From: Gilliamella apis
GTDB lineage: Bacteria > Pseudomonadota > Gammaproteobacteria > Enterobacterales > Orbaceae
Reading direction: 5' to 3'
Assembly: GCF_002142155.1 (NCBI RefSeq)
Contig: NZ_NASD01000003.1
Location: 62,001-126,000 of the forward strand
DNA: 64,000 nt
Of this stretch, positions 1 through 64,000 are shown piece by piece; position 1 is the first letter of the stretch, and every line of letters starts with the position of its first letter. The translations under genes were made by a program, and so were the position numbers. Under the pieces are notes generated by a model. That model did no database searches, was not told the origin of the DNA, and saw only the letters and a list, made by a program, of their open reading frames with translations.

Positions 1-218
1 TACTGTAATTTGGCGATAGATATACATGCCAATTTAAGCTAATCCGTTATTCATCATGATAATGTTCAAGTATTTGCTCTTTTAATCTATTGCTTATTAC
101 CAAAATGCATATTGTTATAATTATTAATTAGTTTCATCTTTTATAGTTATATTTATAATGATATTAATCTTAACAAAGTGATACTATTTATCATTAGGCA
201 ATAAAAAAGGATTCAAAC

Positions 219-1184
219 ATGAGTAAAATATTTGATGATAATTCACAGACCATTGGCCATACACCTTTAGTTCGATTAAAACATTTCGGACGAGGAAATA
301 TATTAGCCAAAGTAGAATCTCGTAACCCTAGTTTCAGTATTAAGTGTCGCATTGCATCAAATATGATTTGGGATGCTGAGAAACGTGGTTTATTAAACCC
401 TGATGTTGAACTTATCGAACCAACCAGTGGTAATACTGGTATCGCACTTGCTGCGGTTGCAGCTGCTCGTGGATATAAATTAACTTTAACCATGCCTGAA
501 AGCATGAGCATTGAACGCCGTAAACTTTTAAAAGCTTTAGGTGCTAATCTTGTGCTAACCGATGCAGCTAAAGGAATGAAAGGCGCAATCGAAAAAGCAG
601 AAGAGATCGTTGCCAGTAATCCTAAACACAATATTATGCTACAACAATTCAGTAATGCCGCTAATCCAGAAATTCATGAAAAAACTACCGGACCAGAAAT
701 CTGGCTTGACACAGATGGACAAGTCGATATTTTTGTTGCTGGTGTCGGCACTGGTGGGACTTTTACTGGTGTAACTAAGTACATTAAAAAAACACAAGGT
801 AAAAACATCACTGCAGTAGCGGTTGAACCAAGTACCTCACCTGTTATTAGCCAAGCCCTTGCGGGTGAGCCAATCAAACCAGGACCACATAAAATACAAG
901 GTATTGGTGCAGGATTCATTCCTGATAATTTAGATTTAAGTTTGATTGATTTGGTCGAAAAAGTAAGCAATGAAGATGCTATCGATACTGCGCGTATAAT
1001 AATGGAAAAAGAAGGCATCTTAGCGGGAATTTCATCCGGTGCGGCAGTATTTGCTGCTGACCGCTTGGCGCGACTACCAGAAAATGCCAATAAAACCATC
1101 GTGGTTATCTTACCATCTTCAGGTGAACGTTATCTTAGTACTGATTTATTCAGTGGTATTTTTACTGAAAAAGAACTCGGTTAA
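219..1184 (+). CDS. cysK: Cysteine synthase A (O-acetylserine sulfhydrylase)
   Basis: Makes L-cysteine from O-acetylserine and sulfide with pyridoxal phosphate in the cytoplasm. The 321-residue length is normal for CysK. The PLP lysine is K42 in the motif [10 protein letters not shown], followed by the phosphate-loop motif EPTSGNTG near residue 68 and the GTGGT loop near residue 175. The start is supported by AAGG ten bases upstream. It stands alone: nothing precedes it in the window and a strong terminator follows at 1201-1226. CysM is the alternative, but the NPSFSIKCR signature and length favour CysK. Confidence 0.95.
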
Positions 1185-1200
1185 TTTATACTACAAAAGC

Positions 1201-1226
1201 AAAACACCGCCAATCGGCGGTGTTTT
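1201..1226 (+). terminator. Intrinsic terminator of cysK
   Basis: A perfect 11-bp stem (AAAACACCGCC / GGCGGTGTTTT) with loop AATC lies 17 bases after the cysK stop. The A and T flanks make it potentially bidirectional, so it can also end ruvAB transcription arriving from the right. Confidence 0.9.
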
Positions 1227-1268
1227 ATCAAATATTCGGCAATTTAAACTGAAAGTCAGCTGGTCTAG

Positions 1269-2273
1269 TTAATCATCTTGAACAATACCAAAATGTCGAT
1301 AAGCATGAGGTGTGGCAATTCGGCCTCTCGGCGTTCTTTGGATATAACCTTGTTGAATCAAAAATGGTTCTAACACATCCTCAATAGTTTCACGCTCTTC
1401 ACCTATTGCAGCTGCAATATTATCTAATCCTACCGGCCCACCCATAAATTTCTCGATAATAGCCAGAAGTAACTTACGATCCATATAATCAAAGCCTTCA
1501 TTATCGACATCTAACATATCTAATGCTTGAGTGGCAATTCGTTCATCAATAACGCCTTTAGATTTGACATCAGCATAATCCCTAACCCGCCGTAACAAAC
1601 GGTTAGCAATCCGTGGCGTACCTCGCGAACGCTTGGCAATTAGGTAAGCACCTTCTTTAGAAAGATCCATACCTAAAAATTTTGCACTACGGCTAACAAT
1701 ATATTCCAAATCTTCTACACGATAAAACTCAAGTCGTTGCACAATACCAAAACGATCACGTAATGGTGATGTTAATGAACCCGCTCGAGTCGTTGCGCCA
1801 ATAAGGGTAAAAGGTGGCAGATCTATTTTAATTGAACGTGCTGCTGGCCCTTCACCAATCATAATATCAAGTTGATAATCTTCCATTGCCGGATATAATA
1901 TTTCTTCAACAACTGGCGATAATCGATGAATTTCATCAATAAATAGCACATCATTAGGTTCTAAATTGGTTAGCATAGCAGCTAAATCACCCGCTTTTTC
2001 CAATACTGGGCCTGATGTGGTACGTAAATTAACATTCATTTCATTAGCAACAATATTTGCCAATGTAGTTTTACCTAGACCTGGAGGACCAAATATTAAA
2101 ACATGATCAAGTGCGTCACTACGCTGTTTAGCAGCTTGAATAAAAATTTTCATCTGCTCACGAACTTGAGGTTGGCCAATATATTCATCCAAATACTTAG
2201 GACGAATGGCTCGATCTAAAGACTCTTCTTCTTTTTGTGCCTGTGGAGCAATTAAACGATCCGCTTCAATCAT
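1269..2273 (-). CDS. ruvB: Holliday junction branch-migration helicase RuvB
   Basis: AAA+ motor that, with RuvA, drives branch migration of Holliday junctions for RuvC. Walker A GPPGLGKT, Walker B DEIH, and the sensor segment [18 protein letters not shown] are all present, and the C-terminal winged-helix part ends with [14 protein letters not shown] place the start at the ATG at 2273 ([10 protein letters not shown], 334 aa), matching the family N-terminus. A TTG two codons upstream is also in frame. It lies 14 bases after ruvA in the same operon. ruvC is not in this window. Confidence 0.96.
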
Positions 2274-2287
2274 TATCAATACCTACT

Positions 2288-2896
2288 TTACAATACTGAC
2301 TTTAATGCTTCACGTATTAGCATTTCACAATCCATTTCTGGTCTAATGACTTTACTAATAATACGGCTGGCTTCTTGTGGTTTATAACCCAAAGCAATAA
2401 GCGCTGAAACTGCTTCACTTTCAATTTGGTTGGATGATTTTTTAATATCACCAATATCAATAGCCGGGTTAACATTTGATAGTTCTTCACCAAAGCGTTT
2501 AACACGATCTTTCATTTCAACAATTAATCGTTCAGCGGTTTTAGTCCCTACCCCCGGTAATTTGACCAATGTTTTAATTTCACCTTGTTCAACAGCATTA
2601 ATAAATTGCGCTGCTGACATCCCAGATAAAATCGCCAGCGCTAATTTTGGGCCAACGCCATTAACTTTAATTAATTCACGAAATAACTCTCGTTCTTGTT
2701 CATGATTAAAACCATAAAGCACTTGAGCATCTTCCCGAACAGCAAAATGAGTTAACACAATCACTTCTTTGCCATTGTCGGGTAACTCATAAAAACAGGT
2801 CATTGGCATAAAAACTTCATAGCCAACACCACCAACTTCAATTAATACTTTAGGTGGTTGTTTCTCAATAATGATTCCACGTAAACGACCTATCAC
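2288..2896 (-). CDS. ruvA: Holliday junction DNA-binding protein RuvA
   Basis: Forms the tetramer that binds four-way junctions and loads RuvB. 202 residues, against 203 in E. coli, beginning [15 protein letters not shown]. The OB-fold is followed by the helix-hairpin-helix segments around [16 protein letters not shown] and [19 protein letters not shown], and then the mobile C-terminal domain ending [13 protein letters not shown]. First gene of a ruvA-ruvB operon on the minus strand. The 256 bases between it and ybaB contain only the ybaB terminator and AT-rich sequence that probably holds the ruvAB promoter. Confidence 0.96.
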
Positions 2897-3090
2897 AATA
2901 TATCCTTAATAAATTTAATGTTGATTAAGTAAGTTTGCTTAAAATAACCTTAAATTAAACAATCTTTAAGATTCTAGATTAATCAAATTGATATAATCAA
3001 CATTGAAAGTGAATTGAATGTAATTATCAGTTAGTTTACCTGATAGGAAAAAATTAATAAAGAAAAACTGTATAAATAGACAGGAGATAA

Positions 3091-3120
3091 AAAGAAATTT
3101 TGCCGACTTAGTCGGCAAAA
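3091..3120 (-). terminator. Intrinsic terminator of the dnaX-ybaB operon
   Basis: Read on the minus strand, a 10-bp stem TTTTGCCGAC / GTCGGCAAAA with a 3-base loop is followed by a run of T. It lies about 35 bases after the ybaB stop. It shows that recR, which often follows ybaB in enterobacteria, is not part of this operon. Confidence 0.85.
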
Positions 3121-3152
3121 CGTATAAGACGATATCTGATTAATTTTTCAAC

Positions 3153-3491
3153 TTAAAATGGCATTTTAAAGCCTGGAGGTAATTGCATGCCGCCTGTTAC
3201 TTGAGCCATTCTTTCTTTTTGCGCTTCTTCTAAACGACGAGTTGCATCATTGTAAGCAGCCGCAATCAAATCTTCTAACATTTCTTTATCATCTTCAGTT
3301 AATAAAGATGGATCAATTTCCACACGTTTACAACTATGCGCACCATTTACAGTTACTTTAACGATACCAGCACCTGACTCACCGGTAACTTCTAATTTAG
3401 CAATTTCTTCCTGAGCTTGCTGCATTTTTGCTTGCATTTGCTGGGCTTGTTTCATCAAATTACCCAAACCGCCTTTTCCACCTGGAAACAT
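3153..3491 (-). CDS. ybaB: Nucleoid-associated protein YbaB/EbfC
   Basis: Small DNA-binding protein (112 aa) of the YbaB/EbfC family, with the signatures [26 protein letters not shown] and the C-terminus [12 protein letters not shown]. The N-terminal third is a predicted coiled helix rich in Q and K. It is encoded 34 bases downstream of dnaX, the usual neighbourhood, and probably shares its transcript. recR, the third member in E. coli, is missing here. Confidence 0.95.
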
Positions 3492-3525
3492 AATTATTCC
3501 TCATTAAAAAACATTTATTCTGTAA

Positions 3526-5583
3526 TTATACAGGACGAATACTCGATTCATCAATCTTGGCATCAAAATATTGACAAATCGTCTCAACTTTAGGATCTTG
3601 ATGAATCGTCAATTTAGCTTGTTCAAGCTTTTGTTGATATAAATCCTCACGCAATTCTAACGGTGTCTTATTAGCCTTATTATCATCAATCACCACCTCT
3701 AGATTGAGTGTTTTTTGACGATAATTTGACAGCGCAGTTCGCAACTTAATACAATTTGCTGACGATTTAGCTAGATGCTCCACAGCCGATCGCGTATGCA
3801 AAATAATATGATTATCATCAATTAATTCAGGGTGGGAATTAATCGCAATTTGTTTAATTAATGGCGCAAGTTCTAATTGTTCAATTTCAGCACACCAAGC
3901 GTCTTTTTCAGCCATTTCGACAATTAATTTTTTAACCATTTCTGGCGTTTTATCAACTTTGAAAGAATCGCATAATGTTTTTGCATCAAGTGCTGGTTCA
4001 TTTTTCGTTTCAACTATGCCACAAGCCTGCCATTGATAATTTTCAGCAGTTATCTCTTCTTGTTCCACTTCCTCATCATTTTTTTCACTATCATTACCTA
4101 GATTGGCAAGCTGCTGAACGTCATCCCGTTTACTGTTAATTAAAGAATTAGATGGTTGATGATAATCAACCAATTCAGGCTTTTTTGGCTTTTGTTCCTC
4201 TTTCATTAACTGCATTCGCATCTCTAAAATATTTTTAGTGATTGATGATGCATCATCAGGAAGTGATATTTCTGGTTGTGAAACAGTATTTTCATCACTA
4301 GTAGCTGGTCTTACTATTGTACTGTCATTTAATTGCTGATTCTCAATAGCTGACTTAACAGTTTGCTGTACAGGCGCTGCCTCATTTACGTTTTGTGATG
4401 AAGTTGTCACAACTTGAGCTGGTTGTGTTCTAATAGGCGATTCAGCTTTTTTTGTCGGTGTAGTCGCTGTTGCAGCTGGTGGCATAATCGCATCGACATT
4501 TTTAGGCATAAATGCTAAAGCGCGTAAAAAACTCATTTCAACACCCATTTTTTTATCTGGTGCAAAAGCAAGTTCTTTCCGACCCATTAATAAAATTTGA
4601 TAAAACAGTTGCACATCATTAGGCGCCATATATTGAGCTAAGAAGCGTAACTGTTCTTCATTATCTGTATAATCACCCAATGCTGTCGGCACAACTTGTA
4701 ATAAGGCAATTTGATGTAACAAAGCAATAGATTCGGCTAATAAATTATCCCAATCTGCACCTTGCAAAGCAGCCGCTTCAATCTGTTGCATCAAAGTATT
4801 ACCATCATTTTGATAAAGAGCATTAATTAATGAAAAAGGAATTGCTTTATCTAAAGTACCAAGCATGGAGGCTACTGACGCAGCATCAATTTTACCATTA
4901 CCAAGCGCTATTGCTTGATCGGTTAAACTTAATGCATCGCGCATACTACCATTTGCTGCTTTAGCTAACAGCTGTATTGCTCGCGGTTCACTTTCAATTT
5001 GTTCTAATTGCAAAATATGTTTTAGTTGCTCAGCAATTAATGATGTATCAAGCACATTTAAGTGCAGATGCAGACAGCGAGATAAAATAGTGATAGGTAA
5101 TTTTTGCGGATCAGTTGTTGCTAATAAAAATTTAACGTGTTCTGGTGGCTCTTCCAATGTTTTTAATAAAGCATTGAAGCTACTACGAGAGAGCATATGT
5201 ACTTCATCGATTAAGTAAACTTTAAAACGGCCTTTGCTTGGCAAATATTGAATATTATCTAAAATTTCCCGCGTATCTTCGACTTTAGTACGTGAGGCTG
5301 CATCAATTTCGAGTAAGTCAACAAATCGACCCTGTTCAATCTCACGACAATTATCACAAACACCACAAGGCGTTGCCGTTATACCACTTTCACAATTTAA
5401 GCCTTTGGCTAACAATCGAGCAATCGAAGTTTTACCTACACCTCGAGTACCAGAGAACAGATAAGCGTGATGTACTCGACCAAGAGAAAGAGCATTAGAT
5501 AAAATTTTTAAAACATGCTGTTGCCCTACTACTTCAGAAAATGATTTTGGTCGCCACTTACGTGCTAAGACTTGATAACTCAT
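3526..5583 (-). CDS. dnaX: DNA polymerase III subunits tau and gamma
   Basis: Clamp-loader ATPase. The start at 5583 gives MSYQVLARKWRPKSF, the family N-terminus. A GTG-ATT extension to an ATG at 5592 is possible. Walker A GTRGVGKT, the four zinc cysteines (C...CGVCDNC), the DEVHML Walker B and the SRC sensor are present. Full-length tau is about 685 aa. A frameshift site at 4153-4203 would yield gamma of about 469 aa ending K-K-A. The region after about residue 365 is low-complexity linker, followed by the tau-specific C-terminal domains. ybaB follows in the same operon. Confidence 0.95.
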   Translation of the reverse strand: MSYQVLARKWRPKSFSEVVGQQHVLKILSNALSLGRVHHAYLFSGTRGVGKTSIARLLAKGLNCESGITATPCGVCDNCREIEQGRFVDLLEIDAASRTKVEDTREILDNIQYLPSKGRFKVYLIDEVHMLSRSSFNALLKTLEEPPEHVKFLLATTDPQKLPITILSRCLHLHLNVLDTSLIAEQLKHILQLEQIESEPRAIQLLAKAANGSMRDALSLTDQAIALGNGKIDAASVASMLGTLDKAIPFSLINALYQNDGNTLMQQIEAAALQGADWDNLLAESIALLHQIALLQVVPTALGDYTDNEEQLRFLAQYMAPNDVQLFYQILLMGRKELAFAPDKKMGVEMSFLRALAFMPKNVDAIMPPAATATTPTKKAESPIRTQPAQVVTTSSQNVNEAAPVQQTVKSAIENQQLNDSTIVRPATSDENTVSQPEISLPDDASSITKNILEMRMQLMKEEQKPKKPELVDYHQPSNSLINSKRDDVQQLANLGNDSEKNDEEVEQEEITAENYQWQACGIVETKNEPALDAKTLCDSFKVDKTPEMVKKLIVEMAEKDAWCAEIEQLELAPLIKQIAINSHPELIDDNHIILHTRSAVEHLAKSSANCIKLRTALSNYRQKTLNLEVVIDDNKANKTPLELREDLYQQKLEQAKLTIHQDPKVETICQYFDAKIDESSIRPV
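4153..4203 (-). promoter_or_regulatory. Programmed -1 frameshift signal in dnaX
   Basis: On the minus strand the slippery heptamer A AAA AAG lies at 4186-4180, in frame (codons CCA AAA AAG). After slippage the next codons are GCC TGA, so translation stops one residue later. A Shine-Dalgarno-like AGAGGA ends nine bases before the slip site. Seven bases after it begins an 8-bp stem (TGGTTGAT / ATCAACCA) with a 4-base loop. These are the three elements of the E. coli dnaX signal with near-identical spacing. Confidence 0.9.
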
Positions 5584-5761
5584 AATCACCATTACTTTTA
5601 CTAATAAATTTTGCTAATCATACCATAAAGTGTCAATTTAGTCTTTAAGATGCCGATAACCGATTCGATATTAGAGTTAGATTTTTGAGCAATAAAATCC
5701 CCTTTGCACAAATTTTCAAATTATTAGGCTGTTTTGGGGAGTTAATTTATTGAAAAATGAT

Positions 5762-5797
5762 TTATCAACCTTCAAACAGTAAATCGAAGGTTGATAA
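5762..5797 (-). terminator. Hairpin after the M20 amidohydrolase gene
   Basis: A perfect 12-bp stem (TTATCAACCTTC / GAAGGTTGATAA, loop 12) lies 39 bases beyond the stop of the gene to its right. On the minus strand it is followed by ATCATTTTT, a modest T tract. It probably ends the 8352-5836 operon before the dnaX coding region. Confidence 0.5.
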
Positions 5798-5835
5798 GTA
5801 AAGAAAATAATCAATTGATGATTAATTATGAATGG

Positions 5836-7014
5836 CTAATCTTGATTTAAATAGGCCCATGCATATTGTGCATAAAATTCTGCACCTAACGCCATACCAT
5901 CTTCATCAACATTAAAACAGCCATGGTGATGTGGCCATTGAGTATCTTTTTCAGGATTACCAGATCCGACTAAAGCAAAAGCACCAGGAATGTTTTCAGT
6001 ATAATAACTAAAATCTTCACCACCGGTTGTTGGTGCTTCAAAATACAATGCATCTTCACCAAATGATTCAACAATGACTTTTTGTGCTAATAGTGCGCTT
6101 TCTTTATCGTTTATAACTGGTAAGGTCCCATAGATATACTCGACTTCAGCAGTCGCTCTATACATAGCTGCTACTTGGTTGGCATAACGTCTAATTGCAG
6201 CTTCTATTTTTTCACGCACTGCAACATTAAAACATCTCACAGTACCTTCTAATACCGCATTTTCAGCAATTACGTTAAAACGCGTACCCACATCCATTCG
6301 ACCTATAGTCACAACCGCAGGATCGAGAGGCGATATTTCACGAGAAACAATTGATTGAACATTCATAACAAATGCAGATGCAACCATAACCGCATCCACA
6401 GTATCATGTGGCATTGAACCATGACCACCACGACCTTTAAATTTAACCGTTAATAGATCTGCTGAAGCAAAGCTTGAACCAACAACACAAGATACTTTAC
6501 CAACTGGCATTTGTGACCATATATGCATACCAAAAGCGCTATCAACACCTTCAAGTACGCCTTGTTCGATCATCCCTTTTGCCCCTTGTGCAATTTCTTC
6601 AGCCGGCTGAAATACTAATCGCACATTACCTTTTAACTGTTCCCGAATAGAATATAACGTTTTAGCAGCAGTGAGCAGCATAGCGGTATGAGTATCATGT
6701 CCACAAGCATGCATTTTGCCATCAATAGTGGATTGATAATCAATATTGGTACTTAATTCCTTAACCGGTAAAGCATCAATATCTGCCCTAAGTAAAATCG
6801 TTTTGCCTGGTTTACCGCCTTGGATCTCAGCAATAATACCTGTCGGCTTAGTGCGTCGATAAGTAATACCAATTTTATCAAGTTCTTCAGCAATTCTATC
6901 AGTGGTTCTAAATTCTTCCCACGGTAATTCTGGATGGCGATGTAAATCACGACGAAACGTAATCATGTCGTTAATGTTCTGTTTTATTGAATCTTTAATA
7001 GTTTGATTAATCAT
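5836..7014 (-). CDS. M20D-family amidohydrolase (N-acyl amino acid / aminoacyl hydrolase)
   Basis: Cytoplasmic metal-dependent hydrolase of 392 aa, resembling hippurate hydrolase, N-acetyldiaminopimelate deacetylase and AbgB-type enzymes. It removes an acyl group from an amino acid or cleaves a conjugated peptide. Metal ligands are visible as ACGHDTHT (about residue 103), PAEE (about 137) and HIW (about 163). The dimerisation insert includes GRGGHGSMPH and the last ligand lies in HHHGCFNVDEDG. SD AAAGG precedes the ATG. The gene follows a membrane-carrier gene by 93 bases, which suggests uptake then hydrolysis of one substrate. The exact substrate cannot be read from sequence. Confidence 0.9.
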   Translation of the reverse strand: MINQTIKDSIKQNINDMITFRRDLHRHPELPWEEFRTTDRIAEELDKIGITYRRTKPTGIIAEIQGGKPGKTILLRADIDALPVKELSTNIDYQSTIDGKMHACGHDTHTAMLLTAAKTLYSIREQLKGNVRLVFQPAEEIAQGAKGMIEQGVLEGVDSAFGMHIWSQMPVGKVSCVVGSSFASADLLTVKFKGRGGHGSMPHDTVDAVMVASAFVMNVQSIVSREISPLDPAVVTIGRMDVGTRFNVIAENAVLEGTVRCFNVAVREKIEAAIRRYANQVAAMYRATAEVEYIYGTLPVINDKESALLAQKVIVESFGEDALYFEAPTTGGEDFSYYTENIPGAFALVGSGNPEKDTQWPHHHGCFNVDEDGMALGAEFYAQYAWAYLNQD

Positions 7015-7107
7015 TGTTACTACCTTTTATATATTTCATATGTATTCTTTTAATAGTGCACATATTTGCACAAATCTACAAGTTGAATCTGATAATTAAA
7101 TTTCCAA

Positions 7108-8352
7108 CTATTTGATTGGCGTTAACGGACCAACAATCATATTAACCATGATGCCCGCTAATACAACCGATACCATCGTTACTGAAATAAATCCTCCAAT
7201 TAACATCGGTGGTAACATATGGCTAGTTAATACCTCTTTCTCTTTTGGATCTTTGGTTAAATTATTAATAACCTCGTTAGTGATAATATAATCAGCCGGA
7301 AAGCCATATAGTGCTGTTAAAGCGATCGAAAAAGCCATTTCTTTACTTACTTTTAAAACTTTACCGACAATAACCGAAAAAATAAACATCCCAACAACAG
7401 CAGAAAGAATAAAAATAATTAAAGGTGTGATAAGTCTAATTAACATATCCGGAGTTGCTCGGCTCAAAGTATCAAAAATAAATAACATTAACCCCATAAC
7501 CGCAAGCCCAAAACCACCGGCTTTCTTTAAAGGGTGACGTTCTAAAAAACCTAAAGAAGCAGCAACAACACCAAATAATAGACATAAGACAAATGGACTA
7601 ATACTAACGACAGGTTTCAATACTTCCGATACTGAGTAAGCTAAAAAGCCCACTATTGCAATACGTAAAAAGATAAAGTACGAAGAATTATAACTTGCTG
7701 GAATTTTAGCAAACAGACTTGGCATCGGATTTTCATCGGTAGTTGCAGCTTGTTTATCCATAGTACTAACATCCTTTTCAACGACCCAAGTCCCTTCATG
7801 ATATTTTTTCAATACTCGGCGACCTTCTTTTTTCAGCATAATTGAAGTTAATGGATAACCAATAAAACCTTGCATTACATAGATTATAATTGCAAATACA
7901 GCCAGATCTGGCAATCCTGCATCAGTTGCCCCTTTAGCCATAATAATGGCTGAAACAATACCACCGACTAATGGTGGAATAGCGACAATAATGGTGTTGA
8001 GGTCAAAAAATAGATATCCAACCATAATAGCAACAACAATAATACCCACAATTCCTGAAAGCGATATAAGTATCGTCTTCCATTGCAACATCAACTCATT
8101 TATTGATAACAAAGTTCCCATGTTCACAATCAATAAATACATAAACATAACAGCTACTACATTTGGGATACCTGCTCGAGCAACAATATCAGTTGGGAAG
8201 AATGTCCAATAACCTAATAAAAACAGGACAGCACAAATAAAAACTGAAGGTATCCAAGCTTTAGTCCGTGTTGAAACAACATCACCTAGATATAAAATAA
8301 TAAGCAATAAAACTAATGCCAACATCTGTGGCATATCATTCATAGTGGGCAT
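7108..8352 (-). CDS. Polytopic inner-membrane carrier, family not identified
   Basis: 414 residues, strongly hydrophobic, with roughly ten to eleven membrane segments and one charged cytoplasmic loop near residues 180-220. GGIVSAIIMAKGATDAGLP and ALYGFPADYIITNEV are helix-breaking stretches like those in secondary carriers. SD GGAG six bases before the ATG fixes the start. It is the first gene of a probable two-gene operon with the M20 amidohydrolase, so an importer for acyl-amino acids or peptides is the natural guess. I do not recognise the family with certainty. Confidence 0.8.
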   Translation of the reverse strand: MPTMNDMPQMLALVLLLIILYLGDVVSTRTKAWIPSVFICAVLFLLGYWTFFPTDIVARAGIPNVVAVMFMYLLIVNMGTLLSINELMLQWKTILISLSGIVGIIVVAIMVGYLFFDLNTIIVAIPPLVGGIVSAIIMAKGATDAGLPDLAVFAIIIYVMQGFIGYPLTSIMLKKEGRRVLKKYHEGTWVVEKDVSTMDKQAATTDENPMPSLFAKIPASYNSSYFIFLRIAIVGFLAYSVSEVLKPVVSISPFVLCLLFGVVAASLGFLERHPLKKAGGFGLAVMGLMLFIFDTLSRATPDMLIRLITPLIIFILSAVVGMFIFSVIVGKVLKVSKEMAFSIALTALYGFPADYIITNEVINNLTKDPKEKEVLTSHMLPPMLIGGFISVTMVSVVLAGIMVNMIVGPLTPIK

Positions 8353-8439
8353 AAAAACTCCATTTTTAATAAATTAAATTATAAAAAATAATTAAAATGA
8401 TTTAAAAAATAGCTATTATAGATAAAATTTTAAACATTG

Positions 8440-10269
8440 TTATATGTTTTTTATCATAAAATCATTAATTTCGTCTAAGAAAAGATTACCATATTTTTCT
8501 AATTTAATTTTGCCAACACCGGTAACATTAATCAGTTGTTTCTTACTTTCTGGTTTAGTTTGCACCATTTCAAGCAAGGTTGCATCACTAAATACAATAT
8601 AGGGGGCAATATCTTCCATATCAGCAATTTCTTTGCGCAACCGCTTAAGATTGTTGAATAATATTCGTTCTTCATAAGATAATATCGTAGTTAAATTAAT
8701 CGCTCTAGCATAACGATTTAAACGACTTTTCTTCACGATTTCTAAACGTGGTTTTGCTAAAGATAAGGCTACTTGACCTTTAAGTATCGCACGTGCTTGT
8801 TCGGTCAATTGTAACGTAGTGAAGGTAGAAATATTTTGACTGACATATCCCAAATAAATTAATTGTCTAATTACACTAAGCCAATAGTCAGAAGAATGCG
8901 CTTTACCTATACCATAAACCGATAATTTGTCATGGCCATTTTCTTTAATTTGCGAGCGCGAAGATCCTCGTAATACATCGACAACATATTGAGCACCATA
9001 ACGCTGTTCAACTCGGTATATACACGAAAGAATTTTTTGTGCATCAATTAATCCATCATAATGCTCAGGAGGATAAAGACAGATATCACAGTTGTTGCAA
9101 GGTTCGGTTCTATTTTCGCCAAAATAGTTAAGTAATACCGTGCGCCGACAAGTCATACTTTGGGCAAATGACTCCATAGCTTGTATCTTATGTAGCTCAA
9201 CTTGCTTATGTTTATTCTCTGGTTTATCGGCGATTTGTCGATGGTACCAATTTAGATCTTTACTATTAAATAATAAAAGTGCCTCTGCCGGAACGCCATC
9301 CCGGCCAGCTCGACCAGTTTCTTGATAATATGCCTCAATCGTTCTAGGGCAATCAGCATGCACTACAAAACGAACATTAGGTTTGTTAATTCCCATACCA
9401 AAAGCGACGGTTGCAACAATAATTTGCACATTATCTTTCAAAAAACTCTCCTGTGCTTGTTGACGTTCAGCAGTGGTTAAACCAGCATGATAAGCAACGA
9501 CAGAAAATCCCCTTGTAGCAAGTCTGGTTGTCATATCCTCTACTTTGGAGCGACTTGAACAGTAAACAATACCACTATTCCCCTTTTGCGTTTCAATAAA
9601 AGAGACAACTTGCTCAGTAAGATTAAATTTTTCAACTACCGTATAACGTATATTTGGCCGATCAAAACTACGCACCACCACCAAAGGATCGATTAAATTA
9701 AGTTGATTAATCACATCAGCTTGAGTCAATTTATCGGCAGTTGCTGTTAACGCTATAATAGGCACTTCAGGGAAACGCAATGATAAATGGCTTAATTGAC
9801 GATAGTCAGGTCTAAAATCATGCCCCCATTGTGAAATACAATGCGCCTCATCAATAGCTATTAATGAAGGAGGATGAGCAGTAATTAGTGAAGAAAAGGA
9901 CGACACAGCCAGTCGCTCAGGTGAAATATATAATAATTTAATTGAATGATTTAAATATTTTTCAATAATATTTTGTTGCTCTTCTGGAGCTTGAGTTGCA
10001 TTTAAAAAAGCGGCTGGAATCCCATTAACTAATAATTGATCGACTTGATCCTTCATTAACGAAATAAGTGGCGAAATAACCAATGCTGTACCGGGCAATA
10101 ATACAGCCGGAATCTGGTAACAAAGTGATTTGCCACCACCAGTTGGAATAATGGTTAATGTATCTCGTCCGGCAATAACTGATTCAATTATATCTCTTTG
10201 CTGATTTCTAAACGATTTGTAACCAAAAACATTGTGTAACACGTCCTCAATCTGATCTCTAAATGACAT
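8440..10269 (-). CDS. recQ: ATP-dependent DNA helicase RecQ
   Basis: 3'-5' superfamily 2 helicase for recombination and fork repair, 609 aa as in E. coli. Visible motifs are IPTGGGKS (motif I), DEAHCISQWGHDFRPDY (motif II plus aromatic loop), TATAD and QETGRAGRDG (motif VI). The zinc cysteines CRR...CNNCDIC come near residue 380, and the C-terminal HRDC domain ends near INVTGVGKIKLEKYG. It stands alone on the minus strand. Confidence 0.96.
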   Translation of the reverse strand: MSFRDQIEDVLHNVFGYKSFRNQQRDIIESVIAGRDTLTIIPTGGGKSLCYQIPAVLLPGTALVISPLISLMKDQVDQLLVNGIPAAFLNATQAPEEQQNIIEKYLNHSIKLLYISPERLAVSSFSSLITAHPPSLIAIDEAHCISQWGHDFRPDYRQLSHLSLRFPEVPIIALTATADKLTQADVINQLNLIDPLVVVRSFDRPNIRYTVVEKFNLTEQVVSFIETQKGNSGIVYCSSRSKVEDMTTRLATRGFSVVAYHAGLTTAERQQAQESFLKDNVQIIVATVAFGMGINKPNVRFVVHADCPRTIEAYYQETGRAGRDGVPAEALLLFNSKDLNWYHRQIADKPENKHKQVELHKIQAMESFAQSMTCRRTVLLNYFGENRTEPCNNCDICLYPPEHYDGLIDAQKILSCIYRVEQRYGAQYVVDVLRGSSRSQIKENGHDKLSVYGIGKAHSSDYWLSVIRQLIYLGYVSQNISTFTTLQLTEQARAILKGQVALSLAKPRLEIVKKSRLNRYARAINLTTILSYEERILFNNLKRLRKEIADMEDIAPYIVFSDATLLEMVQTKPESKKQLINVTGVGKIKLEKYGNLFLDEINDFMIKNI

Positions 10270-10560
10270 ACTAACCTGAACCAGTAATACCTTATCTATT
10301 TTTTATGGAGTATATCGAATTTGATATGAACAAACCACCGTGAATTTACATTTATTTACAAATCGTAATAAAAAGAACTTCTTCAAAAACTAACATCGTT
10401 GAGTAAAAATGGCAAAAAACAAGAATCTGGATATTATTGGATTAACAATATTGACTGTTTTTCCAACAAACAAACGCAAAAGATTAAAAAAACAGCTATT
10501 TTTGATTTTTTTACTTGAAACAAAACAATTTGCCAGCTAATATTTGCATGTTTCAAATGT
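10270..10560. other. Intergenic region between recQ and tRNA-Val
   Basis: AT-rich sequence that should contain the divergent recQ and tRNA promoters. An ATG at 10409 opens a 43-codon frame ending at 10540 with a weak ribosome site. Its product would be basic and hydrophobic. I see no evidence that it is a gene. Confidence 0.4.
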
Positions 10561-10637
10561 ACGCCCGTAGCTCAGTTGGTTAGAGCATCACCTTGACATG
10601 GTGGGGGTCAGTGGTTCGAGTCCACCCGGGCGTACCA
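10561..10637 (+). tRNA. tRNA-Val (GAC)
   Basis: 77-nt cloverleaf. The acceptor stem ACGCCCG pairs with CGGGCGT, the D-arm is GCTC...GAGC, the anticodon loop is TTGACAT (anticodon GAC), and the T-arm contains GGTTCGAGTCC. The CCA end is encoded. Closely similar to enterobacterial valV/valW. Confidence 0.97.
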
Positions 10638-10818
10638 ATTCAAAGTTTTATCCTTCAAGCCTCGAGAAAAATTTAATTCACCTTAAAAACTGTTGAGATA
10701 AAACCGGGATAACCCTATGTCAATAATTAGTTATTTTAATATCAAAATAACTAATTAATGCGAACAGCCTAAAATCACACTACACTCGTTTCACCTAAAA
10801 ATATTTTTTGTTAATTGA

Positions 10819-11019
10819 TCAAACAAAATTCTAACTTCTTGTCAAAAAATCATCGAATTTTTTGCTGATCTCGAAGAGGAAATTCCCCCATTAAATAGCC
10901 TTGATATAACAAAAAGATCTCATTTCGATAGTAGATTATATTCTTATCAAAAAGAGTTAACAAAAAACACGCAAAATGTTTTAAAAACTGAATGGGAGCG
11001 GGTTAAAAAAGGCATTTAA
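10819..11019 (+). pseudogene. C-terminal fragment of an unidentified gene next to tRNA-Val
   Basis: An open frame of about 66 codons with no start codon (it is closed by TGA at 10816) runs to TAA at 11017-11019. The last 50 residues look like genuine protein (EEEIPPLNSLDITKRSHF ... ending TEWERVKKGI), so this is probably the tail of a larger gene lost beside the tRNA. I do not recognise the family. The remainder of 10638-11099 shows nothing else. Confidence 0.35.
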
Positions 11020-11099
11020 TAAAATATTTATTTAGTAAAACTTTAAGGAGATTACTGCATCACTGATAAATTTTATTAGTTTGAATTTAAAAATAAAAT

Positions 11100-11171
11100 T
11101 GACCCCAGTAGGAATCGAACCTACAACTAGCCCTTAGGAGGGGCTTGTTATATCCATTTAACTATGAGGTC
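11100..11171 (-). tRNA. tRNA-Arg (CCT)
   Basis: On the minus strand GACCTCA pairs with TGGGGTC as acceptor stem, and the anticodon arm AGCCC-CTCCTAA-GGGCT gives anticodon CCT. The T-arm contains GGTTCGATTCC. It closely resembles argW. The 3' CCA is not encoded: discriminator A is followed by ATTTT, so the end must be added by nucleotidyltransferase. The tRNA starts about 130 bases upstream of mlaA and diverges from it. Confidence 0.93.
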
Positions 11172-11298
11172 ATCAAAGGCGTTTATTCTAATAAATTTAT
11201 CAATGCAATATCAATCAAATAATGAAAAATTTTCTATTTTAAGCAAACATGATACAATCCTTACATTCGACATTTTATCACTTGTATTCGGTAGCATT

Positions 11299-12057
11299 AT
11301 GAGAAAAAAAATTATAGGTATGATGTTCTCGGTTTTAGCGTTGACAGGTTGTGCGACCTATCAGCCTGAAACAAATAGTTATAGTGACCCGTTATCGGGT
11401 TTTAATAAAACCATGTTTAATGTTAACTACTATGCGCTTGACCCTTATATTTTGCGCCCTGCTGCCGTAGTGTGGAAAGATTATGTACCAACACCAGTTC
11501 GTAAAGGGGTAGTTAATTTTTCATCTAACCTTTCTGAACCAGCATCAATGGTAAATAGTGCTTTACAAGGTGAAGGGCATGAAGCCGGTAAACATTTAGC
11601 AAGATTCTTTATTAATACCGTTTTTGGTGTTGCCGGTTTATTTGATGTTGCAAGTGTAGCAGATCCTCAATTACAAAAAGGTCCTAAACGTGGTTTTGGT
11701 GATACATTAGGTCATTATGATGTTCCTTATGGCCCTTATGTTGTGTTACCTTTCTATGGTTCGGCAACACTTCGTCAAGAAGGTGGTGATCTGATTGATA
11801 CTTTATATCCACCACTTGTTTGGATCGATTGGCAATGGGCACTCGTTCGCGGTGTATTTGATGGCATTGAAGCTCGAGCTGTGGCCATTGAGTATGAAGA
11901 TTTAATTAAAAATAGTGATGATCCATACAACTTTATGCGTAATGCTTACTTCCAGCGCAATGACTTTAATGCTTCTGGCGGTAAAGTTGATGAGCAAAAA
12001 GAACAACAACGCCAACAAAGCATTAACGGCATTCTTGATGAAATTGATGCCCAATAA
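11299..12057 (+). CDS. mlaA: Outer-membrane lipid asymmetry lipoprotein MlaA (VacJ)
   Basis: Outer-membrane lipoprotein that removes misplaced phospholipids from the outer leaflet and hands them to MlaC. The start at 11299 gives a lipoprotein signal peptide with lipobox LTGC (Cys about residue 20) and a 252-aa product, E. coli-like in length. An in-frame extension upstream runs into the tRNA and is rejected. Core motifs: DPLSGFNKTMFNVN, PTPVRKGVVNFSSNLSEP, ARFFINTVFGVAGLFDVA. A terminator follows at 12080. The other Mla genes are not in view. Confidence 0.94.
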   Translation: MRKKIIGMMFSVLALTGCATYQPETNSYSDPLSGFNKTMFNVNYYALDPYILRPAAVVWKDYVPTPVRKGVVNFSSNLSEPASMVNSALQGEGHEAGKHLARFFINTVFGVAGLFDVASVADPQLQKGPKRGFGDTLGHYDVPYGPYVVLPFYGSATLRQEGGDLIDTLYPPLVWIDWQWALVRGVFDGIEARAVAIEYEDLIKNSDDPYNFMRNAYFQRNDFNASGGKVDEQKEQQRQQSINGILDEIDAQ

Positions 12058-12079
12058 ATTTTACTATTTATAATTAATT

Positions 12080-12104
12080 AACGCCGATTTATTCGGCGTT
12101 TTTT
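12080..12104 (+). terminator. Intrinsic terminator of mlaA
   Basis: An 8-bp stem AACGCCGA / TCGGCGTT with loop TTTAT and a following T run, 22 bases after the mlaA stop. It abuts the stop codon of the convergent DUF4130 gene and may serve both strands. Confidence 0.85.
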
Positions 12105-12900
12105 ATTTGCCTTGCATTTCGGGTAAATGGTGCCAAAACCGTCTAGGCATATTTTGCCTTTGTAATTTTGGATTGATTCGTTCTTTAATGGTCAAGGCAT
12201 GACAATAACGATTCCACATAGTTTGAAATAATTTTTCATCATCAGTTAGATAATCTTGGTTAATTTGCTTATTAATGATCAGAGGATCGTTATCGTTCAA
12301 GCAGATTTGCTCAATCTTATCTAAATCATAAAAATAACCATATTGGCGTTTTTCATCATAAATTGCCCATTTTTGATCGGCATAACGATCTTTAAAAAAT
12401 CGAGTGGTTAACGGTAAAGCGTTATATATAGGCTCTATAACCGCAAAGTAAATTTTGTCATTATTATCACAACTGTTGGCTGGATTTTGAATGCTATTAA
12501 AGCGAACAAATTGCTGAATATGATGTTTTTCTTTATTTACCTTTTTAGCTATATCATAAACAGCTAACACATCCGCATCAGCAAAATCAGTTTCAATCGA
12601 ATTGGTTGACTTAAATACTTTACAAATATAGCGAAAAATAATTAAATCACTTTCAGGTAATTCTGATAGCCATGTAAACAAGAGTTGATTTAGTGCAATC
12701 TGCGATAATTTTTTTTGCAGTGCAGTATAAACACGCTCATATTTACTGTTGCGATATTCGACTTGATGAAAATCGGTAACCAAAAGTGGCATATCCTCAC
12801 CTTCAACTAATAGACATTCAGGCATTTTTTTTAGTTTAAATGCATCAAATACCGCACACATTAGTCCTTCGAAAGATTTATCATAATAAAACGCCAGCAT
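12103..12900 (-). CDS. DUF4130-type DNA-metabolism protein, partner of the radical SAM enzyme
   Basis: 265-aa cytoplasmic protein of the family found next to a putative DNA modification/repair radical SAM protein (in some species fused to a uracil-DNA glycosylase). The N-terminus starts LAFYYDKSFEGLMCAVFDAF. The C-terminal part contains DKWAIYDEKRQYGYFYD-like and LTDDEKLFQTMWNRYCHALTI segments. It starts three bases after the stop of the radical SAM gene, so the two are translated together. Catalytic residues are not established. Confidence 0.85.
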   Translation of the reverse strand: MLAFYYDKSFEGLMCAVFDAFKLKKMPECLLVEGEDMPLLVTDFHQVEYRNSKYERVYTALQKKLSQIALNQLLFTWLSELPESDLIIFRYICKVFKSTNSIETDFADADVLAVYDIAKKVNKEKHHIQQFVRFNSIQNPANSCDNNDKIYFAVIEPIYNALPLTTRFFKDRYADQKWAIYDEKRQYGYFYDLDKIEQICLNDNDPLIINKQINQDYLTDDEKLFQTMWNRYCHALTIKERINPKLQRQNMPRRFWHHLPEMQGK

Positions 12901-12903
12901 AAA

Positions 12904-14178
12904 TTACCATCCCATAACCAGTTGTTGTGGAATAGATTGTTGTTTTACTTCAAGCCGAGGCGTATCTTGTAAACTTAGGCGTATATATTCAGCAGACGAA
13001 TCCAGTACTTTAAATGTATTCATTTCATGACAAATAATAAAAAACTGCGCTCGTTTTAGCACCACACCAATACGTTTGAGCGCCTCTTTATTTAGTTTGC
13101 GATGTCGCCTTGCCATAACAATTAATTTTGCTGATTTAACGCCAATACCTGGCACGCGTAAGATTTTTTGGTAACTCTCCCGATTGATATCAACCGGAAA
13201 AAATTGCGGATTACGAATTGCCCAAGATAATTTGGGATCAACAGTCAAATCAAGATCTGGATGTTCATCATTTACAATTTCATCGACACTAAAATCATAA
13301 AAACGAAGTAACCAATCTGCCTGATATAAACGATTTTCTCTTACTCTTGGTACTTCTTGCAAAACCGGTAATCGCTTATCATAACTATTTACTGGAATAA
13401 ATCCCGAATAGTAAACCCGTTTCATACTTGGTCGCTTATATAGCTTGGCGGTGAGCTGTAAAATTTGATTATCGGTTTCATCTGTCGCACCAATAATCAC
13501 CTGAGTACTTTGCCCTGCCGGAACAAATTTTGGTGTTGATTTGATTTTTTTACGATCTTCAATATTTTCTAGCAAATTTTGCTGGATATGTCGCATTGGT
13601 TGATAAATGGTTTGATGATCTTTATCTGGCGCCAATAATTTTAAATTACGCTCGGTAGGGATCTCTAAATTGACACTCATTCGATCAACGAGTAAACCTG
13701 CTTCACGAATTAATTCATTGCTGGCACCTGGAATCGCCTTCATATGAATATAACCATTAAAGTTATATTCTTGCCGTAATATTTTGACCACACGAATCAT
13801 TTTTTCCATCGTATGATCAGCACTACGGACAATACCCGAACTTAAAAACAGCCCTTCAATATAATTGCGACGATAAAATTCAATCGTCAGTTCCGCTAAC
13901 TCTTTCGGCGTAAATCCTGCACGAGGAATATCATTACTCTGGCGATTGATACAATAAGCACAGTCAAACATGCAATAATTAGTTAACATGATTTTTAACA
14001 GCGAAACGCATCGACCATCAGCAGTAAATGAATGGCAAATACCACAGCGAGAAGCACTACCAATACCTTTACTTTTATTACTGCGTGAAGTACCACTTGA
14101 AGCACATGAAACATCATATTTTGCAGATTCGGCTAAAATCTCAAGCTTTGAGATCATTTTCTCTTGAATCATAATCAT
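12904..14178 (-). CDS. Putative DNA modification/repair radical SAM protein
   Basis: Radical SAM enzyme with the 4Fe-4S motif CMFDCAYC (CxxxCxxC) near residue 70. Additional cysteines lie upstream at CGICHSF. The barrel includes LFLSSGIVRS and the C-terminal half has a helix-hairpin-helix element LRVPGIGVKSAKLIVMARR, which suggests nucleic-acid binding. Length about 424 aa. ATG at 14178 or 14172 are possible starts, and a TTG at 14184 is less likely. It forms an operon with the DUF4130 gene. The reaction is unknown. Confidence 0.88.
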   Translation of the reverse strand: MIMIQEKMISKLEILAESAKYDVSCASSGTSRSNKSKGIGSASRCGICHSFTADGRCVSLLKIMLTNYCMFDCAYCINRQSNDIPRAGFTPKELAELTIEFYRRNYIEGLFLSSGIVRSADHTMEKMIRVVKILRQEYNFNGYIHMKAIPGASNELIREAGLLVDRMSVNLEIPTERNLKLLAPDKDHQTIYQPMRHIQQNLLENIEDRKKIKSTPKFVPAGQSTQVIIGATDETDNQILQLTAKLYKRPSMKRVYYSGFIPVNSYDKRLPVLQEVPRVRENRLYQADWLLRFYDFSVDEIVNDEHPDLDLTVDPKLSWAIRNPQFFPVDINRESYQKILRVPGIGVKSAKLIVMARRHRKLNKEALKRIGVVLKRAQFFIICHEMNTFKVLDSSAEYIRLSLQDTPRLEVKQQSIPQQLVMGW

Positions 14179-14402
14179 CACCAATAACTGTATATATTTA
14201 CAGTATTATAGTGATTTTATTGGTATAAGCAAGTTAATAATCAGATCGAATTTAAAAAATATTTGTTCAATAAACTCGCGATTAAGACTGATTTAATCAA
14301 GATATTATTAATAGAATGTAAATATAATCATATTAATTGATTTATTGACCTGTCATGCCAATTTTATTTATTAACTTAACAAATAAAATCAATCTGGGGG
14401 TA

Positions 14403-14431
14403 TTGTTCAGCTTACAAGTGTACGCTATAAT
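14403..14431 (+). promoter_or_regulatory. fabB promoter with FabR-like operator
   Basis: TTGTTC (14403-14408), 17-base spacer, then TATAAT (14426-14431). The spacer is filled by AGCTTACAAGTGTACGCT (14409-14426), an imperfect 9+9 palindrome close to the known FabR operator of enterobacterial fabA/fabB. FabR binding here would block RNA polymerase and couple fabB to unsaturated fatty-acid supply. The rest of 14179-14480 is AT-rich with no other signal seen. Confidence 0.75.
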
Positions 14432-14480
14432 CAGACCAATTTTTCATATGAAGCCAGTTAACTTAGGAGTAGAGCATTAG

Positions 14481-15692
14481 ATGAAACGTGTAGTAATTAC
14501 AGGATTAGGTATTCTTTCAAGCATTGGGAATAATACCAAAGAAGTTTTAGAATCGTTAAGAGTAGGCCGAAGTGGTATTACTTTTTCGCAAGAAATGAAA
14601 GATAGCGGAATGCGTAGTCATGTTTGTGGTAATGTCAAATTAGATACAACTGGATTAATCGATCGAAAAGTTGTCCGTTTTATGAACGATGCGTCTATTT
14701 ATGGATATCTTGCGCTACAACAAGCAATCGAAGATGCAAAATTAACCCCAGAGCAAGTATCTAATCCACGCACAGGTCTTATCGCTGGTTATGGTGGCTC
14801 AACCAAAACTCAATATAATGTTGTTGCCGGCATGAAAGAAAAAGGTTTAAGAGGTGTTGGCCCTTATGCAGTAACAAAATCGATGTCATCGGCAATTTCT
14901 GCATGTTTAGCGACACCATTTAAAATTAAAGGTGTTAGCTACTCAATGACTTCAGCATGTGCAACATCAGTACACTGCATTGGTCATGCAGCTGAACTTA
15001 TTCAACTTGGTAAACAAGATGTCGTGTTTGCTGGTGGTGGTGAAGAACTATGTTGGGAAATGTCATGCGAATTTGATGCTATGGGAGCCTTATCAACTAA
15101 ATATAACGACACACCAGAAAAAGCATCTCGTGCCTATGATAAAAACCGTGATGGTTTTGTAATCGCAGGCGGTGCCGGAATGGTAGTAGTTGAAGAACTT
15201 GAACATGCTCTTGCCCGTGGTGCACATATCTATGGTGAACTTGTTGGTTATGGGGCAACATCAGATGGTTATGACATGGTTGCACCATCTGGTGAAGGGG
15301 CAATGCGCTGTATGCAACTTGCTATTCAAGATCTTGATGGACCAGTTGATTATATCAATACTCATGGTACCTCAACGCCAGTTGGTGATGTCAAAGAGTT
15401 ATGGGCAATCAAACAAGTATTTGGTGATAATATCCCGGCTATCTCTTCAACTAAATCCATGACTGGTCACTCATTAAGTGCCACCGGTGCACAAGAATTG
15501 ATTTATTCACTACTTATGCTTGAACACGGCTTTATTACACCAAGTATCAATATTGACGAACTTGCAGATGAAGCAGTAGGCATGAATATTATTACCGAGC
15601 CAACCGAACGTGAATTAACCACAGTAATGTCTAATAGCTTTGGTTTCGGCGGTACTAATGCATCAATTGTCATGAAAAAATACCAAGGATAA
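14481..15692 (+). CDS. fabB: Beta-ketoacyl-ACP synthase I
   Basis: Condensing enzyme of fatty-acid elongation, needed for unsaturated fatty acids, 403 aa. The Cys-His-His triad is visible: SACATSVHC (nucleophile about 162), NTHGTSTP (about 297) and [13 protein letters not shown] (about 332). The C-terminal motif [12 protein letters not shown] is intact. SD AGGAG precedes the ATG by 11 bases. Single gene with its own promoter and terminator. Confidence 0.96.
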
Positions 15693-15740
15693 TTGTAAAA
15701 TTATCTAACCAATAATAAAAAACCGTTCCTTGAAGTGACC

Positions 15741-15777
15741 CCCAATAGTTGGACAACCAATTACTGGGTTTTTTTTT
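15741..15777 (+). terminator. Terminator of fabB, overlapping an IS-end-like sequence
   Basis: A 12-bp stem with one mismatch (CCCAATAGTTGG / CCAATTACTGGG), loop ACAA, then nine T. The sequence just before and inside it (TGAAGTGACCCCCAATAGTT) resembles the terminal inverted repeat of IS3-family elements, so the terminator may descend from an IS remnant. Confidence 0.8.
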
Positions 15778-15853
15778 ATTTAACAAAGCTATAACTAATT
15801 TGGATTTTTAGCTTTTTGAAAAATTTTTCCTAATCTTTTTAGAAATAATTAAT

Positions 15854-16181
15854 ATTTCAATCTACCTACACGGTAGTGAACTTTAAAACAGCCATTAATT
15901 CAATTAGTGAAATTTTCTAAACTACCTACACGGCAGTAAACTGTTATTAAATTGTGCGCCGATGCGCTCAAGTTTTCTAAACTACCTACACGGCAGTAAA
16001 CAATTAATGGCATTTTCCCAACCTTTATATGTTTTTCTAAACTACCTACACGGCAGTAAACGATTGCTGGCACAAATAGAATCGCAAATGATATTTCTAA
16101 ACTACCTACACGGCAGTAAACATAAAGATGACGGCGATTTTCTAAATGCTATCTTTCTAAACTACCTACACGGCAGTAAAC
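15854..16181 (-). CRISPR. Type I-F CRISPR array, 5 intact repeats plus 1 degenerate, no cas genes
   Basis: Period exactly 60 bp: 28-bp repeats begin at 15914, 15974, 16034, 16094 and 16154 (identical), plus a degenerate one at 15854 with about six mismatches. The five spacers are 32 bp (15882, 15942, 16002, 16062, 16122). On the minus strand the repeat begins GTTTACTGCCGTGTAGGTAG and ends TTTAGAAA, matching the I-F consensus. The degenerate repeat marks the leader-distal end, so the AT-rich leader lies at 16182-16340 and transcription runs leftwards. No cas gene lies in the window. Confidence 0.95.
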
Positions 16182-16340
16182 TAGAACCCGATATACTATA
16201 AATGTTGTTGGCAAAAAGGCAAAGTCCATTTTTACCAATAAAAACCTTTTTTTTGAGCCATTTTTCAAGGTGTTGATTTTTTAATTATTTTATTTTAAGT
16301 TAAAAAAAAGGGTTAGCAATAAGTAGGTATTATAAGTTTC

Positions 16341-17410
16341 AAAAACCCCGTTCCTCAAATTTTTTTGGTTCTTTATTTTTTGGATTGTTTGAGTTTCGGA
16401 CGTTTTCGGTTTTGTGGTTATTTCTATACGGTGATTACGTCCGAGTTAAGAGGGTTGCCGCCAACCCTCTTTACAATCTCCCGCGGCGACCACGCAAGTG
16501 GTCACGATGTGACTGCCTTCCGCCTTCGTTCGGTCTTAACGCACCGGCTGTGATTTGTTCCTGACAAAACACAGCCTTGGCAAACATCCCTGTTTGCCAT
16601 GCTAACCTCTCTCAGTTGTCAGCACATTGCGAATGTCGCTAAATTAAATACACCAAACTTATTTGCCAAAATAAACTCTTATGTTTATAGCGAGCTAATT
16701 TTAGTTTTAAAACCAATTTCGGGGAAACTTGGACGGGATTTTAGGCTTTAAAAACCCCGTTCCTCAAAATTTTTAGTTCTTTATTTTTTAGTTGTTTGAG
16801 TTTCGGACGTTTTGTTGTTTTGTGGTTGTTTCTATACGGCGATTACGTCCGAGTTAAGAGGGTTGCCGCCAACCCTCTTTACAATCTCCCGCGGCGACCA
16901 CGCAAGTGGTCACGATGTGACTGCCTTCCGCCTTCGTTCGCTCTTAACGCTCCTTGCCAAACATCCCTGTTTGTCATGCTAACCTCACTCAGTTGTCAGC
17001 ACATTGCGAATGTCGCTAAATTAAATACACCAAACTTATTTGCCAAAATAAACGTTTATGTTTATAGCGAGCTAATTTTAGTTTTAAAACCAATTTCGGA
17101 GAAACTTTAGGGGATTTTTAGAGCTTAAAAACCCCGTTCCTCAAAATTTTTTAGTTGTTTTAGTTTCGGACGTTTTGTTGTTTTGTGGTTATTTCTATGC
17201 GGTGAATACGTCCGAGTTAAGAGGGTTGGCGCCAACCCTCTTTACAATCTCCCGCGGCGACCACGCAAGTGGTCACGATGTGACTGCCTTCCGCCTTCGT
17301 TCGCTCTTAACGCACCGGCTGTGATTTGTTCCTGACAAAACACAGCCTTGGCAAACATCCCTGTTTGCCATGCTAACCTCACTCAGTTGTCAGCACGTTG
17401 CCAATGTCGC
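16341..17410 (+). repeat. Three tandem copies of the multi-hairpin module (16341, 16750, 17127)
   Basis: Each copy begins AAAAACCCC[G/T]TTCCTC and ends near AATGTCGC, followed by an AT-rich tail (TAAATTAAATACACC...) up to the next copy. Periods are 409 and 377 bp. Within a copy, five inverted repeats follow one another: TCGGACGT/ACGTCCGA, AAGAGGGTTG/CAACCCTCTT, GACCAC/GTGGTC, GGCTGTG/CACAGCC and GGCAAACA/TGTTTGCC. The second copy lacks the GGCTGTG hairpin. Much more GC-rich than flanking DNA. The third copy leads directly into the 3' flank of C1. Apparent open frames inside vary in frame between copies and are not genes. Confidence 0.9.
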
Positions 17411-17489
17411 GCCACAAAATCGCTTTTTATCGCCCTAACGTTATTTTTCTTATCCTCAGCTTTAATACCTAAGAACTAAGAAATAATAG

Positions 17490-18872
17490 CTAAGGATAGA
17501 CACAGACTCCGCTAAATGCTGAGTAGACGTAAACACTCTTATATAGATCACCATCCCCAAAAAAAACTAGAAAAAAAAGACCACCCGTGACTCTATCTTG
17601 CGTCCAGTAGGTCTGCGTGTAGTAGTCGCCGTTTGAGTAGCGTATGCGGAAGTTGGCATTAGCGTAATAGAACATCCGCCCCCATTCCGAGACAAATCCT
17701 GCACCAATGTGACGACGGACATAATTACCAGGTGACGAAGGCGTTGCACTTAGGCAGCCAGAATCTCCACCAAATATCTGACAAGACGCATTAGTTAAAT
17801 CCTTGACCTTAGGAAGACGATATCCTCCAATCTTATTACACCAAGACGATACACTTTCATTAGTATAAAATTTAGTTCCACGATTGACAAACCACTGCTT
17901 TAACTCAAATCCATATTTGACCACCGCATTACCACTGCTATCACGACCGACTAACTCAAATACCTGAGGTAAAGATATTCTGGCGATTTGACCTGGATTT
18001 TCTGATTGCCATTGCGATTCTGTAGCAACAGGACCAGTTAGGGTGACTCGAACGCTGGTACTTGTTGAATCGGTCATCGTTGCAGTAATACCACCATGAG
18101 AAACCGGAGCCCAAGATAAGGCTTGACTAACACCACCAATATCTAAATCAAAATACAAATTATGAGCACCAGTAGTCGGGAAGTTTAAACCATAAGACGA
18201 TGGCGTAAATGATTGTGGTAGAAAACCCTTAGCAAGGACCCAAACGTCAGTAGAAGAATATTCCCATACTGCTAGGTCAGGTCTTGCAAAACAAATCACT
18301 GGCGCTGCCTTAGGATTAATATAATAAGTGGCATTACCTTCCGTAAAACGACTTTCATTAGGTACCCCATAACGTGTTTTTAATGTACCTTCACTATTTG
18401 ATAAGGTTAATTTATATGGCGCTTTACAAATTGTCAGTACTTCACTACGGTTAACAGAATTATTGTCGTTATCAACAATAGTTAATTTTAAACTACCGGT
18501 AGCGGTGATACCATCAATCCCCTGACCATCGCCATCATCATCTCCCCAATAATTATACGGTGTGCCAATAAGTGAACTTAATGCAATAGAATCAGTATCC
18601 GTTGGTACTAACATACCAATATCATTAAAACTCTGACCATCAACAGGTAAAATGATAGGATTGTCTCTTGAATTAGTGGTTGTGGGAGTAAATGTTCTAC
18701 CATCAGAAAGGGATATCCTGAGTAGCGCTTCGGTATTGGTTACCCGGGTACGACCTCCATCAAAGGTTAAATAAGGGGCTGAGCCATAAATAATATTGGT
18801 CGTTGTAGTGGTTAATGCATAATTAGCAAAAGAGATAGATTGTAAAACAACCATAGTTAATACCAAAACCAT
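17490..18872 (-). CDS. C1: secreted adhesin-like protein, cassette family member
   Basis: Body of 460 aa from the first in-frame ATG, with a hydrophobic export signal (VLVLTMVVLQSISFANYA). Conserved scaffold: SAPYLTFDGGRTRVTNTEAL, NYWGDDDGDGQG, YGVPNESRFTEGNATYYINP, NFPTTGAHNLYFD, LVGRDSSGNAVVKYGFELKQW. The C-terminal third is hypervariable but keeps WC, YRLPKVKDLTNASC, HIGAGFVSEW, YW and a final VCVYP. This layout resembles DUF823-type adhesion domains and a C-type-lectin-like fold; that is inference. The body ATG has no ribosome site, and the frame stays open upstream to the 7-bp repeats at 19021. Confidence 0.85.
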   Translation of the reverse strand: MVLVLTMVVLQSISFANYALTTTTTNIIYGSAPYLTFDGGRTRVTNTEALLRISLSDGRTFTPTTTNSRDNPIILPVDGQSFNDIGMLVPTDTDSIALSSLIGTPYNYWGDDDGDGQGIDGITATGSLKLTIVDNDNNSVNRSEVLTICKAPYKLTLSNSEGTLKTRYGVPNESRFTEGNATYYINPKAAPVICFARPDLAVWEYSSTDVWVLAKGFLPQSFTPSSYGLNFPTTGAHNLYFDLDIGGVSQALSWAPVSHGGITATMTDSTSTSVRVTLTGPVATESQWQSENPGQIARISLPQVFELVGRDSSGNAVVKYGFELKQWFVNRGTKFYTNESVSSWCNKIGGYRLPKVKDLTNASCQIFGGDSGCLSATPSSPGNYVRRHIGAGFVSEWGRMFYYANANFRIRYSNGDYYTQTYWTQDRVTGGLFFLVFFGDGDLYKSVYVYSAFSGVCVYP

Positions 18873-19020
18873 CGGCCGAGATAAACAGGCGAAACCAAGA
18901 AATTTTGAAAAATTTTGCCGGAATTGCGGAAATTTTGGAAATTGCTGAAATAATAAACTGCGGTTAAATAATAAACGGTGTGAGCTTAACTTTAGAAAGG
19001 TGAAATTATAGGTTGGGCAG

Positions 19021-19181
19021 GTTGTGTGTTGTGTGTTGTGTGTTGAAAATTATAATCCATATCAGATATCCTTGTCAATCCAATTTTATGATTTATTTAA
19101 AATTTTAAGCCTAACGGCATAAAATTTATCCATTCGTATAAATATGCTATAAAAGTATAGTGATTGCAAAAAACCATGCAA
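19021..19181 (-). promoter_or_regulatory. C1 upstream switch region: promoter, SD-ATG and heptanucleotide repeats
   Basis: On the minus strand: TTGCAT (19181-19176), 16-bp spacer, TATACT (19159-19154); then SD AAGGA eight bases before an ATG at 19060; then the 7-bp repeat (GTTGTGT on the plus strand) three and a half times at 19021-19045. The ATG is 188 bases from the body ATG at 18872 (2 mod 3), so it currently runs into a stop after 22 codons. One more repeat unit would fuse it to the C1 frame. Confidence 0.7.
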
Positions 19182-19292
19182 CTTTTTTTGACGGTTTTAT
19201 TGTTAACTTTTGTAAAGATTAATGTAATATTACGTTTTAATTACGCCCTTAAAACCTATTTCGAAGAAACTTTAGGGGGATTTTTAGGCTTT

Positions 19293-20236
19293 AAAAACCC
19301 CTCTCCTCAAAATTTTTTAGTTCTTTATTTTTTAGTTGTTTGAGTTTCGGACGTTTTGTTGTTTTGCGGTTATTTTTATACGGTGATTACGTCCGAGTTA
19401 AGAGGGTTGGCGCCAACCCTCTTTACAATCTCCCGCGGCGACCACGCAAGTGGTCACGATGTGACTGCCTTCCGCCTTCGTTCGGTCTTAACGCACCGGC
19501 TGTGATTTGTTCCTGACAAAGCACCGCCTTGGCAAACATCCCTGTTTGCCATGCTAACCTCACTCAGTTGTCAGCACATTGCGAATGTCGCTAAATTAAA
19601 TACACCATACTTATTTGCCAAAATAAACGTTTATGTTTATAGCAAGCTAATTTTAGTTTTAAAACCAATTTCGGAGAAACTTGGACGGGATTTTTGGCTT
19701 TAAAAACCCCTCTCCTCAAATTTTTTTGGTTGTTTTAGTTTCGGACGTTTGTTGTTTTGTGGTTATTTCTATACGGTGATTACGTCCGAGTTAAGAGGGT
19801 TGCCGCGAACCCTCTTTACAATCTCCCGCGGCGACCACGCAAGTGGTCACGATGTGACTACCTTCCGCCTTCGTTCGCTCTTAACGCTCCTTGGCAAACA
19901 TCCCTGTTTGCCATGCTAACCTCACTCAGTTGTCAGCACATTGCGAATGTCGCTAAATTAAATACACCAAACTTATTTGCCAAAATAAACTTTTATGTTT
20001 ATAGCAAGCTAATTTTAGTTTTAAAACCAATTTCGGAGAAGCTTGGACGGGATTTTGGTTTTAAAAACCCCATTTCTCAAATTTTTTTGGTTGTTTGAGT
20101 TTCGGACGTTTTGTTGTTTGGTGGCTAGTTCTATACGGTGAATACGTCCGAGTTAAGAGGGTTGGCGCGAACCCTCTTTACAATCTCCCGCGGCGACCAC
20201 GCAAGTGGTCACGATGTGACTGCCTTCCGCCTTCGT
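19293..20236 (+). repeat. Three tandem modules upstream of asnA (19293, 19702, 20063; last truncated)
   Basis: Same multi-hairpin module, periods 409 and 361 bp. The third copy stops at CCTTCCGCCTTCGTT (20236), in the middle of the element, 83 bases before asnA, marking a deletion or insertion junction. The CACAGCC arm is mutated to CACCGCC in the first copy. Confidence 0.88.
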
Positions 20237-20318
20237 TTAAGCCTGTTAACTAGACTTGCATATTTCTGCTTTCTAGTTTAATTTAGCAACACAAATTTTT
20301 TATATTTCGAGACTAAAC

Positions 20319-21311
20319 ATGACAATATCATTTAAAGAGCAGCAACAACGAATCAATTTTGTTAAACAATTTTTTGCCGAGCAATTAGCAAATAATCTAT
20401 CACTAATTGAAGTTCAAGCACCAATATTGAGTCAAATTGGTGATGGCGTTCAAGATAATTTGTCAGGTACCGAAAAAGCCGTTCAAGTTAATATTAAAAG
20501 TATTCCTAATGCACAATTCGAAGTTGTTCATTCACTAGCTAAATGGAAACGTAAAACGTTAAGTCAGCACAATTTTCCTGTTGGTGAAGGCATTTATACA
20601 AATATGAAAGCTCTGCGCCCGGATGAAGATAAACTCTCGCCTATTCACTCTGTTTATGTTGATCAATGGGATTGGGAAAAAGTGATTCGTCCCGAAGATC
20701 GCAATTTAGCTTATTTAAAACAAACGGTTGAAAAAATTTATAGTGCGATTAAAGCGACTGAAAAAGCAGTCTCTGAAAAATATCATCTATCACGTTTTTT
20801 ACCCGAAACAATTACCTTTATGGATAGTGAACAGCTGTTAAAACGTTATCCAAATTTATCACCAAAAGAGCGTGAAAATGCAATTACCAAAGAGTTAGGC
20901 GCTGTATTTTTAATTGGTATTGGTGGTGAATTATCAAATAATGAAAAACATGATGTTCGTGCTCCTGATTATGATGATTGGAGTAGTGATAATGAAATGG
21001 GTTCAAAAGGCTTAAATGGCGACATTTTAGTTTGGAATCCTGTGTTAAATAGTGGTTTTGAAATCTCATCAATGGGGATCCGTGTCGATCCAGAAACCTT
21101 AAAACGGCAATTAAAACTGACTAATAATGAAGATCGCCTCCAATATGCATGGCATAAAGCATTAGCTAATGGTGATTTTTTACAAACAATTGGTGGTGGA
21201 ATTGGCCAATCACGATTAACCATGTTACTTTTACAGCAACAACATATTGGTCAAGTACAAGCAAGCGTTTGGGACGATGCCACTAAACAAAATTATTCAA
21301 AACTACTTTAG
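20319..21311 (+). CDS. asnA: Aspartate--ammonia ligase
   Basis: Ammonia-dependent asparagine synthetase, 330 aa as in E. coli. It is related to class II aminoacyl-tRNA synthetases and makes asparagine from aspartate, NH3 and ATP. Motifs: [52 protein letters not shown], and the C-terminal [14 protein letters not shown]. It is stranded between a truncated module on its left and tenA debris on its right. The promoter must lie between 20236 and 20319 or inside the module. Confidence 0.96.
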
Positions 21312-21344
21312 TTTAAAAATTGTTTAAATATAGTTCAAATTCAG

Positions 21345-21376
21345 CATACTTTACCCATAGTGGTAAAGTATGTTTG
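21345..21376 (+). terminator. Hairpin terminator after asnA
   Basis: An 11-bp stem CATACTTTACC / GGTAAAGTATG with a 6-base loop, followed by TTTGTT, 34 bases after asnA. The T tract is short, so efficiency is uncertain. It abuts the end of the tenA-like remnant on the other strand. Confidence 0.6.
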
Positions 21377-21590
21377 TTATTTAAAACGTTTATCTAAACC
21401 CATTTGCCAGAAACCAATTTCAAGTTTAGTTGCTTGCCTAAATAATTTTGTTAAATGTTCAATGCGACTATCCTCTAAATTTACTAAGCTGATCAATCAA
21501 CGCAATTTCATTTGGCATTGTTTGTTGGAATTCGTTTCTAGCATATTTGTTAACCAGACTGTTATATCTATGGTTATTTCTTGCGAATCA
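21377..21590 (-). pseudogene. tenA-like thiaminase II remnant, 5' part lost and frameshifted
   Basis: On the minus strand two frames joined by a one-base shift near 21470 read YARNEFQQTMPNEIALIDQL and then HLTKLFRQATKLEIGFWQMG before a stop at 21379. The second stretch matches the TenA C-terminus (acidic residue, FW-M). A TGA interrupts it upstream at about 21587. Only about 70 codons remain. It is downstream of a TPP riboswitch with a decayed module in between, so a thiamine-salvage gene was destroyed. Confidence 0.6.
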
Positions 21591-21601
21591 GTTTGGCAAG
21601 T

Positions 21602-21737
21602 CTTGTTTAGTGATATTAGCAATGTGTGACAACTGAGTAAGATTAGCATGGCAAATAGGGATGTTTGAGAAGGTTGTTTTTGTCAGGAACAAATCACAGC
21701 AGTGCGTTAAGAGCGAACGAAGGCAGAAGAGCGAATA
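21602..21737 (-). repeat. Decayed, inverted, truncated module inside the former tenA locus
   Basis: On the minus strand this reads CTGCCTTCGTTCGCTCTTAA ... TTTGTTCCTGAC ... AACATCCCTATTTGCCATGC ... CTCAGTTGTCACACATTGC, the 3' half of the module with many substitutions and a worn hairpin. Orientation is opposite to the copies on either side. It sits between the TPP riboswitch and the tenA remnant. Confidence 0.75.
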
Positions 21738-21814
21738 GAATAACGGCATGATGACTTCTTTTTATAAAAATTAGTAATTAAGGAGTACAACAGACTTGTA
21801 GAAAAACGTATTTT

Positions 21815-21886
21815 ATACTCCCTTCGCCGGTACTAACCGAATCAGGTTCAACGGGTATAATCTCAGCCTAGGGCACCCCGGATAAA
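21815..21886 (-). promoter_or_regulatory. TPP (thiamine pyrophosphate) riboswitch, orphaned
   Basis: On the minus strand the THI-box core is complete: GGGGTGCCC, CTGAGATTATACCC, GTTGAACCTGATTCGG, TTAGTACCGGCGAAGGGA. This is an aptamer that binds thiamine pyrophosphate and represses downstream thiamine genes. An ATG follows at 21749 but after a few codons it enters module sequence. No intact thiamine gene follows, only the tenA remnant at 21377-21590. Confidence 0.93.
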
Positions 21887-22025
21887 TACAGATGAATAAT
21901 AGTTCAGCAAATAAATAACAATTTTTATAAAGATAGTAGTTTATTAACCGTTACTATTTATTCAAATGTTCTTTATTTATTAATTAACCGATAGATCTTC
22001 TATAACTATAGCTAATAATCAGTAA

Positions 22026-22406
22026 CTATTCTGTCTTCGACTCAACTTGTTGATTATCTTCTGAAGATGGTGCTACTTTTTCTTGTTGAGAAGATTTCTC
22101 TAATTCAGCTTGTTCGGCTTGCTGATTAGAAATTGAAGACTCTTGTTGTTTTGCTTCAGTTGTTAGCGAATTATCTTGTGAACGAACATATACTATCTTT
22201 TGTTGACCACGATCACACGATCCGACAATTTTACCTGCAACGCCTTGCTCAGCTTGCTCGGATGGAACTAAATTTAATTGAAAACTGTTTTCATCAACAC
22301 CATTGTTTTTGATTTTCTCAGCGATACTGGTACTAATTTCTTCACAATTAGAAGCTGCGGCAACCATTGGCAGACCTAACAATAAAACCACGACTAACTT
22401 TTTCAT
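22026..22406 (-). CDS. DUF1161-type small secreted protein
   Basis: 126 aa with a clear signal peptide (MKKLVVVLLLGLPMVAAAS) and a compact periplasmic domain with two cysteines (NCEEI near residue 21 and GSCDRGQQKIVYVRS near residue 63), the pattern of the DUF1161 family. The C-terminal 50 residues are Gln/Glu-rich and probably disordered. SD AGGAAAGGG precedes the ATG. Function unknown. Confidence 0.78.
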   Translation of the reverse strand: MKKLVVVLLLGLPMVAAASNCEEISTSIAEKIKNNGVDENSFQLNLVPSEQAEQGVAGKIVGSCDRGQQKIVYVRSQDNSLTTEAKQQESSISNQQAEQAELEKSSQQEKVAPSSEDNQQVESKTE

Positions 22407-22543
22407 ACCCTTTCCTATAAATTATAAATAATAAGTTTTGTTGCATTGTAAAACGATTGATAAAACTGTCCATATCGTTATAAGCGATATGATAAATAAA
22501 TTTTATCAATTTATTAATGAAGTTAGCGCAAGATTCTAACCGA

Positions 22544-22774
22544 TTAATCTTGCTTATGCTGGCTTTCAAGTACTCTCAATTTATCTAAAACCCAACAGCG
22601 AATATCGGCTAATTCAGCTTCAGACAATCGATTAACAAAATCTCTTTTTTCATGAAGTTGTTTACGATCCTCATCAGTCAAAACAACCCCTTTTAAATTT
22701 AATAATACTTCTTTACGGTACATAGAATAGATAAAATCTTTTATCAAATCGTCAGAAAGATTAATGTTAGCCAT
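22544..22774 (-). CDS. Small cytoplasmic protein of unknown function (76 aa)
   Basis: Acidic-basic mixed, helix-rich product beginning MANINLSDDLIKDFIYSMYR. SD AAGGAA eight bases before ATG, and the codon pattern looks coding. No signal peptide or membrane segment. It lies upstream of the DUF1161 gene by 137 bases on the same strand. I do not recognise the family. Confidence 0.65.
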   Translation of the reverse strand: MANINLSDDLIKDFIYSMYRKEVLLNLKGVVLTDEDRKQLHEKRDFVNRLSEAELADIRCWVLDKLRVLESQHKQD

Positions 22775-23162
22775 TTTGATTTCCTTATTTTATATCTTTA
22801 ACGCTCATACGATTAAGTCGACATCTAAACTAATAACATCATCACTCAATGTGAAAGAGTATTAAAAAATAAACTCTGTTTAATAAACAGCCGGATCTCC
22901 AATATAATCGAATCGCAAATAGATGACAATAATTGAATCTGATAATGCAAATTAAAACTTAGTTTTTTAGTTAAAACTAAATTGTGAATTATTCACTTAA
23001 TTATTTGATAAGTATTTAACAAACCTGTTGATAACCTTGCAACACATTGATAAATAAAAACTTAATAGCAAGGTTAAAATTTAATCGGCAACAGAATAAT
23101 CCATTTTTGAAACTAAACCCTATATATTTGTCAACAGAAATCATCTAACAATTTGATAAAAA
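22775..23162. other. Intergenic stretch without visible genes
   Basis: AT-rich, with stops in all frames. It should contain the promoter of the 76-aa gene near 22800-22860. A pair of inverted octamers (AACCTTGC / GCAAGGTT) around 23032-23077 is the only structure seen. Confidence 0.4.
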
Positions 23163-23194
23163 AATACAGCATAAGGTTTAAATTATGCTGTATT
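23163..23194 (-). terminator. Terminator of the SemiSWEET gene
   Basis: A stem of at least 11 bp (ATACAGCATAA / TTATGCTGTAT) with an 8-base loop, followed on the minus strand by seven T, 30 bases after the stop. Confidence 0.8.
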
Positions 23195-23224
23195 GAAATA
23201 ATACAAAGAAGTATAACAATAAAT

Positions 23225-23488
23225 TTACAATGCCGTAAAAAATGCAATTAATCCAAACAAAACACCAGGGGAATTAGCTATAGCAATCGGCCAATCTTTT
23301 TTAGGTTGTAATAATCCATAACAAACCCATAACGAACAGTTAATTGCTGCAGCTAATGGTTGAGTTGGATTGGTTTTGAAACCATGAAGATTGTCGATAA
23401 TTTGCGGAATATATGACACATACATACCTAATGATGCAATCGTTGCAACGACGCCTAAATAATGGAAAGCTTTGGGTGAAAGATTCAA
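23225..23488 (-). CDS. SemiSWEET-type sugar transporter
   Basis: 87-aa membrane protein with three transmembrane helices (about residues 8-28, 43-62, 66-86), the single triple-helix unit that dimerises to move sugars passively. Signature residues include YIPQI in helix 1 and AAAINCSLWVCYG in helix 2. The start codon is TTG (MNLSPKAF) with AGG seven bases before it. Monocistronic with its own terminator. Confidence 0.88.
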   Translation of the reverse strand: MNLSPKAFHYLGVVATIASLGMYVSYIPQIIDNLHGFKTNPTQPLAAAINCSLWVCYGLLQPKKDWPIAIANSPGVLFGLIAFFTAL

Positions 23489-23649
23489 GATCAGCCTACC
23501 TGCTTAATGTGAATGGAAAAATTAATCTATCATAGATAATCAGCGATTTAAACCTTATTCTACCTAGCTTTTAGACAATTTAATGTAAATAAAATGATAA
23601 AAAATAGCTGATAAAATTAGTAATATTTTGATAATAAAAATAAAAAAAT

Positions 23650-24037
23650 TTGAGGAACGTGGTTTTTAAAGCCTAAAACCCCCACAGTTCTCTGAAATTG
23701 CTTATAAAACTAAAATCAGCTCACATCAACCATCAAAGTTTATTGCTTGCCAAGCGTTTGCTGTATTTAATTTAGCGAGATTAGCAATGTGCTGATAACT
23801 GAGTGAGATTAGCACGGCAAACAGGGATGTTTGACAAGTTTGTCTGGAGCAAATCACAACCGGTGCATCAATAGCGAACGCAGGCGGAAGGCTGTCACAT
23901 CGTGACCACTTGCGTGGTCGCCGCAGGAGTTAGTAAAGAGGGTTTGCGCCAACCCTCTTAACTCGGACGTAATCGCCATACAGAACTAGCCATAAAACAA
24001 TAAAACGTCCGAAACTAAAACAACCAAAAAAGGGGTT
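23650..24037 (-). repeat. Inverted module between SemiSWEET and niaP
   Basis: A near-full-length module on the minus strand, from CCCCTTTTTTGG (24037) through the hairpins to the AT-rich tail, ending with the start of another copy (TTGAGGAACG, 23652). The hairpin AAGAGGGTTG/CAAACCCTCTT has changed by a base, so it is older than the copies near C1-C6. It ends 7 bases from the niaP stop codon. Nothing else lies in 23489-24043. Confidence 0.85.
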
Positions 24038-24043
24038 AATAAG

Positions 24044-25285
24044 TTATGCAAGACGAGTCTGTTTGGTCTCTTTGCCCAGCAATAATATTGCTAAGATAGC
24101 AACCAGAATTGATAAACTAAATAGCGTAAATATCATGCTTACACCAACTTGGTTAGCCATTAAAAATCCAACCATTAATGGACCTAATATACCACCAATT
24201 CGGCCAATAGATGCCGCCATGCCAGCACCGGTAGCACGAATATTGCTGCTATATTGTTCTGGAGTATAGGCATACATTGCTCCCCATGCCCCTAAATTGA
24301 AAAATGATAATAACGCGCCACTGATCAGCAATTGGTTAATTGAGTCAGCAATACCAAATAAATAAGCACTGATTAAAGTACCCAATAAATATGCTATTAA
24401 CACCCATTTACGCCCGACTCGTTCAATCAACCACGCAACTGTGAAATAGCCAGGTAATTGGGCTAAGGTCATCATGAGAATATAACCAAAGCTTTTTACC
24501 ATATCAAAGCCTTTAAGCATCATTACGCTTGGTAACCATAAAAACATGCCATAGTATGAAAATACTACACAAAACCACACTATCCATAACATTATCGTTT
24601 GACGTCGGAATGAGTTTGATAATAGTGATTGTATTTTTTTGACAACGGGCTCTTTTTGAGCATAGCTATTTTGCTTTTGAACATAGCTATTTTGCTGTTG
24701 ATACGATTGTGAATCAGGTAAATTAAAGCGTAAGTAAAGCGCGTAAAAAGCCGGTATTGCACATAAGATCATTGCGCCACGCCAACCAACTGCAGGCAGA
24801 GGAATTAGAAAATAAGCAATTAGCGCAGCTAAAATCCAACCTATCGCCCAAAAACTTTCAAGTAATACCACAATGCGTCCGCGTACTTCAGGCTCAACAC
24901 TTTCACTCACTAGCGTCGAGGCAACGGGTAATTCACCGCCTAGCCCCATACCAATGAAGAATCGTAACACTAATAAACTACCTAATCCCCAAGCAAAAGC
25001 ACTTAAGCCACTGGCAATACTAAACATTAATAAAGTGAATAGAAAAGCTGATTTGCGCCCTTTTTTATCAGCATAAATACCAAATAAAAAGGCACCAACG
25101 GCCATACCAATTGAATTAACACTACCAATCCAACCAAGTTGTGACGGTGTTAATCCCCAATCTTGCTTTAAAGCAGCTAATATAAAAGATAATAATCCAA
25201 CATCCATTGCATCAAAAAGCCAGCCAGTGCCAGCAATAAGCAATAATTTATTGGTAGATAATAATGCGGTTTTAGAACTTTCCAT
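24044..25285 (-). CDS. niaP: MFS transporter, niacin permease NiaP-like
   Basis: Twelve-helix major facilitator of about 413 aa. The N-terminal GWLFDAMDVGLLSFILAAL, GSVNSIGMAVGAFLFG, FIGMGLGGELPVASTLVSE and C-terminal SFFNLGAWGAMYAYTPEQY match the NiaP niacin/nicotinamide importer from memory. Start placed at ATG 25285 (MESSKTALL). A TTG at 25324 overlapping the stop of the upstream regulator gene is possible. It is co-transcribed with the MocR gene. Substrate assignment is by similarity and could be another aromatic acid. Confidence 0.8.
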   Translation of the reverse strand: MESSKTALLSTNKLLLIAGTGWLFDAMDVGLLSFILAALKQDWGLTPSQLGWIGSVNSIGMAVGAFLFGIYADKKGRKSAFLFTLLMFSIASGLSAFAWGLGSLLVLRFFIGMGLGGELPVASTLVSESVEPEVRGRIVVLLESFWAIGWILAALIAYFLIPLPAVGWRGAMILCAIPAFYALYLRFNLPDSQSYQQQNSYVQKQNSYAQKEPVVKKIQSLLSNSFRRQTIMLWIVWFCVVFSYYGMFLWLPSVMMLKGFDMVKSFGYILMMTLAQLPGYFTVAWLIERVGRKWVLIAYLLGTLISAYLFGIADSINQLLISGALLSFFNLGAWGAMYAYTPEQYSSNIRATGAGMAASIGRIGGILGPLMVGFLMANQVGVSMIFTLFSLSILVAILAILLLGKETKQTRLA

Positions 25286-25320
25286 AATCAATAAGTTAAT
25301 GCAGATTTTAGTATGTGTGA

Positions 25321-26721
25321 TCAAAGCAAATTTTTTTCAAAATGTCCATAACTTAATCGGATAGCCCCCAACTTATCACCAAAGTCAGTACCTTGCGAAA
25401 CAATGATATGTTTTGACAACAACTTATTTAATATTGTCAGTTCTTGTGCAGCATTATTAACTGGTAAATGAGCATATAAATGAAAACCTCCGGTTGGGAC
25501 TCGGTAAATAACATCACCATTAAAATAATCATCCAGCCAATCCATTAATTGGTTAGCTTTATTCTGCAACTGTTGGCGGAGCCATTTTTGATGTGTTTGA
25601 TAATGGTGACTTAAATATTCCTCGGCTAATAGTTGCGGTAAAATACTTAACCCAGAGTCAATGTGATGGCGGATATTGGCTAATTTTTCGATAATTTCAG
25701 TTGGTGCTATCATCCAACCAATACGTATATTACGGCCGATATATTTGGATAAAGATCCTAAATAGACCACTTGATTACTTACATCGAATTTTTTAATCGG
25801 TAAAATATTGGTTTTTTCATCAAAAGCTAAGCCACTATAGGCATCATCTTCAACAATACCAATACATTGCTTTCGACAAAATGCCAGTACCTGCTTCTTG
25901 CGCTGATTACTCATCACACAACCAACTGGATTTTGAAAGATAGGATTTAGAAATAACCATTTTATTTGTCGCTCTAAGGTGACTTTCTGTAGACTCTCTA
26001 AAGTAATACCCTCATCATCACATTCAATACCGTATAAACGCAATCCTGCTGCTTGAAATAATGGTAATGAATAAAAGTATGATGGTGATTCAATACCTAT
26101 CGCATCGCCAGGTTTTAATAATCCTTGGGTAATTAAAAAAAGAGATTGTTGAGTACCCGAGGTAATAAGAATTTGTTCAGTATCAACCAACATAGCAAAT
26201 TGTTTCTTCATATAATAAGCAATTTGCTGCTTAAGCGAAGGAAGCCCTAATTGCAACATGTCGCTCTTCTTTTCGTAAGCAACCATTTCATGGGAAGTAA
26301 TATTGGGTAATATTAATTTGGGGATCATATTAGTGGGCAAATCACCATTAGCTAAATCACAAACATGCTCCATTTGCTGCCGAACCTGTGTCACTTTTTG
26401 TTGATATACATTTTGACGATGATGATAAAAATTGGCAGGCAATCGCCAATTAATGGTCGAATAAGCTTGCAGCCCCCACTTTTGTTCATTAACAAAAGTC
26501 CCACTACCCTGCTTTCGCACTAATATCCCTCGTTCAGTTAAGATATCTAGCGCATGCACAATTGTTGAACGATTAACTTGTAGATCCTTGGCTAAATTAC
26601 GCTCCGATGGTAATCGCTCACCGGCTATTAACACGCCTTGTTCGATATAGTTCTCAATCAATTGCGTGACTTTTTTAAATAATGCACCATTAAAAGGGCT
26701 TAATTTTTGTCTATTCCACAT
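25321..26721 (-). CDS. MocR/GntR-type regulator with aminotransferase domain, probable PdxR
   Basis: 466 aa: N-terminal GntR winged helix (LPSERNLAKDLQVNRSTIVH, residues about 38-57), then a fold-type I aminotransferase-like domain with the PLP lysine in YLGSLSKYIGRN. Such proteins sense pyridoxal phosphate; PdxR members control pdxST, which lies divergently 150 bases away. That position makes control of pdxST, and perhaps of niaP downstream, the likely job. SD is poor. Confidence 0.85.
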   Translation of the reverse strand: MWNRQKLSPFNGALFKKVTQLIENYIEQGVLIAGERLPSERNLAKDLQVNRSTIVHALDILTERGILVRKQGSGTFVNEQKWGLQAYSTINWRLPANFYHHRQNVYQQKVTQVRQQMEHVCDLANGDLPTNMIPKLILPNITSHEMVAYEKKSDMLQLGLPSLKQQIAYYMKKQFAMLVDTEQILITSGTQQSLFLITQGLLKPGDAIGIESPSYFYSLPLFQAAGLRLYGIECDDEGITLESLQKVTLERQIKWLFLNPIFQNPVGCVMSNQRKKQVLAFCRKQCIGIVEDDAYSGLAFDEKTNILPIKKFDVSNQVVYLGSLSKYIGRNIRIGWMIAPTEIIEKLANIRHHIDSGLSILPQLLAEEYLSHHYQTHQKWLRQQLQNKANQLMDWLDDYFNGDVIYRVPTGGFHLYAHLPVNNAAQELTILNKLLSKHIIVSQGTDFGDKLGAIRLSYGHFEKNLL

Positions 26722-26766
26722 CTTTTATTTTTAAAGTTTCCTAGAACTTATTACCTTAAAAGCAAA

Positions 26767-26792
26767 ATTGGATGGGTTAATTATAGTCCAAT
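26767..26792. promoter_or_regulatory. Candidate PdxR operator between mocR and pdxS
   Basis: Inverted hexamers ATTGGA / TCCAAT separated by 14 bases, surrounding TATAAT on the minus strand (26785-26780) that could be the regulator gene's own -10 box. Position in the divergent promoter region fits a shared operator. This is inference from symmetry only. Confidence 0.4.
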
Positions 26793-26871
26793 TGGCTGTT
26801 TATTGCAGTGCTTTAATTTTGAATAATAGTCCTGACATTAGACAACTAACATTAATTAATCAGGAGTAGCA

Positions 26872-27759
26872 ATGAAACAACATACCGGTACACAAACAGT
26901 AAAACGTGGAATGGCACAAATGCAAAAAGGCGGCGTGATAATGGATGTCATCAATGCCGAACAAGCCAAAATCGCTGAACAAGCTGGTGCCGTAGCAGTT
27001 ATGGCTTTAGAACGTGTTCCTTCCGATATTCGTGCTGCTGGTGGCGTCGCAAGAATGGCCGATCCGACCATTGTTGAAGAAGTAATGAAAGCAGTAACAA
27101 TTCCTGTTATGGCGAAAGCAAGAATTGGCCATATCGTTGAAGCACGTATTTTAGAATCAATGGGAGTGGATTATATTGATGAAAGCGAAGTGCTAACGCC
27201 TGCTGATGAACAATATCACTTATTGAAAGATGAATTTACTGTGCCTTTTGTCTGTGGCTGTCGTGATTTGGGTGAAGCATTACGCCGAATTGGTGAAGGT
27301 GCCTCTATGTTACGCACCAAAGGTGAACCCGGAACAGGCAATATTGTTGAAGCGGTTAGACATATGCGTCGGGTCAATGAACAAATTCGTTTAGTCGTTG
27401 GCAAATCAAAGGATGAACTTATGACATTGGCCAAAGAAATTGGCGCGCCATATGAATTAATATTACAAATTAAACAACTTGGTAAATTACCAGTCGTAAA
27501 CTTTGCTGCCGGTGGTGTAGCCACACCAGCTGATGCTGCATTAATGATGCAACTTGGTGCGGATGGTGTATTTGTTGGGTCAGGTATTTTTAAATCACAA
27601 AATCCAGAAAAATTTGCTAAAGCGATTGTTCAAGCAACTACTTATTTTGATGATTATCCAAGATTAGCTGAATTATCCAAAGGATTGGGTGAAGCCATGA
27701 AAGGGATTGAAATCAGTAAATTAACCGAATCAGAAAGAATGCAAGATCGAGGCTGGTAA
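26872..27759 (+). CDS. pdxS: Pyridoxal 5'-phosphate synthase subunit PdxS
   Basis: Synthase subunit of the DXP-independent vitamin B6 pathway: joins ribose 5-phosphate, glyceraldehyde 3-phosphate and ammonia from PdxT. 295 aa. [46 protein letters not shown] with the catalytic lysine, [16 protein letters not shown] and the second lysine region [19 protein letters not shown] are intact. SD GGAG precedes the ATG. Overlaps pdxT (TAATG). This pathway is unusual for enterobacteria but occurs in Pasteurellaceae. Confidence 0.97.
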
Positions 27760-28352
27760 TGACAACAATTGCCAACTTAAAAGCTAACAAAATCATTGGG
27801 GTGCTTAACTTACAAGGTGCCGTCACTGAACATTTAAACATGCTTGCTAGCATTGATTTTGTGTGCCCTATTGCAGTTAAACAACCCGAACAATTGCGTC
27901 AACTTGATGGCTTAATTATTCCCGGTGGTGAATCAACAGCAATCAGTCGTTTAATTAGACAAAATGATTTATTTGAGCCAATCCAAGCATTTGCTAAACA
28001 AGGTAAAGGTATTTTTGGCACCTGCGCTGGGTTAGTTCTTTGCGGAACTGAAACCAGCCATAATGAGGTTGAACAACTGGGACTAATAGATATTATTGTT
28101 GAACGAAATGGCTTTGGACGGCAAATAAATAGCTTCGAAACAGAGTTAGATATTGCACCTATCGGTCAGCAAATTCCAGCGGTATTTATTCGTGCCCCCT
28201 ATATTGCCACAGCAGGTAAACAAGTAAAACAACTCGCTTTTGTTGATAATCATTGTGTAATGGCGGAACAAGATAATATTTTGCTATGTTCATTCCACCC
28301 AGAACTAACTACTGATAACCGCATAATGCGCTATTTTGTTGAAAAATGTTAA
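27759..28352 (+). CDS. pdxT: Pyridoxal 5'-phosphate synthase glutaminase PdxT
   Basis: Class I glutaminase that feeds ammonia to PdxS. 197 aa. Triad: Cys in GTCAGLVL (about residue 89) and the His/Glu pair in SFHPELT (about 181). The GGESTAISRL oxyanion motif is present. Its start codon overlaps the pdxS stop, so the two are translationally coupled. Confidence 0.96.
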   Translation: MTTIANLKANKIIGVLNLQGAVTEHLNMLASIDFVCPIAVKQPEQLRQLDGLIIPGGESTAISRLIRQNDLFEPIQAFAKQGKGIFGTCAGLVLCGTETSHNEVEQLGLIDIIVERNGFGRQINSFETELDIAPIGQQIPAVFIRAPYIATAGKQVKQLAFVDNHCVMAEQDNILLCSFHPELTTDNRIMRYFVEKC

Positions 28353-28414
28353 CGCTTAAAATATAGTCCATTTTTAATCTGTAAAAATAGCAAATTTTCG
28401 TAATATTTGATTAT

Positions 28415-28441
28415 TGGCACTAATTATTAGTGCCATTTTTT
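28415..28441 (+). terminator. Terminator of pdxST
   Basis: 9-bp stem TGGCACTAA / TTAGTGCCA with loop TTA and six T. A module begins only a few bases later (28446), so the element inserted immediately behind the operon. Confidence 0.88.
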
Positions 28442-28445
28442 GTTT

Positions 28446-28731
28446 TAAAAACCCCTTTCCTCAAAATTTTTTTGGTTGTTTGAGTTTCGGACGTTTGTTG
28501 TTTTGGGGGTTGTTTCTATACGGTGATTACGTCCGAGTTAAGAGGGTTGCCGCGAACCCTCTTTACAATCTCCCGCGGCGACCACGCAAGTGGTCACGAT
28601 GTGACTGCCTTCCGCCTTCGTTCGGTCTTAACGCACCGGCTGTGATTTGTTCCTGACAAAGCACCGCCTTGGCAAACATCCCTGTTTGCCATGCTAACCT
28701 CACTCAGTTGTCAGCACATTGCCAATGTCGC
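28446..28731 (+). repeat. Module 3' of C2
   Basis: Full core with all five hairpins, followed by the C-gene 3' flank (CGCCACAAAATCG... to the stop of C2). It begins directly after the pdxT terminator. Confidence 0.9.
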
Positions 28732-28809
28732 GCCACAAAATCGTTTTTATCGTCCTAACATTATTTTTCTTATCCTCAGCTTCAATACCTAAGAACTAAG
28801 AAATAATAG

Positions 28810-30210
28810 CTAAGGATAGACACAGAGTACCGCTTTGTAGGTGACGCCATCAAACGACACGTCACCAAAACCCGAATCAACCGCAAAATAATATCGGTTA
28901 TCACTCGTCTTATCATTCGCCCAATAGTTATATGGTTCGAAGTTGGCACCAGTATAACGGACCATCGTCCCCCATTCCGTGAAAAATCCTGCACCAATGT
29001 GACGCCGCATCATATGATCAGGTGACGAAGGCGTTGCCGTTAATGCATTTACTTGATTTCCATAATTTCGACATACATATCCTGAATCATCCTCAGGACA
29101 AGACGCATTAGTTAAATCCATGACCTTTACGAGACGGTATCCAATCCTATTACACCAAGATGATGCACTAGAAAAGGTATAAGAAGAGTTCCAATATTCC
29201 TCTCCACGATTAACAAACCACTGCTTTAACTCAAATCCATATTTGACCACCGCATTACCACTGCTATCACGACCGACTAACTCAAATACCTGAGGTAAAG
29301 AGGATCTGGCGATTCTACCTGGATTATCTGATTCCCATTGCGATTCTGTAGCAACAGGACCTGTTAGGGTGACTCGAACGCTGGTACTTGTTGAATCGGT
29401 CATCGTTGCCGTAATACCACCATGAGAAACCGGCGCCCAAGATAAGGCCTGACTAACACCACTAATATCTAAATCAAAAAACAAATTATGAGCACCAGTA
29501 GTCGGGAAGTTTAAACCATAAGACGACGGCGTAACTGACTGTGGTATAAAACCCTTACCAAATTCCCAAACGGCAACAGAAAGACCTTGCATTGCAGTGT
29601 AGTCGCCTAGGTCAGGTCTTGCATAACAAATCACTGGCGATGCCTTAGGATTAATATAATAAGTGGCATTACCTGCACTAAAACGACTTTCATTAGGTAC
29701 CCCATAACGTGTTGTTAATCTACCTTCACCATTAGATAAGGTTAATTTATATGGCGCTCTACAAATAGTCAGCACTTCATTATGGGCAACAGCTTGACTA
29801 TTTTTATCGACAATGGATAAATTTAAACTACCGGTAGCGGTGACGCCATTAACGCCCTGACCATCTCCATCATCATCCCCCCAATAATTATACGGTGTGC
29901 CAATAAGTGAACTTAATGCAATAGAATTAGTATTCCTTGGTACTAACATACCAATATCATTAAAACTCTGACCAACAACAGGTAATTCGATAGGATTAGT
30001 TGAACTTGAATTATTGGTTGTCGGAGTAAATGCTCTACCATCAGATAGCGATATCCCGAGTAGCGATTCGGTATTTGTTACCCGGGTACGACCTCCATCA
30101 AAGGTTAAATAAGGTGCTGAGCCATAAATAATATTGGTCGTTGTAGTGGTTAATGCATAATTAGCAAAAGAGATAGACTGTAAAACAACCACGGTTAATA
30201 TGAAAACCAT
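28810..30210 (-). CDS. C2: secreted adhesin-like protein, cassette family member
   Basis: 466-aa body, scaffold nearly identical to C1 over the first 130 residues and the LVGRDSSGNAVVKYGFELKQW block. Variable patch 1 follows ICYARPDLGDY and variable patch 2 is the C-terminal 110 residues (WCNRIGYRLVKVMDLTNASC, HIGAGFFTEW, NYWANDKTSD, final LCVYP). The upstream open frame carries five tandem copies of a 9-bp unit encoding F-R-Q, present in full only here. Signal peptide as in C1. Confidence 0.85.
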   Translation of the reverse strand: MVFILTVVVLQSISFANYALTTTTTNIIYGSAPYLTFDGGRTRVTNTESLLGISLSDGRAFTPTTNNSSSTNPIELPVVGQSFNDIGMLVPRNTNSIALSSLIGTPYNYWGDDDGDGQGVNGVTATGSLNLSIVDKNSQAVAHNEVLTICRAPYKLTLSNGEGRLTTRYGVPNESRFSAGNATYYINPKASPVICYARPDLGDYTAMQGLSVAVWEFGKGFIPQSVTPSSYGLNFPTTGAHNLFFDLDISGVSQALSWAPVSHGGITATMTDSTSTSVRVTLTGPVATESQWESDNPGRIARSSLPQVFELVGRDSSGNAVVKYGFELKQWFVNRGEEYWNSSYTFSSASSWCNRIGYRLVKVMDLTNASCPEDDSGYVCRNYGNQVNALTATPSSPDHMMRRHIGAGFFTEWGTMVRYTGANFEPYNYWANDKTSDNRYYFAVDSGFGDVSFDGVTYKAVLCVYP

Positions 30211-30385
30211 CGGCTGAGATAAACAGGCTAAACCAAGAAATTTTGAAAAATTTTGCCGGAATTTCGGAAATTGTCGAAATTGTCGAAATTGTCGAAATTG
30301 TCGAAATTGTCGAAATAATAAACTGCGGTGAAATAATAAACGGTATGAGCTTAACTTTAGAGAGGTGAAATTATAGGTTGGGCAG

Positions 30386-30546
30386 GTTGTGTGTTGTGTG
30401 TTGTGTGTTGAAAATTATAATCCATATCAGATATCCTTGTCAATCCAATTTTATGATTTATTTAAAATTTTAAGCCTGATGGCATAAAATTTATCCATTC
30501 GTATAAATATGCTATAAAAGTATAGTGATTGCAAAAAACCATGCAA
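30386..30546 (-). promoter_or_regulatory. C2 upstream switch region
   Basis: TTGCAT (30546-30541), 16 bp, TATACT (30524-30519); SD AAGGA; ATG at 30425; 7-bp repeat (GTTGTGT on plus) at 30386-30410, three and a half copies. ATG to body ATG (30210) is 215 bases, 2 mod 3, hence out of frame as in C1. Confidence 0.7.
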
Positions 30547-30749
30547 CTTTTTTTGACGGTTTTATTGTTAACTTTTGTAAAGAAGAATACTGCTAGCCCG
30601 AAAACAGCATCGGTTATTTGCTGTTTATTAGAAATAATAGCCCCTTTATCCCCTCTTTAAAAATCACTATTTTTAATATTAATAATTTGCAGATTAGGCT
30701 TTTGATTTTGACAATTTTATAGTCGTTTTTAGAAGGTATTTTGCGTTTC

Positions 30750-31081
30750 AAAAACCCCGTTCCTCAGATTTTTTATTCTTTGAGTTTCGGACGTTTGTTG
30801 TTTGGTGGTTATTTCTATACGGTGAATACGTCCGAGTTAAGAGGGTTGGCGCCAACCCTCTTTACAATCTCCCGCGGCGACTACGCAACTGGTCACTACG
30901 TGACTGCCTTCCGCCTTCGTTTGCTCTTAACGCACCTTGCCAAACATCCCTGTTTGCCATGCTAACCTCACTCAGTTGTCAGCACATTGCCAATGTCGCT
31001 AAATTAAATACACCATACTTATTTGGCAAAATACACTTTAATTATTGGAACTAGTTGATGTTATAACTAGCGTTAGCGATT
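30750..31081 (+). repeat. Module between C2 and C3
   Basis: Core 30750-30999 with a short tail. The GGCTGTG/CACAGCC hairpin is missing and the GACCAC/GTGGTC arm has substitutions (GACTACGCAACTGGTC). The 30590-30740 segment upstream holds a second flank type (CTGCTAGCCCGAAAACAGC...) shared only with the C4 upstream region. Confidence 0.85.
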
Positions 31082-31171
31082 TAGTTGATTAATTTATTAT
31101 CTAAAGTAGATATAAAATAATTCCTAATACTAAATAACATCTTTTTTAATAGATTTTTACTTATAGATAAT

Positions 31172-32770
31172 TTATAGCCAATCAATCCAATCAGGAGTAA
31201 AACATAATGTCGGATATCCCCTAGTATCACCTATTTCTGCGGATATATTTCCATCTAAAGGACGGACAATATTATAAACCCAATCTGTAAGACTTTGTTG
31301 TTTTACACGTTTTCCTGTCCAATAATATGTATTTGGATTAATATTTAAACCATAATCCACTAAATTACCCCATTCACTAAATAATCCTCCACCAATATGA
31401 CGCCAATAACGACCTCCATCAGAGAAAGAGTTTTTATTAGGAAAATTTAAACCTGTAATATTGTATACAAAATTATCATAAGTAAAGGTTCCTGATGCAG
31501 AAGTAAGATCTACTGGATCAGGCAATCGGTATTCATCAGCATTTACATCTTCAGTTCTACCCGGTACTCCATCTAATGCTAAACACCAATTTGTATGTTC
31601 TCGACTATTATGTGAAATTATATTTTTATCACGCACAACAAACCATTTTTGTAGAACAAACCCATATTTAGCAACAATATCACCTTTGCTATTCATTCCA
31701 GATAAAGTAAATTTGGCTGGTAATATTGATGGTTTCTTTGCTATAGCTCCATCATTATTAGATGTTGGTATAGGACCAGTTATAGTTACTAATACACGAT
31801 TTGTTCCTTCATTTTTCATCGTCGCAGTAATATCACCAACTTTTACTGTAGGCCATGTCAGTACTTCTTTTGCTCCATCGATCAATAGATAAAAATAGAG
31901 GCTATCACCTGCTAAAGTTGGAAAATTTTGAGCGTAATCTCGACCAAGAGCAGATTGAACTAAAAACCCTTTATTCGAATCCCAAATATTTGTTGGTCCT
32001 GAAAATATACCAGTATTATTAGCCATACTTCCTGGCATTGCATTGCATATAGATGGTTGTTCATCATGTGGATATATAATATATTTTGCTATTCCGCTAC
32101 CATATATTTTTGATGATGGATCACCATATTTAGTACTCAATTGTGCATTATCTGCTTTTAAAGTTAATGTATAAGGGCCAAAACAATGAGTAGGTAATTC
32201 GTTCAAATCCCCCAATATTAGATTATTCTTACTGTCTTTCCATTGTCCTATAATATTACCATTCAAAATGAAATCATTATCTCCATCATCATCTGCAATT
32301 AAGCTATTATCAATTATGTTGAATGAGTAATTGTTGTTATCTGGTACTACTATTGATTTTACACTTGCAAATGTATCTCCTGGCTTTGATAAAGATATAT
32401 TTGTTACGGAAACTAAATCACCATCAGGATTTTTTTTGTACATATTTCCAGCTTCATCGCTTATATAAACAGTATTCCCTACTTTAATACTTAATAATTC
32501 AGAGATATCTTTTATGCGAGTATTATTATATTCAATATATGGTAATGACCCTTTAATTGTCAAAGATGTATGAGTAGATAAACTATATGCAAACTGAGAA
32601 AAGCTAGTTATAAATAATGAAATAACTATCTTTAATAATAAATTATCAAAAATAAAACTAGATTTTTTAGATCTTTTCAATGACGAGACATCATAAAAAA
32701 CTGTCGTTTTCAGATCGTTACTATCTGAAAAAACATTTACAACATGAAATTTATGTCGAATTGAACACAA
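31172..32770 (-). CDS. C3: divergent member of the secreted cassette family
   Basis: 532 codons from a TTG at 32770, with no ATG nearby. Same domain order as C1 (SLPYIEYNNTRIKDISELLSI, KYGDPSSKIYGSG, LSGMNSKGDIVAKYGFVLQKW, NWCLALDG, RLPDPVDLTSASG, HIGGGLFSEW, YYWTGKRV, PTLCFTP) but under half identical. The export signal is LLLKIVISLFITSFSQFAYS, preceded by a long basic region. The frame is open a further 60 codons upstream to the 7-bp repeats. It lacks the 3' flank shared by the other five. Confidence 0.82.
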   Translation of the reverse strand: MCSIRHKFHVVNVFSDSNDLKTTVFYDVSSLKRSKKSSFIFDNLLLKIVISLFITSFSQFAYSLSTHTSLTIKGSLPYIEYNNTRIKDISELLSIKVGNTVYISDEAGNMYKKNPDGDLVSVTNISLSKPGDTFASVKSIVVPDNNNYSFNIIDNSLIADDDGDNDFILNGNIIGQWKDSKNNLILGDLNELPTHCFGPYTLTLKADNAQLSTKYGDPSSKIYGSGIAKYIIYPHDEQPSICNAMPGSMANNTGIFSGPTNIWDSNKGFLVQSALGRDYAQNFPTLAGDSLYFYLLIDGAKEVLTWPTVKVGDITATMKNEGTNRVLVTITGPIPTSNNDGAIAKKPSILPAKFTLSGMNSKGDIVAKYGFVLQKWFVVRDKNIISHNSREHTNWCLALDGVPGRTEDVNADEYRLPDPVDLTSASGTFTYDNFVYNITGLNFPNKNSFSDGGRYWRHIGGGLFSEWGNLVDYGLNINPNTYYWTGKRVKQQSLTDWVYNIVRPLDGNISAEIGDTRGYPTLCFTPDWIDWL

Positions 32771-32916
32771 CTTTGATTTATTTGTTTTCGGAATAACTTT
32801 ACATTGATTAACGTTAGAGGTTCGTTTTAATATTTTTTGAAAAAATAAACGATAAAGAGATACTAAACTTTGGTAGTTGAAATAAGCTGATTTTAAATTA
32901 TAGGTTTGGCAGATTT

Positions 32917-33076
32917 GGTGTTTGGTGTTTGGTGTTTTACATTATAATGCATGGCGACAATCCTGTCAAGTAATTATCTGTTTTATTTGGCTTTTTTAGT
33001 ACTGTTCGACTAAATATCCATCGATTATTATATTTAACATATAATGAAAGTATAGTGACGAGAAAAATCTAAGCAA
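32917..33076 (-). promoter_or_regulatory. C3 upstream switch region
   Basis: TTGCTT (33076-33071), 16 bp, TATACT (33054-33049); SD AGGA eight bases before ATG at 32952; three exact 7-bp units (GGTGTTT on plus) at 32917-32937. ATG lies 182 bases from the TTG at 32770, 2 mod 3. The sequence has diverged from C1, but the spacing and order are kept. Confidence 0.68.
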
Positions 33077-33187
33077 CTTTTTTTAAAAGTTAAATTGTTA
33101 ATTTTTGTAAAGTTTAATGTAATATTATGTCTTAATTACGCCCTTAAAACCTATTTCGAAGAAACTTTAGGGGGATTTTTAGGCTTT

Positions 33188-33470
33188 AAAAACCCCGTTC
33201 CTCAATTTTTTGGGTTTGATGAGTTTCGGACGTTTTGTTGTTTGGTGGCTAGTTCTATACGGTGATTACGTCCGAGTTAAGAGGGTTGGCGCCAACCCTC
33301 TTTACAATCTCCCGCGGCGACCACGCAAGTGGTCACGATGTGACTGCCTTCCGCCTTCGTTCGCTCTTAACGCACCGGCTGTGATTTGTTCCTGACAAAG
33401 CACCGCCTTGGCAAACATCCCTGTTTGCCATGCTAACCTCTCTCAGTTGTCAGCACATTGCGAATGTCGC
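33188..33470 (+). repeat. Module between C3 and C4
   Basis: Core of 283 bp with the five-hairpin order (the fourth worn, CACCGCC), followed by the standard C-gene 3' flank. Confidence 0.88.
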
Positions 33471-33549
33471 GCCACAAAATTGCTTTTTATCGTCCTAACG
33501 TTATTTTTCTTATCCTCAGCTTCAATACCTAAGAACTAAGAAATAATAG

Positions 33550-34980
33550 CTAAGGATAGGTACAGATTCCGACCATTTCGTAGGTCACATTCAAATCCAT
33601 GACACCCACGCTACCCATCACATTAATAGTAAAAGCTTTGTTATTTATCAACTCAGGCTTATCATTTGTCCAATAATAAAACCACTGCCATGTTAAGTCG
33701 AAACCAGTGTAAAACGCTACATTCGACCATTCCGACATAAATCCTGCACCAATGTAAAGCTTGTAAGAATTCTGAGGTGACGAAGGCGTTGCAGCTACTA
33801 TTTCATTTCCATAATTTTGACAAAACGATGTATTAGAGTTAACGCCCTGACAAGACGCATTAGTTAAATCCTTGACCTTAGCCATACGGTATCCTCCAAT
33901 CTTATTACACCAAGATGATGCACTATAATAGTTATGTCCATAATCACCACGGCTATCAAGACCACGATGAACAAACCACTGCTTTAACTCAAATCCATAT
34001 TTGACCACCGCATTACCACTGCTATCACGACCGACTAACTCAAATACCTGAGGTAAAGATGGTTTGTCGATTCTACCTGGATTTTCTGATTGCTGTTGCG
34101 ATTCTGTAGCAACAGGACCCGTTAGGGTGACTCGAACGCTGGTACTTGTTGAATTGGTCATCGTCGCCGTAATACCACCATGAGAAACCGGAGCCCAAGA
34201 TAAGACCTGATTAGTACCAAAAATCTTTAAATCAAAATACAAATTATGAGCACCAGTAGTCGGAAAGTTTGAACCATAAGACGATGGCGTGAATGACTGT
34301 GTTATAAAACCCTTATTCCGGTCTTCTAAAATGCCAGGAGTAAACAGATCAGAATATGGAGCACCATAAAACGCGAGATGGAGCATAGGTTTTGCAAAAC
34401 AAATCTGTGTTTCCTTAGGATTAATATAATAAGTGGCATTACCTTCCGTAAAACGACTTTCATTAGGCACACCATAACGTGTTTTTAATGTACCTTCATC
34501 ATTAGATAAGGTTAATTTATATGGTGCTTTACAAATAGTTAGCACTTCATTACGGGCAACAGGATTATTGTCTTTATCAGCAATAGATAAATATAAACTA
34601 CCGGTAGCGGTGACACCATTAACGCCCTGACCATCACCATCATCATCCCCCCAATAATTATACGGTGTGCCAATAAGTGAACTTAATGCAATAGAATCAG
34701 TATCCGTTGGTACTAACATACCAATATCAGCAAAACTCTGACCCTCAACAGGTAACTCGATAGGATTAGTTGAACTCGAATTATTGGTTGTCGGAGTAAA
34801 TGTTCTTCCATCTGAAAGGGATATCCCGAGTAGCGCTTCGGTATTGGTTACCCGGGTACGACCACCATCAAAGGTTAAATAAGGTGCTGAGCCATAAATA
34901 ATATTGGTCGTTGTAGTGGTTAATGCATAATTAGCAAAAGAGATAGACTGTAAAACAACCATGGTTAATACCAAAACCAT
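33550..34980 (-). CDS. C4: secreted adhesin-like protein, cassette family member
   Basis: 476-aa body with the C1 scaffold. Variable patch 1 after ICFAKP is longer here (includes YGAPYSDLFTPG), and the C-terminal domain keeps WCNKIGGYRMAKVKDLTNASC, YIGAGFMSEW, YYWTNDKPE and final GICTYP, with the usual HIGAGF histidine changed to tyrosine. Signal peptide identical to C1. Body ATG has no SD; upstream frame open to the repeats. Confidence 0.85.
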   Translation of the reverse strand: MVLVLTMVVLQSISFANYALTTTTTNIIYGSAPYLTFDGGRTRVTNTEALLGISLSDGRTFTPTTNNSSSTNPIELPVEGQSFADIGMLVPTDTDSIALSSLIGTPYNYWGDDDGDGQGVNGVTATGSLYLSIADKDNNPVARNEVLTICKAPYKLTLSNDEGTLKTRYGVPNESRFTEGNATYYINPKETQICFAKPMLHLAFYGAPYSDLFTPGILEDRNKGFITQSFTPSSYGSNFPTTGAHNLYFDLKIFGTNQVLSWAPVSHGGITATMTNSTSTSVRVTLTGPVATESQQQSENPGRIDKPSLPQVFELVGRDSSGNAVVKYGFELKQWFVHRGLDSRGDYGHNYYSASSWCNKIGGYRMAKVKDLTNASCQGVNSNTSFCQNYGNEIVAATPSSPQNSYKLYIGAGFMSEWSNVAFYTGFDLTWQWFYYWTNDKPELINNKAFTINVMGSVGVMDLNVTYEMVGICTYP

Positions 34981-35128
34981 CGGCCGAGATAAACAGACTA
35001 AACCAAGAAATTTTGAAAAATTTTGCGGAAACTTTGGAAATTTCGGAAATTGCTGAAATAATAAACTGCAGTGAAATAATAAACGGTATGAGCTTAACTT
35101 TAGAAAGGTGAAATTATAGGTTGGGCAG

Positions 35129-35289
35129 GTTGTGTGTTGTGTGTTGTGTGTTGAAAATTATAATCCATATCAGATGTCCTTGTCAATCCAATTTTATGAT
35201 TTATTTAAAATTTTAAGCCTAATGGCATAAAATTTATCCATTCGTATAAATATGCTATAAAAGTATAGTGATTGGAAAAAACCATGCAA
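35129..35289 (-). promoter_or_regulatory. C4 upstream switch region
   Basis: TTGCAT (35289-35284), 16 bp, TATACT (35267-35262); SD AAGGA; ATG at 35168; 7-bp repeat at 35129-35153. ATG to body ATG (34980) is 188 bases, out of frame by the same amount as C1. Confidence 0.7.
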
Positions 35290-35494
35290 CTTTTTTTGGC
35301 GGTTTAATTGTTAACTTTTGTAAAGAAGAATACTGCTAGCCCGAAAACAGCATCGGTTATTTGCTGTTTATTAGAAATAATAGCCCCTTTATCCCCCTCT
35401 TAAAAAAATCACCATTTTTAATATTAATAATTTGCAGATTAGGTTTTTGATTTTGACAATTTTATAATCGTTTTTAGAAGGTATTTTGCGTTTT

Positions 35495-35745
35495 AAAAAC
35501 CCCTTTCCTCAATTTTTTTGGTTCGCTGAGTTTCGGACGTTTGTTGTTTTGCGGTTGTTTCTATACGGTGATTACGTCCGAGTTAAGAGGGTTGGCGCGA
35601 ACCCTCTTTACAATCTCCCGCGGCGACCACGCAAGTGGTCACGATGTGACTGCCTTCCGCCTTCGTTCGCTTTTAACGCTCCTTGCCAAACATCCCTGTT
35701 TGCCATGCTAACCTCACTCAGTTGTCAGCACATTGCGAATGTCGC
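35495..35745 (+). repeat. Module between C4 and C5
   Basis: Core of 251 bp; the GGCTGTG hairpin is absent, the other four are present. Second flank type precedes it (35321-35490), as for C2. Confidence 0.88.
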
Positions 35746-35824
35746 ACCACAAAATCGCTTTTTATCGCCCTAACATTATTTTTCTTATCCTCAGCTTCAA
35801 TACCTAAGAACTAAGAAATAATAG

Positions 35825-37216
35825 CTAAGGATAGACACAGACTCCGAAGAGTTTGGTATTCTCTACTGCTATGGTAGGGTAGGAATACATAGTACCCCAA
35901 TCCGAGTGAACATAAAAAGAATATTGGTTGTTATTCGTCTTATCACTCGCCCAATAGCTAACGAAGTAGAAGTTAGTATCAAGGTAATAGAGCATACTCC
36001 CCCATTCCGTGAAAAATCCGGCACCAATGTAACGACTGAAAAACACATCAGGTGACGAAGGCGTTGCCTCTACTAGATCGTTACAAGCGTCTTCTGTATT
36101 ATTTCCCCGACAAAACGCATTAGTTAAATCCTTGACATTTGGGACACGGTATCCTCCAATCTTATTACACCAAGATGATAGACTAGAAAGGTTACTTGTA
36201 TAATCACCACGATTAGCAAACCACTGCTTTAACTCAAATCCATATTTGACCACCGCATTACCACTGCTATCACGACCGACTAACTCAAATACCTGTGGCA
36301 AAGATAGTCTGGCGATTCTATCTGGATTTTCTGATTCCCATTGATTAGGGTCTGTAACGGCAGGACCTGTTAGGGTGACTCGAACTTCGTTACTTGTTGA
36401 ATAGGTCATCGTCGCCGTAATACCACCATGAGAAACCGGCGCCCAAGATAAGGCCTGAGCATTACTACCCCCAATAATTAAATCAAAATATAACTTATTA
36501 GCTCCAGTAGTCGGGAAGTTTGAACCATAAGACGACGGCGTAACTGACTGTATTAGAAAACCCTTATCAAGGTTCCATATATTAACAGGACCAGGAGTGT
36601 TATGTGAAACGTTGTGCAAGCTAGGTTTAGCAAAACAGATCACCGGCGCTGCCTTAGGATTAATATAATAAGTGGCATTACCTTCCGTAAAACGACTTTC
36701 ATTAGGTACCCCATAACGTGTTTTTAATGTACCTTCATCATTAGATAAGGTTAATTTATATGGCGCTTTACAAATAGTCGGCACTTCATTACGGGCAACA
36801 GAATTATTGTCGTTATCAACAATAGTTAATTTTAAACTACCGGTAGCGGTGACACCATTAACTCCCTGACCATCGCCATCATCATCCCCCCAATAATTAT
36901 ACGGTGTGCCAATAAGTGAACTTAATGCAATAGAATCAGTATCCGTTGGTACTAACATACCAATATCCGCAAAACTCTGACCCTCAACAGGTAACTCGAT
37001 AGGATTGTCACTTGAATCATTGGTTGTGGGAGTAAATGTTCTACCATCAGAAAGGGATATCCTGAGTAGCGCTTCGGTATTGGTTACCCGGGTACGACCA
37101 CCATCAAAGGTTAAATAAGGTGCTGAGCCATAAATAATATTGGTCGTTGTAGTGGTTAATGCATAATTAGCAAAAGAGATAGACTGTAAAACAACCATGG
37201 TTAATACCAAAACCAT
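35825..37216 (-). CDS. C5: secreted adhesin-like protein, cassette family member
   Basis: 463-aa body with the C1 scaffold. Variable patch 1 reads SLHNVSHNTPGPVNIWNLD and resembles the corresponding patch of divergent C3 (GPTNIWDSNKGF), hinting at exchange between members. C-terminal domain keeps WCNKIGGYRVPNVKDLTNAFC, YIGAGFFTEW, SYWASDKT and final GVCVYP. Body ATG without SD. Confidence 0.85.
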   Translation of the reverse strand: MVLVLTMVVLQSISFANYALTTTTTNIIYGSAPYLTFDGGRTRVTNTEALLRISLSDGRTFTPTTNDSSDNPIELPVEGQSFADIGMLVPTDTDSIALSSLIGTPYNYWGDDDGDGQGVNGVTATGSLKLTIVDNDNNSVARNEVPTICKAPYKLTLSNDEGTLKTRYGVPNESRFTEGNATYYINPKAAPVICFAKPSLHNVSHNTPGPVNIWNLDKGFLIQSVTPSSYGSNFPTTGANKLYFDLIIGGSNAQALSWAPVSHGGITATMTYSTSNEVRVTLTGPAVTDPNQWESENPDRIARLSLPQVFELVGRDSSGNAVVKYGFELKQWFANRGDYTSNLSSLSSWCNKIGGYRVPNVKDLTNAFCRGNNTEDACNDLVEATPSSPDVFFSRYIGAGFFTEWGSMLYYLDTNFYFVSYWASDKTNNNQYSFYVHSDWGTMYSYPTIAVENTKLFGVCVYP

Positions 37217-37350
37217 CGGCCGAGATAAACAGACTAAACCAAGAAATTTTGAAAAATTTTGCTGAATTTGTTGGAAAAATAAACTGCGGTTAAATAATAA
37301 ACGATGCGAGCTTAACTTTACTAACGTTAAATTATAGGTTGGGCAGGTTT

Positions 37351-37507
37351 GGTGTTTGGTGTTTGGTGTTTAAAATTATAATACATATTCGACATTCCTG
37401 TCAATTAAATTAATGATTAATTTACGATTTTGCACCTATTGGCGCAAAATTTATCCATTTATATAAATATAGTACGAAAATTATAGTGATTGGAAAAAAC
37501 CATGCAA
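37351..37507 (-). promoter_or_regulatory. C5 upstream switch region
   Basis: TTGCAT (37507-37502), 16 bp, TATAAT (37485-37480); SD AGGA nine bases before ATG 37386; three 7-bp units GGTGTTT (plus) at 37351-37371, the C3 version of the repeat. ATG to body ATG (37216) is 170 bases, 2 mod 3. Confidence 0.7.
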
Positions 37508-37618
37508 CTTTTTTTGATGGTTTAATTGTTAACTTTTGTAAAGGTGAATGTAATATTATGTTTTAATTACTTGCTTAAAACCTATTTCGGAGAAACTTTA
37601 GGGGGATTTTTAGGCTTT

Positions 37619-37901
37619 AAAAACCCTGTTCCTCAAATTTTTTTGGTTGTTTGAGTTTCGGACGTTTGTTGTTTTGTGGTTATTTCTATACGGTGATTAC
37701 GTCCGAGTTAAGAGGGTTGCCGCGAACCCTCTTTACAATCTCCCGCGGCGACTACGCAAGTGGTCACGATGTGACTGCCTTCCGCCTTCGTTCGCTTTTA
37801 ACGCACCGGCTGTGATTTGTTCCTGACAAAGCACCGCCTTGCCAAACATCCCTGTTTGCCATGCTAACCTCTCTCAGTTGTCAGCACATTGCGAATGTCG
37901 C
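37619..37901 (+). repeat. Module between C5 and C6
   Basis: Core of 283 bp. The segment after it (37915-37980) carries a short extra hairpin (ATTGCC/GGCAAT) not seen behind other copies before the common C-gene 3' flank. Confidence 0.88.
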
Positions 37902-38034
37902 ACTACAAAATCGTTTTTTAACACCCACTTCGTTAACGTCAATGCCATTGCCTTGGCAGGGCAATGATTGTTTAATGTCCTAACATTATTTTTCTTATCC
38001 TCAGCTTCAATACCTAAGAACTAAGAAATAATAG

Positions 38035-39447
38035 CTAAGGATAGACACAAAGTCCGCGGAAGCTTTTATTCAACGTCGGCAAGAACCAAATAATACCAGT
38101 GGCATTGTCACCACTTAGATCAGAACCCTGGGTAATTACAAAATTGTAATCAGCTGTCGCCCAAAAGTAACCTTTGAAGAAGTTAGCACCAGTGTACGTG
38201 TAATCGAACATCGACCCCCATTCCGATAACAATCCTGTACCAATGTGACGACGGACCTTATTATCAGGTGACGAAGGCGTTGCACTTTCTACACCTTGAC
38301 ACACATCTTGACTCTCCCCCCTTCTTGGTTGACAAGTCGCATTAGTTAAATCCCTGACCTTTGGAAGACGGTATCCAATCTTATTACACCAAGATTCCAC
38401 ACTAGAAGAGGTACTTACATAACTACCACGATTAACAAACCACTGCTTTAACACAAATCCATATTTGACCACCGCATTACCACTGCTATCACGACCGACT
38501 AACTCAAATGTCTGCGGTAAAGATGGTTTGTCAATTCTACGTGGATTTTCTGATTGCCATTGCGATTCTGTAGCAACAGGACCCGTTAGGATGACTCGAA
38601 CGTATTGGCGTCCATCAGATAAGATAAGTTCATCGGTCATCGTCGCCGTAATACCACTATGCTTAACCGGCGCCCAAGATAAGGACCGACCAACACCACC
38701 AATATGTAACCAAAAAAACAAATTATGAGCACCAGTAGTCGGGAAGTTTAAACCATAAGACGATGGTGTAACTGACTGTGGTAGAAAACCATACGTCCAG
38801 TCCCAAACGGCAGCAGAAAGACCTCTATCAGTCCACACGGAACCAGGTCTTGCACCACAAATCTTTGGCGTCGTTTCCTTAGGATTAATATAATAAGTGG
38901 CATAACCTGCCGTAAAACGACTTTCATTAGGCACCCCATAACGTGTTTTTAATGTACCTCCACTATTAGATAAGGTTAATTTATATGGCGCTCCTCCACA
39001 AATATCAAGCACTTCATTACGGGCAACAGGTAGATTCCATCTATTGACAATAGATAAACTTAAACTACCGGTAGCGGTTATATCATTAGTACCCTGACCA
39101 TCGCCATCATCATCACCCCAATAATTATACGGTGTGCCAATAAGTGAACTTAATGCAATAGAATTAGTATCCGTCGGTACTAACATGCCAATATCTGCAA
39201 AACTCTGACCAGTAACAGGTAAAGCGATAGGATTAGTTGAACTGGAATTATTGGTTGTGGGAGTAAATCTTCTACCATCAGAAAGGGATATCCCGAGTAG
39301 CGCTTCGGTATTGGTTATCCGGGTACGACCACCATCAAAGGTTAAATATGGGGCTGAGCCATAAATAATATTGGTCGTTTTTGTGGTTAATGCATAATTA
39401 GCAAAAGAGATAGACTGTAAAACAACTACGGTTAATACCAAAACCAT
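38035..39447 (-). CDS. C6: secreted adhesin-like protein, cassette family member
   Basis: 470-aa body with the C1 scaffold. Distinguishing patches: GSVWTDRGLSAAVWDWTYGF, a longer loop around TDELILSDGRQYVRVILTG, and a C-terminal domain with WCNKIGYRLPKVRDLTNATC, HIGTGLLSEW, YFWATADYN and final GLCVYP. The shortest N-terminal extension of the set (30 bases fewer than C1, exactly ten codons). Body ATG without SD. Confidence 0.85.
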   Translation of the reverse strand: MVLVLTVVVLQSISFANYALTTKTTNIIYGSAPYLTFDGGRTRITNTEALLGISLSDGRRFTPTTNNSSSTNPIALPVTGQSFADIGMLVPTDTNSIALSSLIGTPYNYWGDDDGDGQGTNDITATGSLSLSIVNRWNLPVARNEVLDICGGAPYKLTLSNSGGTLKTRYGVPNESRFTAGYATYYINPKETTPKICGARPGSVWTDRGLSAAVWDWTYGFLPQSVTPSSYGLNFPTTGAHNLFFWLHIGGVGRSLSWAPVKHSGITATMTDELILSDGRQYVRVILTGPVATESQWQSENPRRIDKPSLPQTFELVGRDSSGNAVVKYGFVLKQWFVNRGSYVSTSSSVESWCNKIGYRLPKVRDLTNATCQPRRGESQDVCQGVESATPSSPDNKVRRHIGTGLLSEWGSMFDYTYTGANFFKGYFWATADYNFVITQGSDLSGDNATGIIWFLPTLNKSFRGLCVYP

Positions 39448-39565
39448 CGGCCGAGATAAACAGGCTAAACTAAGAAATTTTGGAAATTGTCGAAATAATA
39501 AACTACTGTGAAATAATAAACGATATGAGCTTAACTTTAGAGAGGTGAAATTATAGGTTGGGCAG

Positions 39566-39726
39566 GTTGTGTGTTGTGTGTTGTGTGTTGAAAATTATAA
39601 TCCATATCAGATGTCCTTGTCAATCCAATTTTATGATTTATTTAAAATTTTAAGCCTAATGGCACAAAATTTATCCATTCGTATAAATATGCTATAAAAG
39701 TATAGTGATTGCAAAAAACCATGCAA
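39566..39726 (-). promoter_or_regulatory. C6 upstream switch region
   Basis: TTGCAT (39726-39721), 16 bp, TATACT (39704-39699); SD AAGGA; ATG at 39605; 7-bp repeat (GTTGTGT on plus) at 39566-39590. ATG to body ATG (39447) is 158 bases, again 2 mod 3. Confidence 0.7.
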
Positions 39727-39835
39727 CTTTTTTTGGCGGTTTTATTGTTAACTTTTGTAAAGGTGAATGTAATATTATGTCTTAATTACTTGCTTAAAAC
39801 CGATTTCGGGGAAACTTTAGGGGGATTTTGGCTTT

Positions 39836-40995
39836 AAAAACCCCGTTCGTCAATTTTTTGGGTTCGCTGAGTTTCGGACGTTTTGTTGTTTTGTGGTTAT
39901 TTCTATACGGTGAATACGTCCGAGTTAAGAGGGTTGGCGCCAACCCTCTTTACAATCTCCCGCGGCGACCACGCAAGTGGTCACGATGTGACTGCCTTCC
40001 GCCTGCGTTCGGTCTTAACGCTCCTTGGCAAACATCCATGTTTGCCATGCTAACCTCTCTCAGTTGTCAGCACATTGCCAATGTCGCTAAATAGGAAGCA
40101 CTAAACTTATTTGCCAAAATAAACTTTTATTATTGGAACTAGCTGATGTTATAACTAACGTTAGCGATTTATTGGCGGGATTTTGGCTTCAAAAACCCCT
40201 TTCCTCAAATTTTTTTTGGTTGTTTTAGTTTCGGACGTTTGTTGTTTTGCGGTTGTTTCTATACGGTGATTACGTCCGAGTTAAGAGGGTTGGCGCCAAC
40301 CCTCTTTACAATCTCCCGCGGCGACCACGCAAGTGGTCACTATGTGACTGCCTTCCGCCTTCGTTCGCTCTTAACGCACCGGCTGTGATTTGTTCCTGAC
40401 AAAGCACCGCCTTGCCAAACATCCCTGTTTGCCATGCTAACCTCACTCAGTTGTCAGCACATTGCGAATGTCGCTAAATAAGAAGCACTAAACTAATTTA
40501 TAAAAATAAACGTTTATTATCAGTAATAGCTGATGTTATAACTAACGTTAGCAATTTATTGGATGGATTTTGGCTTTAAAAACCCCGTTCCTCAATTTTT
40601 TTGGTTGTTTGAGTTTCGGACGTTTGTTGTTTTGTGGTTATTTCTATACGGTGATTACGTCCGAGTTAAGAGGGTTGCCGCGAACCCTCTTTACAATCTC
40701 CCGCGGCGACCACGCAAGTGGTCACGATGTGACTACCTTCCGCCTTCGTTCGCTGTTAACGCACCGGCTGTGATTTGTTCCTGACAAAGCACCGCCTTGG
40801 CAAACATCCCTGTTTGCCATGCTAACCTCTCTCAGTTGTCAGCACGTTGCGAATGTCGCTAAATTAAATACACCAAACTTATTTGCCAAAATAAACTCTT
40901 ATGTTTATAGCAAGCTAATTTTAGTTTTAAAACCTATTTCGAAGAAACTTTAGGGGGATTTTTGGGCTTTAAAAACCCCTTTCCTCAAATTTTTT
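39836..40995 (+). repeat. Three tandem modules plus stub at the right edge of the island (39836, 40191, 40578, 40971)
   Basis: Periods 355, 387 and 393 bp. The last entry is only the first 25 bases of another copy, ending at TTTTTTG where unique sequence resumes before the GFA gene. Two tails share GGAACTAGCTGATGTTATAA-type sequence with the copy at 30750. No gene lies among them, so this may be a scar of lost C cassettes. Confidence 0.9.
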
Positions 40996-41102
40996 GTGCT
41001 TTTGTTGAATTATGCTGATCATTTAGCTATCTATAGCTTATTTTAAATTTGCATGTAAAATGTGGTAATAATACAGATATAAATAATATAAGGAAATTAA
41101 TC

Positions 41103-41507
41103 ATGATGACAGGTAACTGCTTATGTGGCGAAATTGTCTATCAACTAAATAGTGATATCAAAGCGATTGTTTTTTGTCACTGTTCACGTTGTCGTAAACA
41201 AACTAGTTCAGCGTTTAATTCTGCCGCACTCATTAACAAGGAAGATTTAACTTTTATCAAAGGGGAAGAAAATATAAAGGTTTTTTCTAGCTTAGGCGTC
41301 AACCGTCATTTTTGTAGTAATTGTGGTTCACATCTATTTTCTAGTCGCGATAATGATAATAGTACTTACCGATTACGTATTGGATTGATTAATGAGCCAA
41401 TTAATGCTGAAAAGCGTATACACATTTATACTGGTTCAAAAGCCAATTGGGATACAATTTGCGGTGGAGATACTGAATATGAGGAAAATATACCACCTAA
41501 ACTGTGA
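41103..41507 (+). CDS. GFA-family (glutathione-dependent formaldehyde-activating-like) zinc protein
   Basis: 134-aa zinc-binding protein of the GFA/CENP-V fold: GNCLCGEIVY, FCHCSRCRKQTSSAF and FCSNCGSHLFS give the expected cysteines. Start at ATG 41103 with AAGGA ten bases upstream; an ATG 54 bases earlier has no ribosome site. Family members act on S-hydroxymethylglutathione or related thiol adducts; the substrate here is unknown. First gene after the repeat island. Confidence 0.85.
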   Translation: MMTGNCLCGEIVYQLNSDIKAIVFCHCSRCRKQTSSAFNSAALINKEDLTFIKGEENIKVFSSLGVNRHFCSNCGSHLFSSRDNDNSTYRLRIGLINEPINAEKRIHIYTGSKANWDTICGGDTEYEENIPPKL

Positions 41508-41594
41508 TCATTCAGTTTCAATTTAAGTTATTATCGGGTTTTAGTTTGTGATTAGATAATGATTAGACTAAAACCTAACATTCCATTTATCAAA

Positions 41595-42044
41595 TTAGTG
41601 ATCTTTCAGTTTTGCGTCTCGTTGCCAATAGCTTTTATGTGCAAAACCAAGTAGATTATTGGTCATCTTAATTTCTTGTAATTGTAGTGACCAAATCGGC
41701 GCTTTCATGACTCTTGCAAAAGGAAAGGCGGAATAATAAAGCTTATAAGCATTGCTAGCTTTATTATCAATGAGTTGTTCAGCTATAGCGCTAAATTGAA
41801 TACCTTGAATTTTGGTTATCGATTTTGGATTAACACTTATAGTACCGGCAACATTTGGATTGTGTAGCATTGCTTGTGCATGTTTGGTTTTTAATTCTGA
41901 TAAGAAATATATACACCAGTTCTCTTTATCAAATACATAGAATGCATTACATGCCCATGGCTGGTTATTAGCTAATATCGCACATAAATTTACTACATGT
42001 TGTTGCTGGATAAATTGCGCGATTTTAGACTCGCTTTTTTTCAT
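41595..42044 (-). CDS. yhbP: UPF0306 / YhbP-like flavin-fold protein
   Basis: 149 aa, related to the pyridoxamine-phosphate-oxidase split-barrel fold. Begins KKSESKIAQFIQQQHVVNLCA and contains NAFYVFDKENWCIYFLSE and PWSLQ-like segments (APIWSLQLQEIKMTNN). Starts 11 bases after ubiX on the same strand, so probably co-transcribed. Function uncharacterised. Confidence 0.85.
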   Translation of the reverse strand: MKKSESKIAQFIQQQHVVNLCAILANNQPWACNAFYVFDKENWCIYFLSELKTKHAQAMLHNPNVAGTISVNPKSITKIQGIQFSAIAEQLIDNKASNAYKLYYSAFPFARVMKAPIWSLQLQEIKMTNNLLGFAHKSYWQRDAKLKDH

Positions 42045-42055
42045 GATATTACTGT

Positions 42056-42649
42056 TTATTCAGGTTTTTGATTAAGATGCATATCTTCACCCCAGCGAGG
42101 TAAACAAGGTACATTAATATCAAACAGATCAAGCGCTCTAGCAACACTATGGGTAATAATATCATCCACACTTTCAATGTGTTGATATAACGCAGGAACT
42201 GGCGGAAAAATAATTCCTCCCATTAAAGTCACCGCTTCCATATTTTTAATATGACCTAAATGTAATGGCGCTTCTCGCGTCATTAAAACTAATCGACGCC
42301 GCTCTTTCAATACCACATCTGCCGCTCGAGTAAGTAAATTATCTGATAAACTATTTGCTATAGCTGAAAGTGTTCGCATTGAACATGGTGCAACTAACAT
42401 TCCCATGGTTTTAAATGAGCCACTCGCAATTGCAGCGCCAATATTATCGATCGCATATACAACATCTGCTAACGATTGCAATTGAGTTAATTGTGATTGC
42501 GAATGTTCATAATGACCGGTGATTTTTGCCGCTTTTGATACCACTAAATGAGTTTGAATATCCATTGGTTTTAATAGTTCTAAAGCTTTAATTCCATAAG
42601 CAAAGCCTGTAGCACCACTTATGCCAATTACTATCCTTTTCGCAGCCAT
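42056..42649 (-). CDS. ubiX: Flavin prenyltransferase UbiX
   Basis: Makes prenylated FMN, the cofactor of UbiD-type decarboxylases. 197 aa with [17 protein letters not shown] (FMN/prenyl-phosphate binding), [49 protein letters not shown] and PPVPALYQ, all typical. SD AGGA before ATG. No ubiD gene in the window. It could serve ubiquinone synthesis or a phenolic-acid decarboxylase. Confidence 0.92.
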
Positions 42650-42776
42650 ATTTATTCCTGTTATTTAATTGAATCTAAACGCTTGTTGATTAGTGTAGCT
42701 TAAAATAACATAGTCTAGATAACAATATTATAAATCGATGGGATGGTTAAAATATCTTTTCAGATAGAGAGAAGTG

Positions 42777-42806
42777 AATACCGCTAACCAAAATGTTAGC
42801 GGTATT
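42777..42806 (-). terminator. Hairpin after the DUF4432 gene
   Basis: Perfect 12-bp stem AATACCGCTAAC / GTTAGCGGTATT with loop of 6, beginning 10 bases after the stop. The following bases on the minus strand are not T-rich, so termination may need other factors. Confidence 0.55.
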
Positions 42807-42816
42807 TATGAATGAC

Positions 42817-44025
42817 TTACTCTTTTGCCATAGGTTCTTCAACAACTTTGGTTTTTTGACTTCCTTGGATGGCTTTTATTTTAGCATCATAGTTTGCTAC
42901 GTCTTCTTTGTTTGACAATAGGCTATAAGTTAAAACAAATTCTGTGCTTTTTCCGGCTTCTAATTTACGTACGCGTTTTTGTTCACGTTCAATTGTAACT
43001 GGATAAGCAAAACTTGTTCCTGGTTCAATACCAGTCACATAACCTTGTTTAACTGTATCAGTATTTTTCCATAGTGTTAGCACAGGTAATTGTTGAGTAT
43101 TAAAAGCAATCCCAACCCCTTTATCACTTGCATTGTTGGTCAACATAACTTGAGTTTGATTATTTGCATCTGAATAAGGGAAAATGTTATACACCATTTC
43201 ATCAAAGTCTTTAGTTGGTCCTAGATAAGTTTGCCAATTTTTAAGACCAGTTGCAGCGTATTCATTGAAAGGTGAGATTTCTTTAACTGGAGCAACAAAT
43301 TTAGCTCCTTCTTCTAAAATTGGCGTACCAAAATTACTGTGATAAATAATTTGATAATCACGATCATAATCGCTCAAATTAGTTAGGATGTCATGTACGG
43401 TAAATTCTTTGCTACCAGGAACATGTTGGATAGCAACCCAAGTTTCAAAATTGCTCTTTTTGAAAGTATTTTCTTTAATTAGCCCTTTGATAGTAATCGT
43501 ATAAGGAGCTTGATCTTCAACTTCAACATATAATTTCGATACAGGAGTATTTTGTGCACGACCATGAAGTGTATACATCATACCATCAGCTTGTACAGCG
43601 TGACCGGTCCATTCAAAGCCACAGCGAACCATCATTTCGTTAAAGCCATCTAGCCAACCAAGACCACCACGGCTTTCTAAATTCATATATTTAGGATTAA
43701 CAACCTCTTTAACTGGTGAATCCCAACCTAAACGAATCCCATCTCCTTCAACTTTTACGATACCTAAACCACGTGTTGGACTTAAGCTAATCGTTAAGCC
43801 TTCACTTTTAACAGTTAATAGTTCAGAACCTTCTTGTTTACCACCTTTGAGAATTAGATTTTGAACAGTAAAAGGAGGTGCATCAGGACTAACATCTTTG
43901 TTTGTAATATACCAATTGCCTTTTTGAAGGCTTTTTTCATCATCAGTGACTAAAAAATCTTTTGCACTGGCGGAATATGAAACTAAGCCGAGTAAAATAG
44001 CTAATGATGTATGTTTAATTTTCAT
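42817..44025 (-). CDS. Secreted DUF4432-family (aldose-epimerase-like) protein
   Basis: 402 aa with a signal peptide (LAILLGLVSYSASA), so periplasmic. The body resembles the DUF4432 beta-sandwich related to aldose 1-epimerases: LSPTRGLGIVKVEGDGIRLG, GGLGWLDGFNEMMVRCG, IIYHSNFGTPIL and YVTGIEPGTSF. Most relatives are cytoplasmic; the export signal is notable. Sugar substrate unknown. SD AAGGA precedes ATG. Single gene. Confidence 0.85.
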   Translation of the reverse strand: MKIKHTSLAILLGLVSYSASAKDFLVTDDEKSLQKGNWYITNKDVSPDAPPFTVQNLILKGGKQEGSELLTVKSEGLTISLSPTRGLGIVKVEGDGIRLGWDSPVKEVVNPKYMNLESRGGLGWLDGFNEMMVRCGFEWTGHAVQADGMMYTLHGRAQNTPVSKLYVEVEDQAPYTITIKGLIKENTFKKSNFETWVAIQHVPGSKEFTVHDILTNLSDYDRDYQIIYHSNFGTPILEEGAKFVAPVKEISPFNEYAATGLKNWQTYLGPTKDFDEMVYNIFPYSDANNQTQVMLTNNASDKGVGIAFNTQQLPVLTLWKNTDTVKQGYVTGIEPGTSFAYPVTIEREQKRVRKLEAGKSTEFVLTYSLLSNKEDVANYDAKIKAIQGSQKTKVVEEPMAKE

Positions 44026-44120
44026 GAGATTAATTCCTTATAATAATTTATATTTTTGCACATCATAATATGAGTATTATTTTCCGATAGTATAATATCT
44101 ATAAAAATGCACAAGTAAAT

Positions 44121-44699
44121 TTAATGATTTGGTCTTACTTGTCCTGCTTTCCAGTGTTTTCGACAAACAGAATGATACTCACTGTCACCAAGATGTATAG
44201 AATTTCCAAATTTGACTATTTGCCCATTTTCACCTTCTAAAAGGATCATGGTAGCTTTTTTGCCACACCAACAAACAGTTTTAAGTTCCCTATAATTGTC
44301 AGCAATTTCTAATAAGGTTTTCGAACCTTCAAATAAATGCCCCATATAGTCTGTTTTTAATCCAAAAAACATCATAGGAACACCATATTCATCACAAACA
44401 TCAGATAATTTCCAGATGGTATTAGATGATAAAAACTGACTTTCATCAATTAAAATACATGCGTAATTATTTTGTTTGATATGCTCAATTATGCCATCCA
44501 CTGTGTTATCGTCAAGTTGTAATGCTTTTTTACGTAAGCCAAGTCGAGATACGATCTCAACAGCAGAATCTCGAGTATCGACCGAAGATTTAAGCAATAG
44601 TGTTTGCATATTATTACTTAAGTAATTATGGTCGATTTGCAGTAATTCGGTAGATTTTCCAGCGTTCATTACGCCATAAATATAATAAATTTTTGACAA
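44121..44699 (-). CDS. tdk: Thymidine kinase
   Basis: Salvages thymidine to dTMP. 192 aa, type II family: P-loop MNAGKST near residue 11, DESQF near 82, lasso region and zinc cysteines VCWCGKKA ... CRKHW. The start codon appears to be TTG (MSKIYYIYG), which aligns with the family N-terminus; no ATG is available before the P-loop. Single gene. Confidence 0.93.
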   Translation of the reverse strand: MSKIYYIYGVMNAGKSTELLQIDHNYLSNNMQTLLLKSSVDTRDSAVEIVSRLGLRKKALQLDDNTVDGIIEHIKQNNYACILIDESQFLSSNTIWKLSDVCDEYGVPMMFFGLKTDYMGHLFEGSKTLLEIADNYRELKTVCWCGKKATMILLEGENGQIVKFGNSIHLGDSEYHSVCRKHWKAGQVRPNH

Positions 44700-44746
44700 A
44701 ATCAGCGTCTCAAAAAGTTAAATATTTATTTCCTATATTAGGAAAT

Positions 44747-44775
44747 AAAAGGTAAGTTATTCTACTTACCTTTTT
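44747..44775. terminator. Terminator between gpmA and tdk
   Basis: 11-bp stem AAAAGGTAAGT / ACTTACCTTTT with a 6-base loop, 13 bases after the gpmA stop (minus strand). Symmetric enough to work on both strands. Confidence 0.8.
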
Positions 44776-44787
44776 GATTGATTAATA

Positions 44788-45540
44788 CTATTTTGCTTTA
44801 CCTTGGTTAGCTACCGCTGCTTGTTTAGCGGCGATTTCATCAGCATTACCTAAGTAATAGTGTTTAACAACTTTCATGTTGTCATCGAATTCATAAACTA
44901 ATGGTACACCAGTTGGGATGTTTAGATCGATAATATCATCATCACTGATGTTATCTAAATGTTTAACTAGCGCACGAAGTGAGTTACCGTGAGCTGCGAT
45001 AATTACACGTTCACCTTTAGCAACACGTGGAGCAATAGTTGATTCCCAATAAGGAAGTACACGTTTAATCGTTAAAGCTAAGCTTTCAGTTAAAGGTAAT
45101 TCTGATTCAGGTAATTTGCTATAACGTGAATCATGACCAGGGAAACGCTCATCTGATTTTTCAAGTGCTGGAGGAGTAATTGCAAAACCACGACGCCATA
45201 ATTTAACTTGCTCATCACCATATTTAGCAGCAGTTTCAGCTTTATTTAGACCTTGTAGCGCACCATAATGACGTTCATTTAATTTCCAGCTTTTTTCAAC
45301 CGGTAACCATGCTTGATCAACTGCATCTAAAACGTGCCATAATGTGTGAATTGCACGTTTTAAAACAGAAGTATATGCATAATCAAATTCGAAACCTTCT
45401 TGTTTTAGCAATTGACCTGCTTCTGCAGCTTCTTTATTACCTTTGTCAGATAAATCAACATCAGTCCAACCACAAAAACGGTTTTCTTGATTCCACACGC
45501 TTTCTCCGTGACGAATAAGAACTAATTTTTTTACTGCCAT
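44788..45540 (-). CDS. gpmA: 2,3-bisphosphoglycerate-dependent phosphoglycerate mutase
   Basis: Glycolytic interconversion of 3- and 2-phosphoglycerate. 250 aa, the E. coli length. Catalytic RHGES at residue 10, [24 protein letters not shown], and the second His in [22 protein letters not shown] before ATG. Single gene with terminator. Confidence 0.96.
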
Positions 45541-45669
45541 GAATATAACTCCTTAGTTACGTAAAATAAAATGGTTAAATCAATTTGGTTTGCACTAAAA
45601 CACATGATTAATTAGTGTGTTATTACTTATTAATTGGTTATAAGCCTCTATATCACTTTAAAATACTGA

Positions 45670-46731
45670 TTAATTTGTTGATAAGTATTTTAATGGATCG
45701 ACTGATTGTGCTTTATAACGAATTTCAAAATGTAATCTTACTGATGAAGTTCCTGTTGCTCCCATCGTTGCAATTTGTTCACCAGCACGAACATTTTGTT
45801 GTTCTTTAACTAAAATAGTTTGGTTATGTGCATACGCGGTTAAATAGTCATCGTTATGTTTTATAATAATTAAATTACCATAGCCCGGTAAGGCATTCCC
45901 TGAATAAACCACTCGACCGTTAGCAGCGGCAACGACTTTGGTACCTAAAGTACCTGAAATATCAATCCCTTTGCTAGCATTAGAAAATTTTTCAATGATT
46001 TTACCTTGTGCAGGCCATTGCCATACAATATTAGCTACGTTAGATGTGGTTGGTAACTTGGTTGGCTCTGTGGCTGTGGTATCAACAGGTTCAGTTACCG
46101 TTTCGGTAGTTTGAATCGTATTGGTTGGTTTATCTTTACCCGAGGTTGTGGTTGTAGTTGTTGTAACTGTGGTTACAACTGGTTTAGTTTTGGTAGTGGT
46201 ATTAGTCGCTGAACCATAATTACCAGCTGCAACAACTTGCGCTGTAGAAGTGGTTTTTTTAGTTTCAACCACCGTTGTACCACCACTGACATCTAACACT
46301 TGACCAACATTTACCGCGAATGGTTCTTTAATGTTATTTTTAGCAGCCAAGGCACGATAATCATTACCCGTTACCCACGCAATATAAAAAAGTGTATCAC
46401 CTCGTTTAACAGTATAGGTATCGCCTTGATAACCACCTTTAGGAATATCATTGTAGTTACGATTATAAACAATGCGCTCATTAGAGGTAACCACACTTTG
46501 ACTATCTCTATTGCTATTGGATGTTACTGTCGAGTGAGATGCTGGTGTTGATGATGAATAAATTTGTGACGAAGAACGTGAACCAGTAGAAATATTTGTC
46601 GGTGGTTTTGAATATACCGACGAGCTAGAACGACTGGAAGAGTTAGAAATATCTTCAATTTCAGCTGGATTAGTTTGTGTACATGCGGAGATCATCAAAC
46701 TTAAACAACTTAATGTGAGAATTTTTTTCAC
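45670..46731 (-). CDS. nlpD: NlpD-like murein hydrolase activator lipoprotein
   Basis: Outer-membrane lipoprotein that activates an amidase during cell separation. Lipobox MISAC, a Ser/Thr-rich linker, a LysM domain (YTVKRGDTLFYIAWVTGNDY), another low-complexity stretch, and a C-terminal LytM domain (GIDISGTLGTKVVAAANGRV, LHFEIRYKAQSVDPLKYL). As in E. coli NlpD, the first metal-ligand His is absent (SKGIDI), so it is regulatory rather than catalytic. GTG at 46731 has AAAGG seven bases before it; an ATG at 46746 lacks one. Unlike E. coli it is not next to rpoS. Confidence 0.92.
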   Translation of the reverse strand: MKKILTLSCLSLMISACTQTNPAEIEDISNSSSRSSSSVYSKPPTNISTGSRSSSQIYSSSTPASHSTVTSNSNRDSQSVVTSNERIVYNRNYNDIPKGGYQGDTYTVKRGDTLFYIAWVTGNDYRALAAKNNIKEPFAVNVGQVLDVSGGTTVVETKKTTSTAQVVAAGNYGSATNTTTKTKPVVTTVTTTTTTTSGKDKPTNTIQTTETVTEPVDTTATEPTKLPTTSNVANIVWQWPAQGKIIEKFSNASKGIDISGTLGTKVVAAANGRVVYSGNALPGYGNLIIIKHNDDYLTAYAHNQTILVKEQQNVRAGEQIATMGATGTSSVRLHFEIRYKAQSVDPLKYLSTN

Positions 46732-46746
46732 AATAACACCTTTCAT

Positions 46747-47104
46747 TAATTTATATTATTTTGTTATGCACATTTTATCGTTTTTACAACAAAAAGCTAT
46801 TATATTAATTACTTGTAAAGTAAATCAATAAAATCACTGGCAAAAATGTACAATTCTTGAGTAAAAGCTATAAATTCATCTCATTTGATGGCTAATTATT
46901 CGCAGTATTTCCAAATAACTATCGTATTCTAACTAACCGATTATACGACCGAATAAATATCATTAGCACAAAAAAGCATTTCAGCCATATTTTTGGCCGA
47001 TAATGATTAATACTAATTTCATGATAATGAGTATATACAATAAAACAAGGTTTGGTATAGTATATTTAATGCCTTACTACAAAATTTACAGTGATCAAAA
47101 TAGA
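46747..47104. other. Divergent promoter region between nlpD and rsmI
   Basis: AT-rich, with no RNA gene or repeat seen. An in-frame extension of rsmI to an ATG at 47003 exists, but its residues do not look like the family N-terminus. Confidence 0.4.
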
Positions 47105-47932
47105 ATGACTTTATATATTGTTGCAACACCCATTGGCAATTTAGATGATATTACCCTAAGAGCCATTAATACACTCAAAAGTGTTGATCTTATTGCGGCT
47201 GAAGATACTAGACACAGTGGACTACTATTACAACATTTAGGTATTAAAGCTAAACTTTTTGCTTTACACGATCACAATGAACAAGAAAAAGCACACGTTT
47301 TGATCGAAAAATTAAAATCCGGGTTATCAATTGCATTAATATCAGATGCAGGAACACCGCTGATAAATGATCCTGGTTATCACTTAGTCAAAGCCTGTCG
47401 AGAAAATAATATTAATGTCGTTCCCATCCCTGGTGCATGTGCGGCTATAGCCGCATTATCAGTAGCTGGATTACCTTCAGACAAATTCTGTTATGAGGGC
47501 TTTTTACCGGCAAAAACCAAAGCACGCCAAGATTATTTGTCTACTTTATGCGAAGAGAGTCGAACAATGATTTTTTATGAATCTACCCATCGACTTTTAG
47601 ATACCTTAAAAGATATGCAGACGGTTTGGGGTAGCGATAAACATATTGTTCTGGCCAAAGAACTCACTAAAACATGGGAAACCATTGTCAGCTATCCGGT
47701 AAATGAGTTAATTCGCTGGTTACAAGAAGATAGTACTCGTCAAAAAGGCGAATTTGTTCTAATCGTTGAAGGACATAGCAAAACTGATAATGCTATTGAT
47801 GTCAAAGTCATGACTACCTTAAAATTATTAGTTAAAGAGTTACCATTAAAAAAAGCAGCAGCAATTACTGCAGAGATGTATGGACTGAAGAAAAACCAAT
47901 TGTATCAAATCGGCTTATCATTGGAAAATTAG
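47105..47932 (+). CDS. rsmI: 16S rRNA 2'-O-methyltransferase RsmI
   Basis: Methylates the ribose of C1402 in 16S rRNA. The start at ATG 47105 gives [20 protein letters not shown] and 275 aa. SAM-binding [12 protein letters not shown]-like stretch, [17 protein letters not shown] and [16 protein letters not shown] are typical of the tetrapyrrole-methylase fold. The ribosome site is weak, so a slightly upstream start is possible. Transcribed away from nlpD, as in several gammaproteobacteria. Confidence 0.92.
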
Positions 47933-48112
47933 ACAAACAGTTAATTAATAGTTAATTATAAAGATAAGAATAGCAAATTTTCAGTTCCAAAACTTAACAC
48001 GCTAGTTTTGTTGAATATTTTAGAACAGTATCAACATTAGCATAATTAGCCTAATTTAGTATATAATTGCCCCCTATTTTTAAGATTTTTATAACACAAG
48101 GTAATAAACAGT

Positions 48113-49204
48113 ATGGGATTTAAATGTGGTATTGTCGGACTACCAAATGTAGGCAAATCAACGCTTTTTAATGCACTAACCAAAGCTGGAATAGAGGCTG
48201 CTAACTTTCCGTTTTGTACGATTGAACCAAACACAGGTGTAGTGCCAATGCCTGATCCGCGTTTAGATCAATTGGCGGAAATAGTTAAACCACAACGCAC
48301 CTTACCAACCACAATGGAATTTGTTGATATTGCGGGGCTAGTTAAAGGTGCATCTAAAGGTGAAGGACTAGGTAATCAATTTTTAGCCAATATTCGTGAA
48401 ACAGAAGCGATTGGTCACGTTGTTCGTTGTTTTGAAAATGAAAATATTGTGCACGTTGCAGGTAAAATCGATCCGGCGGAAGATATTGAAATCATTAATA
48501 CTGAACTTGCGTTAGCTGATCTTGAGGCTTGTGAAAGAGCCATTACCCGTTTACAAAAACGTGCTAAAGGTGGCGATAAAGACGCCAAGTACGAACTGGA
48601 AATCTTAGATAAGTGTTTACCTCATCTTGAACAAGGTAAAAAACTATTACTACTCGATTTTAGTAAAGAAGAGTTAGATGCAATTAAATATCTAAGCTTT
48701 TTAACCCTAAAACCAACAATGTATATTGCTAATGTTAATGAAGATGGTTTTGAAAACAATCCATATTTAGAAAAAGTCAAAGCCATTGCTGAGCAAGAAA
48801 AAGCTGTCGTTGTACCTGTCTGTGCCGCAATTGAAGCTGAACTTGCGGAACTCGATGACGCTGATCGCGATGAATTTATGCAAGACCTTGGTTTAACTGA
48901 ACCTGGCCTAAATAGAGTAATTCGTGCCGGTTATAGTTTACTTAATCTGCAAACTTATTTTACTGCTGGTGTTAAAGAAGTTCGGGCATGGACAATTTCT
49001 GTTGGAGATACTGCGCCGCAAGCTGCCGGTAAAATTCATACCGATTTTGAAAAAGGCTTTATTCGAGCACAAACCATTGCTTTTGATGACTTCATTAAAT
49101 ATGGTGGTGAACAAGGTGCTAAAGAAGCAGGTAAAATGCGCTCTGAAGGGAAAGATTATATCGTGCAAGATGGCGATATTATGAATTTCTTATTTAATGT
49201 TTAA
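48113..49204 (+). CDS. ychF: Redox-regulated ATPase/GTPase YchF (OLA1 family)
   Basis: Obg-family P-loop NTPase that prefers ATP and binds ribosomes. 363 aa, the family length: [16 protein letters not shown] (P-loop), [29 protein letters not shown] and the C-terminal TGS-like [20 protein letters not shown] before ATG. A weak hairpin (GATGCCG/CGGCATC, 49213-49233) follows. Confidence 0.95.
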
Positions 49205-49326
49205 TCTTTGTTGATGCCGTATATTGCGGCATCATTATCATATATTTATATAACTCAATAGATTATCTGCTCTCAATTAACTACTTGTCTAACACCACGG
49301 AAAATCGATTACAAGGAGCTTCATTT

Positions 49327-50550
49327 ATGTTATTAACCTTTGAACAAGCCCAAAAAAATATACTTGAAGCAACAAATAATCATAAACCGACTGGAGAAAA
49401 AGTAGCATTATTTGATGCCTTAGATCGAATCACTGCTGAACCGGTTATTTCTCCAATTAATGTACCTAGCTTTAATAATTCGGCGATGGATGGTTATGCG
49501 CTAAGATTATCTGATATCAATCAATCGAAGTTATTACCGTTAGCAGGAGTAATTTATGCAGGTGACGATATTTCATCACTAAATTGGCCTAAAGGTAGTT
49601 GCTTACGAATTATGACTGGTGCACCGGTTCCTAACGAAGCTAGTGCTGTTGTGATGCAAGAAGAGACAGAACAAACTGAATCAGGAATTAAATTTTTACA
49701 GCAAATAAAACCAGCTAGTAATATTCGTTATATAGGTGAAGATGCTAGACAAGGTGCAGTTATTGTCGAAAAAGGCACTCGGTTAACTATTCCGACTTTA
49801 TCAAGTTTAGCAACACTTGGGATTGCAGAGTTAACTGTCTATCAAAAGTTAAAAGTTGCAATATTTTCCACCGGTAATGAATTAACTGAAATTGGTAGCC
49901 GATTAGCAAATAATAGTGCTATTTATGATAGTAACCGATTCACCCTCAAATTATTATTGAGCAAATTAAACTGTGAAATAATTGATTTAGGGATAATTGT
50001 CGATGATCCGAGCAAAATTAAGCAAACACTCGAAATCGCATCTAAACAGGCTGATTTAGTGATTAGTAGTGGTGGTGTTTCAGTCGGGGATGCTGATTAT
50101 ACTAAAATGGCACTAGAAGAACTGGGTAAAGTTAACTTCTGGAAAATTGCCATAAAACCTGGAAAACCGTTTGCCTTTGGCAATATAGGTAATGCGTTAT
50201 TTTGCGGATTACCGGGTAATCCAGTTTCATCTCTTGTCACTTTTTATCAATTAGTTCAACCATTAATTTTAGCCCTTTCTGGACAAAATTTAACCGAAGC
50301 TGAGTTATCATTTAAAGTAAAAACAGCAGCAAATCTGAAAAAAAGTATCGGTAGATTAGATTTTCAACGTGGTGTATTGCAAATTTCAACTAATGGTGAG
50401 TTGGAGGTTGTTTCAACTGGGCAACAAGGCTCCCATCTCACACAATCGTTTAATCATGCTAACTGCTTTATCTTGCTTGAAAAAGATAGAGGCAATGTAA
50501 CTAAAGGTGAATGGGTAACTGTTGAACCGTTTAATACACTATTAAAATAG
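49327..50550 (+). CDS. moeA: Molybdopterin molybdenumtransferase
   Basis: Inserts molybdate into adenylylated molybdopterin. 407 aa from the ATG at 49327, which has AAGGAG eight bases upstream; the frame is open to 49285 but without a ribosome site. NVPSFNNSAMDGYAL, IMTGAPVPNEASAVVMQEE, FSTGNELTE, SSGGVSVGDADY and FGLPGNPVS-like (FCGLPGNPVSSLV) are typical. No other cofactor genes in view. Ends 9 bases into the convergent EamA gene. Confidence 0.93.
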   Translation: MLLTFEQAQKNILEATNNHKPTGEKVALFDALDRITAEPVISPINVPSFNNSAMDGYALRLSDINQSKLLPLAGVIYAGDDISSLNWPKGSCLRIMTGAPVPNEASAVVMQEETEQTESGIKFLQQIKPASNIRYIGEDARQGAVIVEKGTRLTIPTLSSLATLGIAELTVYQKLKVAIFSTGNELTEIGSRLANNSAIYDSNRFTLKLLLSKLNCEIIDLGIIVDDPSKIKQTLEIASKQADLVISSGGVSVGDADYTKMALEELGKVNFWKIAIKPGKPFAFGNIGNALFCGLPGNPVSSLVTFYQLVQPLILALSGQNLTEAELSFKVKTAANLKKSIGRLDFQRGVLQISTNGELEVVSTGQQGSHLTQSFNHANCFILLEKDRGNVTKGEWVTVEPFNTLLK

Positions 50551-50970
50551 TGCAACCAATACCGCCCCAGCAGCTATCATGGCAACGCCTATAGCCGAAA
50601 GAAATGAAATTTTTTCGCCAAATATAATAGTTGCAAAAATTACCGCAAAAACGACACTAAGTTTATCAATTGGGGCGACTTGTGATACTTTACCTTCTTT
50701 TATTGCCATAAAGTAAAATAGCCACGATAATGCGCCAGCTACGCCACTCAATGCAATAATAAGTAATGCTTTTTTATCATTAAAAAAAGTATTAATTAAA
50801 TTCAGTTTTCCTTGAACAACAACTACACCAACTAGAAAAATAGCCATAACTATAGCTCTAATTGCTGTCGCAGTATTAGCATCAAGATGTTGTAAACCAA
50901 TTTTACCGAGGATTGCCACACAAGCTGCAGTAATCGCCGATAATAATGCATAAATAAGCCAAGCACTCAT
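50542..50970 (-). CDS. Single-domain EamA/DMT-family membrane protein
   Basis: 142 aa with about five hydrophobic helices, half the size of a usual two-domain EamA transporter. The repeat unit is clear (ITAACVAILGKIGLQHLDAN ... APIDKLSVVFAVIFATIIFGE). It probably works as a dimer. Five bases after the stop of the small lipoprotein gene, so the two form an operon; tail overlaps moeA by 9 bases. Substrate unknown. Confidence 0.85.
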   Translation of the reverse strand: MSAWLIYALLSAITAACVAILGKIGLQHLDANTATAIRAIVMAIFLVGVVVVQGKLNLINTFFNDKKALLIIALSGVAGALSWLFYFMAIKEGKVSQVAPIDKLSVVFAVIFATIIFGEKISFLSAIGVAMIAAGAVLVALF

Positions 50971-50975
50971 ATAAG

Positions 50976-51185
50976 TTAATACCTATCAATTTGAAATAAA
51001 TATTGTTGATTATTAGAATTTTTTTGACATTGCTCTGATTTATTCATTACTCCACGGCAATCTTCAAGAACGCCATGAGCTTTTGACCAATGATATTGTT
51101 TACCTTCATCATTTTTACCGCCACAAGCAGTTAAAGCTAAACTAAACGTTAGACAAGTTAATGCAATAATTACTGATTTCATCAT
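50976..51185 (-). CDS. Small lipoprotein of unknown function
   Basis: 69 aa with signal peptide and lipobox ALTACGG (Cys about residue 21); the mature part of about 49 residues holds two cysteines (LEDCRGVMNKSEQCQ), perhaps a disulfide. SD GAGGGA before two adjacent ATGs. Co-transcribed with the EamA gene. Confidence 0.75.
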   Translation of the reverse strand: MMKSVIIALTCLTFSLALTACGGKNDEGKQYHWSKAHGVLEDCRGVMNKSEQCQKNSNNQQYLFQIDRY

Positions 51186-51231
51186 ATTTCCCTCGCAAAT
51201 ATCAAAATGTGGTTTAAATTATTATTGTTAA

Positions 51232-52230
51232 TTATTTTAGTTCATTATTAAGCTGATTGATAGCTAAGCTATCACCTATTTTTAATATATGAAAAGATCT
51301 ATCTCCCTTTAATGAGTTTAATAATGTTGGTGGCTCATCTAATGGTTCATCTGCCAATTCAAAAGCTCCCCAATGGATCGCAATGGCTGACTGACAATTT
51401 AATTCATCATAAAGTTTTACAGCTTGTTGTGGATCTATATGCTGCGATTGCATAAACCAACGTGGTGCATAAGCACCAATTGGTATCAAAGCAAGATCTA
51501 TCTGCTTAAATTTATCAGCAATTTTCTTTAAACTTGCGCAATAACCGGTATCCCCCATAAAGTAGACCGTTTTAGTTGATAATGGTTTATCAATATCTGT
51601 CTGCATAACCCATCCACACCATAATGCTTTATTCACATCAAACGCTCCCCGATTACTCCAATGCTTTGCCGGTGTAGAGGTAAAGGTAATTCCATTAACA
51701 TTAGTTGACTGCCACCAATCTAACTCAATAACTTGCTTGGCCCCCCATTTTAATAATTTACTTTTAAGTCCTAAGGGAACCAGAATAGTAAGTTGCGGAT
51801 ACCGCATGATAAGTTGGCGAATACTATTAAAATCAAGATGATCATAATGGCTATGAGAGATTACCACTACATTAATTGGAGGTAATTTATCAATGGTAAT
51901 TGCTGGTTTTGTTCGTCGTTTTGGCCCAATAAATTGCACCGGCGAAACCCGGTTAGAAAACACTGGATCGGTTAATATCCATTGTTCATCAAGCTTTATC
52001 AGGGTAGTAGAATGTCCGATCCACCAAACTCTATCACCGCTTAAGCTAATATCAATTGAGCTAAGCCAATTTTGGATGAATGCTTGATATCCGCCTTTCG
52101 GCGGTAACACTTTACGTTGCAGTCGCCAACGCAAAGCATCAGTTAATTTAATTGAAAAAGGTTCAGTATTATCAAAACCTTTCTTTTTATGATGTGACTG
52201 ATCACATATTATTTTGTTCGCTTTACTCAT
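51232..52230 (-). CDS. MBL-fold metallohydrolase (NAPE-PLD-like)
   Basis: 332-aa metallo-beta-lactamase-fold hydrolase. Metal motif SHSHYDHLD near residue 135, GHSTTLIKLDEQWILTDPVF upstream, MGDTGYC near residue 225 and AIHWGAF near 285, the pattern of the NAPE-hydrolysing phospholipase D group. No signal peptide. Downstream of folB by 20 bases and likely in its operon. Substrate unknown. Confidence 0.85.
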   Translation of the reverse strand: MSKANKIICDQSHHKKKGFDNTEPFSIKLTDALRWRLQRKVLPPKGGYQAFIQNWLSSIDISLSGDRVWWIGHSTTLIKLDEQWILTDPVFSNRVSPVQFIGPKRRTKPAITIDKLPPINVVVISHSHYDHLDFNSIRQLIMRYPQLTILVPLGLKSKLLKWGAKQVIELDWWQSTNVNGITFTSTPAKHWSNRGAFDVNKALWCGWVMQTDIDKPLSTKTVYFMGDTGYCASLKKIADKFKQIDLALIPIGAYAPRWFMQSQHIDPQQAVKLYDELNCQSAIAIHWGAFELADEPLDEPPTLLNSLKGDRSFHILKIGDSLAINQLNNELK

Positions 52231-52250
52231 TAAGGGATATCTAATTGTAG

Positions 52251-52619
52251 TTATTTGGCTCTGCGTTCTATTAATACCGCAACGTTACCAGCATTAGCAA
52301 TAGCATCAGGTTTTGACACTTTTATTTTTAACCATTGTACCGAGAATTTCTCAATGACTAACATTGCAACACGTTCTGCTACGGTTTCAATCAATTCAAA
52401 TTTATTTTGTTCAATAAATGACGTTATTGATTGCGACACAACAAAATAGTCTAAACAAAATTTCACATCATCACTTTGTCCAGCAGGTTGATTATCCCAT
52501 GCCATTTCGAGATCAAGAACTAACTTTTGTTTAATCGTTTTTTCCCAATCATAAACACCGATTGTGGTATAAACCGTTAGTGATTCAATGAATACTCTAT
52601 CTTTAATTGATAAGGTCAT
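52251..52619 (-). CDS. folB: Dihydroneopterin aldolase
   Basis: Folate pathway enzyme (and epimerase), 122 aa: VFIESLTVYTTIGVYDWEK, LVLDLEMAWDN, catalytic-region LIETVAERVAMLVIE and KPDAIANAGNVAV. First gene of a two-gene operon with the metallohydrolase and divergent from rsmE. Confidence 0.93.
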   Translation of the reverse strand: MTLSIKDRVFIESLTVYTTIGVYDWEKTIKQKLVLDLEMAWDNQPAGQSDDVKFCLDYFVVSQSITSFIEQNKFELIETVAERVAMLVIEKFSVQWLKIKVSKPDAIANAGNVAVLIERRAK

Positions 52620-52717
52620 ATTCTATTCCAGATATAGATATTGTTTAAAATAGAGATTACCGAATCTTAATAAATTACGCTATAATTTATTGCAAATAAT
52701 AGTAAATAATAGTTTAT

Positions 52718-53443
52718 ATGACGCGAATTTTTCAGCCTTACACAATTAATCAAAATAGTTTGATCACTTTAGATGATAATGCTTTCAATCACCTTATTCG
52801 AGTATTAAGAATGAAAACCGGGGAATCAATTACGCTTTTTGATGGTTCCAACCAAATTACGCCTGCCGTTATACATGAAGTTAATAAAAAAACGGTTATT
52901 GTAAAAACAGCAAACAGTGTATTAGATAATCGAGAATCACCATTAAACATTCATTTAGGGCAAGTGATTTCTCGTGGCGATAAAATGGAATTTACTATTC
53001 AAAAATCGGTCGAATTAGGTGTTAATACCATTACCCCCCTACTTTCAGAACGTTGTGGCGTCAAACTCGATCAAGAAAGGCTTGAAAAGAAAGTTCAACA
53101 ATGGCAAAAAATTGTTATTTCGGCTTGTGAACAATGTGGACGAAATATCATCCCAAGCATCAATCCAGTAATGAAATTAGAAACTTGGTGTGCAAATTTA
53201 ACCGATAGTTTAAAACTTAACTTACACCCTAAAGCCGAACAAGGAATAAACCAATTACCGTGTGATAATAACAATATTAGTTTATTAATTGGGCCGGAAG
53301 GTGGTCTATCTAATGAAGAAATTAGCATGACTCATCAATATCAGTTTACTGATATTTTGCTCGGGCCGAGAGTATTACGTACTGAAACAGCGGCGTTAAC
53401 TGCAATAACAGCGCTTCAAGTTCGTTTTGGTGATTTAGGTTAG
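52718..53443 (+). CDS. rsmE: 16S rRNA m3U1498 methyltransferase RsmE
   Basis: SPOUT-class methyltransferase, 241 aa. N-terminal PUA-like domain ([19 protein letters not shown]), then the trefoil knot with [14 protein letters not shown] and [20 protein letters not shown]. Begins the conserved gammaproteobacterial order rsmE-gshB-yqgE-ruvX. Confidence 0.95.
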
Positions 53444-53638
53444 TCACAAGAAATAAATAAGTTAATAAATGATTGCTTTGCTTATTAATCGGTAACGGGT
53501 ATGATAGTTGAAAATTCGATTATTATTGCTAATACCTCTTTCTACCTTGGTTTTATCTAAATTATTAAATAGGTAGAGCAGCAGCAAATCATCAACACCG
53601 AATTCAGTAAAATCAAATATAATCAGTAAGGAGTTACC

Positions 53639-54595
53639 ATGATCAAACTTGGTATTGTTATGGACCCCATTAGCCATATCAAATTAAAAAAAGATACCAG
53701 TTTTGCGATGCTACTTGAAGCACAAAAACGCGGCTATCAACTTTATTATATGGAGATGAATGATCTGTTTTTACGCAATGGAGAAGCTAGTGCCACGACT
53801 CGTACAGTAACAGTTCATAACAATAGTGAGCATTGGTTTGATTTTGGAGACGAACAGACTATAGCATTAAGTGAACTTGATGTAATATTAATGCGCAAAG
53901 ATCCACCTTTTGATACTGAATTTATCTATGCAACCTATATATTAGAGCGTGCGGAAGAGAAAGGCGTATTGGTAGTAAATAAACCTCAAAGTCTACGCGA
54001 CTGTAACGAAAAATTATTTACTGCTTGGTTTGCTGACTTTACACCTGAAACCTTAGTTACTCGTCAGACAACACAAATCAAAGCTTTTCATCAACAATAT
54101 CATGACATCATTTTAAAACCACTAGATGGCATGGGTGGTTCGTCAATTTTTCGCGTGAAACAAGATGATCCTAATGTTTCGGTGATTATTGAGACACTTA
54201 CTGAACATAATACCCGTTATTGCATGGCGCAAACATTTATTCCCGCAATCAAAGATGGCGATAAACGGGTTTTAGTTGTCGACGGTGTACCCGTGCCTTA
54301 CTGCTTAGCACGAATTCCACAACAAGGGGAAACTCGAGGAAATTTAGCTGCTGGTGGACATGGTGAAGTTAGGCCATTAAGTGATAGTGATTGGCAAATC
54401 GCTAACAGTATCGGCCCTGTTTTGCAACAAAAAGGACTACTATTTGTAGGACTTGATATTATTGGTGACAAACTAACCGAAATTAACGTTACCAGCCCGA
54501 CTTGCGTTCGAGAAATTGAAGCAGCTAACCCAGATTTATCAATCACAGGTTTATTAATGGATGCGATTGAATCAAGATTAAATATAAAGAGTTAA
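53639..54595 (+). CDS. gshB: Glutathione synthetase
   Basis: ATP-grasp ligase joining gamma-glutamylcysteine and glycine. 318 aa: LGIVMDPISHIKLKKDTSFA, MRKDPPFDTEFIYATY, LKPLDGMGGSSIFRV, EINVTSPTCVREI. SD GGAG before ATG. 195 bases after rsmE and two bases before the GNAT gene. Confidence 0.96.
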   Translation: MIKLGIVMDPISHIKLKKDTSFAMLLEAQKRGYQLYYMEMNDLFLRNGEASATTRTVTVHNNSEHWFDFGDEQTIALSELDVILMRKDPPFDTEFIYATYILERAEEKGVLVVNKPQSLRDCNEKLFTAWFADFTPETLVTRQTTQIKAFHQQYHDIILKPLDGMGGSSIFRVKQDDPNVSVIIETLTEHNTRYCMAQTFIPAIKDGDKRVLVVDGVPVPYCLARIPQQGETRGNLAAGGHGEVRPLSDSDWQIANSIGPVLQQKGLLFVGLDIIGDKLTEINVTSPTCVREIEAANPDLSITGLLMDAIESRLNIKS

Positions 54596-54597
54596 AA

Positions 54598-55053
54598 ATG
54601 ATTAGAGAATATCAAGCAAAAGATTTAGATGCCATAATGACAATTTGGCTGCAAGGTAATGAACAAGCACATAATTTTATCGATCCTGAGTTTTTTAAAC
54701 AAAACTTTGAATTAGTGAAGATGTTGATCCCAATGTCAACAATATATGTTCAAGATATCAACGGCGTTGTTGTTGGTTTTATTGGCCTAACTGAAAACTA
54801 TATCTCAGGTTTATATGTTGAAAAGAATTTTCGTCATCAAGGTACCGGATCAGCATTAGTTGAAAAAGCCAAACAACGTCATAACGAATTAATGGTACAT
54901 GTTTACAAACAAAATAGTGATGCAATTAACTTTTATTTATCACAAAATTTTGCAATTGTTGGTGAATCAATTAATGAAGAAACCAATCATCCTGAAATAT
55001 TAATGCGCTGTAATGTTGAACATAAAGTCAAAATTGGTAAATGTGCATTATAA
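54598..55053 (+). CDS. GNAT-family N-acetyltransferase
   Basis: 151 aa with the acetyl-CoA loop LYVEKNFRHQGTGSALVEKA (R/Q-x-x-G-x-G/A) and the C-terminal YKQNSDAINFYLSQNF strand-helix, similar to YjaB/YiaC-like small acetyltransferases. Inserted between gshB and yqgE, which are adjacent in E. coli; spacing of 2 and 21 bases means it is in the operon. Substrate unknown. Confidence 0.85.
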   Translation: MIREYQAKDLDAIMTIWLQGNEQAHNFIDPEFFKQNFELVKMLIPMSTIYVQDINGVVVGFIGLTENYISGLYVEKNFRHQGTGSALVEKAKQRHNELMVHVYKQNSDAINFYLSQNFAIVGESINEETNHPEILMRCNVEHKVKIGKCAL

Positions 55054-55074
55054 ATTTAACGACAATGTGAGCAT

Positions 55075-55632
55075 ATGAATCTAAAAAATCATTTTATTAT
55101 AGCCATGCCAACTGTTAATGACTCAATTTTTAGTCGTTCAGTAGTATATATTTGTGAACATAATCGTGATGGCGCAATGGGGATTATTATTAATAAACCC
55201 ATTGTAGATCTTAACATAGAAACAGTATTATCCCGTTTAGAGATAACCGCATCAAAAAGCTGTGCTGAACTTGAACACCTTGTGTTTTGTGGCGGCCCGC
55301 TTGCTGAAGAGCAAGGATTTATTCTCCATACACCTCATCAAGGGTTTGCTTCAAGTATACAAATCTCTGATGATATCATGGTTACCACATCTCTCGATGC
55401 ATTAAAGTCTATTGGTACACCAGAACAACCAAGAGATCTTTTCTTAGCATTAGGTTATTCAAGTTGGCAATCATTACAACTTGAAAGTGAAGTAGCAAAA
55501 AATGATTGGTTAGTTACCGATGTTGATCCTGCAATTATCTTCGAGGTAGCTATTGAAGATCGTTGGCAGAAAGCGGCTGAATCATTGGGCATTAATATTA
55601 AAACAATTTCACATCAAATGGGCACCGCTTAA
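55075..55632 (+). CDS. yqgE: UPF0301 / AlgH family protein YqgE
   Basis: 185 aa: NHFIIAMPTVNDSIFSRSVVYICEHNRDGAMG, VFCGGPLAEEQGFILHT and LALGYSSWQSLQLESE are hallmark segments. Cytoplasmic; biochemical role unknown. It sits directly before ruvX as in most gammaproteobacteria. Confidence 0.94.
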   Translation: MNLKNHFIIAMPTVNDSIFSRSVVYICEHNRDGAMGIIINKPIVDLNIETVLSRLEITASKSCAELEHLVFCGGPLAEEQGFILHTPHQGFASSIQISDDIMVTTSLDALKSIGTPEQPRDLFLALGYSSWQSLQLESEVAKNDWLVTDVDPAIIFEVAIEDRWQKAAESLGINIKTISHQMGTA

Positions 55633-55635
55633 GTT

Positions 55636-56055
55636 ATGGCTACCATCATTGCATTTGATTTTGGTACAGCGAGCATCGGCGCAGCTATCGGTCAAGATAT
55701 AACTAAGACCGCAAATTCACTTTGTTCATTCAAAGCTCGAGATGGCATTCCTAATTGGCAGTCAATAGAGAAAGTACTCAATGAATGGCAACCTGATTAT
55801 TTAGTGGTAGGATTACCACTAAATATGGATGGTACAGAACAACCATTAACCGCAAGAGCACGCAAATTTGCTAACCGTTTGCATGGCATGTTTGGCTATC
55901 AAGTTCATTTACAAGATGAACGTTTATCAACCGTTGAGGCAAAATCACATATTTTTGCTTCACGTGGTTACCGAGCCCTTGAAAAAGGTCATGTCGATGC
56001 AACTTCGGCAATTATTATTTTAGAAAGTTGGTTCGAAAATTGTGAATCTAGATAA
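55636..56055 (+). CDS. ruvX: Putative pre-16S rRNA nuclease / Holliday junction resolvase-like YqgF
   Basis: 139 aa RNase H-fold protein: [17 protein letters not shown] with the first acidic residue, [25 protein letters not shown], and [14 protein letters not shown] with the last Asp. Implicated in trimming the 16S rRNA 5' end. Starts four bases after yqgE. Confidence 0.94.
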
Positions 56056-56147
56056 TCAAAAGATTATTTTAACAATAATTAGTCGCCAATAAATTTCATC
56101 CTTGCTAAAATAACAAGCAATTTTTTCTATTGAAAGGACTGCTCCCC

Positions 56148-57185
56148 GTGTCAAATAATAAATCTCTTAGCTATAAAGATGCTGGTGTTGATATCGATGC
56201 TGGCAATGAATTGGTTGATCGTATTAAATCTGTCGTTAAAGAGACCAAACGTCCTGAAGTTATGGGTGGACTTGGTGGTTTTGGTGCATTATGTGCAATT
56301 CCACAAAAATATAAACAACCTATTTTAGTTTCAGGTACTGATGGTGTTGGCACAAAATTGCGCCTTGCAATGGATTTAAATCGTCATGAATCAATTGGTA
56401 TTGATTTGGTTGCTATGTGCGTTAATGATTTGATTGTTCAAGGAGCTGAGCCTTTATTTTTCCTCGACTATTATGCTACTGGCAAATTAAATGTTGATGT
56501 TGCAGCGACAGTTGTTACGGGTATTGCGGAAGGCTGTAAACAATCCGGATGTGCATTAGTTGGTGGTGAAACCGCAGAAATGCCAGGTATGTATCATGGT
56601 GATGATTATGACTTAGCAGGTTTTTGTGTTGGTGTAGTTGAAAAATCAGAAATGATTGATGGTAGTAAAGTACAAGATGGTGATGCTTTAATTGCCCTTG
56701 CATCAAGCGGTGCACATTCAAATGGTTATTCACTAGTACGTAAAATTATTGAAGTTAGTGGTGTTAATCCAGCAACAGAACAATTAGACGGAAAACCATT
56801 AGCAGATCACTTACTTGCGCCAACTAAGATTTATGTAAAATCAGTGCTTGATTTGATTTCGAAAATCGATGTTCATGCTATTGCACACATTACTGGCGGT
56901 GGTTTTTGGGAAAACATTCCACGAGTTTTACCTGATAATACTCAAGCTGTTATTGATGAATCTAGTTGGCAATGGCCGGCCATCTTTAATTGGTTACAAC
57001 AAGCAGGTAATGTAAGCCGTCATGAAATGTACCGTACTTTCAATTGTGGCGTAGGTTTAATCATCGCTTTACCAAAACAGTTAGCCGAGCAAGCCATTAA
57101 TTTACTTAACCAGCATGGTGAAAAAGCTTGGTTACTTGGCGAAATAAAACACTCTTCATCAACTGAACGAGTTGTTATCCAGTAA
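56148..57185 (+). CDS. purM: Phosphoribosylformylglycinamidine cyclo-ligase
   Basis: AIR synthetase of purine synthesis. With the GTG at 56148 (AAGGA nine bases upstream) the product is 345 aa, the E. coli length, beginning [19 protein letters not shown]. An ATG 18 bases upstream overlaps the ribosome site. [24 protein letters not shown] and [15 protein letters not shown] are intact. purN, its usual partner, does not follow; 57201-57248 holds a 16-bp imperfect hairpin that may end transcription. Confidence 0.95.
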
Positions 57186-57474
57186 TATATACGATATCAA
57201 TTTTTGTCTAGTAATAGTAACTAATCAGTCAATATTACTGGACAAAAATTATCGATATAAAAATCATCAAAATAATTCCTTTTAGTATCAATCTGCAATA
57301 TCTGCCTTATGTTTTAATATACTAATCCCCTGCCTTTTTTATTTTTACTAAAAACGTATAGTTAGGCAAAAATTTAACTCAAAAATAACTAAAAGCTATC
57401 TTAGTTTCTGGTACAATATGCAAAATTATTATAACTAAGTAATGTCATAATACTCTAAGATACAAGGTTTTTTA

Positions 57475-60400
57475 ATGATCATATCAGATGCTAACAGTGC
57501 GGTGTCATCTGTCGCATATCGTGCAAACGAAGTCATTGCTATTTATCCAATAACTCCAAGTTCATCTATGGCTGAACAAGCTAGCTCGTGGGCGGAGTTT
57601 AACAAACCCAATGTTTTTGGTGATACACCTAAAGTTGTTGAAATGCAATCGGAAGCGGGAGCAATATCAACGGTGCACGGTGCATTAATGACTGGAGCAT
57701 TAGCAACATCATTTACTTCATCGCAAGGTCTGTTATTAATGATTCCTTCGCTATATAAAATAGCTGGGGAATTAACACCATTTGTATTACATGTTGCCGC
57801 CCGTACTGTTGCAACTCATGCCTTATCTATTTTTGGCGATCATTCTGATGTTATGTCAGTTAGGCAAACTGGTTTTGCCATGCTGTGTTCTAGCTCGGTA
57901 CAAGAAGCCCAAGATTTAGCCTTAATCGCACAAATAGCGACACTCAATAGTAGAGTACCATTTATTCACTTTTTTGATGGTTTTAGAACTTCACACGAAG
58001 TAAATAAAATTTATCCAATCAGTGATGAACAGATTCGTAATTTGCTTCCCAATCAAGCTATTGATGCTTTTCGTCGCCGTGCCTTAACACCAGATAATCC
58101 AGTTATTCGTGGTACATCAGCTAATCCTGATACCTACTTCCAATGCCGTGAAGCAGTTAATCCATATTATGAGAATACTTTTAATCATGTTGTTGATGCT
58201 ATGCAAGCCTTTGCAAAAGAGACCGGTAGAAAGTATCAACCTTTCGAATATTATGGCGCAAAAGATGCTGAGCGTATCATTGTCATTATGGGATCAGGCG
58301 TCAGCACCACGAAGGAAGTTGTCGATCATCTGCTTAAAAATGACGAAAAAGTTGGTGTCGTTATCGTAAGATTATTCCGACCATTTTCAGCGACTCATCT
58401 CCTTGACGTTATTCCGCAAACTGTGAAAAAAATCGCAGTGCTAGATCGTACCAAAGAGCCCGGCGCACAAGCTGAACCTCTTTACCTAGATGTAATGACA
58501 GCCTTTGCTGAAAGTTTTTCACGTGGCGAACGTGACCATTTACCACAAATTATTGGTGGTCGTTATGGTTTATCATCCAAAGAGTTCGATCCTCGCTGTG
58601 TGTTAGCCATTTTTAATGAACTAACAACAGAGAAACCTAAACCTCGCTTTACAGTAGGTATTTATGACGATATAACCGGCTTGTCACTACCATTACCAGA
58701 AAAATCCATTCCACAAAAATCAGCACTTGAAGCTCTATTTTATGGTTTAGGCAGTGATGGTACAGTTTCAGCGACCAAAAATAATATCAAAATCATTGGT
58801 GATAGTTCACCATTTTATGTACAAGGTTATTTCGTTTACGATTCGAAAAAAGCAGGTGGTTTAACCACTTCTCACCTTCGAGTTAACCTTGAACCAATAG
58901 ATTCACCATATTTGATAACCAGTGCCCATTTTATCGGTTGTCATCAAGATCAGTTTATCGACAAATATCAAATAGTTGAAAGATTAAAAGATGATGGTAT
59001 TTTCTTGCTGAATACACCTTATAGTAAGGATGAAGTTTGGCATAGATTACCTAAAGAAGTGCAAATTCAACTAATTAAGAAAAGAGCACATTTTTATATT
59101 ATTAATGCAGCTAAAATTGCTCGAGAATGTAATTTAGGGGCAAGAATTAATACCGTAATGCAAGCCGCATTCTTTCATTTATCAGAAATATTTAAAAATG
59201 ATTTTAGCATTTCACAACTAAAAGAAGTTATTGCCAAAAGTTACAGCAGTAAAGGACAAGATATTGTTGAAAATAACTGGAAAGCACTTGATTTAGCCAT
59301 TGCATCTCTTGAGCAAATTCCATTAAGTTGCGTGGATGAAAGTAGTCCATTACGTCCGCCAGTTGTGCCAAGCAATGCCCCTGATTTTGTTAAAATGGTC
59401 ACTGCAACTATGTTAGCTGGCTTAGGTGATAGTTTACCTGTTTCAGCTTTTCCACCCGATGGAACATGGCCTGTTGGCACCACCAAATGGGAAAAACGTA
59501 ATATTGCTGAAGAAATACCAATCTGGCAACCTGAACTTTGTACTCAATGTAACCATTGTGTGGTTGCTTGTCCGCATGCAGCCATTCGAGCAAAAGTTGT
59601 TGAACCAGATGATATGCTCAATGCACCTGAGTCATTAAGCTCACTTGAAGTAAAAGCTCGAGATATGAAAGGTCAACGTTATGTTTTACAAGTTGCGCCT
59701 GAAGATTGTACCGGATGTAATTTATGTGTTGAAGTTTGTCCTTCACGTGACCGTAATAACTTTGATATCAAAGCCATTAACATGCGTTCACGAATTGACA
59801 ATCTCGAAACTCAACGTGCTAACTATGAGTATTTCACCGACCTTCCTGATCGGGAAATCAAAACGCTAGAACGAATTGATGTACGTACATCACAACTATT
59901 AACACCGTTATTTGAATATTCTGGTGCTTGTGCTGGTTGTGGTGAAACACCATACATTAAACTACTAACCCAATTATATGGTGATCATCTCGCTATTGCT
60001 AATGCAACTGGTTGCTCGTCAATTTATGGTGGTAATTTACCATCATCCCCATATACAACCGATCGCAATGGCCGTGGACCGGCTTGGGCAAATTCATTAT
60101 TTGAAGATAATGCCGAATTTGCACTTGGTTATCGTATTACTTATGATCAGCATAAAAAACGAGCATTACGTTTGCTTGAACATGTTGCCGGTGAAGTTTC
60201 ACCAGAGATAGTGATTAATTTACAATCACCAGATTTATCTATTGATGAAAAACGAACTCAAGTTAACTTATTACGTCAACAATTAGCGCATTTAACTTCA
60301 GCTGCAGCTAAAGAGTTAATGCAAGATGCTAATTATTTGATTGATAAATCAGTATGGGCTATTGGTGGTGATGGTTGGGCTTATGATATTGGCTTTGGTG

Positions 60401-61017
60401 GACTCGATCATGTAATGAGTTTAACCGAAAACGTTAACATCTTAGTGCTTGATACCCAATGCTACTCTAATACTGGCGGACAGCAATCGAAAGCAACACC
60501 AATGGGTGCAGTTTCCAAATTTGCTGATTTAGGTAAACATAAAGCTCGTAAAGATCTTGGGGTCAGTGTAATGATGTATGGTCACGTTTATGTCGCCCAA
60601 GTTGCTTTAGGATCGCAATTGAACCAAACACTTAAAGCATTGCAAGAAGCTGAAGCTTATAATGGCCCTTCTCTGGTTATTGCTTATAGCCCTTGTGAAG
60701 AACATGGTTACGATTTATCTAAATCTCATGAACAGATGAAAGATTTAGTTAAATCAGGTTTCTGGCCATTATATCGTTATGATCCGCGTCGTATGCAAGA
60801 AGGAAAACCAGGTTTAGTGTTAGACTCTAAAGCACCAAACAGTGAATCATTAACGGAAGTTTTACTTAAAGAACAACGTTTCCGTCGTTTAGAAACACTC
60901 GAACCAGTTATTGCCAATACTTTACATGCGCAATCAACTAAAATGGTAAATTCTAAATATAAATTCTTGCAAATGCTGGCAACCTATTCTGATATTGAAA
61001 CGCCAGCAGATAGTTAA
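57475..61017 (+). CDS. nifJ: Pyruvate:ferredoxin/flavodoxin oxidoreductase
   Basis: Single-chain PFOR of 1180 aa that oxidises pyruvate to acetyl-CoA, reducing ferredoxin or flavodoxin. Order: domain I (IYPITPSSSMAEQ), CoA/domain II-III, a two-cluster ferredoxin insert (CTQCNHCVVACPHA about residue 688 and CTGCNLCVEVCP about 744), a further cluster cysteine at CAGCGETPY (about 823), and the thiamine-PP motif GGDGWAYDIGFGG (about 963). Monocistronic; consistent with life at low oxygen. Confidence 0.96.
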   Translation: MIISDANSAVSSVAYRANEVIAIYPITPSSSMAEQASSWAEFNKPNVFGDTPKVVEMQSEAGAISTVHGALMTGALATSFTSSQGLLLMIPSLYKIAGELTPFVLHVAARTVATHALSIFGDHSDVMSVRQTGFAMLCSSSVQEAQDLALIAQIATLNSRVPFIHFFDGFRTSHEVNKIYPISDEQIRNLLPNQAIDAFRRRALTPDNPVIRGTSANPDTYFQCREAVNPYYENTFNHVVDAMQAFAKETGRKYQPFEYYGAKDAERIIVIMGSGVSTTKEVVDHLLKNDEKVGVVIVRLFRPFSATHLLDVIPQTVKKIAVLDRTKEPGAQAEPLYLDVMTAFAESFSRGERDHLPQIIGGRYGLSSKEFDPRCVLAIFNELTTEKPKPRFTVGIYDDITGLSLPLPEKSIPQKSALEALFYGLGSDGTVSATKNNIKIIGDSSPFYVQGYFVYDSKKAGGLTTSHLRVNLEPIDSPYLITSAHFIGCHQDQFIDKYQIVERLKDDGIFLLNTPYSKDEVWHRLPKEVQIQLIKKRAHFYIINAAKIARECNLGARINTVMQAAFFHLSEIFKNDFSISQLKEVIAKSYSSKGQDIVENNWKALDLAIASLEQIPLSCVDESSPLRPPVVPSNAPDFVKMVTATMLAGLGDSLPVSAFPPDGTWPVGTTKWEKRNIAEEIPIWQPELCTQCNHCVVACPHAAIRAKVVEPDDMLNAPESLSSLEVKARDMKGQRYVLQVAPEDCTGCNLCVEVCPSRDRNNFDIKAINMRSRIDNLETQRANYEYFTDLPDREIKTLERIDVRTSQLLTPLFEYSGACAGCGETPYIKLLTQLYGDHLAIANATGCSSIYGGNLPSSPYTTDRNGRGPAWANSLFEDNAEFALGYRITYDQHKKRALRLLEHVAGEVSPEIVINLQSPDLSIDEKRTQVNLLRQQLAHLTSAAAKELMQDANYLIDKSVWAIGGDGWAYDIGFGGLDHVMSLTENVNILVLDTQCYSNTGGQQSKATPMGAVSKFADLGKHKARKDLGVSVMMYGHVYVAQVALGSQLNQTLKALQEAEAYNGPSLVIAYSPCEEHGYDLSKSHEQMKDLVKSGFWPLYRYDPRRMQEGKPGLVLDSKAPNSESLTEVLLKEQRFRRLETLEPVIANTLHAQSTKMVNSKYKFLQMLATYSDIETPADS

Positions 61018-61313
61018 TCACAAAATAACTATCAGGCAAAAATAGCCTTAGTTATGCGGTATTAAGATCATTGTTAGTATATTCATTAATATTAGCAATG
61101 ATCTTAAATATTGACATAATGGGGGCAAACCCGAACTAAATTTCAATCTAGCTACCAATTGGTGTCGAATATCGCTAGGAACACCTGGAAAAATGTTATA
61201 TGTTGCCAATGTGTTGTATGGTTTAAGGGAAAATTCACTGATATAAAATTGAAACAACCGAGGAAGGAACGCTAAAGACTCACTGTATAGATCATATCAG
61301 TGAGTCTAAAATT
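61018..61313. other. Intergenic region with inverted repeat and a doubtful small frame
   Basis: A 12-bp inverted repeat (TTAAGATCATTG at 61062 / CAATGATCTTAA at 61096, loop 22) follows nifJ without a T tract. On the minus strand 61048-61257 is an open frame of 69 codons whose residues (NIFPGVPSDIRHQLVARLKF) look protein-like, but it has no good ribosome site. I do not recognise it; a gene remnant is possible. Confidence 0.35.
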
Positions 61314-61850
61314 TTACTTAACTTTGGTATCGATAACCCGACGAGTCATCCAATAATGTTTTTTCCAATAATCTTCTTTTAAATTAGAGAAAATAACACC
61401 TTTTGATGTTGAAGCGTGTAGGAATTTACCATCTGCATAGTAGATACCAACATGCAAACCGCTACGACTACGACCGGTTTTAAAGAATACTAAATCACCC
61501 GCTTTAGGAGTAGTAACTTTATAGCCTAGTTTAGCTTGTTCTACAGTACTTCTTGGCAAAGTTTTTGATAATCTATTTTTGTAGAAATTCATAACTAAAC
61601 CAGAACAATCACTACCAGCTAAGGTTGTACCACCATAACGATATGGCGTTTTTTTCCATTTTTTATAATGTTGATCGATTTTTGCCAAAATAACTGGATC
61701 TGATTTATTTACCGCTACTTGACCTTGACTACTACTACAACCAAACAATACAAACAGAGAAAAAATAATCGAGATTACTAAACATCGTTTTTTAACACTA
61801 CCGCAATTGTTGCGCAACTTGGTTAATAACCGACTGCCTTTTTTTATCAT
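61314..61850 (-). CDS. NlpC/P60-family cell-wall peptidase lipoprotein
   Basis: 178 aa. Lipobox LFGCSS after a basic N-region, then an NlpC/P60 domain with Cys in GSDCSGLVM (about residue 87), His in LHVGIYY (about 133) and His in FLHAST (about 145). MepS/NlpC-like endopeptidase activity on peptidoglycan cross-links is expected. ATG at 61850 lies 53 bases inside the upstream GTPase gene, with GGAA nine bases before it. Confidence 0.88.
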   Translation of the reverse strand: MIKKGSRLLTKLRNNCGSVKKRCLVISIIFSLFVLFGCSSSQGQVAVNKSDPVILAKIDQHYKKWKKTPYRYGGTTLAGSDCSGLVMNFYKNRLSKTLPRSTVEQAKLGYKVTTPKAGDLVFFKTGRSRSGLHVGIYYADGKFLHASTSKGVIFSNLKEDYWKKHYWMTRRVIDTKVK

Positions 61851-63156
61851 TTCTTTTTGTTCCTTTATTTAAAGTCGACCAATGCGAATAACGTCTTGCT
61901 ACCTTTAGACTTTTAGGTAACACACCTTTTTGCCACTCATTTTTATCTAGCTTAGATAATCTAATCGGGCTGGTGTTCGCATGGCTGCGATAATTTAAAC
62001 TCTCTTTAAGTTGAACTAATCGTAAAGAAAGAAAACAAATAATCACATCATCAACGCTTAATTTACTATATCCAGAAAGCTGATAACGCATTCTAGAACC
62101 GTAATGCTTTGCAGTTTGCATCAAACTACCCACGGCTGCACCAATTAACGCAGCTGAACCAAAGGATAATCCACCAGTAGCTAAATCAATACTTGCTCCG
62201 ATAGTTGCACCAGATACAAATCCTTTAGTCAAATGTATACCCATCAATTTCAACGCATCTAAATTAAACAAATCCGCGTTATATCTACCTTTAATTAAAG
62301 GTAGATTTTCTTCACTCTCTTGAGTTGAATCAAATTGATAGAGTTGCAATAAATCATTTATTACTTTTTGTTCACGTAACCTAACTTTATTTTGCATATC
62401 AGTTACAGCTTGCTTATCATCTGATTTTGCCATTTTATAAAAAGCAGTCACATCAACCAATGCTTCGGCAATAAGCTTATTTGCTGTATGATTACGTGAT
62501 TCACGAATCCTCGTAATATTATCTAACCAATTATCCAATATTTTTTTAGCTGATTCAATTAGTAAAGCTAAACTTTTGTATAATTTTTCTTCACCATCTA
62601 TGGGTGGAAACACAGCGTCGAACCCAATGATAGCATGGATACCTATTATTGAAAGCAATCTTTTCCATTCCTTTTCATTTTGTTCTTTGCTTGAAGTAAA
62701 ATTAAGGACAGCAAGAATAGGTTTATCACTATTTGCTAAAATGGCCAATTCATCATGATATTTAGGTAGCACAGGCTCTCGGACATCAATGACATAGATA
62801 GCTGCATCACAATTTAACACTTGTCTGATGACTTTTGCTTCTTGATTAAAAAGGTTTTCAGCCTCCGGACTTTGTAAAAAAGTCGTTAATTTATCGATAC
62901 CATCTAGCTTAGTATTAGCTGGTAGAATTTGTGTTATATAATCATAAAGCGCCAAACTATCTTCAAAACCCGGAGTATCATAAAAAGTAATGTCGGTATT
63001 ATTAGCCAAAGACAATTTAATTGATTCAACGTGTCTTGTGGTGCCCGGTTTATCTGAAACATCACCAAAATGACTATTGTGCGACAATGCTCGCAAAAGC
63101 GAAGTTTTGCCAAAATTGGCATGGCCAACTATTGCTAATTTCAATGAAGTAATCAT
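61798..63156 (-). CDS. DUF3482-domain GTPase
   Basis: 452 aa: N-terminal G domain with P-loop GHANFGKTSLLRAL, DTPGFED (G3), NFTSS in the G4 position, then a C-terminal DUF3482 region including a glycine/alanine-rich amphipathic stretch (GFVSGATIGASIDLATGGLS, GSAALIGAAVGSLMQTA) that may touch the membrane. Immediately follows the DUF2868 gene by one base; the pair is conserved in gammaproteobacteria. Function unknown. Confidence 0.88.
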   Translation of the reverse strand: MITSLKLAIVGHANFGKTSLLRALSHNSHFGDVSDKPGTTRHVESIKLSLANNTDITFYDTPGFEDSLALYDYITQILPANTKLDGIDKLTTFLQSPEAENLFNQEAKVIRQVLNCDAAIYVIDVREPVLPKYHDELAILANSDKPILAVLNFTSSKEQNEKEWKRLLSIIGIHAIIGFDAVFPPIDGEEKLYKSLALLIESAKKILDNWLDNITRIRESRNHTANKLIAEALVDVTAFYKMAKSDDKQAVTDMQNKVRLREQKVINDLLQLYQFDSTQESEENLPLIKGRYNADLFNLDALKLMGIHLTKGFVSGATIGASIDLATGGLSFGSAALIGAAVGSLMQTAKHYGSRMRYQLSGYSKLSVDDVIICFLSLRLVQLKESLNYRSHANTSPIRLSKLDKNEWQKGVLPKSLKVARRYSHWSTLNKGTKRNDKKRQSVINQVAQQLR

Positions 63157-63157
63157 A

Positions 63158-64000
63158 TTAATTATCCTGCTCTAACCAATTAGGTTCGGCTAATGGTAAA
63201 GATAACGATTGCCAATTATGAAATTGCTTACCGTGATTAATAAACCATATCCGAGTTTGCTGGGATTTATTAATTAGCTGTTGAATAAAGTTTAATAATC
63301 CACGATCAGGGGCGCGATCCGTATCGATGGCGATTAATAATTTTTTCGCTGGTTTTAATTGTAAATAGTCCAATATAGCAACCCGTTGTTCACGGGTATT
63401 GAGAAAGCCATAGAACGGAACTGTAGTTGTAGGTTTCCAACTTTCAACGATATCCACTGCCACTAAATAGATACCATGCCCTTCTTCAATTTGCGAAATC
63501 GGCAATTGCCATCTGCTTTCACCTAATTTATCTTCATCTTCTACATTAGTAACTAATGGCTGTAATTGTTGCGCAAGTATTTGATAATCAGGATCATCTA
63601 AATTTAACTTAATTTTTCGACTGGTTACCATCCAGGTGACACCACAAAAAATCATCAGAAGTAAACGAACAGTTAAGCCATAAAAAATAAAAACGCCAAG
63701 TAACCATATCGCCCATGAAGAACGAATATCACCAGAACTTAATGCATGTTCACTCAGTTTAATCACATCATCTTTTGGAATAGAAAATCCAAACCAAGAT
63801 GGCAAATAACCTAGACAATGAGTTAATTCAATAATTGAATCGGCACTTAATAAAGTTGTTTTCCATTCAAAACTATAATGTTGGGTAGAAAAAAGCACTA
63901 ACAAAACAATTAAAGCGCTAGTTAAAATAACTGTCCAAAACAAATTAAGTACAAAACCTAGCAACCAACGAATTCGGTAGCCAAATAATGAAACAAAAGC
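63158..64000 (-). CDS. DUF2868 membrane protein, 5' end beyond the window
   Basis: Open to the window edge (residues SLFGYRIRWLLGFVLNLFWTV continue upstream of the first TTG), so the gene is cut. The visible 281 codons include three membrane segments, the DDPDYQILAQQL linker and a C-terminal domain with FYGFLNTREQRVAIL, DTDRAPDRG and WFINHG. Pairs with the DUF3482 GTPase, probably as a membrane partner. Family members are longer, about 450 aa. Confidence 0.85.
   Translation of the reverse strand, partial: AFVSLFGYRIRWLLGFVLNLFWTVILTSALIVLLVLFSTQHYSFEWKTTLLSADSIIELTHCLGYLPSWFGFSIPKDDVIKLSEHALSSGDIRSSWAIWLLGVFIFYGLTVRLLLMIFCGVTWMVTSRKIKLNLDDPDYQILAQQLQPLVTNVEDEDKLGESRWQLPISQIEEGHGIYLVAVDIVESWKPTTTVPFYGFLNTREQRVAILDYLQLKPAKKLLIAIDTDRAPDRGLLNFIQQLINKSQQTRIWFINHGKQFHNWQSLSLPLAEPNWLEQDN

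Follow-up and report, generated by a model that had tools for sequence, protein, structure and literature searches.

What do the tandem 7-bp repeats do that lie between the start codon and the protein body in six genes of one stretch of Gilliamella apis DNA (the window, 64 kb)? The original prediction read them as a phase-variation switch shared by these six genes, here termed C genes. All six predicted ATGs were confirmed on the minus strand (Table 1). Recomputation returned the predicted distances from ATG to body (188, 215, 182, 188, 170 and 158 nt in genes 1 to 6, each 2 mod 3) as well as the short ATG-frame peptides, which end after 22, 22, 19, 22, 19 and 22 codons, so that the ATG is out of the body frame by an identical amount in every gene. 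The Shine-Dalgarno (SD) sequence, predicted to be good, proved to be a modest AGGA in all six; the three repeats are present as claimed, starting 15 nt 3' of the A of the ATG and not directly after it. Each tract is 24-25 nt long and consists of three perfect units (CAACACA in four genes and AAACACC in two, read from the first tract base) plus a partial unit of 3-4 nt. The body frame is open 5' of the body and across the heptamers, the next stop lying just before the tract, or overlapping tract bases 1-2 in gene 5. No other exact period-7 tract of 21 nt or more occurs in the window, and 50 windows simulated with a first-order Markov model contained none. The leader of gene 2 also holds 5.6 perfect copies of a 9-bp repeat in the body frame (window positions 30267-30316); repeats of this kind alter leader length and leave the frame unchanged.

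Table 1. Coordinates of the repeat tracts, C genes and putative promoters in the window.
Feature	Position	Strand	ATG	Description
Heptamer tract, gene 1	19021..19045	-	19058-19060	3x CAACACA + partial; exact period 7 and frame relation
Heptamer tract, gene 2	30386..30410	-	30423-30425	3x CAACACA + partial
Heptamer tract, gene 3	32914..32937	-	32950-32952	3x AAACACC + partial
Heptamer tract, gene 4	35129..35153	-	35166-35168	3x CAACACA + partial
Heptamer tract, gene 5	37347..37371	-	37384-37386	3x AAACACC + partial
Heptamer tract, gene 6	39566..39590	-	39603-39605	3x CAACACA + partial
C gene 1	17490..19060	-		Begins with start codon and heptamers; then a leader without stops in the body frame, a signal and an intimin/invasin-like body
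C gene 2	28810..30425	-		
C gene 3	31172..32952	-		Divergent member, 35% identity to gene 1 (alignment)
C gene 4	33550..35168	-		Structure model made from its body
C gene 5	35825..37386	-		
C gene 6	38035..39605	-		
Putative sigma70-like promoter P1, gene 1	19154..19181	-		TTGCAT-16-TATACT; -10 ~100 nt 5' of ATG; consensus match
Putative P1-like promoter, gene 2	30519..30546	-		Consensus match
Putative P1-like promoter, gene 3	33049..33076	-		TTGCTT-16-TATACT
Putative P1-like promoter, gene 4	35262..35289	-		Consensus match
Putative P1-like promoter, gene 5	37480..37507	-		TTGCAT-16-TATAAT
Putative P1-like promoter, gene 6	39699..39726	-		Consensus match

Relatives of the six genes were surveyed with a tract defined as at least 16 nt of exact period 7, a definition under which impure arrays are under-counted and which partly accounts for the lack of a near-unit at the tract edge in all 130 heptamer copies. 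Sixty-five unique copies selected by pattern (from 67 matches listed, with two contig-end fragments merged) comprised 59 with three units, one of them cut by a contig end, three with two, two with four and one with a single unit. Frame status in these copies was taken from the stop positions, the automatic labels having marked three in-frame copies OFF. A wider set of 190 copies included 130 with both a tract and an ATG, a fraction that is not to be read as a rate since pattern-fetched and protein-fetched loci are mixed. This set carries 27 genome labels, including at least two doubles (G022/App4-10 and G019/SRR17188281) that touch the heptamer-free counts only. Nine copies less than 250 nt from a locus edge and the loci L125-L132 and L152 were excluded, L072 and L075 were artefact rows, and one App6-5 copy has a tract without an ATG. 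A further copy (L123, genome G010) was omitted from frame scoring on account of an N within its tract.

Among the 129 scorable heptamer copies, 122 are out of frame (OFF) and seven in frame (ON). The OFF copies comprise 114 with three units, one read as three (L197 of Pra-s52, counted automatically as four and read by eye as three units plus matching flank), four with two, two with twelve and one with fourteen. The three long arrays are built of GACAACA and belong to strains App6-5 and WF3-4. Six of the ON copies have four units; the seventh, L139 of G040, is the sole in-frame copy with three and has an extra nucleotide 3' of the tract. It had been predicted that one added unit, or the loss of two, would bring the ATG into frame, and that 4-unit alleles should be sought: the six four-unit copies come from five genomes other than the window's, and a one-unit in-frame copy was found in the window's own genome (G000). 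The latter carries two unlike units and was placed in the tract-free class because its tract is too short for the threshold. Altogether 19 unit sequences were distinguished, 16 of which occur as exact triplets in one shared OFF phase. Copies one nucleotide shorter before the tract, in G000 and G006, are unchanged in phase at three units. A C paralogue of G000 (L133, contig C1, from position 830) instead carries 23 GCCA tetranucleotide units 24 nt past its ATG, and is in frame.

Turnover of units is also apparent between close sister copies. Identity was calculated over 80 nt upstream, the leader and 300 nt of the body, with the tract removed and gap columns unscored. On this measure the neighbours L102 (four units) and L103 (three) of G006 are 98.0% identical, an adjacent pair at L098 in the same genome (four and three) 96.7%, a pair at L088 of ESL0177 (two and three) 99.1%, and a pair at L179 of wkB178 (four and three) 93.2%, with 51 of 655 columns gapped; weaker pairs one unit apart share 82.8-90.3%, so that three pairs lie at 97-99% and four at 83-93%. 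As in translational phase variation by simple sequence repeats, the 7-bp units lie in the 5' coding region, are not a multiple of three in length, differ in number among close relatives (here paralogues and not strains) and set the frame. The unit variation, the long arrays and the GCCA paralogue are what slippage at a contingency locus would leave.

Such a switch requires that translation begins at the upstream ATG. An in-frame Met is found at a similar position in 55 of the 59 family members that lack a scorable heptamer tract, and most of these 55 continue into a leader resembling those of the heptamer genes; the upstream ATG is thus probably the real start codon. Tyrosine at codon 3 in 130 of 130 copies is no evidence, since the choice of ATG favoured TAT or TAC there in heptamer and tract-free copies alike. 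The leader itself is under coding constraint: in 129 of the 130 copies with heptamers, the body frame is open from inside the first unit. From the tract to the mature protein, stops make up 1 of 9144 codons in this frame, compared with 758 of 9035 and 534 of 9096 codons in the two others. In addition, 43 different spacings between ATG and profile position 1 (68-374 nt) occur among three-unit copies, 42 of them being 2 mod 3. That ATG and body keep a fixed phase although the majority of copies are out of frame is best understood if the in-frame state is sometimes used.

Three other readings of the same layout were weighed. In one, translation would begin 3' of the tract, either at the body ATG or at some weak start codon, transcription would come from a TTGACA-17/18-TATAAT promoter lying over the ATG, and the heptamers would act as a 5' leader adjusting transcription or RNA stability, in the manner of hmw1A, where the repeats lie within the promoter and alter expression level. 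This promoter-in-spacer arrangement was initially favoured. Both hexamers are perfect in all six window genes, and 126 of 130 heptamer copies have TTGAC at a spacing of 17-18 bp from the hexamer at codons 3-4. This conservation is partly by construction, as some loci were fetched with a pattern requiring TTGAC and TATAAT; among the 55 heptamer-free copies with a Met, only nine have TTGAC and eight more TTGAT. It was set back by drifting hexamers and by missing downstream starts. Of 85 distinct contexts, 54 carry TATAAT at codons 3-4; the other forms include TATCAT, TACCAT, TATACT and TACACT, while four heptamer-free ESL0177 copies retain TTGAC with TGTAGT at the -10 position. The body ATG of the original prediction, whose distances hold, is not a conserved start: gene 3 has TTG there, between tract and mature protein no in-frame ATG exists in 68 of 130 heptamer copies, and ATG, GTG and TTG are all absent in 19. 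Some 100 nt 5' of the ATG, each of the six window genes has a separate P1-like match to the sigma70 consensus, and -10-like hexamers cluster near the same distance in the other heptamer copies. Given this match and the drifting hexamer, P1 was taken as the putative promoter. In a promoter-repeat rheostat of the hmw type the repeats would lie within the promoter, 5' of the start codon; here the tract comes after the putative start codon, but the overlapping TTGACA/TATAAT pair is conserved in heptamer copies. A downstream start is accordingly considered unlikely. As TTGAC is tied to the heptamer copies, a second, tract-linked promoter giving transcripts that lack the ATG may nevertheless exist. 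The TTGACA upstream of the six ATGs (e.g., 19073-19078 in the window) at times forms a dyad, TTGACA-AGGA-TGTCAA, around the SD; this was seen by eye in some copies and is not general.

In another reading the three-unit form works as it stands: a -1 ribosomal frameshift, either at the heptamers or beyond them, would link the ATG and body frames and give every copy low, steady expression. The 2 mod 3 relation is the phase that a -1 shift needs, and three-unit copies do dominate with their bodies kept open. A canonical slippery heptamer, however, occurs in the overlap of just four of 114 three-unit OFF copies and a run of seven A/T in none, the ATG-frame stops are scattered from codon 14 to 36, and the four-unit and heptamer-free in-frame copies need no shift. 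Programmed frameshifting was rejected on the scarcity of canonical slippery sites and is regarded as highly improbable. A third reading, which is compatible with a switch, takes the three units as a relic spread by gene conversion and duplication, most genes being silent recombination donors. Leaders within the window's genome closely resemble each other, and three units were counted in 33 of its 33 scored heptamer copies, but the 19 unit sequences and the one-unit differences between sisters 98-99% identical indicate turnover, and bodies keep open frames (internal stops in two of 47 G000 protein matches). This reading seems rather doubtful, if somewhat less so than a downstream start. The natural in-frame and out-of-frame copies and the frame arithmetic instead support the phase-variation reading originally proposed, and the window genes and their relatives are very probably contingency loci turned ON and OFF by heptamer number.

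The proposed switch would work as follows. A message from P1 would carry the SD and ATG, at which ribosomes would initiate, translate five codons and enter the tract. With one or four units the frame would continue through a coding leader of about 50-70 residues, a signal peptide and the intimin/invasin-like protein (ON); with two, three, twelve or fourteen units another frame would be read to an early stop (OFF). The gene would be toggled whenever a single 7-bp unit is added or removed, for which slipped-strand mispairing is the most likely mechanism. Some Gilliamella genomes hold 30-40 such paralogues, nearly all in the three-unit OFF form, one unit short of ON, and it is therefore proposed that few are made simultaneously and that varying the surface would be of benefit.

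The OFF state that the six window genes share had been noted as surprising for independent switches. The observation stands, yet it is not peculiar to these genes: the shared OFF phase is the pattern of the whole sampled family. Per genome, OFF copies number 33 of 33 in the window's genome, 32 of 33 in wkB178, 14 of 14 in G. bombicola, 13 of 13 in ESL0177, seven of seven in the metagenome-assembled G005 and seven of nine in G006. If unit number were free, one third of copies would be expected ON; the binomial probability of seven in 129 is 1.7e-14, for copies that are not independent. When copies are grouped by genome and unit, an ON majority is seen in two of 33 groups (p = 2.3e-4 for an expected one third), which is only suggestive because groups are related by descent and conversion. 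Of the causes previously put forward, culture selection alone is unlikely in view of the metagenome-assembled genome, while gene conversion stays among the likely ones. Three units is short for a hypermutable tract, and likely causes of the three-unit OFF state are infrequent mutation at that length, selection that keeps most cells OFF, and leader copying between paralogues. It is improbable, though conceivable, that something beyond ordinary slippage keeps unit number at three. If so, a regulated or templated process would renew the 7-bp triplet and free single genes by adding one unit, and the family would be a silent reserve of which one or few members are used at once.

The predicted C proteins match the tips of intimin and invasin by fold: the model of the gene 4 body shows the pair of Ig-like and C-type-lectin-like domains found in these tips. 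The likeness is to the C-terminal domains; whole-model TM-scores to 1f00 are low (0.29/0.45) and, unlike in invasin and intimin, no beta-barrel was found in the C genes, IAT_beta, the barrel of inverse autotransporters, being matched in none of 35 members. Pfam Intimin_C was matched in two of the 35 (best E 7e-4). None of the five window proteins compared with Pfam (all but that of gene 5) matched a family at E 0.01, and NCBIfam likewise yielded none for four proteins. The single IAT_beta match of the genome (G000:C51:126297-127109) is a possible partner of the tip proteins, which may be surface-exposed.

In the window's genome, a loose start-plus-heptamer pattern was matched 39 times, and a search with one C protein gave 47 protein matches. 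The same protein was matched in 30 of 35 genomes of the genus, and a profile in 41 of 44 genomes of the taxonomic family; the loose pattern, which fits AACAC-type units only, was matched in seven of the 35. All 68 named loci from the protein-alignment search are Gilliamella records, and viral contigs gave no exact match to two patterns. Two further features of the window were observed. An element of about 362-394 bp stands in tandem at 19527-20237 and 40023-40896; 116 matches to it occur across the window's genome, and their coordinates place many in spacers adjoining C genes. A TPP riboswitch (Rfam RF00059, 69.9 bits) lies at 21801-21890 on the minus strand, and the ORF list holds no minus-strand ORF of at least 100 aa between it and the C gene whose frame ends at 18872.

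The closest known system is neuO of Escherichia coli K1 (CUS-3 prophage), with the unit AAGACTC. Like the present genes, neuO has tandem 7-bp units in the 5' coding region, their number modulo 3 setting the frame (PMC13001214). It encodes an O-acetyltransferase, has 3-53 units with 20 the commonest, and was OFF in 42 of 64 genomes, about two thirds and near chance (PMC13001214), in contrast to 122 of 129 copies here; the Gilliamella family also differs in its copy number, which reaches about 39 per genome, in the predominance of three units, in its many unit sequences and in its intimin-like products. The heptamers studied here lie inside the predicted reading frame, unlike the promoter repeats of hmw1A. 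That Haemophilus gene encodes an adhesin controlled by 7-bp tandem repeats (PMC8262952). Many short heptamer arrays near starts within one genome are shared with the TAACTGA repeats of Beggiatoaceae, which are of a single fixed unit, mostly just 5' of the start codon and at functionally unrelated genes (PMC4679880); the present arrays have 19 unit sequences, none of them TAACTGA, and lie 3' of the ATG. Literature pairing Gilliamella with phase variation, repeats, slippage or invasin did not treat this family in titles and abstracts, a search with most subscription journals outside its scope.

Phase-variable gene families are known mostly from pathogens. The present survey suggests that a genus of bee-gut symbionts appears to hold large intimin-like repertoires behind very short, default-OFF switches, with much of the variation among these proteins at the lectin-like end, and it raises the question of why copies so commonly rest at three units, a short tract for slippage. 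Since single strains can be used to colonise bees, it may be asked directly whether phages, strain competition or the host surface select for surface variation in a commensal.
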